A DNA stretch of 64,000 nt, from assembly GCA_963556145.1 (NCBI GenBank), contig OY744468.1, forward strand, positions 806,001 through 870,000, read 5' to 3'. Below the pieces are notes generated by a model, which saw nothing but the letters and a program-made list of their open reading frames with translations, was not told the origin of the DNA and made no database searches. This document shows, piece by piece, positions 1 to 64,000 of the stretch. The stretch's first letter is position 1. Each line of letters starts with the position of its first letter. The position numbers and the translations under genes are program-made. The DNA is from Hygrocybe punicea. Its lineage: Eukaryota > Basidiomycota > Agaricomycetes > Agaricales > Hygrophoraceae.

Positions 1-3000
1 ATCTTATCCACCATGCCAAAATGAAAAGGAATGATTTTTCTATAGTTCCCAATTTTATTCCAAACAATCTACCAAGATCTGATCGTGGTGATCGAGAATA
101 TTATTGTTGTACAATGTTAACTTTTTTCAAGCCATGGAGAAGTAGAAAGGAACTCAAACATGAATTACAATCATAGGACAATGCTTTCACAAACTATAAG
201 TTTTCTGAAAGACAACTTCAGATCATGAAATACTTTGGCCTTCGGTATGAGTGTCTGGATGCAAGAGATGACTTCTCTGCAAAACGTAACAAGAATAATA
301 CTGAAGATATCAAGTATTCATGGGCTAGTTCAAATCATCTTGATGAATTAGATGATTTATACAATGCTGAAATAGCATGCAATGGAGATAACTTCAACAA
401 TAGACTTGATGAAGACAATATTGACATAGAAATACATTTGACACTTGGTCATAAAGGACGAAAGAGGAAAGATGAAATGCTGATAGCTGAAAGAACTATG
501 AAAAGGTCAGGATGGCTCGATGATTGTATTGATGGTGTCCCAGATATAGGACCATTAATATCTGTAGAACCCTATGTAACACAATCAGGAAAATTATGGA
601 GAGCCGCAGTACTTGCGAAAAAAAGGAAATCCTTGATAAACGGAATAAAAATTTGCCAACAAACACAGGGACCCTAACTAAATTGTCAAATTTTCAATAT
701 AATGATGTCAGGATAGTCGACCTAGCATACATCAACCATATGTTCATTCCTGCAAACAGAGCTGATCTTCATCTTATTGATATAACAATCAATGATTTCA
801 AGTTGAACACGGATCAAAAAAGAGCATTTCATATTATGGCTAATCACTCTACCTTAATTAGTGATTCTGATAAGCTACGCATGTATATTGGTGGTATGGC
901 AGGCACAGGAAAATCACAAGTAATCAAAGCATTGACTCGTTTCTTTGATAAATGTAACCAGAATCATCGCCTTTTGGTTCTTGCACCAACTGGTGCTGCT
1001 GCTGCCCTTGTAAAAGGATCTACATATCATTCCGTTCTGGGAATGAATCAGGGAGGATCATCTCGTTCCCTTGCACAAGTTTGTGCCAATATCAACGGTG
1101 TAGATTACATTTTCATTGATGAAGTATCAATGTTATCATGCAGAGATATGTACAAAATCAGTGCTCAATATGCCAAAGCACGTGGTGTTTATGATGAACC
1201 ATTTGGTGGTATAAATATGATATTTGCTGGAAATTTCACTCAACTCCCACCAGCTATGAGTGGTGCTCCTTTGTACTCTGGGACTGTTGGTGTCCAAATT
1301 AATTCCAGTCAAACTATTCCAAATCAAGAAGCTGCTATAGGCAAAGCTCTTTGGCATCAGATTACAACAGTTGTTATATTACGTGAAAATATGAGACAAA
1401 CTAATCAGTCAAAAGAAGATTTCCAATTGAGACAAGCTTTGGAAAACATGAGATACAAAGCATGTACTGTTGACGATATTGCATTTCTTCGTACTCGTAT
1501 TGCAGGCAAAGGTCCAAATGATCCGAAATTAGCTCAAAAGAAATTCAGGAATGTATCAGTTGTAACCACATTAAATGCACAAAAAGACAAAATCAATGAA
1601 CTTGGTGTTAAACGTTTTGCCGCTGAGAATAAAAGACCTCTAACATCATTCTATTCAATAGACAGATGGAACAACCCCAGCAGTTTCAATAAAACAAGAC
1701 AATCTCATCACAGATCGATGATTTCGAATCCTGTTCAACATACAAAGATATTGGAACCTTCACTCCAAAATTTACTATGGAACCAACCACACGGATCATC
1801 TTTTGATCATATACCAGCAAGATTGGATTTATGTATAGGAATGCCAGTGATGTTGAGAAACAATGATGCAACGGAGTGCTGCATTACCAAAGGAGCAGAG
1901 GCGATCGTTGTGGGTTGGCAGAGTGCAATGGGTCCAGAACAACAAACTGTACTGGACACTCTATTTGTCAGATTATTGAATCCTCCAAAAACAATTAACA
2001 TAGAAGGACTTCCTGAAAATGTGGTACCGATAACAAGACATGTCACTTCCACAATGTGCTCATTACCCAATGATGATGTGATATCTTTGTCAAGAGAACA
2101 GGTATTGGTACTGCCTAATTTTTCAATGACTGATTATGCATGTCAAGGGCGTACTCGTCCTAACAATGTAGTTGATCTCAGTAGTTGTAGAAATCACCAA
2201 TCCTATTATACTTGCTTATCTAGAAGTGCAAGCGCTGCAGGAACTATCATTGTGCAAGGCTTTGATCCCAAAGTAATTACTGGTGGTGCTTCTGGATATC
2301 TAAGGCAGGAATTCAGAGAATTAGAGTTTCTTGATGAGATTACCAAACTTAGGTATGAAGGCCTGCTACCAAACAATGTCTATGGAGATCAACGAAATTC
2401 CCTCATTGATCAATTTAGAAAATGGAAAGGAAAGTCATACGTTCCAAAATACCTTCATCATGCTATTGCATGGAAAGCCACCGACCCAGTCAATGGAAAC
2501 AATACTCTTATGTCTCCGTAGAAATTACTTAAACCTACGAACAAAATTCAAAAGAATGAAACAACAAATCTCAACTTTGTTCCTACAAAAGGAACTGTTC
2601 CAATGACTGTTGCTCATGTAAATCCCACAGTCACTATATTGAAAAATAAGAAAAGAACATTAGAAAATGTTGCAAATTCAGCGTCTGCGGTGAGTAAAAG
2701 ATGAAAATCGGATAATATTGAATCAAATGAACCAAAAGGTTTTGTATGGGATGCCCAAAATTGGAGCTGTGCTTATGATTCACTCTTTACGATATTACTG
2801 GCAATATGGAATGAAGATCCGTCTATCTGGAAAGAAAGATTCAAAAGCATCAATGAACTATTAGAGATTCTGAGCTTAGGATTCAAACAATCAAAAAATA
2901 ACACAACAGATTTAGAAACCGTTAGAAATACAATTAGACATTTATTACATCAAGATAAACCTGAAATATTTCCAACCGGTCAAGTCAGCATCGCCATAAG

Positions 3001-3532
3001 TGACTTAGCTCATTATATAATGAAACCAGATGAACCAATGACTTCATCCTGTCTTAAATGCATAAATTGTGAAAACATAATCCTCCTGGACAATGATAGA
3101 TGTGATGCTATCTTTCATTGTCCACATTCATTTTCTGGAACAATCTCAGCATATCTTGCTCAAATCGTGGTTAATAGACAACGACATAGATGTCAATTGT
3201 GTTGGGGAGAGATCAAGAAATATATTACATTTCATAAAACTCCACCTCTAATCATGTTTACAATTGATTCCATTGAAAATTTAATACCTAGTCAATTTGT
3301 CAATTTGTCAATTGATGGGATATCTACTGCCTATTTACTGAGAGGAATTGTTTATTTTGGACAGGAACATTTCACCGCTCGCATATTTGTTGGCGGTTTG
3401 GTGTGGTTTCATGATGGTATAACGACAGGCTCAATTTGTATGAAGGAGGGAGATATAGATGATTTTTCAAATGTCGATTTACTATCACAGAATGGTAATA
3501 ATCCCATTCTGTTCATATATGCTCAGTCGTAA
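1..3532 (+). pseudogene. Helitron Rep/helicase protein gene, copy A (5'-truncated by window edge)
   Basis: Decayed Helitron protein gene running in from beyond the window start. The first ~600 bases match the region after the Rep domain in copy C, with a stop at 175-177. A frameshift near 615-625 leads into a long open frame (596-2521) with a complete PIF1-type helicase: Walker A GGMAGTGKSQ near 890-920, LAPTGAAAA near 980-1010, Walker B IFIDEVSML near 1110-1135, and the late helicase motif DYACQGRT near 2130-2155. Stops at 2519-2521 and 2702-2704 interrupt the tail. The tail continues in frame as a deubiquitinase-like (USP fold) region: Cys box NWSCAYDSLFTIL with the Cys codon at 2768, CxxCxxC and CxxC zinc-type pairs, and His box EHFTARI with the His codon at 3368, followed by WFHDG. 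Homology stops abruptly after the stop codon, so the Helitron 3' end is missing here. A is more diverged than B and C, so it is an older copy. Confidence 0.85.
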
Positions 3533-4204
3533 TTCGTCAAATCCCTATTACAGAATCATTTTGTATATGATTGGCGGCGAAAATTGCAGGACCCCAATGC
3601 TAATTTGTCATGCTGTGGTAATATATGTTGTGCATTTTGAGAATCTTATTTTATGAGCATGATCTCCATATCTGGCAAGAGGTGTAACATGTTGTGGTCT
3701 TGCTATGGAGTTAATGCCAGTCCTTGGGCTCTAACTTTAGATGTTCCAGTCCTAATTTGCAAAATGTGTTGGACAGCCTATCCCTATCCATATTGAGTTT
3801 AAAATGAAGATCGCAACAGTAGACAAATGCTCGAAACGTTATTACCAATATTCTGTATTGACGGATTACTACGAGTTTTTTGAACGACTACTCGTGTAGT
3901 ATTGCTTCAAACATTGATAGTACTACTACAACCAATTGCAGTAAATGCTCGAAACTGTATTACCAATATTCTGTATTGAAGGACTACGACGAATGTTTTG
4001 AACGACTAGTTGTGTAGCATTGCTTAAACTATTTATAATACTACTACTGCAATCAATTGTAGTAATGGTTCGAAATATAAATTATTATATCGTATTCCAC
4101 GGGGCAGTCTTTCACTACAGAAACGCATTAAGTTGTAATACATGAAATAATCATCTGTTCTGATGAAGCGAATACACTACAAAGCAGAGAAGTACAATAA
4201 TGCT
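3533..4204. repeat. AT-rich spacer with two-and-a-bit copies of a ~120-bp tandem repeat
   Basis: I see no gene here. From about 3825 to 4080 a unit starting AAATGCTCGAAAC is repeated at 3825 and 3943, with a degenerate third start near 4063. That gives a period of about 118-120 bp. The units share the ACCAATATTCTGTATTG core and end in ACTACTAC. Function is unknown. Confidence 0.6.
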
Positions 4205-5404
4205 TAGGGTTGACCACGGGTTGACCACGGGTCCCAGATTGGGACACCGCACCTGTACCCGCCAAACCCATACCCGAGGCGGGTAAAACCCGCACCCACA
4301 CCCGTTTGACCACGGGTTGCGGTGGGTTGTGAGGGAGCACCCAGAAGTCGTCACAAACACCTAGCACACGTCTATTGACATGGCGCGGTGTTCTGTGACA
4401 GCTTGGTGGTCCCTCCGACACCTCACCGTCGTGTCGTCATCTTGTCTTTGTGTGGTCCCTCAACTGACCGGTCGGCACCTCGTCGTCATCGTGTCATCGT
4501 CATCACGGCCTGACCAGTAGGTCAGAGCCGATGTCGACTGGTGGTGGTCCTCGTGTCCTCGTTGTTGTTGTTTTCACTGTCGTCATCGCCATCGTCGCGT
4601 AATTGCCACGATGAATTTATTTGTTAGCACTGGATGGACGAGAGAGGGACAGGGCACATACCTGGAGGCTGGGTGGTGGGAGCACCACCTCCCAGCCGTT
4701 TTCCTCCCTCCATGGTTGATGTTGACACGGTTGAGGTCTTTTTGCCGCCTGCTCGGTCGCGGTCCTGGTTGTTTGAGTTGGTGGTGGTGGTGACCAACCC
4801 ATGACTTCGCATACACGTCGGCTCGCGTTTCGATGCCGTTAGGCCACGGGGCTCGCACTTGCGACGTCTTGGCGGCGGCGTCGTGGCTTTGAGCTGGTGT
4901 TGGTTGGGCATTGGTGCCAGCGTGGTGGTCTGGGACGCGTTTAGACGTGTTCTCTTTCACGGGCGTGGGGTTTTGGGTTGGCATTCGCGTGGTCCTTGGT
5001 TGTGGTAGTATGGGCGTTTGGAAGTGTGTTTGGGCCGGGGTGGAGCATTCGGACGCGTTTTCAGCGGGGGTGGTGGTTCTTGGGAGAGTGTTGAGGCTTG
5101 CGCATTTGTTTTAGGTGAGTGGGAACGCATTGGCGGCTGTTTGAGATGCTGTGGGCATGTTTTTTTGCATCATCTCTGTCTGCACTGATTGTCTAAGAAA
5201 ATATAGTTAGTTTAATGTTGAATTACAAAATAAACTTACCTCAGGGCACATAGCCCAGTCGTAGTTGCCAATCCGTCAAGAACCGCGGTGTCGCGGGTGC
5301 GGGTCACGGTTTGGTTGCGGTTGCCAAATTTGGCAACCGTACCCGTACCCGCGTCACCCGTGACCCAAAAACCGCGGGTGAACCCGTACCCGTGGTCAAC
5401 CTTA
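4205..5404. mobile_element. Non-autonomous hAT-like element, ~1.2 kb, GC-rich
   Basis: The ends form an imperfect terminal inverted repeat. The left end starts TAGGGTTGACCACGGGT and the reverse complement of the right end starts TAAGGTTGACCACGGGT. The 8 bases ATAATGCT occur at 4197-4204 and again at 5405-5412, giving an 8-bp target duplication. TAGGG-type ends with an 8-bp duplication are hallmarks of hAT transposons. Subterminal regions repeat short ACCCGTACCCG / ACGGGTGCGGG motifs. The interior is GC-rich, unlike the AT-rich surroundings. Its open frames have no recognisable transposase, so I call it non-autonomous. Removing the element and one target copy leaves a continuous flank. Confidence 0.75.
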
Positions 5405-5443
5405 ATAATGCTGTGAAGAGTAAATCTGGATCAGGAAGACAAC

Positions 5444-5801
5444 TTACCATAAGAGAACGGCATGATCAAATGCCGTTTGACTGATAGAAATAGAGTCAAA
5501 CTCAGCTATAACGAGATTGGTATGCACTCGTTTTATTTCTGCATGCAGACTTGACGTCTCCAACAATGTTTGTGTGATTCTATGTTGAATCCGCGAAATA
5601 TCGCTTTGAGTGTGGGCAATTTCACTGAGTGTTTGTGAAAGGTCTGTTCGCAATGTTTTTTGATGTCTGGCCATTCATTGGGAAAAATTGGAATAGAGAG
5701 AGGAACGCACCATCATTCTTCGAAACGTGAAGTTCGACGTTGAATTGACTTCCACTAACGTTATTGAAGATGGAGTTTGGCGAATTGAGATTGAAAGACA
5801 T
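5444..5801 (-). CDS. Possible small two-exon gene with coiled coil
   Basis: A minus-strand frame starts MSFNLNSPNSIFNNVSGSQF. The FNNVSGSQFNV stretch resembles short N-terminal motifs seen before many fungal STAND/NLR-type proteins, though this is only a resemblance. A downstream frame (5444-5674) encodes a heptad-rich, probably coiled-coil segment (LSEIAHTQSDISRIQHRITQ and following). A GT donor near 5727 could join the two, but I could not find an acceptor that keeps frame, so the exon structure is unresolved. It may be a remnant. No function assigned. Confidence 0.3.
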
Positions 5802-5984
5802 AATGTTGCGAAAATGGATATGTGGATTTGTCATCATAATCCAACGAGTATTGTATTCAGTGCAACGGCTATACAGATTATTTGAAATAATAGAAGAATT
5901 TCACCCAAGACGAGGACATGCCACATAGTTTGACATACAGCTAAACAACTACATATTTGCTACATGACATTAGGGGCGGTGACA

Positions 5985-6360
5985 TTTTTATTACAATTGT
6001 TATAACTTGTCGAACAGGCGTCGAACAGGCCAAACACTGTTCGACAAGTACTTGGTAAGCTATGCAAACACTTACAAACTGTAGTCTGGGCTAAATTATC
6101 TCCTTTATGGCTGAGTGCATGCTTGTCAAATTATTATTGCTCAATATGCAGCACATTGTTACCTAACATCATCTCCCAGTCTGTGACAATCCATCCCGCA
6201 TGTATTTACAGCAATGACATTTTTATTACAATTGTTATGACTTGTTGAACAGGCGTCGAACAGGCCGAACACTGTTCGACAAGTACTTGGTAAGCTATGC
6301 AAACACTTGCAAACTGTAGTCTGGGCTAAATTCCCTCCTTTATGGCTGAGTTGATACTTG
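5985..6360. repeat. ~233-bp minisatellite, two units
   Basis: Two units begin at about 6006 and 6239. Each carries a perfect 11-bp inverted-repeat core, CTTGTCGAACA ... TGTTCGACAAG, around a 10-base spacer. The flanking text (CAAACACTT.CAAACTGTAGTCTGGGC) is shared between units. The same core recurs in many other parts of the window. Confidence 0.8.
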
Positions 6361-6426
6361 TCAAATGGTTATTGTTTAAATTTCCTGCTATGTGGCTTAA
6401 ATGTTAATTAAATAATTACGACGGTC

Positions 6427-7596
6427 TTAATCCACTTGATTCATTGCAAGATTAGTCATCAGCCTGCGAGTTTCTACCACATCTTCTCCATCATCATCCA
6501 CCTGGATATATCCTACATTACGTTTTATATTAATCCTCATAATCGTATTGTGTGACGGAACAGGCGTTTTCATTCGACTCAAGGATGCTTGCTAATTATA
6601 AATCAATAAATGTTTATGATATGAATATGAATAAGATCACCTCACTGAAGTCACCGTTTACCAGTGCTAATGAATGCAAATTTATAATCATCTTGAATTG
6701 GTCCTTTTTCACTGGAACGGTGGTTACTGTTATCTGCACTTCGACAATATCCCCAATCCTAAAAAGTGTCGGATCCGCAGGTACAAATCTGTGATCCATA
6801 TCGTCAAATTAGCCATACTATGGTTGCTGAACACTCACCGATGTTGACCTCTAATAGAATTCAACTTGAAATACAGCACTTCATTGTCCATCCCATGAAA
6901 ATATCGGGCACTGCTCAATGATGCCAATAAACCTTTCGGATCAACATTTTGTTCAAATGGAACATGCGGTGATATGTTGTCATGTCAGCGATCAGAGAAA
7001 TATCGAGTCCCAAAAGATAACGCGGAGTATTCCATATACGTGGACCGTCTGAATTCTTGCATCGCACGCTCTGGAAATTGTCAAGCAAGTTTCTGATGTA
7101 GAATGCGAAGATTATCGATTTATGATTCGAAACAAGCCGTATTGAGGCCAGAGAGAATAATGCTTTGACGAAGAAATGGAATTTGTCATTCGGGTGGCCT
7201 ACAAACATATCTTCTGTTATCAGTCTACGGTTATATGAATATAAATACATGCCTGGTCATAACAGGCGGTAGGTCTTTGGCCACCAATATCCCTTGGAGA
7301 CTTAGGATCAGTTCTTGATGTTCGGTTACATCGATACCATGTAGCGTAAAATTCCAGGATTTTGGTGATTCATTATGTACTACATCAATATTCGAAATCT
7401 GGCAAATCGTTCAATACAATATATCACATGAAATAAAACAAATACATTATTGGGATTCGCCAGTTGAGTATCGTCATCATTCAATCATATTGAAATGATA
7501 TACTTCAAACGTTCAGCTACCAATTAATGTTAGATATAGCACACTGTATCTATAGTATCACTTACATGCATTTTTGAAGTCGTAATGGTTGTCCAT
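6427..7596 (-). pseudogene. Cargo gene 1, first copy (unknown conserved protein)
   Basis: Multi-exon minus-strand gene parallel to 22198-23373. The start MDNHYDFKN lies at 7596 and the end NLAMNQVD at 6427. A middle exon encodes LSFGTRYFSDR, then TGA, then HDNISPHVPFEQNVDPKG. The TGA falls at exactly the same codon as in the second copy. A following exon reads RIGDIVEVQITVTTVPVKKD. The last exon encodes a VGYIQVDDDGEDVVET-like stretch near the stop. I do not recognise the family by function. The fold could be beta-rich. It is probably non-functional given the in-frame stop, unless that stop is bypassed. Confidence 0.65.
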
Positions 7597-8500
7597 TTTC
7601 TCATACATGGCGATGTCGCGACGGCGTTGTGTTTCGCGAAATTTGTTCGTGTGTTTTATCACGATTTTTTATATTATAATATTGCTGTGCCTGATACTTG
7701 TGCTACTGATAATGTTTGCACTGAGTTTGTCCTGACACAGATCTTCATGACAGATTTCTATTGTTCAGCTCCATTTTCTACATCTACACAATCGGTCAGT
7801 ACATTACTCCTATCAATATGATCAAAATTTTAGTGTATTTTCTGACATAATCATCTGATCCGGTGTTTGTGTGTATTTGGCAATAACATCATTTGCATAG
7901 TGATTTTCTATATACGATATGGCTGTGTTATGATCTTGTGATCAACTATACTTGTTCCGTATTCCAAAAACTTTCCATTTTAATTCCTTAGAAGCCGATG
8001 GTCCATTTTTGTTGGGCGATACGTTACCGGAGCACAGCAATTAGTAAGTGTTTGACATCAAGAGTGTCCCGTTGTTTTGCATCCAAGTAATTCATTTTTG
8101 TGGTGTTTAATGAAACCCAATCAAAGCACTGCCTGCTAATTCCAGTGTAGGATTTATAGTATTACAACGATACCCCAGCATAGCCGTGTTTCCATTTTTA
8201 TTTTCTTCATACCAGCATTTCCGTTTTTTGGGATCGGATGATATCTGGGAATGACACCGGGTCAATCATCATCTTAGTATATCTCAGAAATTCGCATTTT
8301 TATGGCGTCATGGTCCGAATCATTCCCCTATAATCAATCAGCAGATATACCTGCTGATATTTTTTTCATAATCGACATCTCTATTGTTTTGTAACATACA
8401 TCTGTGTACTCAAAGTGCGACGAAAGTACAACAGTATCGACAAAACTTCCCCGTTCCCTATTTATCAATCACCATCACAAACATATCCTTTTTTTTTGCG
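7597..8500. other. Shared intergenic region between cargo genes 1 and 2
   Basis: This is a divergent promoter-type spacer between gene 1 (minus) and gene 2 (plus). It is alignable with 23374-23994 plus 38674-38816 of the second module copy. That copy is interrupted by a transposon at the TTTT that corresponds to the T-run near 8361-8367. No gene seen. Confidence 0.6.
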
Positions 8501-10439
8501 ATGGCTCCAAAGAAAGCCGATACTGCCAAAACTCAGGTCAAACCTAAGTCAAGTGTTGTTTCATACGTTTATTTTGTTCAAAGATAATACATCATTTTCT
8601 GAATAACGTGATTTACAGTGGCCATGTCGCTATGTGTAGGAAGGGAAAGGAAGAGATGATGAAGCTGGCCGAAAAAGAAACGTGCGTCATGATTCCAATT
8701 TATTATTTGTACTTGATCTATGTATAGAATCACGATTTCCGATGAGGATGAAGATGCCATGAGCGTTCGCAGCATCAACAGTATTGCAACACCTATCAAA
8801 TCTAATACGTATGTGTTTCATTTGAATCATAGTACACTATTGATTGACATCAGTGATAATATTAGTCAGTCTAAACTGCCAATCAGCAAAGCAAGGTCTG
8901 TATCATTAGCTGACATTGTAATTCCCATATTGATTTTATTTCATACAGTGGGAAAAAGTGTATTGCTTCTCAACGATCCCCTGACAACACAGATGACGAT
9001 GATGATATGTGAGAAACCTTCATGTCCATTTAGGCATCGAAACGTGGCCTAATAAATTTATGTAGCAAAGTCTCTCCTCCTTCCCCAAAACGGCTCAAAT
9101 TTGGAGCAAAGAAACCGACTTCGGATGATGTTTTTCGGTGTGTTTTTTAACTTACATGATTCATAACCGTCTTTCACCAAATAATAACAGCGTCTCTAAA
9201 ACTACGTCTAAAACGCCGAAAGTTATTTCTCCCAAGGTCACCAAAACCACTCCGGAGGATGATAATAGTGATGAAAAGAATTCTACCAGCAGTGATGAGG
9301 ACGTAATATATGGACAGCACCAAATCACCAGGTACATTTTTTTATATCTATATCACGTTTTAAATGACATATATATGTCTTTTAGTTTACCCTCTCCAAA
9401 GACGGATGAGTCCGACATCGGTACCAGAGATCGCCACCTGATTGATACATATCAAGATTGCGTCAATATTCAGTGATTAATTGGTTATATCTCATTAACT
9501 TGTGTTAACTATGTTATAGAGCAGCAACCATGGTGTCTTGGTCTAGTGCTATCGGAAACGGCAACCCACAATACAGTGACATTGTTCCTAATATGCATAG
9601 GATAAACAAAGAGTATGTTAATTATTTTTTAAAACTTCGGAATCAATTTAAAATCACATAATAGTTTGTTATTTTCTGCAGTAACGTTCACCAAATAGGG
9701 CAAATATTCGAATCTCTCCCGCGACAATCCAGCTAACATATCCACCAGTGGATTTGGTCGTAACTATTTCCATCCGGTTGGGGGTGGAACCGCCACCATC
9801 TTTACATCTGTTATTATAGTCGATTCCTGCTTCTTAGACGAGCCAAAGGTTGGTGGCAACACTAAGCCGGTTAAAGTCATCCAAGGCACCTTGCTTGCTG
9901 GAGAATGGGAGCGATATGTTGGTGCCATTGGGATGGTGACGGGTGACTCTGAATTTCGGGCACAGCTTTACAAAGATTTTTTGTCCTTCTCTACAACATC
10001 GGCAAGTGGGCTGGACGCTTCCCCTAGCAGTGAGTATATTTTATAACCAGTTGTTACATATTAATCACTCTCTCTAGGAGCCTCTACATCAAAATCTGTG
10101 CAGTCCAGTCCATTCACACAATGACCCGCTCCGTCATATCAGAAGACGGCTCTTTCATTCCATGACATCGGTTAGTTCTCCCCTTGTCCATATATTTCAG
10201 TTCACGATCTGATGGATATATGGTTGGTAGTTCCTATGTATGATGCAAGGAAAGTCAAGACTGACTTTACCGCTACACTCAAGAACCTCCAGCAACTACC
10301 TCACTTTCCAGGTGATATTCCTGTTGAATCGTGCATCGTTGTTGGGCACACTATAAATACATTTAAACGTGCCGAAGACACGTTGAAAAGCATTTCCCTG
10401 AATGTGCAATGGGCGATGGTTTTGGGCATTCCGAAATAA
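8501..10439 (+). pseudogene. Cargo gene 2, first copy (Lys-rich N-terminus, unknown C-terminal domain)
   Basis: Many small exons. It starts MAPKKADTAKTQVKPKSSVV and continues with acidic and lysine-rich low-complexity segments (SDEDEDAMSVRSINSIA, KNSTSSDEDV). A conserved region follows: TMVSWSSAIGNGNPQYSD, ATIFTSVIIVDSCFLDEPKV, GTLLAGEWERYVGAIGMVTG, and a last exon with VVPMYDARKVKTDF and a terminal SLNVQWAMVLGIP. The basic and acidic N-terminus suggests a nuclear protein (inference). It matches 38817-40829 exon for exon. Several exons are frame-damaged here (for example around 9690-9780), so it is likely a relic. No function assigned. Confidence 0.6.
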
Positions 10440-10589
10440 CGTATCCTTGTACATCATACATTGTAATTAATGCCGTGCAGTCCCAATTTGTAACACTTGT
10501 TACCCTTTAATTGTTACCAAAGTCTTTCGAAATGATTTTCATTCCAGAATATCAAAATGTGAATTGTGGATAGTATCAATTACATTGAT

Positions 10590-12383
10590 TTAAAAATACG
10601 AAGATGGATTTTTAATATCTACAAGGTACTTGTAGAAAACACATGAAAATGTGTCAGCAAAAGATCGAATCGGAACCCGAATACACCTCCCGCCTTGCTT
10701 CATATTGGAACACAAACTTGTAGTGTGATATCTTTCAACCTCATTGACAAAATAGCAAACGTGATTGCTTTCTGAATCAATGATGAGCGAAACGTCCATG
10801 CAGCAGAATACACTCATTGAAGGCTTTGCCCCAATCAGACTCGACTCGATAGTATAAAGGCCCTCATATGTATTTCAAATGAAGTCGAAGAATTGTTGTT
10901 TTCCTTGTTCTCGGATCGCCATGTCATCTTGCTCTGGGTTGCATATAACCATGTTCATAAGAACCCCTTCTATTTGGAATAATCTAAACCATGTGAGACA
11001 TTATATCAATATAAGTGTGAAAAAAAGAATGTGGACTTGCTTTAATTCATCCAAAGTATAGAATTTTGTTGCAATGTCCGACGTCCATGATTTCGTCTCC
11101 TTGTTGCAATGGGTGTGCACCGTATAAATGTGTTTTCCACCCACCAAAAATACCCGCCATTGACCGACTTTCGCCAACGGCTCAACATATGTTTCACCAA
11201 ACCAACGTGAACCAGGAACTTCACAGTTTTGATGCATATAATCCCAATTCCTTCTGGGATCACCCAGGAATAAAACATGGCGGCCAGTGTCGCTATGTGT
11301 TCTCTTCAACACAATATTTGGTGGAAACGGTTCGCCATCATTTAGCAATTTCGCTCGGGGTCGTATCGTTTGTGTCTTCATCAATGCTACATGGAGCAAG
11401 TTTTGCATCTGTGTCCATTTCAAGTGAACGGTGTTCATTTGTTTTGGTGGCAGCCACACATAAACTGTTCGACACAGCTCTTCAATTCCTGCAAAGAAGT
11501 TTGACACATTTTGCAATGTTATCCCATATTCGTTACCACTACAAATGAAAATTAAGAATGAATGAAAGATAAGTTGGATGATGATGATTGTCAATCTCAC
11601 ATATACGACACTCCCATGTTGATTCCACCAAAGACACAATCAACTGATGCGAATCTCTCCCAAGTTTCATTCTTGTTCTCGCATTGCACCATCGCACGAT
11701 AGAAGTCCGACCAATACATGTATTCAACGTTGAAGCGTCGTTCATTATCGAATTTCCAATGGTGCATTCGCATGGCAACATAAAGCTATCAAATAATTTA
11801 ATATGCCTTAGCTTTAACATTGTTTAAATTGCTAAAGAATACATACCCATTCTTGCATGCACACGCCATAATGGGATTTGTGGAACTTGATATCGTATAT
11901 GTAGCCTTCAAGGTGCGAAACGGTATCATATTCCTCTTTTGAAATGGTCATTATAACAAATTCCAAATCATTCATTGCAGCTCCTTTGCTGCCAACGCGC
12001 ATCGTAGGATCAAGCACAAAAAGGATTCGGAAGATTCGATCGTTGCTAGATGTTCGTGTAATCGTGGTTGTTGGTGTATAGTCCATCTCCACATCAGAAT
12101 CAGGTGATGGTTGCAAAAGTGATAGTTCTTGTTGTGTAGGATTTCAGACACCCTGAGCATTTTCGGAGAACTTCCTCCCGATACATTGGAATTGTAAGCA
12201 TATTGTCGATGAAATACAATTTGGATGTTTGGCTGCAGATGAGCAATGTCGTTGGCAGGAACTTCCTTCTTTTTTCCACAAAATGGATTGTGTTTGCGGT
12301 GATATACAATTTCATCCTTGACAGATATGAGCGCAGACCTCATAGCCAGATTCTTTACATGTCTTAGGCATGTTGACAAACTG
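10590..12383 (-). pseudogene. Cargo gene 3, first copy (ATP-grasp-like features)
   Basis: Minus-strand multi-exon gene matching 41048-42665. Readable segments are an N-terminal part DEIVYHRKHNPFCGKKKEVP, DSDVEMDYTPTTTITR, FRILFVLDPTMRVGSKGAA, LCRTVYVWLPPKQMNTVHLK, LKRTHSDTGRHVLFLGDPRR, WRVFLVGGKHIYTVHTH and DVSLIIDSESNHVCYFVNEV. The order (LKR..S..GRHV, then EW-RVF-GG, then a D-x-x-L..NEV element) resembles an ATP-grasp fold, but that is a weak, motif-level impression. A codon that is CGA in the other copy is TGA here (near 12140), and frames shift between segments. Probably a pseudogene. Confidence 0.55.
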
Positions 12384-13084
12384 AAAGAAAATAAAGTATG
12401 TAAGCATTGGTTGCATGAAATGACTGCTGAAATAGTACTAAAAAACGTTCGTTGAAAAATGTGTTTTGCAATATAGTTATCACGAGGGGAAAGTATCTAG
12501 GTTTGGGTAAACATTCTGAGTATTAATATATAGTCAAATACCAGTCACCTGATGATGGTTGAAGAACAAGGAACAAAAGCAACACCAATTTAGGAAAAAT
12601 CGATAATTATTTCATAACTCGATAGTAATATAATTATCTAAACCTGATTTGCTAACCTGCCTTGATATGTAGATATGATCTTCGTAAATTTTGTAATAAT
12701 CATAGGTGTTCTATAATGTCAATAAGATATGATAGTATTAATATTATTATGGTCTACCATCTGAGCAATTGTGGTGAGTGAATTGACATGTTTACCATTC
12801 CAGAACTTCATGATATATCAGATTAAGGTGTAAATTGAGTAAATGAATATTTACCACATACACCACTACTTGAATTGTGTTTTGTAGCGAAAACCATGAA
12901 CATCCATCACCCATATCAACCAAGACTAATATTAATGTTGTTTCAAAAGTGAGTGATGGGCCTTGCAAATATTAATAAATATCCTACTACCTAAATCCCA
13001 TTACATAGCTTATTAAACCCATGTCAAGTAGGTATTGGCACAAAGGTTACAGAGACTGTTATGTACCATCATCCCACAATGACA
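12384..13084. other. AT-rich spacer, no gene seen
   Basis: No open frame with family resemblance and no clear repeat. It separates cargo gene 3 from the satellite block. Confidence 0.5.
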
Positions 13085-13830
13085 CAAAGTTATTATAGCT
13101 TGTCGAACAGTTGTTGAACAGGTCGAACACTGTTCGACAAGTACTTAGGCAACTATACAATTACTCATAAAATGGAGTATTGCGTACGTTTCATGCTAAA
13201 TGACTTGGAGAATGCCTGTCAAATTGTTATTGCTCAGTATGCAGCACCATCAACACCATTTTTACCTGACATCATCTCCCAGTCTATGACATTCCCTCCA
13301 ACATGGATTTAGAGCAGTGACATTTTCATTAAAATTGTTATGGCTTATCGAACAGTTGTCGAACAGGCTGAACACTGTTCGACAAGTACTTGGCAAGCCA
13401 CACAAGTTCTTATGAAATGTAGTATTGCATAATTTCCATGCTAAATGGCTTGGCACATACCTGTCAAATTGTTATTACTCTGCATACAGCACCATCAACG
13501 CCAGTGTTACCTGACATCATCTCACAGTCTGTGACAATCTCTGCTGCATGAGCTTAGAACAATGACATTTTTATCAAAATTGTTATGGCTTGTCGAACAA
13601 TTGTCGAACAGAGCGAACACTGTTCGAAAACACTTGATACGTTATACAAATACTTATAAAATGCATACTTCATGGCTGAGTATATGCCAGTCGACTGGTT
13701 ATGGCTCAATATGCAGTACCATCGACGCAATTGTTCCCTGACATCATCTCCCAGTCTGTTATGATTTGTCAAACATTTCTTGAACAGGCCTGTTCGACAA
13801 GTACCCCATAAGCCATACAAATGCTGATAA
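13085..13830. repeat. ~245-bp minisatellite, three to four units
   Basis: Core units with CTTGTCGAACAgttgtcGAACAGGC...TGTTCGACAAGTAC occur near 13097, 13342, 13587 and, degraded, 13755. The period is about 245 bp. Each unit also carries CAAATTGTTATTGCTCA and CCTGACATCATCTCCCAGTC. It is the same family as the units at 6.0-6.3 kb. Confidence 0.8.
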
Positions 13831-14162
13831 AATATACTATTGCGTAAATCTCATGCTACATAGTTTGGCAGATACTTATTAAATAGATCTTCCACATTAA
13901 ACATTACTATTGCCACAATTGTTTCACAACTTAGTATTTCACCAAATACCATCACTACATTATACACTACTGATACCAAAATATTCTCAACATGTAAAAT
14001 TTTTTGCAAATTTATATGGAACTGATTTTAATTTTTGTGGCTAGTTTCAGAAGCTGGAAAATTCATTCAAATTACATGCTTCAGATTTATTTTGTTTGTT
14101 TGCAAAATCTTTGACAGCTTACTATATACCTATGTTTCATAAGTCATTCAATGTTTTTAACA

Positions 14163-15095
14163 GTGAAGGGCAAGGGAATGGGCAAAAATAAGGTACAAGC
14201 CACGTCCGACCAAAAACAAAAAGGTCGTACAACAGGTACACATTACCAATTTTGATATGATAATATTTATTTTTCCCAGCTGACCCAATGGAAGACGGAA
14301 AAACCAAGATGAAACCGAAACCAAAATCTAGTAAGTGGCATGTCTTTTTCTATTATCTAGCCACTTAGATCTGACTTTGATCATCATAAAACATGTGGCA
14401 AAATCAAAAGCTATAGTGCATGATGGGGTTGAGCAATTGAATAACACATAACAATTACTTCTCACCACATTCACACATACAGGAAATTCTAATGGGGCAG
14501 ATCGATACCAACTCCGCCTAGTTGAAAAAGAAAACATTCCATGACTCAGTTAGGTAAGGAACAATTTGAACCAATTTTATCTGCTAAATTATAGACAGTC
14601 ACTGTTGAAGTCCCAAAAATCTCCAAAAATATAATCACTGAAAATCAACGTCAAAGGCCTTGATACCAGACATCGACCATTGGATTCAAATAATAAGACT
14701 GACAACATTAATATTTAGGATTTGATCCATGACTACCAGAAAATGTCTCCAAGTGTTAGTATTGTTGCTGAAACGAAAAGGCGAAAATTAAACAAGGTGT
14801 CAAATATATTGAACCTGGACATCAAAATGGAGGATCCACACCAACAGGCAAAAAAGTAGAAGAGTTATCTCCACTGGTACATTGTTCAGCATTTTGTTAT
14901 TAAACACATTATTAATAAAAATTTATGTAGCTGATCTGACAACACATGCATCATCATGCCACACATCGTTGAACCCTACAGAGCCAGGTATCTTGTCTAT
15001 GAAAATGGACTGGAACAATATTATTTCACTTCAAATTCAAACTTTGGCAACTCCTCAAGTACTATCCAAGGATCCATCTACCAAGGCATCATGAT
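14163..15095 (+). pseudogene. Cargo gene 4, first copy, 3' exons only
   Basis: Short lysine-rich exons (KGKGMGKNK, EDGKTKMKPKPKS) and a final exon reading THASSCHTSLNPTEPGILSM and MDWNNI correspond to the 3' half of gene 4 at 44640-45645, including the C-terminal (N/S)TRASSRH-like and MDVDW-like text. The N-terminal exon present in the second copy (44176-44590) is not found here. Decayed relic. Confidence 0.5.
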
Positions 15096-15826
15096 CAAAA
15101 TTAGATCCTGAACTGTAATTCATGGGAAGTCCATCGTTTATTTATATTAAACTAACATTCCTGTGACATCAGTATTTAGTTGCTGGTTAACGTTTTGATT
15201 GCGGAGTCTTTTGTGTTACCAAATCTTGATACTGTTTGTTTTGTTTGTGTATTTCATATTTTCAAATGATTGATTGCATATTGGAAATTTTATGTGGCTA
15301 ACATAGTAAGAGAGATTGACAATATCAACCGTTGACTTTAGTGGAGTTATTACGTTAGTAACATAAACATGATATATTATTAACTATTTGCAGTTTCAGG
15401 TTCTTGTACATTATTAATTATAATAACGGGAAAACCTCATGTATAGGACACACCATGACATATACTAATTTGTCGGCTTTATGGGTCATCACGCACATTT
15501 ACATGGCTTGTGGAAAAAATTACAAACAAACAATATCATATAATCAAATTCTTTACATTAATTTGTATTCATGATTCAAAATTGTATTTCTAATTGTATT
15601 TAAATTTGTTCTGGTTCTTTGATGGGAATATTCATGATGGTTGCAGAAATGTTGACCAGCACAAGTTGCACAACTAACATTTTTACATTCTACCACATCA
15701 ACGAAAAATATCAAATTTTGAAGAAATTTGTAAATCCAGAAAAGAAATTTATTTCAAACAATTACAACTTGCAAATTTGTTGACATGGTTGTATTTTCAA
15801 GATGTTATATAAATAGTATTGTTTTG
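15096..15826. other. AT-rich spacer, no gene seen
   Basis: I found no gene or repeat that I can support. It lies between the gene 4 relic and the Helitron 3' end. Confidence 0.5.
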
Positions 15827-15960
15827 TATTGATAAAGAAGAAATATCAGTGGTAATAATTTTGCAGTGTTCATATATACTCAGGATGAATAACTGATTTT
15901 CTCATTGCCAAAGGGGGACGAGTAACTTGCCATGCAAAGCAATGGCCCACACCCCACTAG
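15827..15960 (+). mobile_element. Helitron 3' end (element G), with last codons of the USP region
   Basis: 15827-15900 is a decayed match to the last ~25 codons and stop region of the Helitron protein (compare 52050-52130). It is followed by the conserved terminus GGACGAGTAAC, then a hairpin GCCATGC-AAA-GCAATGGC about 14 bases before the end, then CCCCACTAG ending at 15960 and a flanking T. The same terminus closes elements at 52193, 17075 (minus) and 56508 (minus). The 5' end of this element is not in the window, or not recognisable. Confidence 0.8.
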
Positions 15961-16965
15961 TACCTTCAGACTTCAACCACAGACCATACGACTTCCCAAT
16001 ACAGTGAATCGACCCCTATTGTGTATTGTTCACATGACATCGCTTCAATGCAGCACCCGATGTCTTATTCCCACAGCTTGTCAACTGTGCCATGACTCGA
16101 AACCTGGACCCACATTCATTTATCCTTTTCCATCCATAACCTTGATACCTCCCACACTCGTTTACAACAATACCTTTTCTTGGACAAATACCGACATCAG
16201 GTGAACTGCATTGTTCCACAGGCAGGACAAGACATTGCCCCTCGATATGTCATTGACACAGACATTGTTATCCGGTACAGCTTATACTGTTCACATGTCT
16301 GACCTCGACTAGCCCACTGTCCTAGTTGGTTTTTCCTCCATACATTCCTTTGTTTTCTTTCACACCAACCTTGCCGCTATATCCACACTACCTCAAGACA
16401 CTCTCTTCACCAATCCAACACTGGACGATACCCCTCTTCGACCCGACTGTGCATTGCACTTGCCAGACTTGCCTGTTGCAGCAAGTATAGATCCCGAAGT
16501 GGCAATTCTGCATGTCACATGATCCAATGACAAATCATCCGAGTCATCTGGACCTCTTCTATCCTCAATGACACCCGGGTCTCCAGTTGGATCGTGAGAA
16601 CATCGACATGAGGACGCCTCATGTCTGTCTCATGGTGAACACATGGTATAGTTGGACATGTTGTAGCTTCATGGTTGCATTTCTATTTACCTCCCCTCAA
16701 GACCAGTCACTATATATACTGTTCTTGTGGTTGGTTCGGACTTTTTTTTCTTTCTTTTCCTTATGTTTAGTCTGGTTCTTGGGGCAGACTCATCTTGTTT
16801 TGGGTAACCCACACGGCTCGCAATGACATTAGATCTTGACCCCCGCTTCTTAGCAGTGTTGTCTTAGCTATAAGCAACAATGAAAACTGCTGATCTCTCC
16901 TCTGGAATCTGCCTCCTAGTTAATTTGATTGTTGCCGGAGCCCGCTGCAAAAGCGATCCGTAACA
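15961..16965. other. Unassigned repetitive-looking segment, possible LTR fragment
   Basis: No convincing coding frame. The right end is sharp: the Helitron reading frame at 16966-17074 (minus) stops matching at exactly this point. On the plus strand the segment ends CCGTAACA, and a TATATATA box lies near 16710. An LTR (TG...CA) inserted into the Helitron gene would fit, but I find no matching left end or target duplication, so this is only a possibility. Confidence 0.3.
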
Positions 16966-17074
16966 TGTACTGTCTTTAATCTGTTCCTGATTGAATGCAA
17001 TCAGTGGGAAATAGGGATTGGTTTGAAATATTTTGTCATGGTACATCAGAAGATTCCTTTTATGCATCATATCA
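16966..17074 (-). pseudogene. Helitron protein fragment (copy E, distal piece)
   Basis: Encodes DMMHKRNLLMYHDKIFQTNP and PYFPLIAFNQEQIKDST on the minus strand. This is the direct continuation of the fragment at 18859-19316, which ends ...SSIDKDVLSIS. The two are separated by the nested Helitron at 17075-18858. In copies B and C these residues are contiguous. Confidence 0.85.
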
Positions 17075-18858
17075 CTAGTGGGGTGTGGGCCATTGCTTTG
17101 CATGGCAGGTTACTCGTCCATTTTTAGTAATGAGAGTATACAAATAATACAGTATTATTACCCTTCTATGATAATAAATATTTGCGAAGCTATTGATATT
17201 TCCTTTATTATTACATACTGATGCTCATCAGATACCATTCTGATACCATACTACAATGATATTAATTGATTATATCCTGTTCCTTCCAATTTGTCATGAC
17301 CCAATATCAGATCCAAAATTGACATCTTTCATATCAAGCTTGCAGTGTTCAAGTTGGCAGATATATAACTAACTACCTTACTACTTTATTATTAGTCATA
17401 GTTACTCTGAAGATTTTACAGTATATCCGGAAATGCTAAGTATCTGAATTATTTGTCAGGTCAGGAACAACCTCCTGTGAGTACTGTAGAAATAATCCCA
17501 TGTACAGTGATACCAATTGCACTGCTATTGGAATCACTTTGATAAGATTGCTGGTTTTGATGAGTACCAGAATCAACAATATGACTGGTTCAGCTTGTGT
17601 ACACTGGCAATGCTGCAGATTAAATGAAGCTGGGAAATTGGTGAGGCAATGTTCTTGTCAAATAGTTTGATGAGTATTGGACACCTGAACCATTTCCAGC
17701 ACACATGATCAAGATAGGTGTGGCATGCATGCATGGAATTTATGGAACAGACAGTGTCTATTGCACTGCAATGCTGCATACTGTGCCTGAGTCACTGGCC
17801 CAATGATTTGCTGAAAACCATTCAGCCTATTGTACCTGTATTGAGAATGTATTAAGTATGATGTGCATTGCAAGGTTATATAGCAATAGTACAGACCCAT
17901 CCAATATACAGGTCATACTACTGTTTATACAATCGCATTGCCCAGCATTGAAGCTAGAAGACCACATTATACCTGGGAGGCTTGCTGAATGCTTTGTGAT
18001 ACATTGTTCTACCTGTTCAATGAGTAAGCACTGCTTGTATTGTTAATGATTTCAAAGTGCATATTAAATATTGCTACATCACAGACACATCCAATGTGCT
18101 GTTCATACAGTGGTTTGTGCATTGGGAATGTCTCAGATGAAAACTGGAACACCTACCAAACACTTACCGAACACCTTTGGACCTGTGTGACAAATAGTCA
18201 GATACATCCAATACGTTGTTCGTACTGATGTTTGTGCAAGGGAACTGCCCAAGATTAAGGCTGGGACACCTACCGAACACTTACCGAACACTTACTGAAC
18301 ATGTTCGATGTGTTCGGTGCAGTATATCTAGTCACCCTGGTTTACTGACATGCACCAAACATGTCCACCAAAAATACTGTACAGATGTTTGTGCAAGGCT
18401 GGAAAACCTACTGAACACTCACCAAACACCTCTGGACCTGTGTGACAGGTGTACAATGAACACTGTTCGACCTCTTTTCATTATCAACAATTCGAATACA
18501 CACAGTAGATATAGCTACATGACAGATACCTTTGACATATTGTTCATTCATACATAGTACATTGCATTACCAATGTGATTATCATAAGAAACTGATTGCA
18601 ATTGCAATACCAAAATGATATAACACTACCCATTTCCACATTGGCTGCTGTGATCCGGCTGCCTTATTGTTCTTGCTGATTGGGACAACAAATTCTCACA
18701 CTCAACTCCGCCCAGTCACACGGTTTCATAATTATTCCCAGGGCTTCAAAATTGTTCCCACAGTTTCACAAAATTGTTCCCACAGCTCGGCAAATTAGAG
18801 TCTGACCCTGAGTTTGAGAATCCACCATATAGAACGATTCCCTTATAGGGACTCATAA
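17075..18858 (-). mobile_element. Nested non-autonomous Helitron F (1,784 bp)
   Basis: Minus-strand element. The 5' end at 18858 reads TTATGAGTCCCTATAAGGG, in which TCCCT-ATA-AGGGA is a perfect small hairpin. The 3' end at 17075 carries the conserved hairpin and CCCCACTAG. Removing it joins ...GCATCAG to TGATATG..., exactly the contiguous sequence of copies B and C, with no target duplication. This is the expected signature of Helitron insertion. The inside has ~250 bp of conserved 5' subterminal sequence, decayed repeats of the ~169-bp family (18.0-18.5 kb), and near 17130-17215 a relic of the last codons of the Helitron protein. It has no transposase and so was mobilised in trans. Confidence 0.85.
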
Positions 18859-19771
18859 CTGATGCTTAAAACATCTTTGTCAATGCTGCTGATACCGCCC
18901 AAGCCATATGGAAAGAGGCAAGGAAACATCATAGGATATAACTGAGGATTATTGAAGAAGGAGTCTGGATTTCTAGCATGGCTTATAGCAAGAACACCAC
19001 CATGGTCATCTATCAAGTGCTTTGTCACTCTAGCTATCAATGCTTTTGGACTTGTAATATCTAGATTATCACCAGTTGCTCCACTCACAACAAAAGGACA
19101 AGGCCCATCTTCCACACCATCTTCCTCTTCATTGTCAAATGCACTAGTAGCTTCTGGTTCCTTATTTGTGTCTGCTGGTCGATATGCAACCACAACAGGG
19201 ATTCCATGTTCTGGATATTGTTCTAAATATTCATAGGAGATGTCTAAATCATAGTAGTCTATGTGATTTAATTTAAGCCATTCTAAAGCTGCAGAAACTC
19301 GCTTCCTGCGAACCAATAAAGGTGTTCACTCCATGTCTTCTGAAGTTGGTCTAGCAGGACCAGTAAAAATGAAGGCTAGTACTTCATCAAGTTCTTTAAC
19401 CGGTGGAGGTAATCGTTGATATATCTTTGGGGTTGGGTTTTGAAATATGATGGCATTTGCTTTCATTTTATGCATTCTGGATGACACATGCACAATGCAT
19501 TTATTGTGATGCACACAGGCAATCAAAAGTTGTTCAGCAAATGTTATTTTTCAAAGTTGTGCAGGAATTGTGCCTATCCAAAGGCCATTTGCTAAAGCAT
19601 ATTTGGGAGTTTGACCTTTGTTCAGGCTGACCAAACATGGCTTGCATATCCATTTACATGTGTCATCTAGTACTCGACCTTTAATATCCTCTATTGGATC
19701 AGAACAATGATATCGTTCATGTCTTGTGATTCCCATATGTACTCTGAATAATATTTTTAGATTGACTTTTG
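18859..19771 (-). pseudogene. Helitron protein fragment (copy E, DUF6570/Helitron_N part)
   Basis: Minus-strand frames encode GITRHERYHCSDPIEDIKG, then CKWICKPC, PKYALANGLWIGTIPAQ, then stop, then MHKMKANAIIFQNPTPKIYQ, GPARPTSEDME, then TGA, then RKRVSAALEWLKLNHIDYYD and MMFPCLFPYGLGG. These match the DUF6570-like and early Helitron_like_N regions of copy B. The TGA after DME is shared with copy C, whereas B has CGA. The upstream edge at 19771 abuts the giant Helitron. The missing upstream half is found, base-contiguous, at 52194 and beyond. Confidence 0.85.
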
Positions 19772-20010
19772 TTATGAGTCCCTATAAGGGAATCGTTCTA
19801 TACGGTGGATTCTCAAACTCAGGGTCACACTCTAATTTGCCAAGCCATGGAAACAATTTTGTGAAACTGTGGGAACAATTTTGAAGCCCTGGGAATAATT
19901 ATGAAACCGTGTGACTGGGCAGAGCTGACTGTGAGAATTTGTTCTCCCAATCAGAAAGAACAATAATGCAGCTGGATCACAGGTTCCAAATTGGGAATAA
20001 GTAATACTAC
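19772..20010 (+). repeat. Helitron 5' subterminal conserved block
   Basis: About 240 bp downstream of the 5' terminus is shared with 18858-18610 (minus), 20754-20990 (plus), 54073-54230 (plus) and 55130-54890 (minus). Shared words include GGAACAATTTTG, GAAGCCCTGGGAATA and AAACCGTGTGACT, with the terminal TCCCTATAAGGGA hairpin. It probably contains the Rep recognition region (inference). Confidence 0.75.
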
Positions 20011-20318
20011 AGGTTAACATCAGTGGAAGGCAATGAAGATTGCTCTGTGACAGGTTCAACCAGTCTCCCAGCTGTATTCTGAGGAAGTGCCAGTGTAATT
20101 GACAACCATATATGAAATGTGTCTACAAATACATATATTGTGCAATAGGGATTAGAAGTCTTTGCAGGAGGAACATCGAACACTGGCAAGACAGGGTGGA
20201 CAGTGTTCAACAAGCTGTTTGACAAGTGTTCAAACTTCAATCTTAAGCATTACAATTGCATAAATAAAGGTACGTACAGATGATGAGGTGTAGCTATATT
20301 TACAATGTACATTGAGTT

Positions 20319-20753
20319 TAGTAATGATGCACTAGTCGAACACCTGTCGAACAGGCCGAACAGTGTTCGACAAGCCATGCTACAAGTGTCCAAGCTTCCA
20401 TTTGAAGCATTACAATTGTATAAATCATGATACGTACTCTATCTACATTATATGAGGTGTAGCAAGATTTACAATGCGCATTGAGTTTATTAATGATGCA
20501 CGAGTCAAACACCTGTCGAACATGCCGAACAGTGTTCGACAAGCCATGCTACAAGCGTCCAAGCTTCAATTTGAAGCATTACAATTGCATAAATAAAGTT
20601 ATGTACACTATATGAGGTGTGGCGAGATTTAAAATGCGCATTGAGTTTATTAATGATGCACTAGTTGAACACCTGTCAAACAGGCCAAACAGTGTTCGAC
20701 AAGCCATGCTACAAGTGTCCAAGCCTCCATTTGAAGCATTACAATTGCATAAA
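20319..20753. repeat. ~165-bp repeat array, three units
   Basis: Units near 20341, 20510 and 20670 (period 160-169 bp) share ACACCTGTCGAACAGGCCGAACAGTGTTCGACAAGCCATGCTACAAG in diverged form, together with GATTTACAATGCGCATTGAG. The unit core is the same palindrome found in the 240-bp families. Confidence 0.8.
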
Positions 20754-20990
20754 TTACAAGTCCCTATAAGGGAATCGTTCATACGGTGGATTTTTCAACT
20801 CAATTTGCCAAGCCGTGGGAACAATTTTTGCAAACTGTGGGAACAATTTTGAAGCCCTGGGAATAGTTTTGAAACCGTGTGACTGCTGACTTTGTAACTG
20901 TGAGAATTTGGTGTCCCAATAAGCAAGAACAATAAGGCAGCTTGATCACAGGTTCCCAGATCACAGTTGCCAATTTTGGAATAGGTAGTG
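20754..20990 (+). repeat. Second Helitron 5' terminus inside the giant element
   Basis: TTACAAGTCCCTATAAGGG begins at 20754 after an A, followed by the conserved ~240-bp subterminal block. It lies in the same orientation as the 19772 terminus. It may mark an inner Helitron sharing the 52193 end, or a partial duplication. Confidence 0.7.
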
Positions 20991-21299
20991 TTGCAACGTC
21001 TTTGCTTGACAGCTTTATTGACATAACAGACTGCATTGGTAGTGTAATGTGCACCTTTTGAAATATAGATGAGGTGAATGGGCTGAACAGTGTTCAGTGT
21101 ACAATGAGTCTCCTGGGTATATTTTCTGTGTGGTAGACACAGGATGAACCATATGTGAAATGTGTGTCTGCAGATACATATATTTTGCTGGATGCATTGG
21201 AATTATGTGTGTGCACCTTGAATCCGAGGCATTGATTTTGCCAAAACAATTGTAAGAACAATGTATTCGGTGTATCTGTGATATAGCTACAAGTACAAT

Positions 21300-21960
21300 G
21301 TGTATTAGAATTATTAATAATGCAAGCAGTGGGTACTTGTCGAACAGGCTGAACAGTGTTTGACAAGTGTTCGGCCAGTGTCCCAGTTTCAATCTGCAGC
21401 ATTGCCTTGTCACAAACAATTGTACGAACATTGTATTCAATGTATCTGTGATGTAGCTACAAGTACAATGAGTATTAGAATTACTAACAATTCAAGCAGT
21501 GGGTACTTGTCAAACAGGTCAAACACTGTTTGACAAGTGTTCGGCAGGTGTCCCAGCTTTGATCCGGGGCATTGTCCTCGCAGAAACAATTGTATAAGCA
21601 ACATACTGGATGTATCTGTGATGTAGCTACATGTACTATGTGCATTAGAATTATTAATAATGCAATAGAGAATACTTGTCGAACAGGCCGAACACTGTTC
21701 GACAAGTGTTTGGCAGCTGTCTCAGGATTACCCTGCAGCATTGCATTTGCAGAAACAATTGTACAAACAATATACTGGATGTATCTGTGATGTAGCAAGA
21801 TTTAATATGTGCATTGGAATTGTTGATAATGCAAACAGTGAATAATTGTGTGAACAGGCCAGTTCTAACACCGTTTGATAAGCATTCGACAGATGTCCCA
21901 GCATGAATCTGCAGCATTGCCCTTGCACAAACCATTGTATAAACAACATATCAAAATTCT
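21300..21960. repeat. 169-bp repeat array, four units
   Basis: Palindrome-bearing units start near 21338, 21507, 21676 and 21845, which is a regular 169-bp period. The inter-core text GATGTAGCTACA.GTACAATGTG, ATTAGAATTATTAATAATGCA and CAGCATTGCC.T.GCA.AAACAATTGTA recurs. Related decayed units lie inside nested element F. Confidence 0.85.
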
Positions 21961-22197
21961 TTGCGATGTATTAAAATTTAATGTGTGCTTTGAATATATT
22001 AATAATGCAAACAGGAAACTGATGAGGACTTTATATGATTAAATAATACTCAGATATCTAGTCACTTGTTGAAACCATTTGTGTTGTTATTTCACTTGTG
22101 AACGTATTGCAGAAAATAATATCATATAAAATTGGTATTCATGGATTATGATGTGTGATTGCAAACATGTGAGTGTACAACGTAATGATAATGGATG

Positions 22198-23373
22198 TTA
22201 ATCGGTTTCATTCATCCTGAGGTTTGTCAAACGTCTTTGGGTTTCTATGACATCTTCACCATCGTCTGTCAACTGGACATAACCCACATTACGTTTGATA
22301 TTAATCCTGGTCATTGTATTGAGAGCAGGATGAGGTGCCTTCATTCGACCTATCGTCGCATTCTGGATGTATATTAGTTATTATTCATTGAATTATTAGA
22401 TATGTCTGGTACCTCGGTAAACTTGCTGTTGACCAGCGCTAATGAGCACAGATTGAGTATCATCTTAAATTTGTCGTTCTTGACTGAAACCGCCGATACT
22501 GTCATCTGGACTTCTACAATGTCACCAATCCTGAAGCAAGTCGGACTGGCAGGTACAAAGCTGTCATCTATATCATTATCAATGGTCAAACTATTGTTGT
22601 GCTGAGCACTCACCAATGCTGGCCTCCATCTGATGTTAACTTGAAATAAAGGACCTCATTATCCGTCCCATGGAAGTATCGAGTATTGCTCATGGATGAC
22701 AGGATACCTTTGGGATCGACGTTGTGTTCGAATGGAATATGGTATGAAACATTGTCATGTCAGCGATCGGTGAAGTATCGGGTGCTAATAGATAATGCAG
22801 TGTATTCGATATAGGTGGATGACGTGAAGTCCAGCATTGCATGTTCTGGGAAAGTACGGGCCAGTTTCTGATGTAAGATGCGGAGGTTGTCAAGGTACGA
22901 TTCGAACAGTGGTATGTTGAGACCTGTGATAAGGATGCTCTGACAAAGAAATGGTGTTTGATGTTCGGGTGGTCTGGAAAATATATGTATATCAATTGTT
23001 TATGATTTATGTGATGGAACAATATACCTGCTGGTGATTGGTGGTAGGTCTTTGGCCACCAATATCACCTGTAAGCTTAAGACAAGTTCTTCATGCTCGG
23101 TGGTATCAGTACTTGGCCATGTAAGTTTCCAGCAATTTGGTAAGTCATTATGAACTACATTGATATTCGAAATCTGCAAATGTAATGAAACACAGCATAC
23201 ATCGTAAAATTTGAACATACATTTGTAGCATTGGCGAGTTGACTGTCATCATTGTCCATCTGTGTCGATATGAGATTACTTAAATGTTCAGCTGTAAAGT
23301 AGAGTTGAATGTATGAATGCCTTCAGTGGTATATGGACTGACATGCACTTTTGAAATCATAATAGGTGTCCAT
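22198..23373 (-). pseudogene. Cargo gene 1, second copy (unknown conserved protein)
   Basis: The start codon is at 23373 (MDTYYDFK) and the stop at 22198-22200 (LRMNETD). Exons read: AEHLSNLISTQMDNDDSQLA; then ISNINVVHNDLPNCWKLTWP; then a long exon with PFLCQSILITGLNIPLFESY, YLDNLRILHQKLARTFPEHA, TALSISTRYFTDR, TGA, HDNVSYHIPFEHNVDPKG; then DDSFVPASPTCFRIGDIVEV; and finally NIKRNVGYVQLTDDGEDVIE. Introns are ~45-55 bp with GT..AG. The only obvious lesion is the TGA, at the same codon as in the first copy, so it predates the duplication or is read through or spliced around. I do not recognise a function. It is transcribed away from gene 2, from which it is separated by the TIR transposon. Confidence 0.65.
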
Positions 23374-23994
23374 TTGCAAAGTGGAAGTGGGATTTATAAT
23401 TCAAATGCAAATTTCGACTGTTTTATCATGAATCATTTTTGATCGTCATCGAGATTATGGCAGTGCATCATGTTCATCCTCCATGAACTTGTGATGTCTG
23501 TATGGTGATTGCATTCTTGTGTTGCAGATCTTCTCAATAGATTCTTATTGTTTTTCTCCATTTTATAGGACAGGATATACATCAACAGCTATCGTAATGC
23601 TTGACCTCCTTATTGTACAGCATTAAAAGGAAACCCCTATCCATTCAGAATGATTTGTTTCCGATGCAACTGTCAGTATAGTTGATCCGATGTTTGTATT
23701 TGTTTGGAAATGAGTATATATGTCACATAAATTTCTATTTCCGATTTGGCTGTGTTATGATCTTATGATTGGTTCCATGTGGTGACAGCTGTTCTACATT
23801 CCAAAATCCTAATTAGACTTAGTGTTTGATTATTCTCCATACCAGTAATCCATATCCATGTTGTTGGATGATGCTGAGAGTAACAGCTGGTCAATCATTG
23901 GTTCTATATCATGGGGAATGTCCCTGATTTTTTTCATTTTTATGGCGCTATGATCCTAATAGTTCTCCTTCAAACCATCAGCAGATGTCGTTTT
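23374..23994. other. Gene 1/gene 2 spacer, left part
   Basis: Homologous to 7597-8367. No gene. It ends in TTTT (23991-23994), the left target copy of the TIR transposon. The spacer resumes at 38674 with TTTT. Confidence 0.65.
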
Positions 23995-25791
23995 CTATGG
24001 AAAGCAACAGTGATCAGCCCTTTTTTGTAACGCAATATTCAATGTCAGACGCGGCATGGCGTTAGGACCCAGGACACTCCACCAATGATAAGTGTTCCGC
24101 ATACAAGTAATATAGTAGTGTCTTCGTAGCGTTTAACAAGTGTCCTCATAGCATCAAGTGTCTTCATGTACAAGTATCTTCATAGCAATAAATTCTGATA
24201 TAAGACTGAGGCTTGATCAGATTACCACCAGACTATTGAGTAAAAGATATGTGGAATTGCTATTAGACAATCATGAATCTATACTTCGAGAGTCCTGGAA
24301 CTTAGTAGGAGGCCTCAAAACCCTTCGCCGGCCACACCAGCTTCAGTTTGTTGGAGGTGTCACATATGGGCTTGCACCTCAAGACGTTGCGGGTATTCGG
24401 GTGACTTTGTCGACGCCCATTCGGTTGGTGAGACGAACGACGTCGCCGAAGTCTAGTGACGTCGGGTCTGTTGTGTACAGAATCTATCAGATATTACTTA
24501 GATAAAGGAGAAACACTCACCTAGCAATAGCCGTAGTTCGCGCACTTTATTTGCACGTTTTGGGTCGCGGTCGCGCTTTAAACACTCACACTCCCAAACA
24601 ACAATCTAATGTCCCACCACTCTACCTCATCCACACTGGTGCTCGAGGCACAAAGCGACTCGCCGCTGCCGCTATCCACCCCAAACAATCCCACCCAAGC
24701 CATGGCCAACGCCAACGGCAATAACGAATCCGGCCTGTTATCTCCCCTCGCGCTCACCCTGCTATCGTTCGACTCGCCGGGGCCTCTATCTCCCCTCGCG
24801 CTCACCCTGCTATCGTTCGACTCGCCGGGGCCTCTATCTGCCCAGGCCCAACTTGCAGGCGTTGGCTCAAACGAAGACGGCCAACTTTCTCCACTCACAC
24901 TCAACCTTCGATCGTTCAACTCGTTGACGCTCCCACCCACCTCAGCGCTATGTCTGAGCATCGAAAACGACGGTCAATTATCCCCACTCGCCCTGGCCCT
25001 CCTATCGTTCGACTCTCCGGCACTTCTATCGGCCCCAGCCCAACTTTCGGGCATGGGGAATGAGAACGACGGATTGTCGCCCCTCCCTCTCTCCCTCCGA
25101 TCGTTTGACATCCAACGCAGCAGTGAAGGGTCTCCCGAAGCGTCGTTAGTTCCTGTGCAGGCCGAAGTTCGCAACGGCGGTGGAGAATCATTGTAAGCAA
25201 ATGGATAATGTGAATATGGCGCGTATCCGTGAGTTTCCCCCCCCCTTGCTTGCCCCTCCGTTTCTTGCATTGAAATTATCAGGGCTAACAGTTTTGCAGG
25301 TGATGTTGATCTGGGTGATGAAATTGCCATGATGGGAGTGGTTGTTAGAGGAGAATAATGAAAATTTTTGGATACTCCCGTTTGTGAAATGTTGAATTAG
25401 ATAAATGCTCTTGAAGATTCTGCTCTTGCGTAGATTCGCCCTGATGCTTTCACTTCATATGGCAAGCTCTGGTTTGGTCTTTGAGCAAAGCTGGTGATAG
25501 CGTCCGGCAGTGGGATAGCAAGTCGGTGATCTTTGCTTTATCGTGGAATCTTGACAACAATTGCAGGCACGTGTTGTGAAACACGCCGTCTTTTCTTCTC
25601 ACCCATGACCAAGGTGAACCAGAAAAACCAATACAAGCCATGCCGTCAGTCGTTTTTCATTCCATCTCTTTCTTTCTGGCTGACACACTCCAAGCTCCCG
25701 AGGACGAGCTACGCGAGCTCCTGTTGTTCTACTACAATCTCGGTCTAAACGACAAGAAGGTTGCGTCGTCATGTCTTTATCATTTCGATAC
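23995..25791 (+). repeat. Left long terminal inverted repeat
   Basis: Pairs with 36877-38673. It contains an open frame at 24609-25196, a 115-codon frame at 24158-24505 of unknown meaning, and the first ~50 codons of the transposase. Identity ends at 25791, inside codons for FDTE. The two arms differ by at least one base (a Leu versus a Pro codon in the 24609 frame), so they are real, separate sequences. Confidence 0.9.
24609..25196 (+). CDS. Repeat-containing Ser/Leu/Pro-rich protein encoded in left TIR
   Basis: 195-codon open frame starting MSHHSTSSTLVLEAQSDS. It contains imperfect repeats of the form LSPLALTLLSFDSPGP, two of them in perfect tandem (about 24742-24837), with variants LSPLTLNLRSF, LSPLALALLSFDSPA and LSPLPLSLRSFD. 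It is GC-rich. A possible donor lies after the stop region (GTGAGT near 25229) with an acceptor near 25299, so it could be the first exon of a longer gene. No known family. Because it lies in the TIR, it is present at both ends in divergent orientation. Confidence 0.45.
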   Translation: MSHHSTSSTLVLEAQSDSPLPLSTPNNPTQAMANANGNNESGLLSPLALTLLSFDSPGPLSPLALTLLSFDSPGPLSAQAQLAGVGSNEDGQLSPLTLNLRSFNSLTLPPTSALCLSIENDGQLSPLALALLSFDSPALLSAPAQLSGMGNENDGLSPLPLSLRSFDIQRSSEGSPEASLVPVQAEVRNGGGESL

Positions 25792-27372
25792 GGAGCAATA
25801 TGGGCTCAGGTTGAGTACCTCCTATTACGCTTTCTTCGTAATACAGATTACAACCTCAACAATCAACAGTGCATCAACGGTCAAGCGTCTCAGGCGGAAG
25901 TGGGATTTAAAGAGCACCCGTCAACAGAACCATACATTTGATTCAATCTCAGGAGCAATAGAGGAGATACGCAGGCGGTTCCCGAAGCGTGGTAGCGAAA
26001 ACATCCGCAAGAACCTCCGACAAGAGTATGGCATGCGTGTTTCACGGTAATGTACCAGTTTTAAACATCCTGCTATATATTGATTTTTTATGCCACAGGG
26101 CATTGATATCAAATTTTCTCATTTCAACTGAACGACATGCTGTTGAAGGACGCCGCCATAACCGCTTCAAGCGAAAACGCTTCTGGTGTGCCGGAGTGAA
26201 TGATATCTGGTGTCAAGACCAACACGATAAATGGTTACGTTTTGGACTTTATTTCCATAACAGTGTTGACCCATTCATGTCGTACAACAACTGGTTGAAA
26301 GTCTGGTGGACCAACAAAAATCCGAAGCTGATCACCAGCTTCTACATCGAAGCTGCTCGGAAAACAGGGGGTAACGTGTCCATGATTCCTTGTTTGCAAA
26401 ACTTCATCTCCTGATGTTATCAAGGAGTTCCGCTAGTAACTCAAAGCGATCCTGGTTCAGAAAACTTTGGTGTCGCCAATTCACAAACTCTGATACGCCA
26501 CCGGCTTGATCCCACTCTCAGCGACACCCTACAACACCGATGGATGAGGGAAAAGCATAATGTTAAGTCCGAGGCAAATTGGTCCGTCTTTCGTCGGGAT
26601 TTTACGCCCGGCTTCGAGAATATCCTTGATCATGGTGTGAATAGTGGGTGGTATGACGCTAGTGATCCACTCGAAAAGTGAGTGTGTCCTATTTTGAGGT
26701 TTCTTAGCATTAACATTTTGGTCAGTTTCGTCTTTAGGTGGCTCGCGATACCATGGATTCAAGCTGAACTCGACAGATGGGTTATACAGCGGAACCAAAC
26801 AGCGCCACGCCGAGACAAGAAAAAGATCCTTCCTCATGGAATACCAGAGCTCATTCGCCTGCATCCCGAACAATATGGTGCATTGGACTTCAAGGTATGA
26901 ATGTAGTCGTATAGCGTTCAATGCCGTCTCATACCCATTCTAGGTGGTTGTTCCGGCATCATTGCTAGATGAAGCCGAAAGGCTCTACGCTCCTCCTGAA
27001 GACCCGGTCTTCCAACTCGTGCCTCCACCATTCGAGGAGCGTGTGCACGGCCTCTATGCCGGCATTGGGAGGCCACCCGTCTCATCTAGTTCATTCTGGG
27101 TCGTCTATCTCCAACTATTGCAGGCTTTTCGTGCACTGGGCAATGCCGAACTTACACCCATATTAGAATCTCATCAGGAGACGCAAAGGATAGCAAATGA
27201 TGGTGTCCCCCTTCTTTCCGGACTTCGGGAATTACGAAATGGCGACAATGTAGTTGGCCCCTACGGAGAACCGGGATTCCCTAATCATACACGAGCGGAA
27301 TCTGGTGTTTCCGAATCTGTTCTGGAATATGCTGACTTTACAGATCAGGAAAGTAGTTCTGACGAAGAGTAA
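25640..27372 (+). CDS. Integrase-type (rve-like) DDE transposase
   Basis: Likely cut-and-paste enzyme of the TIR element. Six exons, introns at 25810-25869, 26047-26098, 26371-26424, 26678-26737 and 26895-26943, give one uninterrupted frame of 485 residues. The N-terminal helical part includes DELRELLLFYYNLGLNDKKV, FDTEQYGLSASTVKRLRRKW and RRRFPKRGSENIRK (HTH-like). The catalytic core includes HNRFKRKRFWCAGVNDIW then QDQHDKWLRFGLYFHN (first Asp), NWLKVWWTNKNPKL, and VPLVTQSDPGSENFGVANSQ (second Asp), with a candidate Glu in KHNVKSEANWS. The C-terminal part has PWIQAELDRW and KKILPHGIPELIRLHP. The family is frequent in Agaricomycetes and annotated as integrase core domain proteins. The start is uncertain: an upstream ATG at 25603 with an extra intron is also possible. 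No stops or frameshifts seen. Confidence 0.8.
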
Positions 27373-27506
27373 CTATCATTATTGTCCATGTATTGTCCAA
27401 GAAATTTTCTATAACTATGGGTATCGGTTGGATGAAAAAAATTGTAAGTAAAGAGAAGAGATCGAAAAAATAATCTATGCAGAACCGGAGAACATTATGG
27501 CGTTGA

Positions 27507-29970
27507 TCAGACCCTCTTTTTCTTCGACTTCCTTCCAGCTGGCCCTCCACCCTCAGTTATCTCCCCTTCCTCGGCTAAGAACAGGCTGCCGCACTCCTGG
27601 CCTAAAACCTCCAACGCTTGCTCTTGCTGTAGCCTTTCCAACATCAATCCAGGTTTCAAGTGAGCCTTCAGTGCTGGCTTGATAGGAGATAGATCATAGA
27701 ATTCACAGAACTTGTTGCAAATATGATCATCTCCGAAGTAGGTGAAGGAGGCCGCCAAATTCCCATCAGCGAACACACGCTCAGGTCCGAGGTCACTTTT
27801 GATACAAAGTAGGCATCAGAATACATAAAGAACAAGTAAAACTTACGGCGAAGTGATTATTTGTGGATCAGAGAGTAAAGTGAGACCTCCTGTGAGAAGT
27901 TGAATGTCAGCATGATTCTTGGCGACAAAACAATATTGTATACCTTGTTGATCAGAAACAAAGACATGATGCTGAGTCTCGAGCATTTGGACGTGCTGAG
28001 CAAATGACAAGAATAGACCAACGTATTCCCTCTTTGAGTCCAGCTGCGGAAGAGGAGCTGCCGAAGTGTTGTTGATATACTTGAGGAAATCTCCGTCTGA
28101 TCCATCAACGACTTCCTCCAATAAATAAGCATCTCGTTTATTGTTACTAGCCACCGCCAATGCTACGTTGACATAACGCATCTTCGGTACAGGAAAGGGT
28201 GGCTTTCCTCGAGTCCAGTTTTCCTTTTCCATAAACTCGTATACGAGGCGCATCAGAGCTGAAGCCCAGCGTGAACAGTTGATTTCGGTGGTCAGTAATT
28301 CAGCTTGTTTAGGACCTTCAAATATAATTCGAGAATCCGACGTTCGGCTGTTACAAAATGCCTGCTTGACACAAACGGCAAGAGATTCCGAGCCTGGAAA
28401 GACCGGCTTGTTGGTATGACCAAAGTACGCCACTTTGCAAGCGCCAGAAATGGGGTCGTTGGTATTGAACGTGAGGATGATGGGGAAACCTTTGTCCACG
28501 AGGAGAACAGGGGCCTTCGGCTTTGCAATAAGGTGATCAATGGAAGGGAACTCCGTTGGGTAAACCATGCATTCCGTGATTTTGAGGTCAACTTCGAAAC
28601 AGATGAGTTGTCAGGGCCATTAGTGCATGTTGATCCACTTACATATCCCTTGCATAGCTTTCCGACCTGGTGCTTTTTGTGCTTGCAACGCATGCCTCAG
28701 TCGAGAAGTACTGGTGGTACCTGTGCTGGTGACTGATTGTAATGCCAGTGAACGGGTTCGAGGGACATCGGAAGAGTTGTCATCGGCTGATAATTCGGCA
28801 TGCTGTCGTTTGGGCCTGGGTGGAGCTGCAATTTCTTTCACTTCTGCGACAAGCTGAATGACAGTCAATCAACCAGACATTCTTCGGTGCGTTTGCATAC
28901 CTGTAATGGCACAGAGTCGTCTCGGATACTGTTGGTATGTGCAATTTCATATAGTTCATGTGATATTGCTAGTATCAACTCGAGAACCTTTCCACCAGCT
29001 TCAAAACGTCTTTTACCTCGAACCATTTTGAAATATCGTTGCGAAACAGCATCGACATCGAGATTCCCTAACCCCTTTGGTAAGAGCTCTTCCCATTGTG
29101 CGGATCGGAGTTCGACGTCATCAGGATTGAGCCCCATGCCTTTTGTCCACTTAATGTACTTGTGTGCTACAGCCGTCACTCCAGTCAACTTGAGATCATT
29201 CACGCCGCTATGAACAGGTATGGATCCAACGGTCTCGCAAATATCCTGTGAACGCCACGTTGAATTGGCTCTTGTGGAAATGTCATGGCTTCACTCACCG
29301 CGACCCATACGGCTGTTTTTCGACCTGGAAGCAGCACCTTCACCCAAAACTTGATAACGATGACCTCAGCGACAGGCCCAACTGCAAATGCCTGGGCACT
29401 GAACCGATTCTTTAACTCCACGTAACGCTGATGGGCTTCTTGATAGCCGTTGACAGTGGGTAGGTTCCGGAATTCCGCAGGGAATGTTAGTTGCGGGGCC
29501 TGATTATAGAGGGCTGGTGTTATGATCACCGGCCCCGGGGCTGGAGGGGGAGGCAACGGTCGGAAACCATCATGTCGAGCTAGATATCCAAGTGCCTGCA
29601 CCGGATCTGTCCGCTCTGTAACATTCGGCATGTGAGTCAGCATATCCATAGGGTAATATTCTCATACTCACCACCGCGCTGTGCAACAGCAACTTGTCTC
29701 TGGATAGATTTAACACTTTCCGCAGCTGTGTCTCATATGGGTTAGCAAAACGGAGGTAAAATGATGAAAGTGGTTACCATCAACACGGCGAGTGGTTTTT
29801 TTGTTGAGGTAGTACTGATGGCAGTCAGAGCACACTTTTCGCCCAGCCCGAGAGCGATCTTGGTTCAACAGATAAAATATCCCCGCAGGCGGCTTGATCT
29901 GCTTCTTGCATGGACCACCGCAGATGACAATTTCATTTTCAGATGTGAATTCGGCGGCGTACTGCGGCAT
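27507..29970 (-). CDS. Alpha-kinase (atypical protein kinase) carried by the TIR transposon
   Basis: About seven exons and about 700 residues, apparently intact. Start at 29970 (MPQYAAEFTSENEIVICGG). The N-terminus has a zinc-binding-like CGGPCKK...CSDCHQYYLNK. A linker follows with PVQALGYLARHDGFRPLPPP. The C-terminal half is an alpha-kinase domain: KQAELLTTEINCSRWASALM, YLLEEVVDGSDGDFLKYINN, HHVFVSDQQGIQYCF, GGLTLLSDPQIITSP, and after a last intron FADGNLAASFTYFGDDHICN then KFCEFYDL (the glycine-rich and H..CN..C zinc motifs typical of MHCK/eEF2-kinase-like enzymes). It ends in a basic tail KSKKKRV. Alpha-kinases are strongly expanded in many mushroom genomes. Here the gene is convergent with the transposase and shares no promoter with it. 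Substrate unknown. Confidence 0.8.
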
Positions 29971-30429
29971 GGATTGAAATATAAAAAGGAATGTTGGGGA
30001 GCAAAGGAGTGTTGTGTTGGGAGTGACGAGTATTCCGAAGGCAGGGACACTAATGTGACTGAATAAAATTTTATTGGCCGTAAATTGTGTGAAACGACGG
30101 AAGTGTAACCTCAGTCCGAATTGGGATTTCCATGCCGATTGGTGTTCGACTGCTGAACTCTGTGTATTGTTATCGTACTTTAAAGGAAGCAAAGTTTACA
30201 TATATATCATGATCTCGAGACTGACCAGCCCCAAAACGTCCGCACAGGATCAATCAGCTTGCCTAGCCAATATGTTGCGAAAGTGTAATACATTTACTTG
30301 CCGACACGTTGAATACATTTTGAATTGAGTAGCATTTGAAGGTATGGTACACAATACATATGATAAACGGCATTCCACTACTTATTCTTGCTAAAGGGAA
30401 GTCATTTTCGGTGGAAGCTGATCCGGCGC

Positions 30430-30984
30430 TCAGTGCTCTGGAACTTGGTAGCTCTTGATAGCTTTCTCATCTGTGACGCCGATGAACTGCTGTTGTAGGC
30501 GGTACGATGCATCAAAATAGAAGAGGTCGCTGTTGGGGTCGACACGGTGGAATGTTGCAACGTCCTGGCAATTGGGGAGCGTCACCGAGGCCCCGATAAG
30601 CTGTATGTGTGTTCGTGTGCATACCTTGCCAACCACGGTTGGGGCACACAACAAGATTGGCTTGTCTGTACCATAAGCAATAGGATACAACTTGCTTTGA
30701 ATACGATTCAAACTAGGCCCAGTAAAGGCCTGCCGAGCCCACTCTGGAAGCGCCGTGATGGGGACGTGTTCGCCCTCGATGACCGGTTTCCACTTCGGGA
30801 CCGGAAAGTGGATCTCCTCATGGTCCTGGCGTGTTCGCTTGAGCGAACCGTCAGGAAGTTTGCACTTTTTGTTCGACATGAGGTGGCCACCCTGGCTAAC
30901 CGCTGTGCCCGCAAGGTCGACTGTCGTTCTCGGTTGGACAATGGAGCCAGGTGAAGGGTGATCTTGGGGGTTCATGGTGTGCAA
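30430..30984 (-). pseudogene. BRR2 (U5 snRNP helicase) gene fragment captured in transposon
   Basis: Minus-strand frame with KCKLPDGSLKRTRQDHEEIH, PITALPEWARQAFTGPSLNR, NRIQSKLYPIAYGTDKPILL, then CAPTVVGK, and downstream ASVTLPNCQDVATFHRVDPN, DLFYFDASYR and QQFIGVTDEKAIKSYQ. These are recognisable stretches of the first helicase cassette of the splicing factor Brr2/SNRNP200. The sequence between motif I (a degenerate APTVVGK where APTGAGKT is expected) and the motif III region (SATLPN) is missing, including the DEAH-type box. A 24-base GT..AG stretch at the junction is too short for an ordinary intron. A non-functional helicase relic. Confidence 0.8.
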
Positions 30985-31304
30985 ACGTGTCAGAACATGG
31001 CAATCCCCAGCAAGTTCCCTAAGGATCCAGACAACAGCCTTTGGCCTTTGGCCACCTTGACGTTGATAAGCTCGTCACTGGGTGACGGACGTACCTGTCA
31101 ATACATGGGTACCCCTCGGTATCGAAATGATAAAGACATGACGACGCAACCTTCTTGTCGTTTAGACCGAGATTGTAGTAGAACAACAGGAGCTCGCGTA
31201 GCTCGTCCTCGGGAGCTTGGAGTGTGTCAGCCAGAAAGAAAGAGATGGAATGAAAAACGACTGACGGCATGGCTTGTATTGGTTTTTCTGGTTCACCTTG
31301 GTCA

Positions 31305-31404
31305 NNNNNNNNNNNNNNNNNNNNNNNNNNNNNNNNNNNNNNNNNNNNNNNNNNNNNNNNNNNNNNNNNNNNNNNNNNNNNNNNNNNNNNNNNNNNNNNN
31401 NNNN
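31305..31404. other. Assembly gap (100 N)
   Basis: Exactly 100 N. The left side breaks within the inner end of the right-type TIR (31119-31304), and the right side starts within the inner end of the left-type TIR (31405-31549). This is typical of two contigs ending in an inverted repeat and scaffolded with a default gap. Confidence 0.95.
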
Positions 31405-33130
31405 CAGTCGTTTTTCATTCCATCTCTTTCTTTCTGGCTGACACACTCCAAGCTCCCGAGGACGAGCTACGCGAGCTCCTGTTGTTCTACTACAATCTCG
31501 GTCTAAACGACAAGAAGGTTGCGTCGTCATGTCTTTATCATTTCGATACGGAGCAATATGGGCTCAGGTTGAGTACCTCCTATTACGCTTTCTTCGTAAT
31601 ACAGATTACAACCTCAACAATCAACAGTGCATCAACGGTCAAGCGTCTCAGGCGGAAGTGGGATTTAAAGAGCACCCGTCAACAGAACCATACATTTGAT
31701 TCAATCTCAGGAGCAATAGAGGAGATACGCAGGCGGTTCCCGAAGCGTGGTAGCGAAAACATCCGCAAGAACCTCCGACAAGAGTATGGCATGCGTGTTT
31801 CACGGTAATGTACCAGTTTTAAACATCCTGCTATATATTGATTTTTTATGCCACAGGGCATTGATATCAAATTTTCTCATTTCAACTGAACGACATGCTG
31901 TTGAAGGACGCCGCCATAACCGCTTCAAGCGAAAACGCTTCTGGTGTGCCGGAGTGAATGATATCTGGTGTCAAGACCAACACGATAAATGGTTACGTTT
32001 TGGACTTTATTTCCATAACAGTGTTGACCCATTCATGTCGTACAACAACTGGTTGAAAGTCTGGTGGACCAACAAAAATCCGAAGCTGATCACCAGCTTC
32101 TACATCGAAGCTGCTCGGAAAACAGGGGGTAACGTGTCCATGATTCCTTGTTTGCAAAACTTCATCTCCTGATGTTATCAAGGAGTTCCGCTAGTAACTC
32201 AAAGCGATCCTGGTTCAGAAAACTTTGGTGTCGCCAATTCACAAACTCTGATACGCCACCGGCTTGATCCCACTCTCAGCGACACCCTACAACACCGATG
32301 GATGAGGGAAAAGCATAATGTTAAGTCCGAGGCAAATTGGTCCGTCTTTCGTCGGGATTTTACGCCCGGCTTCGAGAATATCCTTGATCATGGTGTGAAT
32401 AGTGGGTGGTATGACGCTAGTGATCCACTCGAAAAGTGAGTGTGTCCTATTTTGAGGTTTCTTAGCATTAACATTTTGGTCAGTTTCGTCTTTAGGTGGC
32501 TCGCGATACCATGGATTCAAGCTGAACTCGACAGATGGGTTATACAGCGGAACCAAACAGCGCCACGCCGAGACAAGAAAAAGATCCTTCCTCATGGAAT
32601 ACCAGAGCTCATTCGCCTGCATCCCGAACAATATGGTGCATTGGACTTCAAGGTATGAATGTAGTCGTATAGCGTTCAATGCCGTCTCATACCCATTCTA
32701 GGTGGTTGTTCCGGCATCATTGCTAGATGAAGCCGAAAGGCTCTACGCTCCTCCTGAAGACCCGGTCTTCCAACTCGTGCCTCCACCATTCGAGGAGCGT
32801 GTGCACGGCCTCTATGCCGGCATTGGGAGGCCACCCGTCTCATCTAGTTCATTCTGGGTCGTCTATCTCCAACTATTGCAGGCTTTTCGTGCACTGGGCA
32901 ATGCCGAACTTACACCCATATTAGAATCTCATCAGGAGACGCAAAGGATAGCAAATGATGGTGTCCCCCTTCTTTCCGGACTTCGGGAATTACGAAATGG
33001 CGACAATGTAGTTGGCCCCTACGGAGAACCGGGATTCCCTAATCATACACGAGCGGAATCTGGTGTTTCCGAATCTGTTCTGGAATATGCTGACTTTACA
33101 GATCAGGAAAGTAGTTCTGACGAAGAGTAA
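31405..33130 (+). CDS. Integrase-type transposase, duplicate copy (start lost in gap)
   Basis: Same sequence as the gene at 25640-27372. The first codons fall in the N run. Probably the same physical gene represented twice. Confidence 0.6.
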
Positions 33131-33264
33131 CTATCATTATTGTCCATGTATTGTCCAAGAAATTTTCTATAACTATGGGTATCGGTTGGATGAAAAAAAT
33201 TGTAAGTAAAGAGAAGAGATCGAAAAAATAATCTATGCAGAACCGGAGAACATTATGGCGTTGA

Positions 33265-35728
33265 TCAGACCCTCTTTTTCTTCGACTTCCTTCCAGCTGG
33301 CCCTCCACCCTCAGTTATCTCCCCTTCCTCGGCTAAGAACAGGCTGCCGCACTCCTGGCCTAAAACCTCCAACGCTTGCTCTTGCTGTAGCCTTTCCAAC
33401 ATCAATCCAGGTTTCAAGTGAGCCTTCAGTGCTGGCTTGATAGGAGATAGATCATAGAATTCACAGAACTTGTTGCAAATATGATCATCTCCGAAGTAGG
33501 TGAAGGAGGCCGCCAAATTCCCATCAGCGAACACACGCTCAGGTCCGAGGTCACTTTTGATACAAAGTAGGCATCAGAATACATAAAGAACAAGTAAAAC
33601 TTACGGCGAAGTGATTATTTGTGGATCAGAGAGTAAAGTGAGACCTCCTGTGAGAAGTTGAATGTCAGCATGATTCTTGGCGACAAAACAATATTGTATA
33701 CCTTGTTGATCAGAAACAAAGACATGATGCTGAGTCTCGAGCATTTGGACGTGCTGAGCAAATGACAAGAATAGACCAACGTATTCCCTCTTTGAGTCCA
33801 GCTGCGGAAGAGGAGCTGCCGAAGTGTTGTTGATATACTTGAGGAAATCTCCGTCTGATCCATCAACGACTTCCTCCAATAAATAAGCATCTCGTTTATT
33901 GTTACTAGCCACCGCCAATGCTACGTTGACATAACGCATCTTCGGTACAGGAAAGGGTGGCTTTCCTCGAGTCCAGTTTTCCTTTTCCATAAACTCGTAT
34001 ACGAGGCGCATCAGAGCTGAAGCCCAGCGTGAACAGTTGATTTCGGTGGTCAGTAATTCAGCTTGTTTAGGACCTTCAAATATAATTCGAGAATCCGACG
34101 TTCGGCTGTTACAAAATGCCTGCTTGACACAAACGGCAAGAGATTCCGAGCCTGGAAAGACCGGCTTGTTGGTATGACCAAAGTACGCCACTTTGCAAGC
34201 GCCAGAAATGGGGTCGTTGGTATTGAACGTGAGGATGATGGGGAAACCTTTGTCCACGAGGAGAACAGGGGCCTTCGGCTTTGCAATAAGGTGATCAATG
34301 GAAGGGAACTCCGTTGGGTAAACCATGCATTCCGTGATTTTGAGGTCAACTTCGAAACAGATGAGTTGTCAGGGCCATTAGTGCATGTTGATCCACTTAC
34401 ATATCCCTTGCATAGCTTTCCGACCTGGTGCTTTTTGTGCTTGCAACGCATGCCTCAGTCGAGAAGTACTGGTGGTACCTGTGCTGGTGACTGATTGTAA
34501 TGCCAGTGAACGGGTTCGAGGGACATCGGAAGAGTTGTCATCGGCTGATAATTCGGCATGCTGTCGTTTGGGCCTGGGTGGAGCTGCAATTTCTTTCACT
34601 TCTGCGACAAGCTGAATGACAGTCAATCAACCAGACATTCTTCGGTGCGTTTGCATACCTGTAATGGCACAGAGTCGTCTCGGATACTGTTGGTATGTGC
34701 AATTTCATATAGTTCATGTGATATTGCTAGTATCAACTCGAGAACCTTTCCACCAGCTTCAAAACGTCTTTTACCTCGAACCATTTTGAAATATCGTTGC
34801 GAAACAGCATCGACATCGAGATTCCCTAACCCCTTTGGTAAGAGCTCTTCCCATTGTGCGGATCGGAGTTCGACGTCATCAGGATTGAGCCCCATGCCTT
34901 TTGTCCACTTAATGTACTTGTGTGCTACAGCCGTCACTCCAGTCAACTTGAGATCATTCACGCCGCTATGAACAGGTATGGATCCAACGGTCTCGCAAAT
35001 ATCCTGTGAACGCCACGTTGAATTGGCTCTTGTGGAAATGTCATGGCTTCACTCACCGCGACCCATACGGCTGTTTTTCGACCTGGAAGCAGCACCTTCA
35101 CCCAAAACTTGATAACGATGACCTCAGCGACAGGCCCAACTGCAAATGCCTGGGCACTGAACCGATTCTTTAACTCCACGTAACGCTGATGGGCTTCTTG
35201 ATAGCCGTTGACAGTGGGTAGGTTCCGGAATTCCGCAGGGAATGTTAGTTGCGGGGCCTGATTATAGAGGGCTGGTGTTATGATCACCGGCCCCGGGGCT
35301 GGAGGGGGAGGCAACGGTCGGAAACCATCATGTCGAGCTAGATATCCAAGTGCCTGCACCGGATCTGTCCGCTCTGTAACATTCGGCATGTGAGTCAGCA
35401 TATCCATAGGGTAATATTCTCATACTCACCACCGCGCTGTGCAACAGCAACTTGTCTCTGGATAGATTTAACACTTTCCGCAGCTGTGTCTCATATGGGT
35501 TAGCAAAACGGAGGTAAAATGATGAAAGTGGTTACCATCAACACGGCGAGTGGTTTTTTTGTTGAGGTAGTACTGATGGCAGTCAGAGCACACTTTTCGC
35601 CCAGCCCGAGAGCGATCTTGGTTCAACAGATAAAATATCCCCGCAGGCGGCTTGATCTGCTTCTTGCATGGACCACCGCAGATGACAATTTCATTTTCAG
35701 ATGTGAATTCGGCGGCGTACTGCGGCAT
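33265..35728 (-). CDS. Alpha-kinase, duplicate copy
   Basis: Same exons and translation as 27507-29970, displaced by 5,758. It should not be counted as an independent gene until the gap is resolved. Confidence 0.6.
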
Positions 35729-36187
35729 GGATTGAAATATAAAAAGGAATGTTGGGGAGCAAAGGAGTGTTGTGTTGGGAGTGACGAGTATTCCGAAGGC
35801 AGGGACACTAATGTGACTGAATAAAATTTTATTGGCCGTAAATTGTGTGAAACGACGGAAGTGTAACCTCAGTCCGAATTGGGATTTCCATGCCGATTGG
35901 TGTTCGACTGCTGAACTCTGTGTATTGTTATCGTACTTTAAAGGAAGCAAAGTTTACATATATATCATGATCTCGAGACTGACCAGCCCCAAAACGTCCG
36001 CACAGGATCAATCAGCTTGCCTAGCCAATATGTTGCGAAAGTGTAATACATTTACTTGCCGACACGTTGAATACATTTTGAATTGAGTAGCATTTGAAGG
36101 TATGGTACACAATACATATGATAAACGGCATTCCACTACTTATTCTTGCTAAAGGGAAGTCATTTTCGGTGGAAGCTGATCCGGCGC

Positions 36188-36742
36188 TCAGTGCTCTGGA
36201 ACTTGGTAGCTCTTGATAGCTTTCTCATCTGTGACGCCGATGAACTGCTGTTGTAGGCGGTACGATGCATCAAAATAGAAGAGGTCGCTGTTGGGGTCGA
36301 CACGGTGGAATGTTGCAACGTCCTGGCAATTGGGGAGCGTCACCGAGGCCCCGATAAGCTGTATGTGTGTTCGTGTGCATACCTTGCCAACCACGGTTGG
36401 GGCACACAACAAGATTGGCTTGTCTGTACCATAAGCAATAGGATACAACTTGCTTTGAATACGATTCAAACTAGGCCCAGTAAAGGCCTGCCGAGCCCAC
36501 TCTGGAAGCGCCGTGATGGGGACGTGTTCGCCCTCGATGACCGGTTTCCACTTCGGGACCGGAAAGTGGATCTCCTCATGGTCCTGGCGTGTTCGCTTGA
36601 GCGAACCGTCAGGAAGTTTGCACTTTTTGTTCGACATGAGGTGGCCACCCTGGCTAACCGCTGTGCCCGCAAGGTCGACTGTCGTTCTCGGTTGGACAAT
36701 GGAGCCAGGTGAAGGGTGATCTTGGGGGTTCATGGTGTGCAA
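36188..36742 (-). pseudogene. BRR2 fragment, duplicate copy
   Basis: Same sequence as 30430-30984, displaced by 5,758. Confidence 0.6.
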
Positions 36743-36876
36743 ACGTGTCAGAACATGGCAATCCCCAGCAAGTTCCCTAAGGATCCAGACAACAGCCTTT
36801 GGCCTTTGGCCACCTTGACGTTGATAAGCTCGTCACTGGGTGACGGACGTACCTGTCAATACATGGGTACCCCTCG

Positions 36877-38673
36877 GTATCGAAATGATAAAGACATGAC
36901 GACGCAACCTTCTTGTCGTTTAGACCGAGATTGTAGTAGAACAACAGGAGCTCGCGTAGCTCGTCCTCGGGAGCTTGGAGTGTGTCAGCCAGAAAGAAAG
37001 AGATGGAATGAAAAACGACTGACGGCATGGCTTGTATTGGTTTTTCTGGTTCACCTTGGTCATGGGTGAGAAGAAAAGACGGCGTGTTTCACAACACGTG
37101 CCTGCAATTGTTGTCAAGATTCCACGATAAAGCAAAGATCACCGACTTGCTATCCCACTGCCGGACGCTATCACCAGCTTTGCTCAAAGACCAAACCAGA
37201 GCTTGCCATATGAAGTGAAAGCATCAGGGCGAATCTACGCAAGAGCAGAATCTTCAAGAGCATTTATCTAATTCAACATTTCACAAACGGGAGTATCCAA
37301 AAATTTTCATTATTCTCCTCTAACAACCACTCCCATCATGGCAATTTCATCACCCAGATCAACATCACCTGCAAAACTGTTAGCCCTGATAATTTCAATG
37401 CAAGAAACGGAGGGGCAAGCAAGGGGGGGGGAAACTCACGGATACGCGCCATATTCACATTATCCATTTGCTTACAATGATTCTCCACCGCCGTTGCGAA
37501 CTTCGGCCTGCACAGGAACTAACGACGCTTCGGGAGACCCTTCACTGCTGCGTTGGATGTCAAACGATCGGAGGGAGAGAGGGAGGGGCGACAATCCGTC
37601 GTTCTCATTCCCCATGCCCGAAAGTTGGGCTGGGGCCGATAGAAGTGCCGGAGAGTCGAACGATAGGAGGGCCAGGGCGAGTGGGGATAATTGACCGTCG
37701 TTTTCGATGCTCAGACATAGCGCTGAGGTGGGTGGGAGCGTCAACGAGTTGAACGATCGAAGGTTGAGTGTGAGTGGAGAAAGTTGGCCGTCTTCGTTTG
37801 AGCCAACGCCTGCAAGTTGGGCCTGGGCAGATAGAGGCCCCGGCGAGTCGAACGATAGCAGGGTGAGCGCGAGGGGAGATAGAGGCCCCGGCGAGTCGAA
37901 CGATAGCAGGGTGAGCGCGAGGGGAGATAACAGGCCGGATTCGTTATTGCCGTTGGCGTTGGCCATGGCTTGGGTGGGATTGTTTGGGGTGGATAGCGGC
38001 GGCGGCGAGTCGCTTTGTGCCTCGAGCACCAGTGTGGATGAGGTAGAGTGGTGGGACATTAGATTGTTGTTTGGGAGTGTGAGTGTTTAAAGCGCGACCG
38101 CGACCCAAAACGTGCAAATAAAGTGCGCGAACTACGGCTATTGCTAGGTGAGTGTTTCTCCTTTATCTAAGTAATATCTGATAGATTCTGTACACAACAG
38201 ACCCGACGTCACTAGACTTCGGCGACGTCGTTCGTCTCACCAACCGAATGGGCGTCGACAAAGTCACCCGAATACCCGCAACGTCTTGAGGTGCAAGCCC
38301 ATATGTGACACCTCCAACAAACTGAAGCTGGTGTGGCCGGCGAAGGGTTTTGAGGCCTCCTACTAAGTTCCAGGACTCTCGAAGTATAGATTCATGATTG
38401 TCTAATAGCAATTCCACATATCTTTTACTCAATAGTCTGGTGGTAATCTGATCAAGCCTCAGTCTTATATCAGAATTTATTGCTATGAAGATACTTGTAC
38501 ATGAAGACACTTGATGCTATGAGGACACTTGTTAAACGCTACGAAGACACTACTATATTACTTGTATGCGGAACACTTATCATTGGTGGAGTGTCCTGGG
38601 TCCTAACGCCATGCCGCGTCTGACATTGAATATTGCGTTACAAAAAAGGGCTGATCACTGTTGCTTTCCATAG
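36877..38673 (-). repeat. Right long terminal inverted repeat
   Basis: Inverted copy of 23995-25791. It carries an orphan N-terminal piece of the transposase (up to 37028) and the Ser/Leu/Pro repeat frame at 37472-38059. Confidence 0.9.
37472..38059 (-). CDS. Repeat-containing Ser/Leu/Pro-rich protein encoded in right TIR
   Basis: Inverted duplicate of 24609-25196, differing by at least one residue (SDSPPPL here, SDSPLPL in the left copy). Both TIR copies stay open, as expected if the element is young or if the frame matters. Confidence 0.45.
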   Translation of the reverse strand: MSHHSTSSTLVLEAQSDSPPPLSTPNNPTQAMANANGNNESGLLSPLALTLLSFDSPGPLSPLALTLLSFDSPGPLSAQAQLAGVGSNEDGQLSPLTLNLRSFNSLTLPPTSALCLSIENDGQLSPLALALLSFDSPALLSAPAQLSGMGNENDGLSPLPLSLRSFDIQRSSEGSPEASLVPVQAEVRNGGGESL

Positions 38674-38816
38674 TTTTCATACCTGCCAGTGTGATCTCCA
38701 TAAACGAGTTCTTTATTGTATTTGAGAGCGCAATGGTATCGTCCACATCCAACCCTTCATTCATCTATGATATCTCACACAGATTCATTCCTCGCCCTAA
38801 AGCTCTTATCTTTGCA

Positions 38817-40829
38817 ATGGGCCCTAAGAAGTCCGTGAATGTGAAGACTCACTCCAAAGCTCGATCAAGTGCTGTTTCGTATGTATATTTGTTTTCATGT
38901 GTTGCTGTGTGTCCTAACAGAGGCCATACTGTTATTTCTAGGAAGGGTAAGAAGGTCACCACCACCAAGCCTGTCGATGAAGAAGTGTACGTGTCTATTC
39001 CAATATTCTGATTCATCCACCATGACTAAACCGCCAGTAGTATTGCCAACTCCGAAGACGAAGATGTTATTAGTGTTCATAGCGTTGCTAGCATTGCCAA
39101 ACCTGTCTCGTCTATGAGGTGTGTCTCATCAATTGTATTTTCAGATACAATTGATTTACTTTAGTAATATAGGCGGTCCAGGAAGACCACCAATAGAGCA
39201 AGGTTTGCAAGTTCAATTTATACCGTTCATGCGATCTAATATTCTTTATATTCAGTGGGAAAAAGCAGCATGTTTCAGAGGAAGACGATGACAGGTCAGT
39301 AGCTCTAAATAATGTTTTTATATTTGTGTATTCTTTAATCATTTTATATAGTAAATTCTCTTCTCCATCGAAGAAGACAAAGTCAAACCAGCATCAATCA
39401 CACGATGAGGACGACGATGGCGATGAAACATTCATGTGAGTTGGAAATTGAATACTTGGTCATATGTTAGACATGTCGTAGGCCAATCGCAAAACTCGAA
39501 TTCGGTTCTAAAAAAGCAAATGCAGATAATGGTCTTCGGTATGATACTTCATATGATTCATGTCTCTCATATATTAATAAATGATCAGCAACTCTGATAT
39601 ATCCATCAAAACATTGAAGGCGATATTGTCCAAAGTCACAAAGACCACCCGTCTTTGTGATATCAGCGACGACAATGTTTCCAGTAGCGACTCAGAAGCT
39701 GTCACATATGCACAAACACCAGGTACATTACATCTCTATATTATTTTTTTAATTGATGTCCTTGCTTTAGCATACACTGTCCAAACATGGATGAGTCCGA
39801 CATTGGTACAAGAGACCCCCAGTTGGTCGATACATATAAGGACTGTGTCAACATTAAGTAACTATTCAGTTTTATCTTCTGAATCAATGCTAAATATTGA
39901 ATAGGGCAGCGACCATGGTATCTTGGTCTAGTGCCATAGGGAATGGAAATCCTCAGTATAGCGATGTCATCAGCAACATTCGCAAGGTCAACCAAAAGTA
40001 AGCTGTCATCTAGAACTTTACAGTGAAACCAAAGCAACATTGCATAACAGTTTGCTGTTCTCCGCAGTGACCTTTGTTCGATCTGGCAAGTACGCGAATC
40101 TTTCTTGTGACAATCCCGCCAATATCTCTACTGGAGCATTTGGGCGTAGTTTCTTCCACTCCGTTGCTGGTGCCATCCCAACAATCTTTACCTCTGTCAT
40201 CCTAGTCGATTCATGCTTCCTCGACGAGCCAAAAGTCAGTGGGAACACCAAACCCATCAAGGTCATCCAGGGGGCTTTACTTTCAGGAGAATGGGAGCGG
40301 TATGTTGGCGCCATTTGAATGGTCACTGGTGAGGTGGAATTCCATGCACAACTATATAAGGACTTTCTGTCCTTCTCGATGACAGCGGCAAGTGGGATGG
40401 ATGCATCTCCTAGCAGTGAGTATACCACTCAATGCTCTCTTGTCAATCCTTACTCATATTCAATAGAAGCTTCCTCTTCGAAATTCATGCAGTCTAGTCC
40501 TTTTACTCAACGTCCCGCTCCATCTTACCAAAAGACTGCGCTGTCATTCCATGACATTGGTTAGTTTTATTCTCTCTCACACAAGGTCCTTGGTTTTGTT
40601 TTTGATGCTTGTATTCATAGTCCCAATCTATGATGCCCGGAAAGTTAAAACGGACTTTACCGACACACTCAAAATACTTCAGCAACTCCCCCACTTTCCA
40701 GGCGATGTCCCTGCAGAATCCTGTGTTGTGGTCGGTCACACGATCAATACCTTCAAATGCTCCAATGATTTGTTGAAGAGTATTTCCCTAAATGTGCAGT
40801 GGGTGATGGTATTGGGCATTTTTCATTAA
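38817..40829 (+). pseudogene. Cargo gene 2, second copy
   Basis: Starts MGPKKSVNVKTHSKARSSAV, with Lys-rich then acidic short exons (ANSEDEDVISVHSVASIA, SDSEAVTYAQ). The conserved part reads TMVSWSSAIGNGNPQYSDVI, SGKYANLSCDNPANISTGAF, IPTIFTSVILVDSCFLDEPK, GALLSGEWERYVGAI, TGA, MVTGEVEFHAQLYKDFLSFS, PSYQKTALSFHDI, then VPIYDARKVKTDFTDTLKIL and SLNVQWVMVLGIFH. The first copy has GGG where this one has TGA (near 40317), so this copy is interrupted. A related C-terminal region occurs widely in Agaricomycete hypothetical proteins. No function is known to me. Confidence 0.6.
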
Positions 40830-41047
40830 TTTGTCGTCTATCTCGTCATGAACCTAGTGTGCCATGCAGCGTGGCTTATTGCCCATTTCCTTTATGTTGC
40901 CCTCAATTTGTAATGTACCTTCCATTGAAATCAAAACATTTTGTGCCTCTCTGAGATGAGATCTGATTGGTGACATTTAAAGTTGACTAATGTACAAGTG
41001 AAGTTCAGAAATATGAGTATGCATTTGTAATATCTACAAGCCATTTA

Positions 41048-42665
41048 TAAAATACCACTGAAAATGTGTCCGCAAAAGATCCAAGATTTCGCGCCTTGCT
41101 TCATGTTGGACCACAAGCTGCAGGTGTGATACCGTTCGATCTCATTCATGAAGTAATTGACTTTGTTGGTGTTTGAATCAACAATGAGCGAAATGTCCAT
41201 GCGACAAAATACACTCATTGAAGGTTTCCCACCAATCAACGTCGACTCTATGGCATACAGCCCCTCATAGGTGTCTCGTACAAAGCCGAAGAATTGCTGT
41301 CTTTCTTGATCTCGAATTGCAATGGAGCCATGATCCGGATTGCAAACATCGGTCTTCATGAGCATTTCCTGTGCTTGGAACGATCTTGGAAAATGCCAAA
41401 AACTCGTGAACATGTAATGTGAGATGGAGGGCATTTGCCTACCTCAATTCCTCTAAAGTATAGAAGGTCGTCACAATATCCCACCTCCACGATTTGCTCT
41501 CTTTGTTGTAATGCATATGAACTGTGTAAATGTCCCTTCCACCTAACAAAAACACTCGCCATTCTCTGATCTTGGCCAGCAGCTCAACATAGGTTTGACT
41601 GAACCAACGTGAACCGGGGACCTCGCAGTTCAGGTGCATATAGTCCAAATTCCGCCTTGGATCGCCTGGGAACAACACATGGTGACCGGTGTCACTATGC
41701 ATTCACTTCAAAACAATGTTCGGTGGAAATGGTTCACTGTCCTTCAGCAGCCTCGATTGTGGTCGCATCATGTGTGTCGTTGACAATGCAACATGGAGCA
41801 GGTTTTGCATCTGCATCCATTTCGAATGCACGGTGTTCATTTGTTTTGGTGGTGGCCACACCTGAACTGTTCGACACAGCTTGTCAATTCCGGCCAAGAA
41901 TGTCGACACGTTTTCGACCGTTATACCATATTGATTACCACTATAGATGATATTCGAATTAACTGAATTAAAAAAAAGGAAAATTGACAAATATGTTTGA
42001 CATGCTCACATATAGGACATTCCCATGTCCACACCACCAAATATGCAATCGGTGGATTTGAACTTATTCCATGTTATATTCGACCCCAGTGAGTTGAGCA
42101 TGGCATGGGCGAACTCATTCCTGCATGCAAACAAAATATCACGTCTTGTGTGCCTTGATATTGTGAATATAACCATCGAGGTGCGAGACGGTTTCGTATT
42201 CGTCTTGTGAAACCGTAACGTTGACGAATGCAAGATCATTGGTTGCGGCGGCTTTACTTGTAATACGGGTGGTGGGATCAAGAACAAAGATGATGTGGAA
42301 AACGGGATCGTTCCTGACAGACTGTGTAATCGTGCTCATGGGAGCATCCTCCATCTCTACATCGGAATTTGGTTCTGGTGTATTGGATGCTGTTGATGGC
42401 AACAACGCCAGTTCCTCTTCAGTAGCATTTCGAATACCCATGGAATTGTCTGCACCCTTCCGTCCAATACAGCTGGATAGAGGACAGGTACCGGATGTAA
42501 TGCAATTTGGATGCTTGCTTGCGGATCCACAATGGCGCTGACAGGAACTTCCTTCCTTTTTCCAGAGGATGGTTTGTGTCTGCATTGAGATGCAGTTTCA
42601 TCCTGGACAGATGTGGCAGCACACGTCATAGCCAACTTCCTTGCGAGATTTGGGCAGATTGAAAA
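41048..42665 (-). pseudogene. Cargo gene 3, second copy (ATP-grasp-like features)
   Basis: Minus-strand segments in order: DETASQCRHKPSSGKRKEVP; NATEEELALLPSTASNTPEP then NSDVEMEDAPMSTITQ; FHIIFVLDPTTRITSKAAAT; VSQDEYETVSHLDGYIHNIK; a divergent exon at 41703-41990 with LCRTVQVWPPPKQMNTVHSK and PFPPNIVLK; SDTGHHVLFPGDPRRNLDYM; WRVFLLGGRDIYTVHMHYNK; GLYAIESTLIGGKPSMSVFC then RMDISLIVDSNTNKVNYFMN EIER. The C-terminus shifts frame relative to the first copy after NMKQG. ATP-grasp-like layout only at motif level. Otherwise unassigned. Confidence 0.55.
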
Positions 42666-42939
42666 TCTGAAAGATCAGATTATGTTAGTTCGTCAATTCA
42701 ATGGGGTCCGAAATGGTACTGTAATATACCGGTATGTATTCTGTAACTCGGGATGTGTTGTGAGATGATGAGTGTCAAGGAGAAGAAGAGTTAATCAATT
42801 TTGGACAATCCTTTTGACTATCAATGATATCGGATTCGTGTCAGGTGACAACGGCGACAATGATGCTCCCCCGGTTGGATCGGCAAGGGTTTGGTTGTGC
42901 ACCCATATTTGTCTTTAGAATGAATAACAATGTAACGAC

Positions 42940-43335
42940 CTGCTGAACACGTGTCGAACACTGTTCGGCAAGTGTTCGATTAGTCATATGCATATTGATG
43001 TGTTAATTAATGTCTGTGTGGCTTGTCGAACACTTGTCGAACAGTGTTTGGCCTGTTCGACACGTGTTCGACAAGTCATTGCTACATTAATATATATTCC
43101 ACTTGATTTATTAATGTAGCAATGACTTGTCGAACACTTGTCAAACAGTGTTCAGCCTGTTCGACAAGTGTTCGACAAGCCGTATCGACGTTAATATATA
43201 TTCCACTTAATTTATTAATGTGGAAACGACTTGTTGAACACTTGTCGAACAGTGTTCGGCCTGTTCGACAAGTGTTCGACAAGTGTTCGACAATTCATAT
43301 CTATGCTAATAATTATACCATTATATATATTAGCA
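42940..43335. repeat. Palindromic core repeat cluster
   Basis: Five or more close-packed copies of CTTGTCGAACA / TGTTCGACAAG around GTGTTCGGCCTGTTCG, separated by ATATATTCCACTTgATTTATTAATGT-like text. Units repeat about every 115-120 bp. It lies between cargo genes 3 and 4, which corresponds to the 13.1-13.8 kb array in the first module copy. Confidence 0.8.
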
Positions 43336-44175
43336 TCAAGTATGTTCGGCCTCTTCGCTGTAGAGGGTCCTCGACCCTCTGAGGCCGTAACATCGATATC
43401 TAGCGAATCCGCTCGAACCCGACGTCTCTAGCAGTCTACGCTCGAACCCGACGTAACCCGACGCAACCCGATGCATACCGACTAGCACGGCCGCTCACGT
43501 ACCTGGTCGGTCTATCTCATAAACTCACGGAACTTCAAATATCGAAGATAGATCTCATCGGACTGGGATCCCGACATCGGACTTGCCTTATTCACGCCTA
43601 GCGTCTCCCTTATGGGGATATAGTAAAGTATATTGCATCTTTTACGGTTTTTCATATCTTCCACCCATTTTCCCTGTCATCGTCGCCTCACAACGCTCTT
43701 CCTACTTCCCCATTTTTATTCTCCTTTGTCTCCTCTCATCGGCCGAGGACTCTCGTCCGAATCTAGGTACACAAATTTGTAGTATAAAAACGGTGCCCAA
43801 GCGCTGTCTCAAAATAAGAAACCAGTTCCCCCATTTCCTCTCTCTGAGAATTAAGTCTCTCAGTAAATTCCATCGCACACATTGCTCGTCGGATTCCTCG
43901 ACGCCCTCCCCGTCGTTCTACCGTCTTAATCTCTACGTTTCTCGTCACCCGACACCCGACCCGCCGTACCCGACATCGTCGGCTTCGTCGGCTTCGTCGG
44001 CTTCGATCGGTCTCGATAGATCTCAATAGTTTACTCGGCGGCTTCTTACTTTTTTAAATCCTATTATCTTACTGAAGCTTGTTAGACTATTCCTAGTCAC
44101 TTTCATGCTGACCCCCACAGGCTTAGGATTACTATTCCGCAGCCACCCCGACCTCGCCTTTACACCGACACCGTC
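43336..44175 (+). promoter_or_regulatory. GC-rich upstream region of cargo gene 4, or solo LTR
   Basis: GC- and CpG-rich compared with neighbours. It has a perfect hairpin GAGGGTC-CTC-GACCCTC near 43368-43384, a TATAAAAA box near 43785, pyrimidine-rich stretches, and repeats of CTCGAACCCGACG and GTCGGCTTC. It could be the promoter and 5' UTR of gene 4, with introns ending at CCCCACAG near 44120. It could instead be an LTR beginning TGTAGAGGGTCC at about 43363. I could not find a matching LTR end or target duplication. Confidence 0.3.
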
Positions 44176-45645
44176 ATGGATGAAATTTGGGCAGAGGTTT
44201 TGGTCGCATAACGGGCCAATGAGGTTACCCGTGACTGGCGAAGCAAGATCTTCGACGATTGGCTCCTCAAAGAGTTTTACATTGGCAAGCATTCTCCATC
44301 GGCATTAATTCAACATGGCGCTGTTAGCACCGAGACCATGCCAGAGGACCTCAGTGAGTATATATACGCATTGGCAGACAAATGGATTATGACATCTGGC
44401 ATCATAGATTGGGCGAAATACGACGAATCTGTGCCAGCATGGCACAGCGGAACCTCTGCAAATTGGTCGTTTGGTGGGCTTCCAGATGCCACAAAGCTCG
44501 AAATCATCGGTCATGTTATTGCTTGGTGTAAAGGACATAGTGTCCTCATCGATGCCAATGTGGCAGAGGACAATGAAGGTGTGATCTAGAATTACATGTG
44601 TGATTGTGCTAATAATATAATACATTTGCAGAAGAGCTGGTTCCCCAGGGCAAGGGCAAGGGCAAAGCCAAGTCAAATTGGTCAAAAAACAGAAGACATT
44701 TTCCGCTGGTTTGTACAAATTTTCAACCATAGCGGTGTATAGATGTACTGAATATTCCGAGAAGGACAAAAAGAAGCCCAAGCCCAAGCCCAAGTCCAGT
44801 AAGTACTTTCATTGTCTGTGATCATCACACACAGTAACTCCTCATCATCACAGAATGCACCATGAAGTCCAAACCCGATGACGACGCTGAGGGTGAGTTA
44901 TTAAATTCTAAATATCAAGATTGTAACGCATATTATTCATTCATGCATAGACGATATCAAGATGGAGGAGGACGTAGCCCTGGTAAAGAAGAAATGATCA
45001 AAGGCTCAAATTCGTACGTTACTCACTTTGCTCTGAATAATGCACTGACATCTCGCAGTCGCTGTCGAAATTGCGCCGTCGTGCGGATCCAAGAAATCGG
45101 AATCCGAAAAATTGACAGTGGAAGTTAAACCACCCGTCTCCTCCGAGTCAGATGATGTGCCACTGGAATCTGCAAAGTTGGGCTTGTTAGGACCAGAATG
45201 GGAGGGGTTGTTGCATTCTGATGACGATGTAATCATGTACAACAATGATGGACCTCCCTAACCCATACAGGAGTCTCTCAGCGGCGATCACGAGGACGGC
45301 GAGACAGCAAAGAGGAGGAAGTTGGATCTGGCATCGGAGCAAGCGGGTATTATCCCAGAAAGGCTCCAGCCAGTGAAGCCTCTGAAGAAGTCTCCGACTC
45401 CGGGTATGCACATCACACTCTATATAGATTTCACATCTGATCTTGTCAATATCATAGGATTCCGTCCCAATACGCGTGCATCATCACGCCATTAGTCATC
45501 GACCCCTGCGGAGCCAGGCGGTTTATCAATGGATGTAGATTGGAGCAATATCGTTCCTCCCGATATCCTAGTTTCAACTACGCCGAGCCAAATGAGGCCT
45601 TCATCTTCCAAGGCGTCGACATCCAAACTGAACCCTGGCCCTTGA
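44176..45645 (+). pseudogene. Cargo gene 4, second copy
   Basis: Start at 44176 (MDEIWAEVLVA), a TAA after ten further codons, then RANEVTRDWRSKIFDDWLLK, EFYIGKHSPSALIQHGAVST, EDLSEYIYALADKWIMTSGI and HVIAWCKGHSVLIDANVAED. After introns come Lys-rich exons (GKGKGKAKS, KKPKPKPKS), an acidic part (ESAKLGLLGPEWEGLLHSDD) and a last exon ending SKASTSKLNPGP at 45645. The first exon looks globular and helical, and the tail looks disordered and charged. The early TAA breaks it unless translation starts downstream. Function unknown. The first module copy keeps only the 3' exons. Confidence 0.5.
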
Positions 45646-46107
45646 TTTCAGGTGCTGTAAGTCCTCTTTTTGAGGAGTATTAATTATATTTGACTAAAGA
45701 CACTTTATCTCAGTCGTTGATTTCTGGTAATCTGTTGATAATCTGTGCCCTCGACGTCCTCCTCTACCGCCATTCTTTACATCTGTACAATATCTGTACA
45801 TTTCTTTTTTTGCTCAATTGAAAATGGCTTGTGTTACTTTCCTATGACCATAACAATTGAGCGAGATAATAAGCATACACAGATACCACATAAGACATCG
45901 ATCTTGGTGACTGAAAATCTGTTTGTCTAAATTAAATGTATTAATTTCAGTTCACGTTTGTCATAGTACAGCCACCACAAGTAACATAAGAAGGACAACC
46001 TTGGATTACTATGACTCGAGCTAATGAACATTCAAATTGAATATATGTAATAAACCAGAACTGCCAACTTTATGGACCAATTAAATAGGGGATACACATA
46101 GGAGACA
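45646..46107. other. Spacer, no gene seen
   Basis: AT-rich, and nothing recognisable. It joins the cargo module to the Helitron protein gene. Confidence 0.5.
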
Positions 46108-46310
46108 GATGAGGAATTTTTGCCATCAAATAATATTGAGATATCCACTCAAATATTGAAATTATTTTTGTTGCTATCATAAGTCCAAAAATGTCGAAAA
46201 CATAACGTTATCCACTTTTTACAATGTTTTCGGACTTATCATAACAACAAGAATAATTTTAATATTTGAGTGGATATCTCAATATTATTTGATGGTAAAA
46301 ATTCCTCATC
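46108..46310. repeat. Foldback (MITE-like) element with ~88-bp arms
   Basis: The left arm from GATGAGGAATTTTTGCCATC and the right arm ending in the inverted GATGGTAAAAATTCCTCATC form a nearly complete hairpin around a ~30-base centre. The arms share ATATTGAGATATCCACTCAA. The whole is about 200 bp. No clear target duplication. Confidence 0.75.
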
Positions 46311-46600
46311 CATCCCCTGTGACAACTGTAACAAATCCCCCTCGTATGGTGGCAAGCATAACCATCACTCCAAGAAAAGCTATGACTATTCAGTACCGGA
46401 ATATTAGGTTACAAAAACATTCAATTGAATAAAAACATTATAAAGCTTCAGGCACACCTTATGATGTTTTTGGAAGAGCTTACAAATAAGATAATGTCAT
46501 ATGATCAAACCAATTGTGTTAATTGTTGTTCATGATCCAAACCACTTAACTAGTTAAATAGATACATGGGCAGTGCTTCCTCTTACTATCACCAATCCAC

Positions 46601-49600
46601 ATGAATCTCCACGATACCATCCATATTTGCATTGCGGTTTTGACTTATCTACATTTCCTTGCAAACGCAACCATATTTCCACAACTATGCCAAGACCAAC
46701 TTATATATATCTCTCTTGAACCAAATTCCGTTCCTTTGATATCGACCTTGACCCAAGAATTGGGTGTTTTTCAAAGAAAACTCATAGAACATGAGTTTGC
46801 CCCAGATCAGGGCGATGCAACAATACTGATGCACATAAATGCAACACAATGTGTAAAGTTCAATGAAATAACAAATAATACTTTGACACTCAATGCATTA
46901 TTCGCTTGGACTACATTTAAAGATAGCGCATTCAATATGCAATTACATTCTATTCAATATGCGAGAACATATTTCTTACCTTCTAAATATCTCTTTGCTT
47001 TGTATTGTCTTCTCAAACCTATCACTGTCCAATGTCATTGTAAAATGATCAATGCATTGCTCATGTGATCGCTATTGAGACGACATGATTTCAGATCATA
47101 TTTATTTCATTGCATTACTAGTTCTCTATCACATGCAACGTTGCTGTGGACCACACTATGTTTCATAATACGGCATAGCCGTTCAAACATAATTGTGTTC
47201 AATTTGAATTTATTCAGAAACTTGTTTAAATCTTTATATATAAATTCCATTCATAGATATGACTACATTGGTGGTGGTAAACGAATACCAACATTCAAGT
47301 TTAGCTTTCTTCAATCTTTCATGCTACCGTCTAATAATATCAACCATGATTCTGACATATTATTTGAATATGTGGGGCATATTGATGAACAAACAGCCAA
47401 CACTTTATATGAAGATAGAAAAAAATATGTATGTGTTAAAATGCCTTTACATGAACTTCTGCCAAAGTTGACGGTGAAGGATATTGGTGAAATAACAACA
47501 ATACATGGTATATATTTGTCAAAGACATTACGAAGATTACATGGACAAGATCTATCTGTGGCATTAATGAGGCATAATTATTCAGCTTGTGATACTCATG
47601 TTTCTATTTTTCATGTGCATGATATTAAATCAAATAAAGATAAGTGTAAAGAGTGGTACAAAAGACAACAAATGACAGAAACATATGAGTGCGGAACAGA
47701 AGAAACTCAGACTAAAATGAAAGAAGAATTGGAGAAGTCAGATGAGCAATCATTTCCTCCTCCTCCACCATCTATTGAATTGAAGGAAACCATAATCAGC
47801 AACTGGTGCAGAGATACATCACCTGAATGTTTTCAAGAAAGTGGGTGTGCCGTGTGCGGTCAATTGGTTGCATTGAAGAACATGTCTTTATTGTCAAAAA
47901 CAAAGGTTAATCTGAAAATATTAACTAGAGACAATATGGGAATCACAAGATGTGAACGATATCATTGTTCTGATCCAATAGAGGATATCAAAGGTCCAGT
48001 GCTAGATAACACATGTAAATGGATATGCAAACCATGTGTGCTCAGTCTGAATAAAGGCCAAACTCCCAAATATGCTTTGGCAAATGGACTTTGGATGGGA
48101 AGAATTCCTGCACAACTTCAAAATCTAACATTTGCTGAACAACTTTTGATTGCCTGTGTTCGTCACAACAAATGTATTGTTCGTGTCTCATCTGGGATGC
48201 ATAAAATGAAAGCAAATGCCATCATGTTTCAAAATCCAACACCAAAGATATATCAACGGTTGCCTCCAACAATTAAAGAACTTGATGAAGTGCTAGCCTT
48301 CATTTTCACTGGTCCTGCCAGACCAACTCCAGAAGACATGGAGCGAACACCTTTATTGGTTCGCCGAATGCGAGTTTCTGCAGCTTTAGAATGGCTGAAA
48401 TTGAATCACATGGATTACTATGATTTAGATATCTCCTATGAAAATCTAGCACAATATCCAGATCACGGAATTCCTGTTGTGGTTGCATATCGACCAGCAG
48501 ACACAAATAAGGAACCGGAAGCCACTAGTGCATTTGACAATGAAGAGGAAGATGGTGCGGAAGATGGGCCTTGTCCCTTTGTTGTTAGTGGGGTAACTGG
48601 TGAAAATCTAGATATTACAAGTCCAAAGGCATTAATAGCTAGAGCAACCAAGCACTTGATAGATGACCATGGTGGTGTTCTTGCCATAAGCCATGCTAGA
48701 AATCCAGAATTGTTCTTTAATAATCCTCAGTTATATCCTATGATGTTCCCCTGCCTATTTCCATATGGCTTGGGTGGTATTAGCAGCATTGACAAGGATG
48801 TTTTAAGCATCAGTGATATGATGCACAAAAGACATCTCCTGATGTACCATGACAAAAGATTTCAAACCGATCCCTATTTTCCATTGATTGCATTCAATCA
48901 AGAACAAATCAAGGACAGTACAACCAGAGGATATTTGTTGACTAATAAACATAATTTCAACGATATTCCAGATCGCCTGATGAATATCAATACAGCTGTT
49001 TTGGATGACCTCTCTAAAAGATTATCTAGAGGTGATAGAGTCAAACCAGATACATCAGAAGAGAAAGCATGCTATAAACTCATTTCTGATCAAATGCTAA
49101 TAGCTGAAAGAACTTTGAAAAGGTCAGAATGGCTTGATGATTGTATTGATGGTACCCCAGATATAGGACCGTTGATACCTATAGAACCACCTGTAGTACA
49201 ATCAGCAAAATTATGGAGAGCTGCAGTCCTTGCAAAGAAAAAGGAAATCATCGATGACAGAAATAAAAATTTACCAACAAACACAGCAACTATAAATAAA
49301 TTGGGAAATTTTCAATATAATGATGTCAAGATAGTGGACGCAGCATACATCAACCATATGTTTGTTCCTACAAATAGAGCTGATCGTCATCTTATTGATG
49401 TAACTATCAATGATTACAAGTTGAACACTGACCAACAGAGAGCATTTCATATCATTGCCAATCACTCTACCTTGATTAACAGTCCTGACAAGCTATGCAT
49501 GTATCTTGGTGGGATGGCAGGCACAGGAAAATCACAAGTCATCAAAGCATTGACTAGTTTCTTTGGTAAACACAATGAAAATCATCGGTTTGTGGTTCTT

Positions 49601-52124
49601 GCACCAACTGGTAGTGCTGCTGCCATTGTAAATGGATCCACATATCACTCCATTCTTGGAATTAATCAGGGAGCATCATCTCACTCCCTTGCACAAGTCC
49701 GTGCCAATCTTGATGGTGTGGATTAGGTGTTAATGTTATCTTGCAGAGATATGTATAAAATCAGTGCTTAATGTGCAAAAGCACATGGTGTTTATGATGA
49801 ACCCTTTGGTGGCATTAATATGATATTTGCAGGAGATTTTGGCCAACTTTCACCAGCTATGAGTGGTGCTCCTTTGTACTCTGGAACCGTTGGTGTCCAA
49901 ATCAATTCCAGTCAAACTATACCAAATCAGGAAGCTGCTATAGGCAAAGCTCTTTGGCATCAGATTACAATGGTTGTTATATTACGTGAAAATATGAGAC
50001 AAACCAATGAGTCAAAAGATGATGTCCAACTGAGACAGGTGTTGGAAAACATGAGATACAAAGCATGTACTGAAGAAGATATTGCATTCTTTCGCACTCG
50101 CATCACAGGAAAAGGTCCAAATGATCCGAAATTAGCCCAAAAGAAATTCAGGAATGTATCAGTTGTAACTGCATTGAATGCACAAAAAGACAAAATCAAT
50201 GAACTTGGTATTCAATGTTTTGCTGCTGAAAATAAAAGACCATTAACATCATTTTATTCTATAGATAGATAGAATGATACTTCTAGTTCCAATAGCAAAA
50301 GAAAATCTCATCACATGTTAACAATTTTGGATCCTATTCAACACACAAAGATATTGAAACCTTCACTCCAAAAACTACTTTGGAGCCAACCACATGCATC
50401 ATCCTCTGATCATATACCAGGAAGATTGGAGTTATGTATAGGCATGCCAGTGATACTGAGAAACAATGATGCGACGGAGTGCTGCATTACCAAAGGAGCA
50501 GAGGGCATGGTTGTGGGTTGGCAGAGTGCAATAGGTCCAGAACAACAAACTGTGCTGGACACTTTATTTGTCAGATTATTGAATCCTCCAAAAGAAATTA
50601 ACATAGAAGGACTTCCTGAAAATGTGGTGCTGATTACAAAACATGTCACCTCCACCACGTGCTCATTACCCAATGATGATGTGATATCTTTGTCAAGAGA
50701 ACAAGTGTTGGTACTCCCTAATTTTGCCATGACCGATTATGCATGTCAAGGGCGTACCCATTCTAACAATGTAGTTGATCTCAGTAGTTGTAGAAACCAC
50801 CAATCCTACTATACTTGCTTATCAAGAAGTGCATCTGCAGCAGGAACTATCATCATGCAAGGCTTTGATCCTAAAGTAATTACAGGTGGTGCTTCTGGAT
50901 ATCTCAGGCAAGAATTCAGAGAATTAGAACTGCTTGATGAGATTACCAAACTGAAATATCAAGGACTCTTACCAGACCATGTCAAGGGAGATCAGCGAAA
51001 TTCTATCATTGATCAATTTAGAAAATGGAAAGAAAAGTCATATATTCCAAAAAAAATTTATCATGCTATTGCATGGAAAGCCATGGAGCAACTAAATCAA
51101 TACACAACACAGCCCTCTCCATGGCAATTAATTAAACCTATGAACAAACATCAAAAGGCAGATTTCAGAAACCTCAACTTTGTTCCTGCAAAAGGAACTG
51201 TTCCAATCACTGTTACTCATAAAAATTCCACAGCCAATGTATTGCAAAATAAAAAACGAAAATTACAACAAGTTGTAAGTTCATCTTCCATTGTGAAAAA
51301 AAGACGAAAAACAAGTACTATTGAATTAAATGAACCAAAAGGGTTTATATGGGATGCGCGAGATTGGAGCTGTGCTTATGATTCACTCTTTACAATATTA
51401 CTAGCAATATGGAATGAAGATCCATCAAGTTGGAAAAAAAGATTCAATAGCATCAATGACATATTAAAGATTTTGAGCTTAGGATTCAAACGATCCAAGA
51501 ATCACACAACAGATTTAGAAACAGTTAGAAATACAATCAGACATTTATTGCATCAAGATAAACCCGAAATATTTCCTTATGGTCAAGTTGGCATTGCCAT
51601 AAGTGATTTGGCCCATTATATAATGAAAGCAAATGAACCAATGACTTCAACTTGTCTTAAATGTATGAATTGTGAAAACATAACCATTCTGGAAAATGAT
51701 AGATGTGATGCCATCTTTCATTGTTCATATTCATTTTCCGGAACAATCTCAGCATATCTTGCTCAAATCATAGTCAATAGACAACAGCACAAATGTCAGT
51801 TGTGTTGGGGAGAGATTACTAAATTTATTGCATTTAACAAAATTCCACCTCTAATCATGTTTACAGTTGACTCTATTGAGAATTTAATAGTTAGTCAAGT
51901 CAATTGATGACATATCCACTGCTTTCACATTGAGAGGAATTGTGTACTATGGTGATGCACATTTTACTGCCTGCATATTCATCAACGGTATGGTATGGTT
52001 TCATGATGGTATATCAACCAGATCAATTTGTATTAATGAAGGTGATATAGATGACTTTTCAAATATTAATTTATTGTCATGTAGTGGTAATAATGCTGTA
52101 CTGTTTATATATGCTCAATCTTAA
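46601..52124 (+). pseudogene. Helitron protein gene, copy B (Rep domain deleted)
   Basis: A first frame, 46601-47068 (MNLHDTIHICIAVLTYLHFL), is followed in phase by a stop and then RRHDFRSYLFHC. The region to 49726 contains HRYDYIGGGKRIPTF, a cysteine-rich part (CAVCGQ, CERYHCSDP, CKWICKPC, DUF6570-like) and Helitron_like_N text MMFPCLFPYGLGG. At 49092, YKLISD jumps straight to MLIAERT, deleting about 1.7 kb that in copy C encodes the HUH/Y2 Rep nuclease. The PIF1 helicase follows with Walker A GGMAGTGKSQ (~49510), but a 15-bp deletion at 49725 removes Walker B IFIDE and creates a stop. The USP-like tail (Cys codon 51371, His codon 51960) has a 2-base frameshift at 51906 shared with copy C. 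B cannot be autonomous. Confidence 0.9.
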
Positions 52125-52148
52125 TATTTGTTCTCTTGCTACAAAGAG

Positions 52149-52193
52149 GGACGAGTAACATGTCATGCAAAGCAATGGCCCACACCCCACTAG
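52149..52193 (+). other. Helitron 3' terminus: hairpin plus CTAG
   Basis: GGACGAGTAAC, then a short hairpin (TCATGC-AAA-GCAATGGC, one pair weaker than in element G), then CCACACCCCACTAG ending at 52193, then T. A subterminal hairpin about 10-14 bases before CTRR is the defining 3' feature of Helitrons. Confidence 0.85.
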
Positions 52194-53621
52194 TTGTAGA
52201 TAATAAATACATATTTTTCAATACAAACAATTGACCACATACAGCACAGCCACCTTCTTGGAAAATTTCAGGCGATGTATCTCTACACCAGTTGCGGATT
52301 ATTGTTTCCTTCAACTCAATAGAAGGTGGAGAGGAAAGGAATATTTGTCAAAATTTGCTTCCTTGTTTTGTTTTACTTCATGGTCTGGCTTATTATCACA
52401 ATTTTCTTTTTGGCAAAAGTATAATTGGCTTTGTCATTTTTCCAGATGTGAAGATTTTGTGTTTGACCATTTTTTGTATCGCTCTGTACTTGACTTAACA
52501 TCATGAATATGGAAAATAGAAACATGGGTTTTACAAGCGGAACAATTATGCTTTGTCAATATGAAAAGTAGTTCCTGTCCATGTAACCTTTGCATCATTT
52601 TTGACAGATATGTTATGGATTCTTGCTATTTCTACAATATCCTTCACGGTTAATTGTGGGAGAAATTCAGGTAGAGGTATTTGAGCACATATATATTCAT
52701 TTTTATTTCCATATAGGACTCTAGCTGTCTGTTGATCAACATGACTCTTGAATAATAAGCCAGAATCATGGTTGATATTATTGAATGGTAGAATAAATGG
52801 TTTAAGAACATCAAAGCTAAATGTTGGTAGTCGTTTACCACCTCCAATGTAGTGATACCTATTAACAGACTTTGTATATAAACATTTAAACAAGTATCTG
52901 AATAAATTCAAACTGAAAATAGTTACATTTATGTGTAGTTTTCTATATCACATTGCAAAATGTAGTGTGATCCACAGCAATGTTGCTTGTGATATAGCAA
53001 TAGTATTACATTGAAACAAATATATTTAAAGTCATGTCGTCTCAATAGATATTACATGAGTAATGCCTTGATAACCTGAACACGATATTGAACTGTGATT
53101 GGCTTAATAAAACAATACAAAGCAAAAAGATATTTAGAAGGTAGGTACAATAATGTGGCATATCGAATAGAATGTAGTTGCATTTCCAATGTGGAATTCT
53201 TAACCATAGTTGAAAAGAACAATGGATCAAGTAATAATAGATCAAGTGTCAAGCTATTCTTTGTAATCTGATTAAGATTCACAAATTGTGACATATTTAT
53301 TTGTATTGGTATCATTGCATCGCCCTGATCTGGGGCAAACTCATGTTCTATGAGTTCTCCTTTAAAAACACCCAGTTCTTGGGTCAGACACTCATGTTCT
53401 ATGAGTTTTCCTTGAAAGATACCCAGTTCTTGGGCCAAGATCGATATCAAAGGAAAGGAGTTTGATTCAGAAGAGATGTACATTAATTGGCTTGGGCAGA
53501 GTTGTGGAAATTGTATTGCATTGGAAAAAATGCATAGATAAGTGACAAGAACAAAGCAGAAGTGGATGAGATTGTCAAGATACATGTGGATTTTTGATAG
53601 CACGAGTAAACACAACGACAT
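52194..53621 (-). pseudogene. Helitron protein gene, copy D (5' half of the D/E gene)
   Basis: Minus strand. ORF0 (53052-53621) starts MSLCLLVLSKIHMYLDNLIH and contains an internal duplication (QELGIFQGKLIEHE / QELGVFKGELIEHE). Next come RYHYIGGGKRLPTFSFDVLK, HNCSACKTHVSIFHIH and NWCRDTSPEIFQEGGCAVCG, then KNMYLLSTT, where it is cut at 52194 by the giant Helitron. The reading frame continues at 19771 (minus) as KVNLKIL. Several stops and frameshifts. The stop after ORF0 (ATG TAA) sits at the same codon as the TGA of copy B, so ORF0 may be a separate small protein. Confidence 0.85.
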
Positions 53622-53704
53622 CTATTTAACTGGTTTAGTGGCTCGGATCATGAATAACAATTAACACGATGAGTTTGATCATATGACATTGCCGGATTGG
53701 TAAG

Positions 53705-54024
53705 TAGGGAAATGCAGGGGTAATCCCAGGATACATTTGTCTGTAACCGTACTTGTACTTGCCACAGATACGGATACCATATCCGCGGATTTTACCCACG
53801 GATTCCTGATCAAAATGAGCCGGAGATCACCTGAAACGGTCAAGAATTGACTGAGATAGAGTCCAATCAATGTTTAGTCTCTATCTCGGTCAATTCTTGA
53901 CTGTTTTGGATGATCTCCGGCTCATTTTGAAGCCCACGGATATGACATTCTGTATCCGTACTCATACACTTAAGAGTATGGATACCTGCAGATCAGGGAT
54001 TACCCTTATCCCTGCATTTCCCTG
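53705..54024. mobile_element. hAT-like MITE, 320 bp
   Basis: Ends TAGGGAAATGCAGGG and (reverse complement) CAGGGAAATGCAGGG, flanked by TTGGTAAG (53697-53704) and TTTGTAAG (54025-54032), an 8-bp duplication with one mismatch. The centre is a long inverted repeat (AATGAGCCGGAGATCA and TCAAGAATTGAC with their complements). The same location in copy C (around 63140) has no such insertion, which gives an empty site. Confidence 0.8.
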
Positions 54025-54072
54025 TTTGTAAGGCACTCTAAATTCATGTATTGTGCCTAAAGGCTGTGTTTA

Positions 54073-55130
54073 TTATGAGTCCTTATTAGGAAATCATTCT
54101 AAATATGGTTGTGAATTCTGGGTCATGGGCTAATTCATTGAACATGTGAACAATTTTGGCAAACTGTGGAAATGAATTTGAAGTCCGGGGAGTAGTGAAC
54201 GTTGACAGCTTTTGTTCTATTTAATGTCTAATGACCAGGAAACCCTTGTCAAACAGTTGTCAAACAGGCCAAACACTGTTTGACAAGTGTGAGGGAGCCG
54301 TTACAGATTTCGATTCTCTTACAGATTGGCCACCAAAAGAATACACAATGATGTACAGCATACATTACAGTGGTTGATGGTGTTTGTGGCATAGATTTAA
54401 TTTTTTATGATTGTGGCATTTATTTAATGACTTATATGAAGACTGGCACACTTGTAGACCAATTTGTTGAACACTTTTCAGCCTGTTCAACAAGTGTTCA
54501 ACAAGTGTATCATTAATAATACAATGTGCATTGCAAATGTAGCTACATGCCAAATAATGTATATTCGCTTGTTGTAATGAATTAGATAAAGACTGGGACA
54601 CTTGTAGATTAGCTTGTTGAACACCATTCGGCCTGTTCAACAAGTGTTCAACAAGTGTATCATTAATAATACAATGTGCATTGCAAATCTAGCTACATCA
54701 CAGACAATGTACATACATGTGTTTTATTGACTTGGATGAAGGCTGGGACATTTGCAATGCTTCAGACTAAACTCAGGGCACTTGTAGAACAGCTTGTCAA
54801 ACATTGTTCAGCCTGTACTGATAATGCCTTTCATTACAATGATAAAGCTGTTGAGCATTTTGGTCATTACAATAGCAATAACAACACGCTACAATCCAGG
54901 CCATTCCAAAATTGGTGGCTGTCATCCAGCTTATTGTTCTGACAAATTGAGCCAACAAATTCTCACAGACAAAATTCACACGGTTTCATAATTCTTTCCA
55001 GGGTTTTGAATTTGTTCCCACACCTTGTTAAATTTGTTCCCATGGCTTGGCAAATTGGTGTTTGTGGCATTTGCGACCCTGAAGTGAAAACTGACCATAT
55101 AGAAAATGATTCCCTAATAGGGACTCGTAA
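54073..55130. repeat. Head-to-head pair of Helitron 5' termini
   Basis: A plus-strand 5' terminus TTATGAGTCCTTATTAGG starts at 54073 after A. A minus-strand one, TTACGAGTCCCTATTAGG, starts at 55130, also after A. Each carries its ~160-240-bp subterminal block, and between them lie palindromic core repeats (54240-54300, 54470-54660, 54790-54830). At 54073 the flank shared with copy C (GGCTGTGTTTA) is interrupted. No CTAG end is found for either terminus, so this is either two truncated Helitrons or an element with inverted ends. Confidence 0.7.
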
Positions 55131-55597
55131 TTTGGAATTAAACAACAGCTTCGACATCACATGAGAAGGTGAAATGGAGACACTGGAAAAAGGCCGATTC
55201 TGAACTACAGAATATAAGTCACCGAAATCGACTTCAAAAATGGAGCAAGAAGTCAGCACAGTTGGGAAGAATGCATCCATCAAAAGATGCATTCTCAATT
55301 CAACAGCAAAAGGATGGTGTATGGCAGAAATTAAAGATATGTGAATGGGAGACATTGAGGCTTCAGCTGGTGCTAGAGAATAACTTGAACACCATGTTGA
55401 GCCTTGACAGGTCAATATCCGAATTAGATAGTGTATACTAGGTCAGGAGAATGTTATGATGATGCCAAGGCCAATTTGCTCAAAATGATGCTGATTCCAA
55501 ATCATTTGTTATATTGACAACAGACATGACTAAAGCTCTAATTCAATATAAGCACCACATTAACCATAAAATTGGCTTATGAATATGCCTGTGCAAA

Positions 55598-55815
55598 TGC
55601 AAATGCTAATACCAGTGCCAGTGCCAATGCCAATGCCAATGCCAATGCCAATGCCAATGCTGATTCTGATTCTGATTCTGATTCTTGATGTCTATGCTGA
55701 TGCCAAGGCTTTTGTTTGCTACTACATATTGCGGTTATATTCAATGTGAACACTATATTCCCTCCAAGAGTGGCTTACCAAGAGGCTGATGCCAATGCAA
55801 ATGCCAATGCCAATG
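55598..55815. repeat. Hexanucleotide microsatellite
   Basis: AATGCC/CCAATG repeated about seven times near 55617-55665, followed by TGATTC repeats, with a second short run near 55790-55815. It is open in several frames but is simple sequence, not a credible gene. Confidence 0.85.
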
Positions 55816-56059
55816 CTGACTATCCCAGTGGTCTGACCCACCAAACATTGGCCCAACAGTCTGAGATGAGTAACAATGACCCCCGCAGAACATTGGCCCA
55901 ACAGTCTGACACAGGTAACAATGCCCCTGCAGAACATCGGCCCAATGGTCTGACATGTGTGACAATATTCTGGCAGAGACCTCAGCCCACCCATCTGACT
56001 CAATAACTTTGACATTCCTTAGTTGCACCGTCAAGAACCTAACAATATCATTTTATCGG

Positions 56060-56507
56060 CCAAGATCAGCTGGCACGTCTTCAACATAACATTGTCAACC
56101 TCGGTTCACCCATCTAACATGGGGAAAGTCATGTCATGGGCTGGGCCAACAATGACACAAGATCCCACAGGGATATTGTGTGGGAAGATGGGTAGTTGCT
56201 GGAGCGATATGAGAGTGGATGTGAAGTCCGCTTTGACTTTGTGTGCATCATAGATGGGCACTGACAACACATACTTAAGATATCAATTTATATTAGACAA
56301 CCAGATGCTTACCAATATCGTAAAATGATAGAGTGGCCTTACAATGGAGTGGGTCGACAAGTGAATGGACTAAGTTGTACATTTTTGGATGTCGATGCCT
56401 CTATGAAAATCGATTAAAAATTACAACTAGAAATGATTAATGCACATACTGGGAGATGGATCCATTCCACTTGCTGTGGTCGTTGAGAAGGACACATATT
56501 CCTTATA
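56060..56507 (-). pseudogene. Cargo gene 2, third copy (fragment)
   Basis: The minus strand matches the 3' half of gene 2: the VPIYDARKVK-coding stretch near 56222-56265 and the ASGMDASPS / YKDFLSFS-coding stretch at 56440-56507. It is cut at 56507 by the 3' end of Helitron C, at a point equivalent to CAACTA|TATAAGG in the second copy. Confidence 0.6.
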
Positions 56508-56575
56508 CTAGTGGGGTGTGGGCCATTGCTTGACATGGCATGTTACTCATCCCTTTTTCGCAATAAAAACAAATA

Positions 56576-59500
56576 TTAAAATTGTGCATATACAAATAGT
56601 ACAGCATTATTACCATTTCGTGACAATAAATTAATATTTGAAAAGTCATCTATATCACCTTCATTAATACAAATTGATCTGGTTGATATACCATCATGAA
56701 ACCATACCATACCGTTGATGAATATGCAGGCAGTAAAATGTGCATCACCATAGTACACAATTCCTCTCAATGTGAAAGCAGTGGATATGTCATCAATTGA
56801 CTTGACTAACTATTAAATTCTCAATAGAGTCAACTGTAAACATGATTAGAGGTGGAATTTTGTTAAATGCAATAAATTTAGTAATCTCTCCCCAACACAA
56901 CTGACATTTGTGCTGTTGTCTATTGACTATGATTTGAGCAAGATATGCTGAGATTGTTCCGGAAAATGAATATGAACAATGAAAGATGGCATCACATCTA
57001 TCATTTTCCAGAATGGTTATGTTTTCACAATTCATACATTTAAGACAAGTTGAAGTCATTGGTTCATTTGCTTTCATTATATAATGGGCCAAATCACTTA
57101 TGGCAATGCCAACTTGACCATAAGGAAATATTTCGGGTTTATCTTGATGCAATAAATGTCTGATTGTATTTCTAACTGTTTCTAAATCTGTTGTGTGATT
57201 CTTGGATCGTTTGAATCCTAAGCTCAAAATCTTTAATATGTCATTGATGCTATTGAATCTTTTTTTCCAACTTGATGGATCTTCATTCCATATTGCTAGT
57301 AATATTGTAAAGAGTGAATCATAAGCACAGCTCCAATCTCGCGCATCCCATATAAACCCTTTTGGTTCATTTAATTCAATAGTACTTGTTTTTCGTCTTT
57401 TTTTCACAATGGAAGATGAACTTACAACTTGTTGTAATTTTCGTTTTTTATTTTGCAATACATTGGCTGTGGAATTTTTATGAGTAACAGTGATTGGAAC
57501 AGTTCCTTTTGCAGGAACAAAGTTGAGGTTTCTGAAATCTGCCTTTTGATGTTTGTTCATAGGTTTAATTAATTGCCATGGAGAGGGCTGTGTTGTGTAT
57601 TGATTTAGTTGCTCCATGGCTTTCCATGCAATAGCATGATAAATTTTTTTTGGAATATATGACTTTTCTTTCCATTTTCTAAATTGATCAATGATAGAAT
57701 TTCGCTGATCTCCCTTGACATGGTCTGGTAAGAGTCCTTGATATTTCAGTTTGGTAATCTCATCAAGCAGTTCTAATTCTCTGAATTCTTGCCTGAGATA
57801 TCCAGAAGCACCACCTGTAATTACTTTAGGATCAAAGCCTTGCATGATGATAGTTCCTGCTGCAGATGCACTTCTTGATAAGCAAGTATAGTAGGATTGG
57901 TGGTTTCTACAACTACTGAGATCAACTACATTGTTAGAATGGGTACGCCCTTGACATGCATAATCGGTCATGGCAAAATTAGGGAGTACCAACACTTGTT
58001 CTCTTGACAAAGATATCACATCATCATTGGGTAATGAGCACGTGGTGGAGGTGACATGTTTTGTAATCAGCACCACATTTTCAGGAAGGCCATCTATGTA
58101 TATTTTTTTTGGAGGATTTATTAATCTGACAAATAAAGTGTCCAGTACAATTTGTTGTTCTGGGCCTGTTGCACTCTGCCAACCTACAACAACTGCCTCA
58201 GCTCCTTTGGTAATGCAGCACTCTGTTGCATCATTGTTTCTCAGTATCACCGGCATGCCTATACATAACTCCAATTTTCCTGGTATATGATCAGAGGATG
58301 ATGCATGTGGTTGGTTCCATAGTAATTTCTGGAGTGAAGGTTCTAATATTCTTGTGTGTCAAACAGGATCTGCAATCGTTGATCTGTAATGAGACTTGCT
58401 TTTGTTCTTGAAATTAGTATGATCATTCCATCTGTCTATTGAATAAAATGATGTTAATGGTCTTTTATTCTCAGCAGCAAAACGTTGGACACCTAGTTCA
58501 TTGATTTTGTCTTTTTGTGCATTCAATGCAGTAACAACTGATACATTCCTGGACTTCTTTTAAGCTAATTTTGGATCATTTGGACCTTTTCCTGCAATAA
58601 GAGTATGACGAAATGCAATATCTTCGGCAGTACATGCTTTGTATCTCATTATTTGCAACGCCTGTCTCAGTTGGACATCTTCTTTTGACTGATTGGTTTG
58701 TCTCATATTTTCATGTAATATAACAACCATTGTAATCTGATGCCAAAGAGCTTTGCCTATAGCAGCTTCCTGATTTGCTATAGTTTGACTGGAATTGATT
58801 TGGACACCAACGGTTCCAGAGTACAAAGGAGCACCACTCATAGCTGGTGGAAGTTGGCCAAAATCTCCTGCAAATACCATATTAATGCCACCAAAGGGTT
58901 CATCATAAATGGCACGTGCTTTTGCACATTGAGCACTGATTTTATACATATCTCTGCAGGATAACATTGATACTTCATCAATGAAAATGTAATCCACACC
59001 ATCAAGATTGGCACGGACTTGTGCAAGGGAACGAGATGATCCTCCGTGATTAATTCCCAGAATGGAATGATCCATTTACAAGGGCAGCAGCAGCACCAGT
59101 TGGAGCAAGAACCAAAAACCGATGACTCTGGTTGTGTTTACCAAAAAAACAAATCAATGCTTTGATTACTTGTGATTTTCCCGTGCCTGCCATACCACCA
59201 AGAAAAATGTGTAGCTTCTCTGAACTGTTAATCAAGGTAGAGTGATTAGCAATGATATGAAATGCTCTTTTTTGGTCTGTATTCAACTTGAAATCATTGA
59301 TAGTTATATCAATTAGATGAAGATCAGCTTTGTTGGCAGGAATAAACATGTGGTGGATGTATGCTGCATCAACTATTTTGACATTATTAGATTGAAAATT
59401 TGACAATTTAGTTATGGTCCCTGTCTTTGATGGCAAATTTTTATTTTGTTCTTCAATGATTTCCTTTTTCTTGGCAAGGACCGTGGCTCTCCATAATTTT

Positions 59501-62500
59501 GCTGATTGTGTTACAGAGGGTTCTACAGGTATTAATGGTCCTATATCTGGGATACCATCAATACAGTTATCAAGCCATCCTGTCCTTTTCATGGTTCTTT
59601 CAGCTATTAGCATTTCATCCTTTCTTTTTTTTCCCTTATAACCAAGTGTCACAAGTAATTCTGTGTCTGTATTTTCATCAAGGGTATCGTTGAAATCATC
59701 TCCATTACATGCTAGTTCAGCATTGTGCATGTCATCCATTTCGTCAAAATTGTTTGAAGTGGTCCATGAATATTTGATATCTTCAGTATTATTCTTTTGA
59801 TGTTTAGCAGAGAAATCATCTCTTGCATCAAGACACTCATATCGCAGACTAAAGTATTTCATTATTTCAAGCTGTCTTTTAGAAAACTTATAATTTGTGA
59901 AAGCATTGTCCCATGTTTGTAATTTATTTTTGAGTTCTTTGCCATTTCTCCATGGCTTGAAAAAAGTTAACATTGTACAACAATAATATTCTCGATCAAC
60001 ACAATCAGCCCTTGGTAAATTGTTTGGAATGAAATTAGGAACTATGAAGGGATCATTTCCTTTCATTTTTGCATGGTGGGTCAGATACTGTACATGATTG
60101 CGTTGCAAAGTATAATCTTTTTTATTTTTCGTTGATATATCAATTTCTATTTCATCAACTTCATCTGATTCATCACCTATGTCTGTGCTTGTATTATCAT
60201 TCTTGTTCTTTTTATTTAAGCTGTCAGGCCTTTGAATTTCATCGATTTGCATGAACATATAATTATCACTAACCTCAGACTCTGCACCAATCACTTCGGA
60301 ATTCCTATCAAAAACACTTTTTATTACTTCAAAAATGCTATAGGTTTTCAAAGACATCTTTGTAATATAATCTGTTATATATGCAACTATTGCCTTTATA
60401 GCAGTACCAGATAACAAACTAGTAACATCAGAATTACATCGCAGCATATAACTTACTTCAGGTGTTACTGTGTTCATCCAAGGCTCACTGTGCTTGAGGT
60501 TAAGAGCACCAGTATTAGGTTCTACAAAGGTTTGGTGAAAGATATCTCTTGCAAATCGTCTTTTACATTCACCTTTAGAATTAAGACAGTATGGTTTTCT
60601 TTTTCCATCGTGTCTGTTATGTAAATTTAATTGCAATAAAAGAGAATCAACAATCTCTGTGAACTTTTGCCACCATGTTGATCTTTTGTCATGATATTGA
60701 CAATTCATAGAACATGTATATGAAGGTGGATCTGGGAGAACACATGTTGGAGGTTGATATTCAGGTATTGCCATCATCTGTTCCATTTTCTGGGATACCT
60801 CTTCCTTAGAACCTGTCAATAATTGTCCTATGCACAAACATTCCAAGTACTCTACTAATCTCTTCTGAAAATCAGAATTTTCATCCATAATTTTGTCACG
60901 TATTTCCTGAGGTGTAAGGCATCCCTTTACCCATAGCAGCATGTGAAGATGCAAGGTAAGACAGCCTTGTTCCTCTACTGTTCCATAATAACCTGATGTG
61001 CTTCCATACAGACCAGGATGAGATTCATTTATTCCTAATATATGTTTGATGAACATTTCAGTAGTAAAATGAAAAAAGCAGGCTCCAGCAACTGGATTAT
61101 TTGCAATGAGTTTGTAACAATCCTGAGGTTGATGTAGTTTAGGATAAAACTTTTCTTTGTTGTCAGCATAATATAAGCATAGTGGGTGATTGATGTCTAC
61201 CAATATAGGATATCAGAGACCAAATCTCATTTCGCATGTATTTCTTGTTAGTAAGTGAACCTTTTACCTGACCAGCTACATGGTCCAAGTCTGAAATGAG
61301 CTTATAGCATACTTTTTCCTCAGGTGTTTCCGGTTTTACTTTATCACCTCTAGACAATCTTTTAGAGAGATCATCTAAAACAGCGGTATTGATATTCATC
61401 AAGCGATCTGCAATATCATTGAAATTATGTTTGTTAGTCAACAAATATCCACCTGTTGTACTGTCTTTAATCCGTTCCTGATTGAATGCAATCAGTGGAA
61501 AATAGGGATCAGTTTGAAATCTTTTGTCATGGTAAATCAGGAGGTGTCTTTTGTGCATCATATCACTAATAATTAAAACATCTTTGTCAATGCTACCAAT
61601 GCCACCCAAGCCATATGGAAAGAGGCAAGGAAACATCATCGGATATAACTGAGGATTATTGAAGAAGGACTCTGGATTTCTAGCATGGCTTATTGCAAGA
61701 ACACCACCATGATCATTTATCAAATGTTTTGACACTCTAGCTATTAATGCTTTTGGACTTGTAATATCTAGATTATCACCAGTTACTCCACTCACAACGA
61801 AAGGACAAGGCCCATCTTCCACACCATCTTCCTCTTCATTGTCAAATGCACTAGTAGCTTCCAGTTCCTTATTTGTGTCTGCTGGTCGATATGCAACCAC
61901 AACAGGAATTCCATGATCTGGATATTGTTCTAGGTTTTCATAGGAGATGTCTAAACCATAGTAGTCTATGTGGTTCAATTTAAGCCATTCTAAAGCTGCA
62001 GAAACCCGCTTCCTGCAAACTAATAAAGGGGTTCACTCCATGTCTTCTGGAGTTGGTCTAGCAGGACCAGTGAAAATGAAAGCTAACACTTCATCAAGTT
62101 CTTTAACTGTTGGAGGTAATCGTTGATATATCTTTGGTGTTGGATTCTGAAACATGATGGCATTTGCTTTCATTTTATGCATCCCAGATGACACACATAC
62201 AATACATTTGTTGTGACGAACACGAGCAATCAACAGTTGTTCAGCAAATGTCAGATTTTGAAATTGCGCAGGAATAGTGCCTATCCAAAGGCCATTTGCT
62301 AAAGCATATTTGGGAGTTCTACCTTTGTCCAGGCTGCCGACACATGGCTTGCATATCCATTTACATGTGTCATCCAGTACTGGACCTTTAAATAAATTCA
62401 AATTGAACATAGTCATGCATGATCTTCTATATGCCATTGCAAATTGTAGTGTGATCCACAGCAAGGTTGCTTGTGACATAGCAATAGCCTTACATCGAAA

Positions 62501-63038
62501 TAAATATAATTTGAAGTCATGTCGTCTCAGGAGACATTGCATGAATAGTGATAGGTTTCATAAAACAATACAAAGCAAAAAGATATTTAGAAGGTAAGTA
62601 GTATGATGTGGCATATTCAATAGAATATATCTGTATTTCGAAAGTGGAATGCTTAACTGTTGTCGAAAAGTGTAATGGATCAAGTTTCAAATTATCTTTT
62701 GTTGTCTGATTGAACTTTAGAAGTCGTGAAGCATTTATTTGTATCGGTATCGCTGAACCGCCCTGATCTGGGGCAAACTCATGTTCTATGAGTTCTTCTT
62801 TAAAATCACCCAGTTCTTGGGTAGAGCGCTCATGTCCTATGACTTTACCTTGAAATATGTTCGGTTCCTGGACCAAACTCGATACCAAAGGCAAGACGAT
62901 TGACTCAGCAGAGATGTACGTGAGTTGGCCTGGGCATAGTTGTGGAAATTGTATTACATTGGCAAGAATGTGTAAAGAAGTGACAAGAAAGCATGTGTAG
63001 ATGATATTGTCGAGATATATGTGGATTTGTGAGAGCAA
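56576..63038 (-). pseudogene. Helitron Rep/helicase/USP protein gene, copy C (retains catalytic Rep)
   Basis: Best copy for the nuclease. The frame 61203-59050 holds HUH motif CLTLHLHMLLW (His codons near 60951-60943) and the two-tyrosine motif AYITDYITK (Tyr codons near 60381 and 60369), then PIF1 Walker A GGMAGTGKSQ. Lesions: a 0.78-kb deletion near 62390 fuses FNLNLF to KGPVLDD and removes much of the Cys-rich N-terminus; TGA after DME at 62033; a ~35-bp deletion and frameshift near 61200 removing the conserved G-P...F-T segment; an 8-bp deletion at ~59075; stops near 58560 and 58360. The USP-like tail (58274-56576) shares its frameshift with copy B. The Rep and helicase together would nick, join and unwind DNA during rolling-circle transposition, if intact. 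Confidence 0.88.
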
Positions 63039-63604
63039 GAGTAAATGTGGTGATATCTATTTAACTTGTTTAGTGGTTCGGATCATGAATCACAACAATT
63101 AACATGCCGAGTTTGATCATATGATATCGCTCCATTTGTATGGCTCTCTGAAACTGTATATTGTGCCCAAAGGCTGTGTTTATTCCCATTTGGTTGCTTC
63201 CTGTGATGCAATGATTTCGTCATTGCCTATTCTTTACCATTTGCAAATTGGCAAATTAACAAGATAGCATTGGTATAGGCTGCAGTGGTGTGTTTTGTAT
63301 GTGACGTTTGACTGAGATTATAATTAATAATCTACAAGAAAGAATTTGAGCCTGAACATACATATATGTTATAATTGATAACATTTATTGTATTGTCGAA
63401 TTCTCTCCTTATTTTAGTCGTACATTATTCAAAGCAACAGATAAATTTGTTTTCATACAAGCACAAAAAATGTAGAATTCAAAGATGATGGTAGAAGCAT
63501 GTAGAAAGGAGCATCAAAGAATTTGAGCATAATCGTTGCTGGATAATGTAATGCAACGTAGGACATTCCATTCTGCCTGGTATTTGGGCAGCAACATTTT
63601 TTTT
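63039..63604. other. Helitron C upstream region, no gene seen
   Basis: The first ~140 bp match the upstream flanks of copies D and B (ATGATCAAAC, GTTAATTGTTGTxATGATCC on the coding strand), a likely promoter region. The remainder is AT-rich without recognisable content. Confidence 0.55.
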
Positions 63605-63720
63605 TGAAGTTGTTGTGGCTTGCCGAACGGTTGACGAACGAATCGAACACCGTTCGGCAAGTGTTTGGTAAGCCATATAAGTACTATTTATAAACGCCGT
63701 TCGGCAAGTGCTTGTTAACC
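63605..63720. repeat. Palindromic core repeat, diverged
   Basis: CTTGCCGAACG ... CGTTCGGCAAG, a compensated variant of the CTTGTCGAACA / TGTTCGACAAG core: both arms changed together, so the stem is preserved. A half-copy follows at ~63695. Confidence 0.75.
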
Positions 63721-64000
63721 TGTCACAAACATACTGATACATGCTACATAGCTAGACAATTGCCACCACAGATGAACTGTAAGGTTAATCTTAGCCTGTC
63801 GATTTCATAACTAGCATTCGATCAATGATGCATATACTCACATAGAATACAGAATATTTGAATCAACTTATCAATCACTTGTGACTGTCATTCTCAGTGG
63901 TTTGACTTGGAATATTCTCTTATCTCAGTTCATGCATTAATCACAGCAGGGAACCGATCGATTTATGAATATAACAAGAACTACAAATTTCGCGATGGTA

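Follow-up and report, generated by a model that had tools for sequence, protein, structure and literature searches.

The window, the whole 64,000-nucleotide stretch of DNA that was analysed, corresponds to C34:806001-870000, within a genome that spans 92.2 Mb and 42 contigs. An earlier note described the interval 19772-52193 within it as a giant cargo-bearing Helitron. The question raised by this locus is whether so long an interval arrived as one insertion and, if so, how its ends, its genes and its length came together. Helitrons are defined by a RepHel protein with Rep and PIF1 helicase, a 5' TC, a 3' CTRR followed by T, and a subterminal 3' hairpin. They insert before a T, typically between A and T, without target duplication, and they move by rolling-circle transposition with a circular intermediate.

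The insertion unit and its length

The limits of the unit were assessed against its flanks, which belong to another RepHel gene, and against the copy E1 (C1:1243915-1263358; 19.4 kb).

19772..52193, plus strand: whole Helitron insertion unit, with family-type ends and a flank join that is gap-free at the junction
52172..52193, plus strand: 3' terminus GCAATGGCCCACACCCCACTAG, with 313 exact copies in the genome and 0 in the control
18866..19771, minus strand: one part of the target RepHel gene, 90% to E1 14109-13195
52194..53690, minus strand: other part of the target RepHel gene, 75-86% to E1 13187-11784
17075..18858, minus strand: short Helitron F, sharing the ends of the unit and nested in the same target gene

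The unit starts with TTATGAGTCCC at 19772 and closes with CACCCCACTAG at 52193. When 150+150 nt of flank were joined at 19771|52194 and aligned to the RepHel genes of E1 and of the window element itself, both alignments were gap-free at and near the junction, and inner gaps occurred solely about 140 nt from it, close to one end. The interval is thus confirmed as a single insertion, bounded by Helitron ends, into a RepHel gene on the minus strand, which it splits. The earlier note was right about the Helitron termini, about the flanks as two halves of one minus-strand Helitron gene, and about the empty site that can be rebuilt exactly. As it had also stated, no clear target duplication accompanies this exact empty site. 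The element F, which it had named as having the same ends, is real, and its limits could be set at 17075-18858; with F removed, the joined flanks show no difference from E1 in the bases displayed. That several independent insertions might have built the interval, a possibility which the note had raised against itself, holds for the interior, where a second 5' end and a TIR transposon are nested, but not for the outermost ends, which bound one insertion. The tRNA scan returned 0 genes.

As assembled, the unit measures 32,422 bp. Subtracting the N gap and one of two identical stretches leaves 26,664 bp (32,422 - 5,758), and the previously given length of about 26.7 kb is correct because 31305-31404 consists of 100 N and the stretch 25647-31304 is repeated exactly as 31405-37062. 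The size is indeed unusual; however, only about 17.7 kb of the interval is Helitron once the secondary transposon is set aside, and the excess length is due mainly to that transposon with its N gap, plus the second 5' end.

23995..38673, no strand assigned: TIR transposon, 14,679 bp as assembled and about 8.9 kb when collapsed, with inverted repeats of about 1.8 kb
31305..31404, no strand assigned: 100-N gap between identical 5,658-bp stretches (25647-31304 and 31405-37062)

The inverted repeats of this transposon (23995-25795 and 36873-38673) are 99.9% identical and are bordered on either side by TTTT (23991-23994 and 38674-38677). It interrupts a sequence that is uninterrupted in the family copy E3, where a single TTTT is found; a further 29 bases are missing about 50 bp away. 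The transposon is also absent from E2 and from a sister copy on contig C39. Its left insertion junction was seen in the window only, among 40 scored of 106 candidates, and its end recurs elsewhere at 97-100%. It includes an Alpha_kinase-like frame (Pfam, 9.5e-8) and an integrase-like frame (rva_4, 1.8e-6 on joined frames). On these comparisons, the TIR transposon is a secondary insertion and no part of the Helitron's cargo, and it appears to have arrived later. The alpha-kinase frame, considered as Helitron cargo, was accordingly ruled out, as it belongs to this transposon.

The 5,658-bp duplication is most simply an unmerged contig overlap, because it flanks the 100-N gap. In agreement with the collapsed length, about 8.9 kb is the span of one outer-end pair at C40. 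However, the C40 transposon has one extra inverted-repeat end beyond this span, so that partial duplications of the transposon do exist, which counts against the overlap reading, as does the fact that a run of N may also stand for withheld sequence. The same gap might hide a misjoin, with halves of different Helitron copies scaffolded inside a repeated transposon; the identical sequence around the 100 N and the several near-identical copies of the transposon are what such an error would exploit. It is nevertheless extremely improbable, as the target gene is continuous across the gap, the Helitron body continues on both sides of the transposon, and both sides are collinear with the one continuous sister copy on C39.

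The Helitron family and the RepHel gene of the window copy

A search of the genome for other copies with the same two ends, as the earlier note had proposed, gave 215 exact matches to the 5' end and 313 to the 3' end in 92 Mb, and 0 to the reversed patterns. On contigs C1-C3, for which the lists of ends are complete for exact matches, each 5' end was paired to the nearest 3' end on the same strand. Such a partner lies within 60 kb of 54 of the 63 5' ends, at a median span of 20.7 kb, with a few 5' ends having one 3' end in common. The spans cluster at 19-20 kb (11 fall at 19.1-19.9 kb), and 10 are under 7 kb.

CTAG followed by T was present at all 30 3' ends that were fetched (of 41 listed; 40 scored of 392 candidates), each with a different flank. 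The base before the 5' end is a purine in all 12 cases examined (9 A and 3 G, the window copy being one of the latter), 8 of which were fetched and 4 picked from pattern matches. All 12 start with TTA(C/T)GAG, 4 of them having been picked by that pattern, and not with TC; this 5' end is therefore a variant relative to the canonical start. A short terminal stem was found in F and in the copy L012 and no clear one in the window copy, and none of the three beats shuffled sequences.

E1 carries an uninterrupted RepHel frame of 2,423 aa with Pfam matches to DUF6570, Helitron_like_N and PIF1. Residues 480-1400 match 564 proteins, and it is therefore a protein of known kind; among the 120 relatives listed for the central part of the Helitron protein, the only one with a named source is from Piloderma croceum. 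The motifs HLHMLLW at aa 799 and YITDY at aa 989 are taken here to be the Rep catalytic motifs. The corresponding gene of the window copy is damaged.

47069..52121, plus strand: defective RepHel gene, with DUF6570 and PIF1 helicase parts retained (Pfam) and the Rep catalytic part gone
49088..49091, plus strand: deletion junction, where E1 14387-16569 (aa 676-1403) is missing; this part is present in the C39 sister

A tblastn search with the E1 protein recovered only aa 1-675, 1404-2346 and 2350-2423, with a frame change near 51900, and in-frame stops lie at 49726-49771 and at 50272. Both HLHMLLW and YITDY are among the lost residues, and the window copy would presumably be unable to supply Rep. 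Over 1,956 aligned columns the window copy has 23 private substitutions; C>T and G>A account for 19, of which 14 lie at CpG, an excess that would be expected for decay of methylated DNA. The Helitron's own protein gene, which the earlier note had placed in the interval, is present but broken, with its Rep core lost, stops and a frame change. Of the other contents that it listed, the non-transposase genes are considered below, and the transposon at 23995-38673 is not Helitron cargo. Its giant Helitron keeps its size and its Helitron ends; it is not unique, but one of many copies. The insertion is real and well delimited, and less exceptional as a single element than first claimed.

Accessory genes and their two versions

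What the remaining genes represent was addressed by tblastx comparison of E1 with E2, with the window element and with X, the other copy in the window (about 5.9-16 kb). Three multi-exon genes, in the order G1, G2, G3, keep their position and strand in all four (minus for G1 and G3, plus for G2), and E1 and E2 have one more on the plus strand, G4.

22405..23189, minus strand: G1, conserved multi-exon gene (tblastx; pN/pS on two E1-E2 blocks)
39757..40843, plus strand: G2, conserved multi-exon gene, beta type (tblastx; pN/pS on two E1-E2 blocks)
41005..42657, minus strand: G3 pseudogene, beta type, with an intact homologue of 543 aa in E2
44161..44529, plus strand: 3' part of G4, 96% to E2 9632-10000

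Collinearity with E2 is absent over the 5' part of G4 in the window. In the usual description, any gene pieces that a Helitron carries are there by accident. In G1-G3, however, pS is near saturation (0.65-0.83) while pN is 0.09-0.22, which shows strong purifying selection on the three genes; G3 was compared over three copy pairs and G1 and G2 over blocks of E1 versus E2, one G1 block starting some codons ahead of the likely exon. G4 shows 10% divergence and a dN/dS of about 0.2. Of the four G3 copies modelled, that of E2 alone is intact; the E1 copy has one stop and the X copy three, and that of the window element is a pseudogene. Individual copies of the module are thus often dead.

The similarity of these genes to known proteins is limited. 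Five relatives of G1 were found, all in Infundibulicybe gibba, and two of G3 (47% over 53% and 28% over 78% of the length); Boletus reticuloceps is the source of relatives of one extra gene, in the G3 search. Taken with the Piloderma match, these sources make a mushroom-forming basidiomycete the most likely host. Pfam gave nothing relevant for G1 and G2, although one of the pieces searched mixed several G2 frames and is given no weight, and for ten further frames two weak matches only, below the cut-off. The G3 homologue P0002, the second of the two relatives, weakly matches R2K_3, of the ATP-grasp family (E 0.0081, below the cut-off), and some motifs are presumably ATP-grasp-like. From this one sub-threshold match and these motifs, ATP-grasp is a guess at what G3 may encode. 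A PDB sequence search with G3 gave nothing better than E 0.15, and neither of the 2 IMG/VR stretches that fit the G3 pattern encodes a relative.

A G2 marker is present at 182 loci genome-wide. On C1-C3, 26 of the 28 paired copies that measure 14-25 kb have it 3.5-9 kb from the 5' end; it occurs in 13 of 16 paired copies of 25-42 kb and in 0 of 10 under 7 kb, and among the nine 5' ends without a 3' end in range it is present in 5 and absent from 4. These numbers bear on the idea that the window holds a one-off element whose cargo is captured host genes, to which the several non-transposase genes between its ends had given rise. This idea is very improbable, as the same genes are collinear in the other copies compared, the G2 marker recurs as stated, and the alpha-kinase frame is part of the secondary transposon. 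In so far as the earlier term 'cargo-bearing' suggests capture by this copy, it did not hold. The comparisons suggest instead that G1-G3, and probably G4, are a standing, selected module of the family, and these accessory genes may serve the element.

The module exists in two versions. The left body is of the alpha version in E1 and E4 and of the beta version in E2 and the window element, and the two are only about 72% identical (about 28% apart), whereas the RepHel genes of these two elements, E1 and the window element, are 94-95% identical. E3 is a mosaic, beta to about G2 and then alpha (99%). Type-specific 36-base patterns, allowing up to 3 mismatches and giving 0 matches for reversed controls, counted 103 alpha and 79 beta sites for G2 and 124 alpha and 51 beta sites for G3; the beta G2 match at C34:846142 is window position 40142. 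Among 60 G2 sites on C1-C3, with alpha sites counted among the matches listed, 27 were alpha-alpha, 15 beta-beta, 9 beta-alpha and none alpha-beta, and 9 had no listed G3 nearby. The G2-G3 spacing was 1497-1503 in 25 of the 27 alpha-alpha and 1589-1603 in 13 of the 15 beta-beta sites. In 8 of the 9 beta-alpha sites it was 1889-1890, and this uniform, longer spacing fits one recombinant that multiplied. The two module versions thus appear to recombine among copies.

The double 5' end, its origin and known Helitrons

The left side of the unit consists of two 5' ends in tandem.

19772..20753, plus strand: outer 5' end, made up of 982 bp from a second (E2-type) copy with part of its minisatellite array, 87.6% to E2 300-1292
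20754..52193, plus strand: inner, otherwise complete element, with its 5' end TTACAAGTCCC at 20754, collinear with E3

The E2 element starts at 301, and the outer piece matches its first 992 bp. The inner element is collinear with E3 from the start of the latter to about 41056, at 88-97%. The junction between the two (20604-20903) was found whole at one other place, C39:2759727-2760027, at 98% (40 scored of 502 candidates). The C39 copy, over the 23 kb read, has no N, one inner 5' end and one 3' end 21.7 kb further on; its pieces keep the order that they have in the window element, with which they agree at 95-98%, or at 89-90% where the minisatellite lies, and it has some insertions of its own. 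Its Rep core is present, although its RepHel gene is also interrupted. The 3' flank is unlike that of the window and, by eye, is also not the continuation of E2. Similarity to the window ends 471 bp upstream of the inner 5' end, and the outer 5' end was not found in the next 6 kb further out. C39 shows no outer 5' terminus, so that the window locus is the sole place where the outer end is seen in use. Two sites have nonetheless harboured the composite, or some of its outer piece at least, and, since the double 5' end is shared by a collinear copy with other flanks, it probably moved as a unit.

Such a structure most likely formed when one copy of the family landed in the 5' end of another, some 980 bp in. 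Transposition by the rolling-circle mode would then have begun at 19772, the outer 5' end, and ended at 52193, the 3' end of the inner copy and the first to be reached, placing both parts in the RepHel gene of a third copy, before T and without target duplication. Subsequently, the Rep catalytic core would have been deleted, decay, largely C-to-T, would have set in, and the TIR transposon would have been received. We consider it likely that the unit belongs, as a damaged copy made of two parts, to a high-copy family of giant Helitrons with a basic unit of about 19.4 kb. The whole explanation, a defective composite of this family started at a foreign outer 5' end, seems to us similarly probable. 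Four observations count against it: the lack of an outer terminus at C39, a terminal hairpin in the window copy that folds no better than shuffled sequences, the 100-N gap in the unit, and a G3 that is intact in only one of the four copies modelled.

The main rival, for the first step, is that two nested insertions occurred at this very site and that recombination between their homologous 3' halves removed one 3' end, so that the composite formed here. Nested insertion with recombination would leave outer flanks and an empty site no different from those observed, and the mosaic copies imply that recombination between copies of the family occurs. We regard it as rather unlikely, however, because the same 5'-5' junction stands in the continuous C39 copy next to an unrelated 3' flank; even if recombination made it, the fused structure must have moved at least once. 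Beyond the start at a foreign 5' end that we favour for this locus, a wider picture can be offered only tentatively: a modular giant Helitron that keeps the G1-G3 module, possibly with an ATP-grasp ligase, for its own benefit, swaps two ancient versions of it, and can form composites by starting at a foreign 5' end.

Among known elements, Helentrons or Helitron2 are large, also occur in fungi and carry extra domains. Unlike in these, the E1 protein has no endonuclease domain among its Pfam matches, and the CTAG 3' end with insertion between a purine and T fits ordinary Helitrons better. Another comparison is with HELPO1 of Pleurotus ostreatus (Castanera et al. 2014, PMC4289320), likewise a basidiomycete Helitron with RepHel and extra genes in long copies. 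It is described as having RepHel plus 1-4 'cap' genes, downstream of RepHel and reported there without copies outside Helitrons, in elements of variable length (1.5-13.7 kb), with 37 validated Helitrons of HELPO1 and HELPO2 in strain PC15. In contrast, the unit here is about 19.4 kb, has hundreds of ends, and carries G1-G3 upstream of RepHel, under purifying selection. A RepHel of more than 2,000 aa, the rolling-circle type and extra genes agree with what a 2019 account (PMC6431247) gives as possible for Helitrons. As far as the descriptions in these two papers go, the present family is larger and more gene-rich than their fungal Helitrons, and none of this size and gene content was found in the literature searched.

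With its 19.4-kb unit, 182 marker loci and purifying selection on several accessory genes, this is a Helitron whose gene set seems to be stably maintained. Since two versions of the module exist together with their recombinant, exchange of modules could be tested from sequence alone. The prevailing capture model is read-through past the 3' end (PMC6431247); by contrast, the composite 5' end of the window copy, together with its sister elsewhere, would be a natural record of Helitron growth on the 5' side.

Helitron relatives around the element

The giant Helitron at 19772..52193 shares the window with further members of its own family, one of them a copy here called X:

1-3533, copy of the Helitron protein gene (RepHel)
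5900-16000, X
56503-63127, second RepHel copy

As RepHel copies of one family lie on both sides of the element, the window is a Helitron nest, with insertion in or beside Helitrons. X has a 3' end at about 15961 and the conserved extra genes G1-G3, which are collinear with those of the family copy E1 on contig C1 at 71-76% identity; G3 of X contains stops. X is an older member of the family.

Repeats and secondary insertion within the element

Two minisatellite-like arrays, which vary from copy to copy, lie inside the Helitron:

20176-20754, units of about 160 bp
43019-43355, units of about 104 bp

The TIR transposon inserted in the element has other copies in the genome, which span about 9 to 23 kb, provided that their outer ends pair:

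C34:658546-681570
C36:3632120-3643996
C8:1076356-1090753
C40:4827638-4841939

Unusual arrangements of Helitron ends

At one 3'-end locus (C40:4305771-4305970), two 3' ends on opposite strands stand face to face less than 30 bp apart, and repeated CACCCCACTAG letters lie between them. On C1, 5' ends at 2766604 and 2767994 lie on one strand with a spacing of 1.4 kb, followed about 30 kb downstream by two 3' ends; this may be another composite or nested pair.
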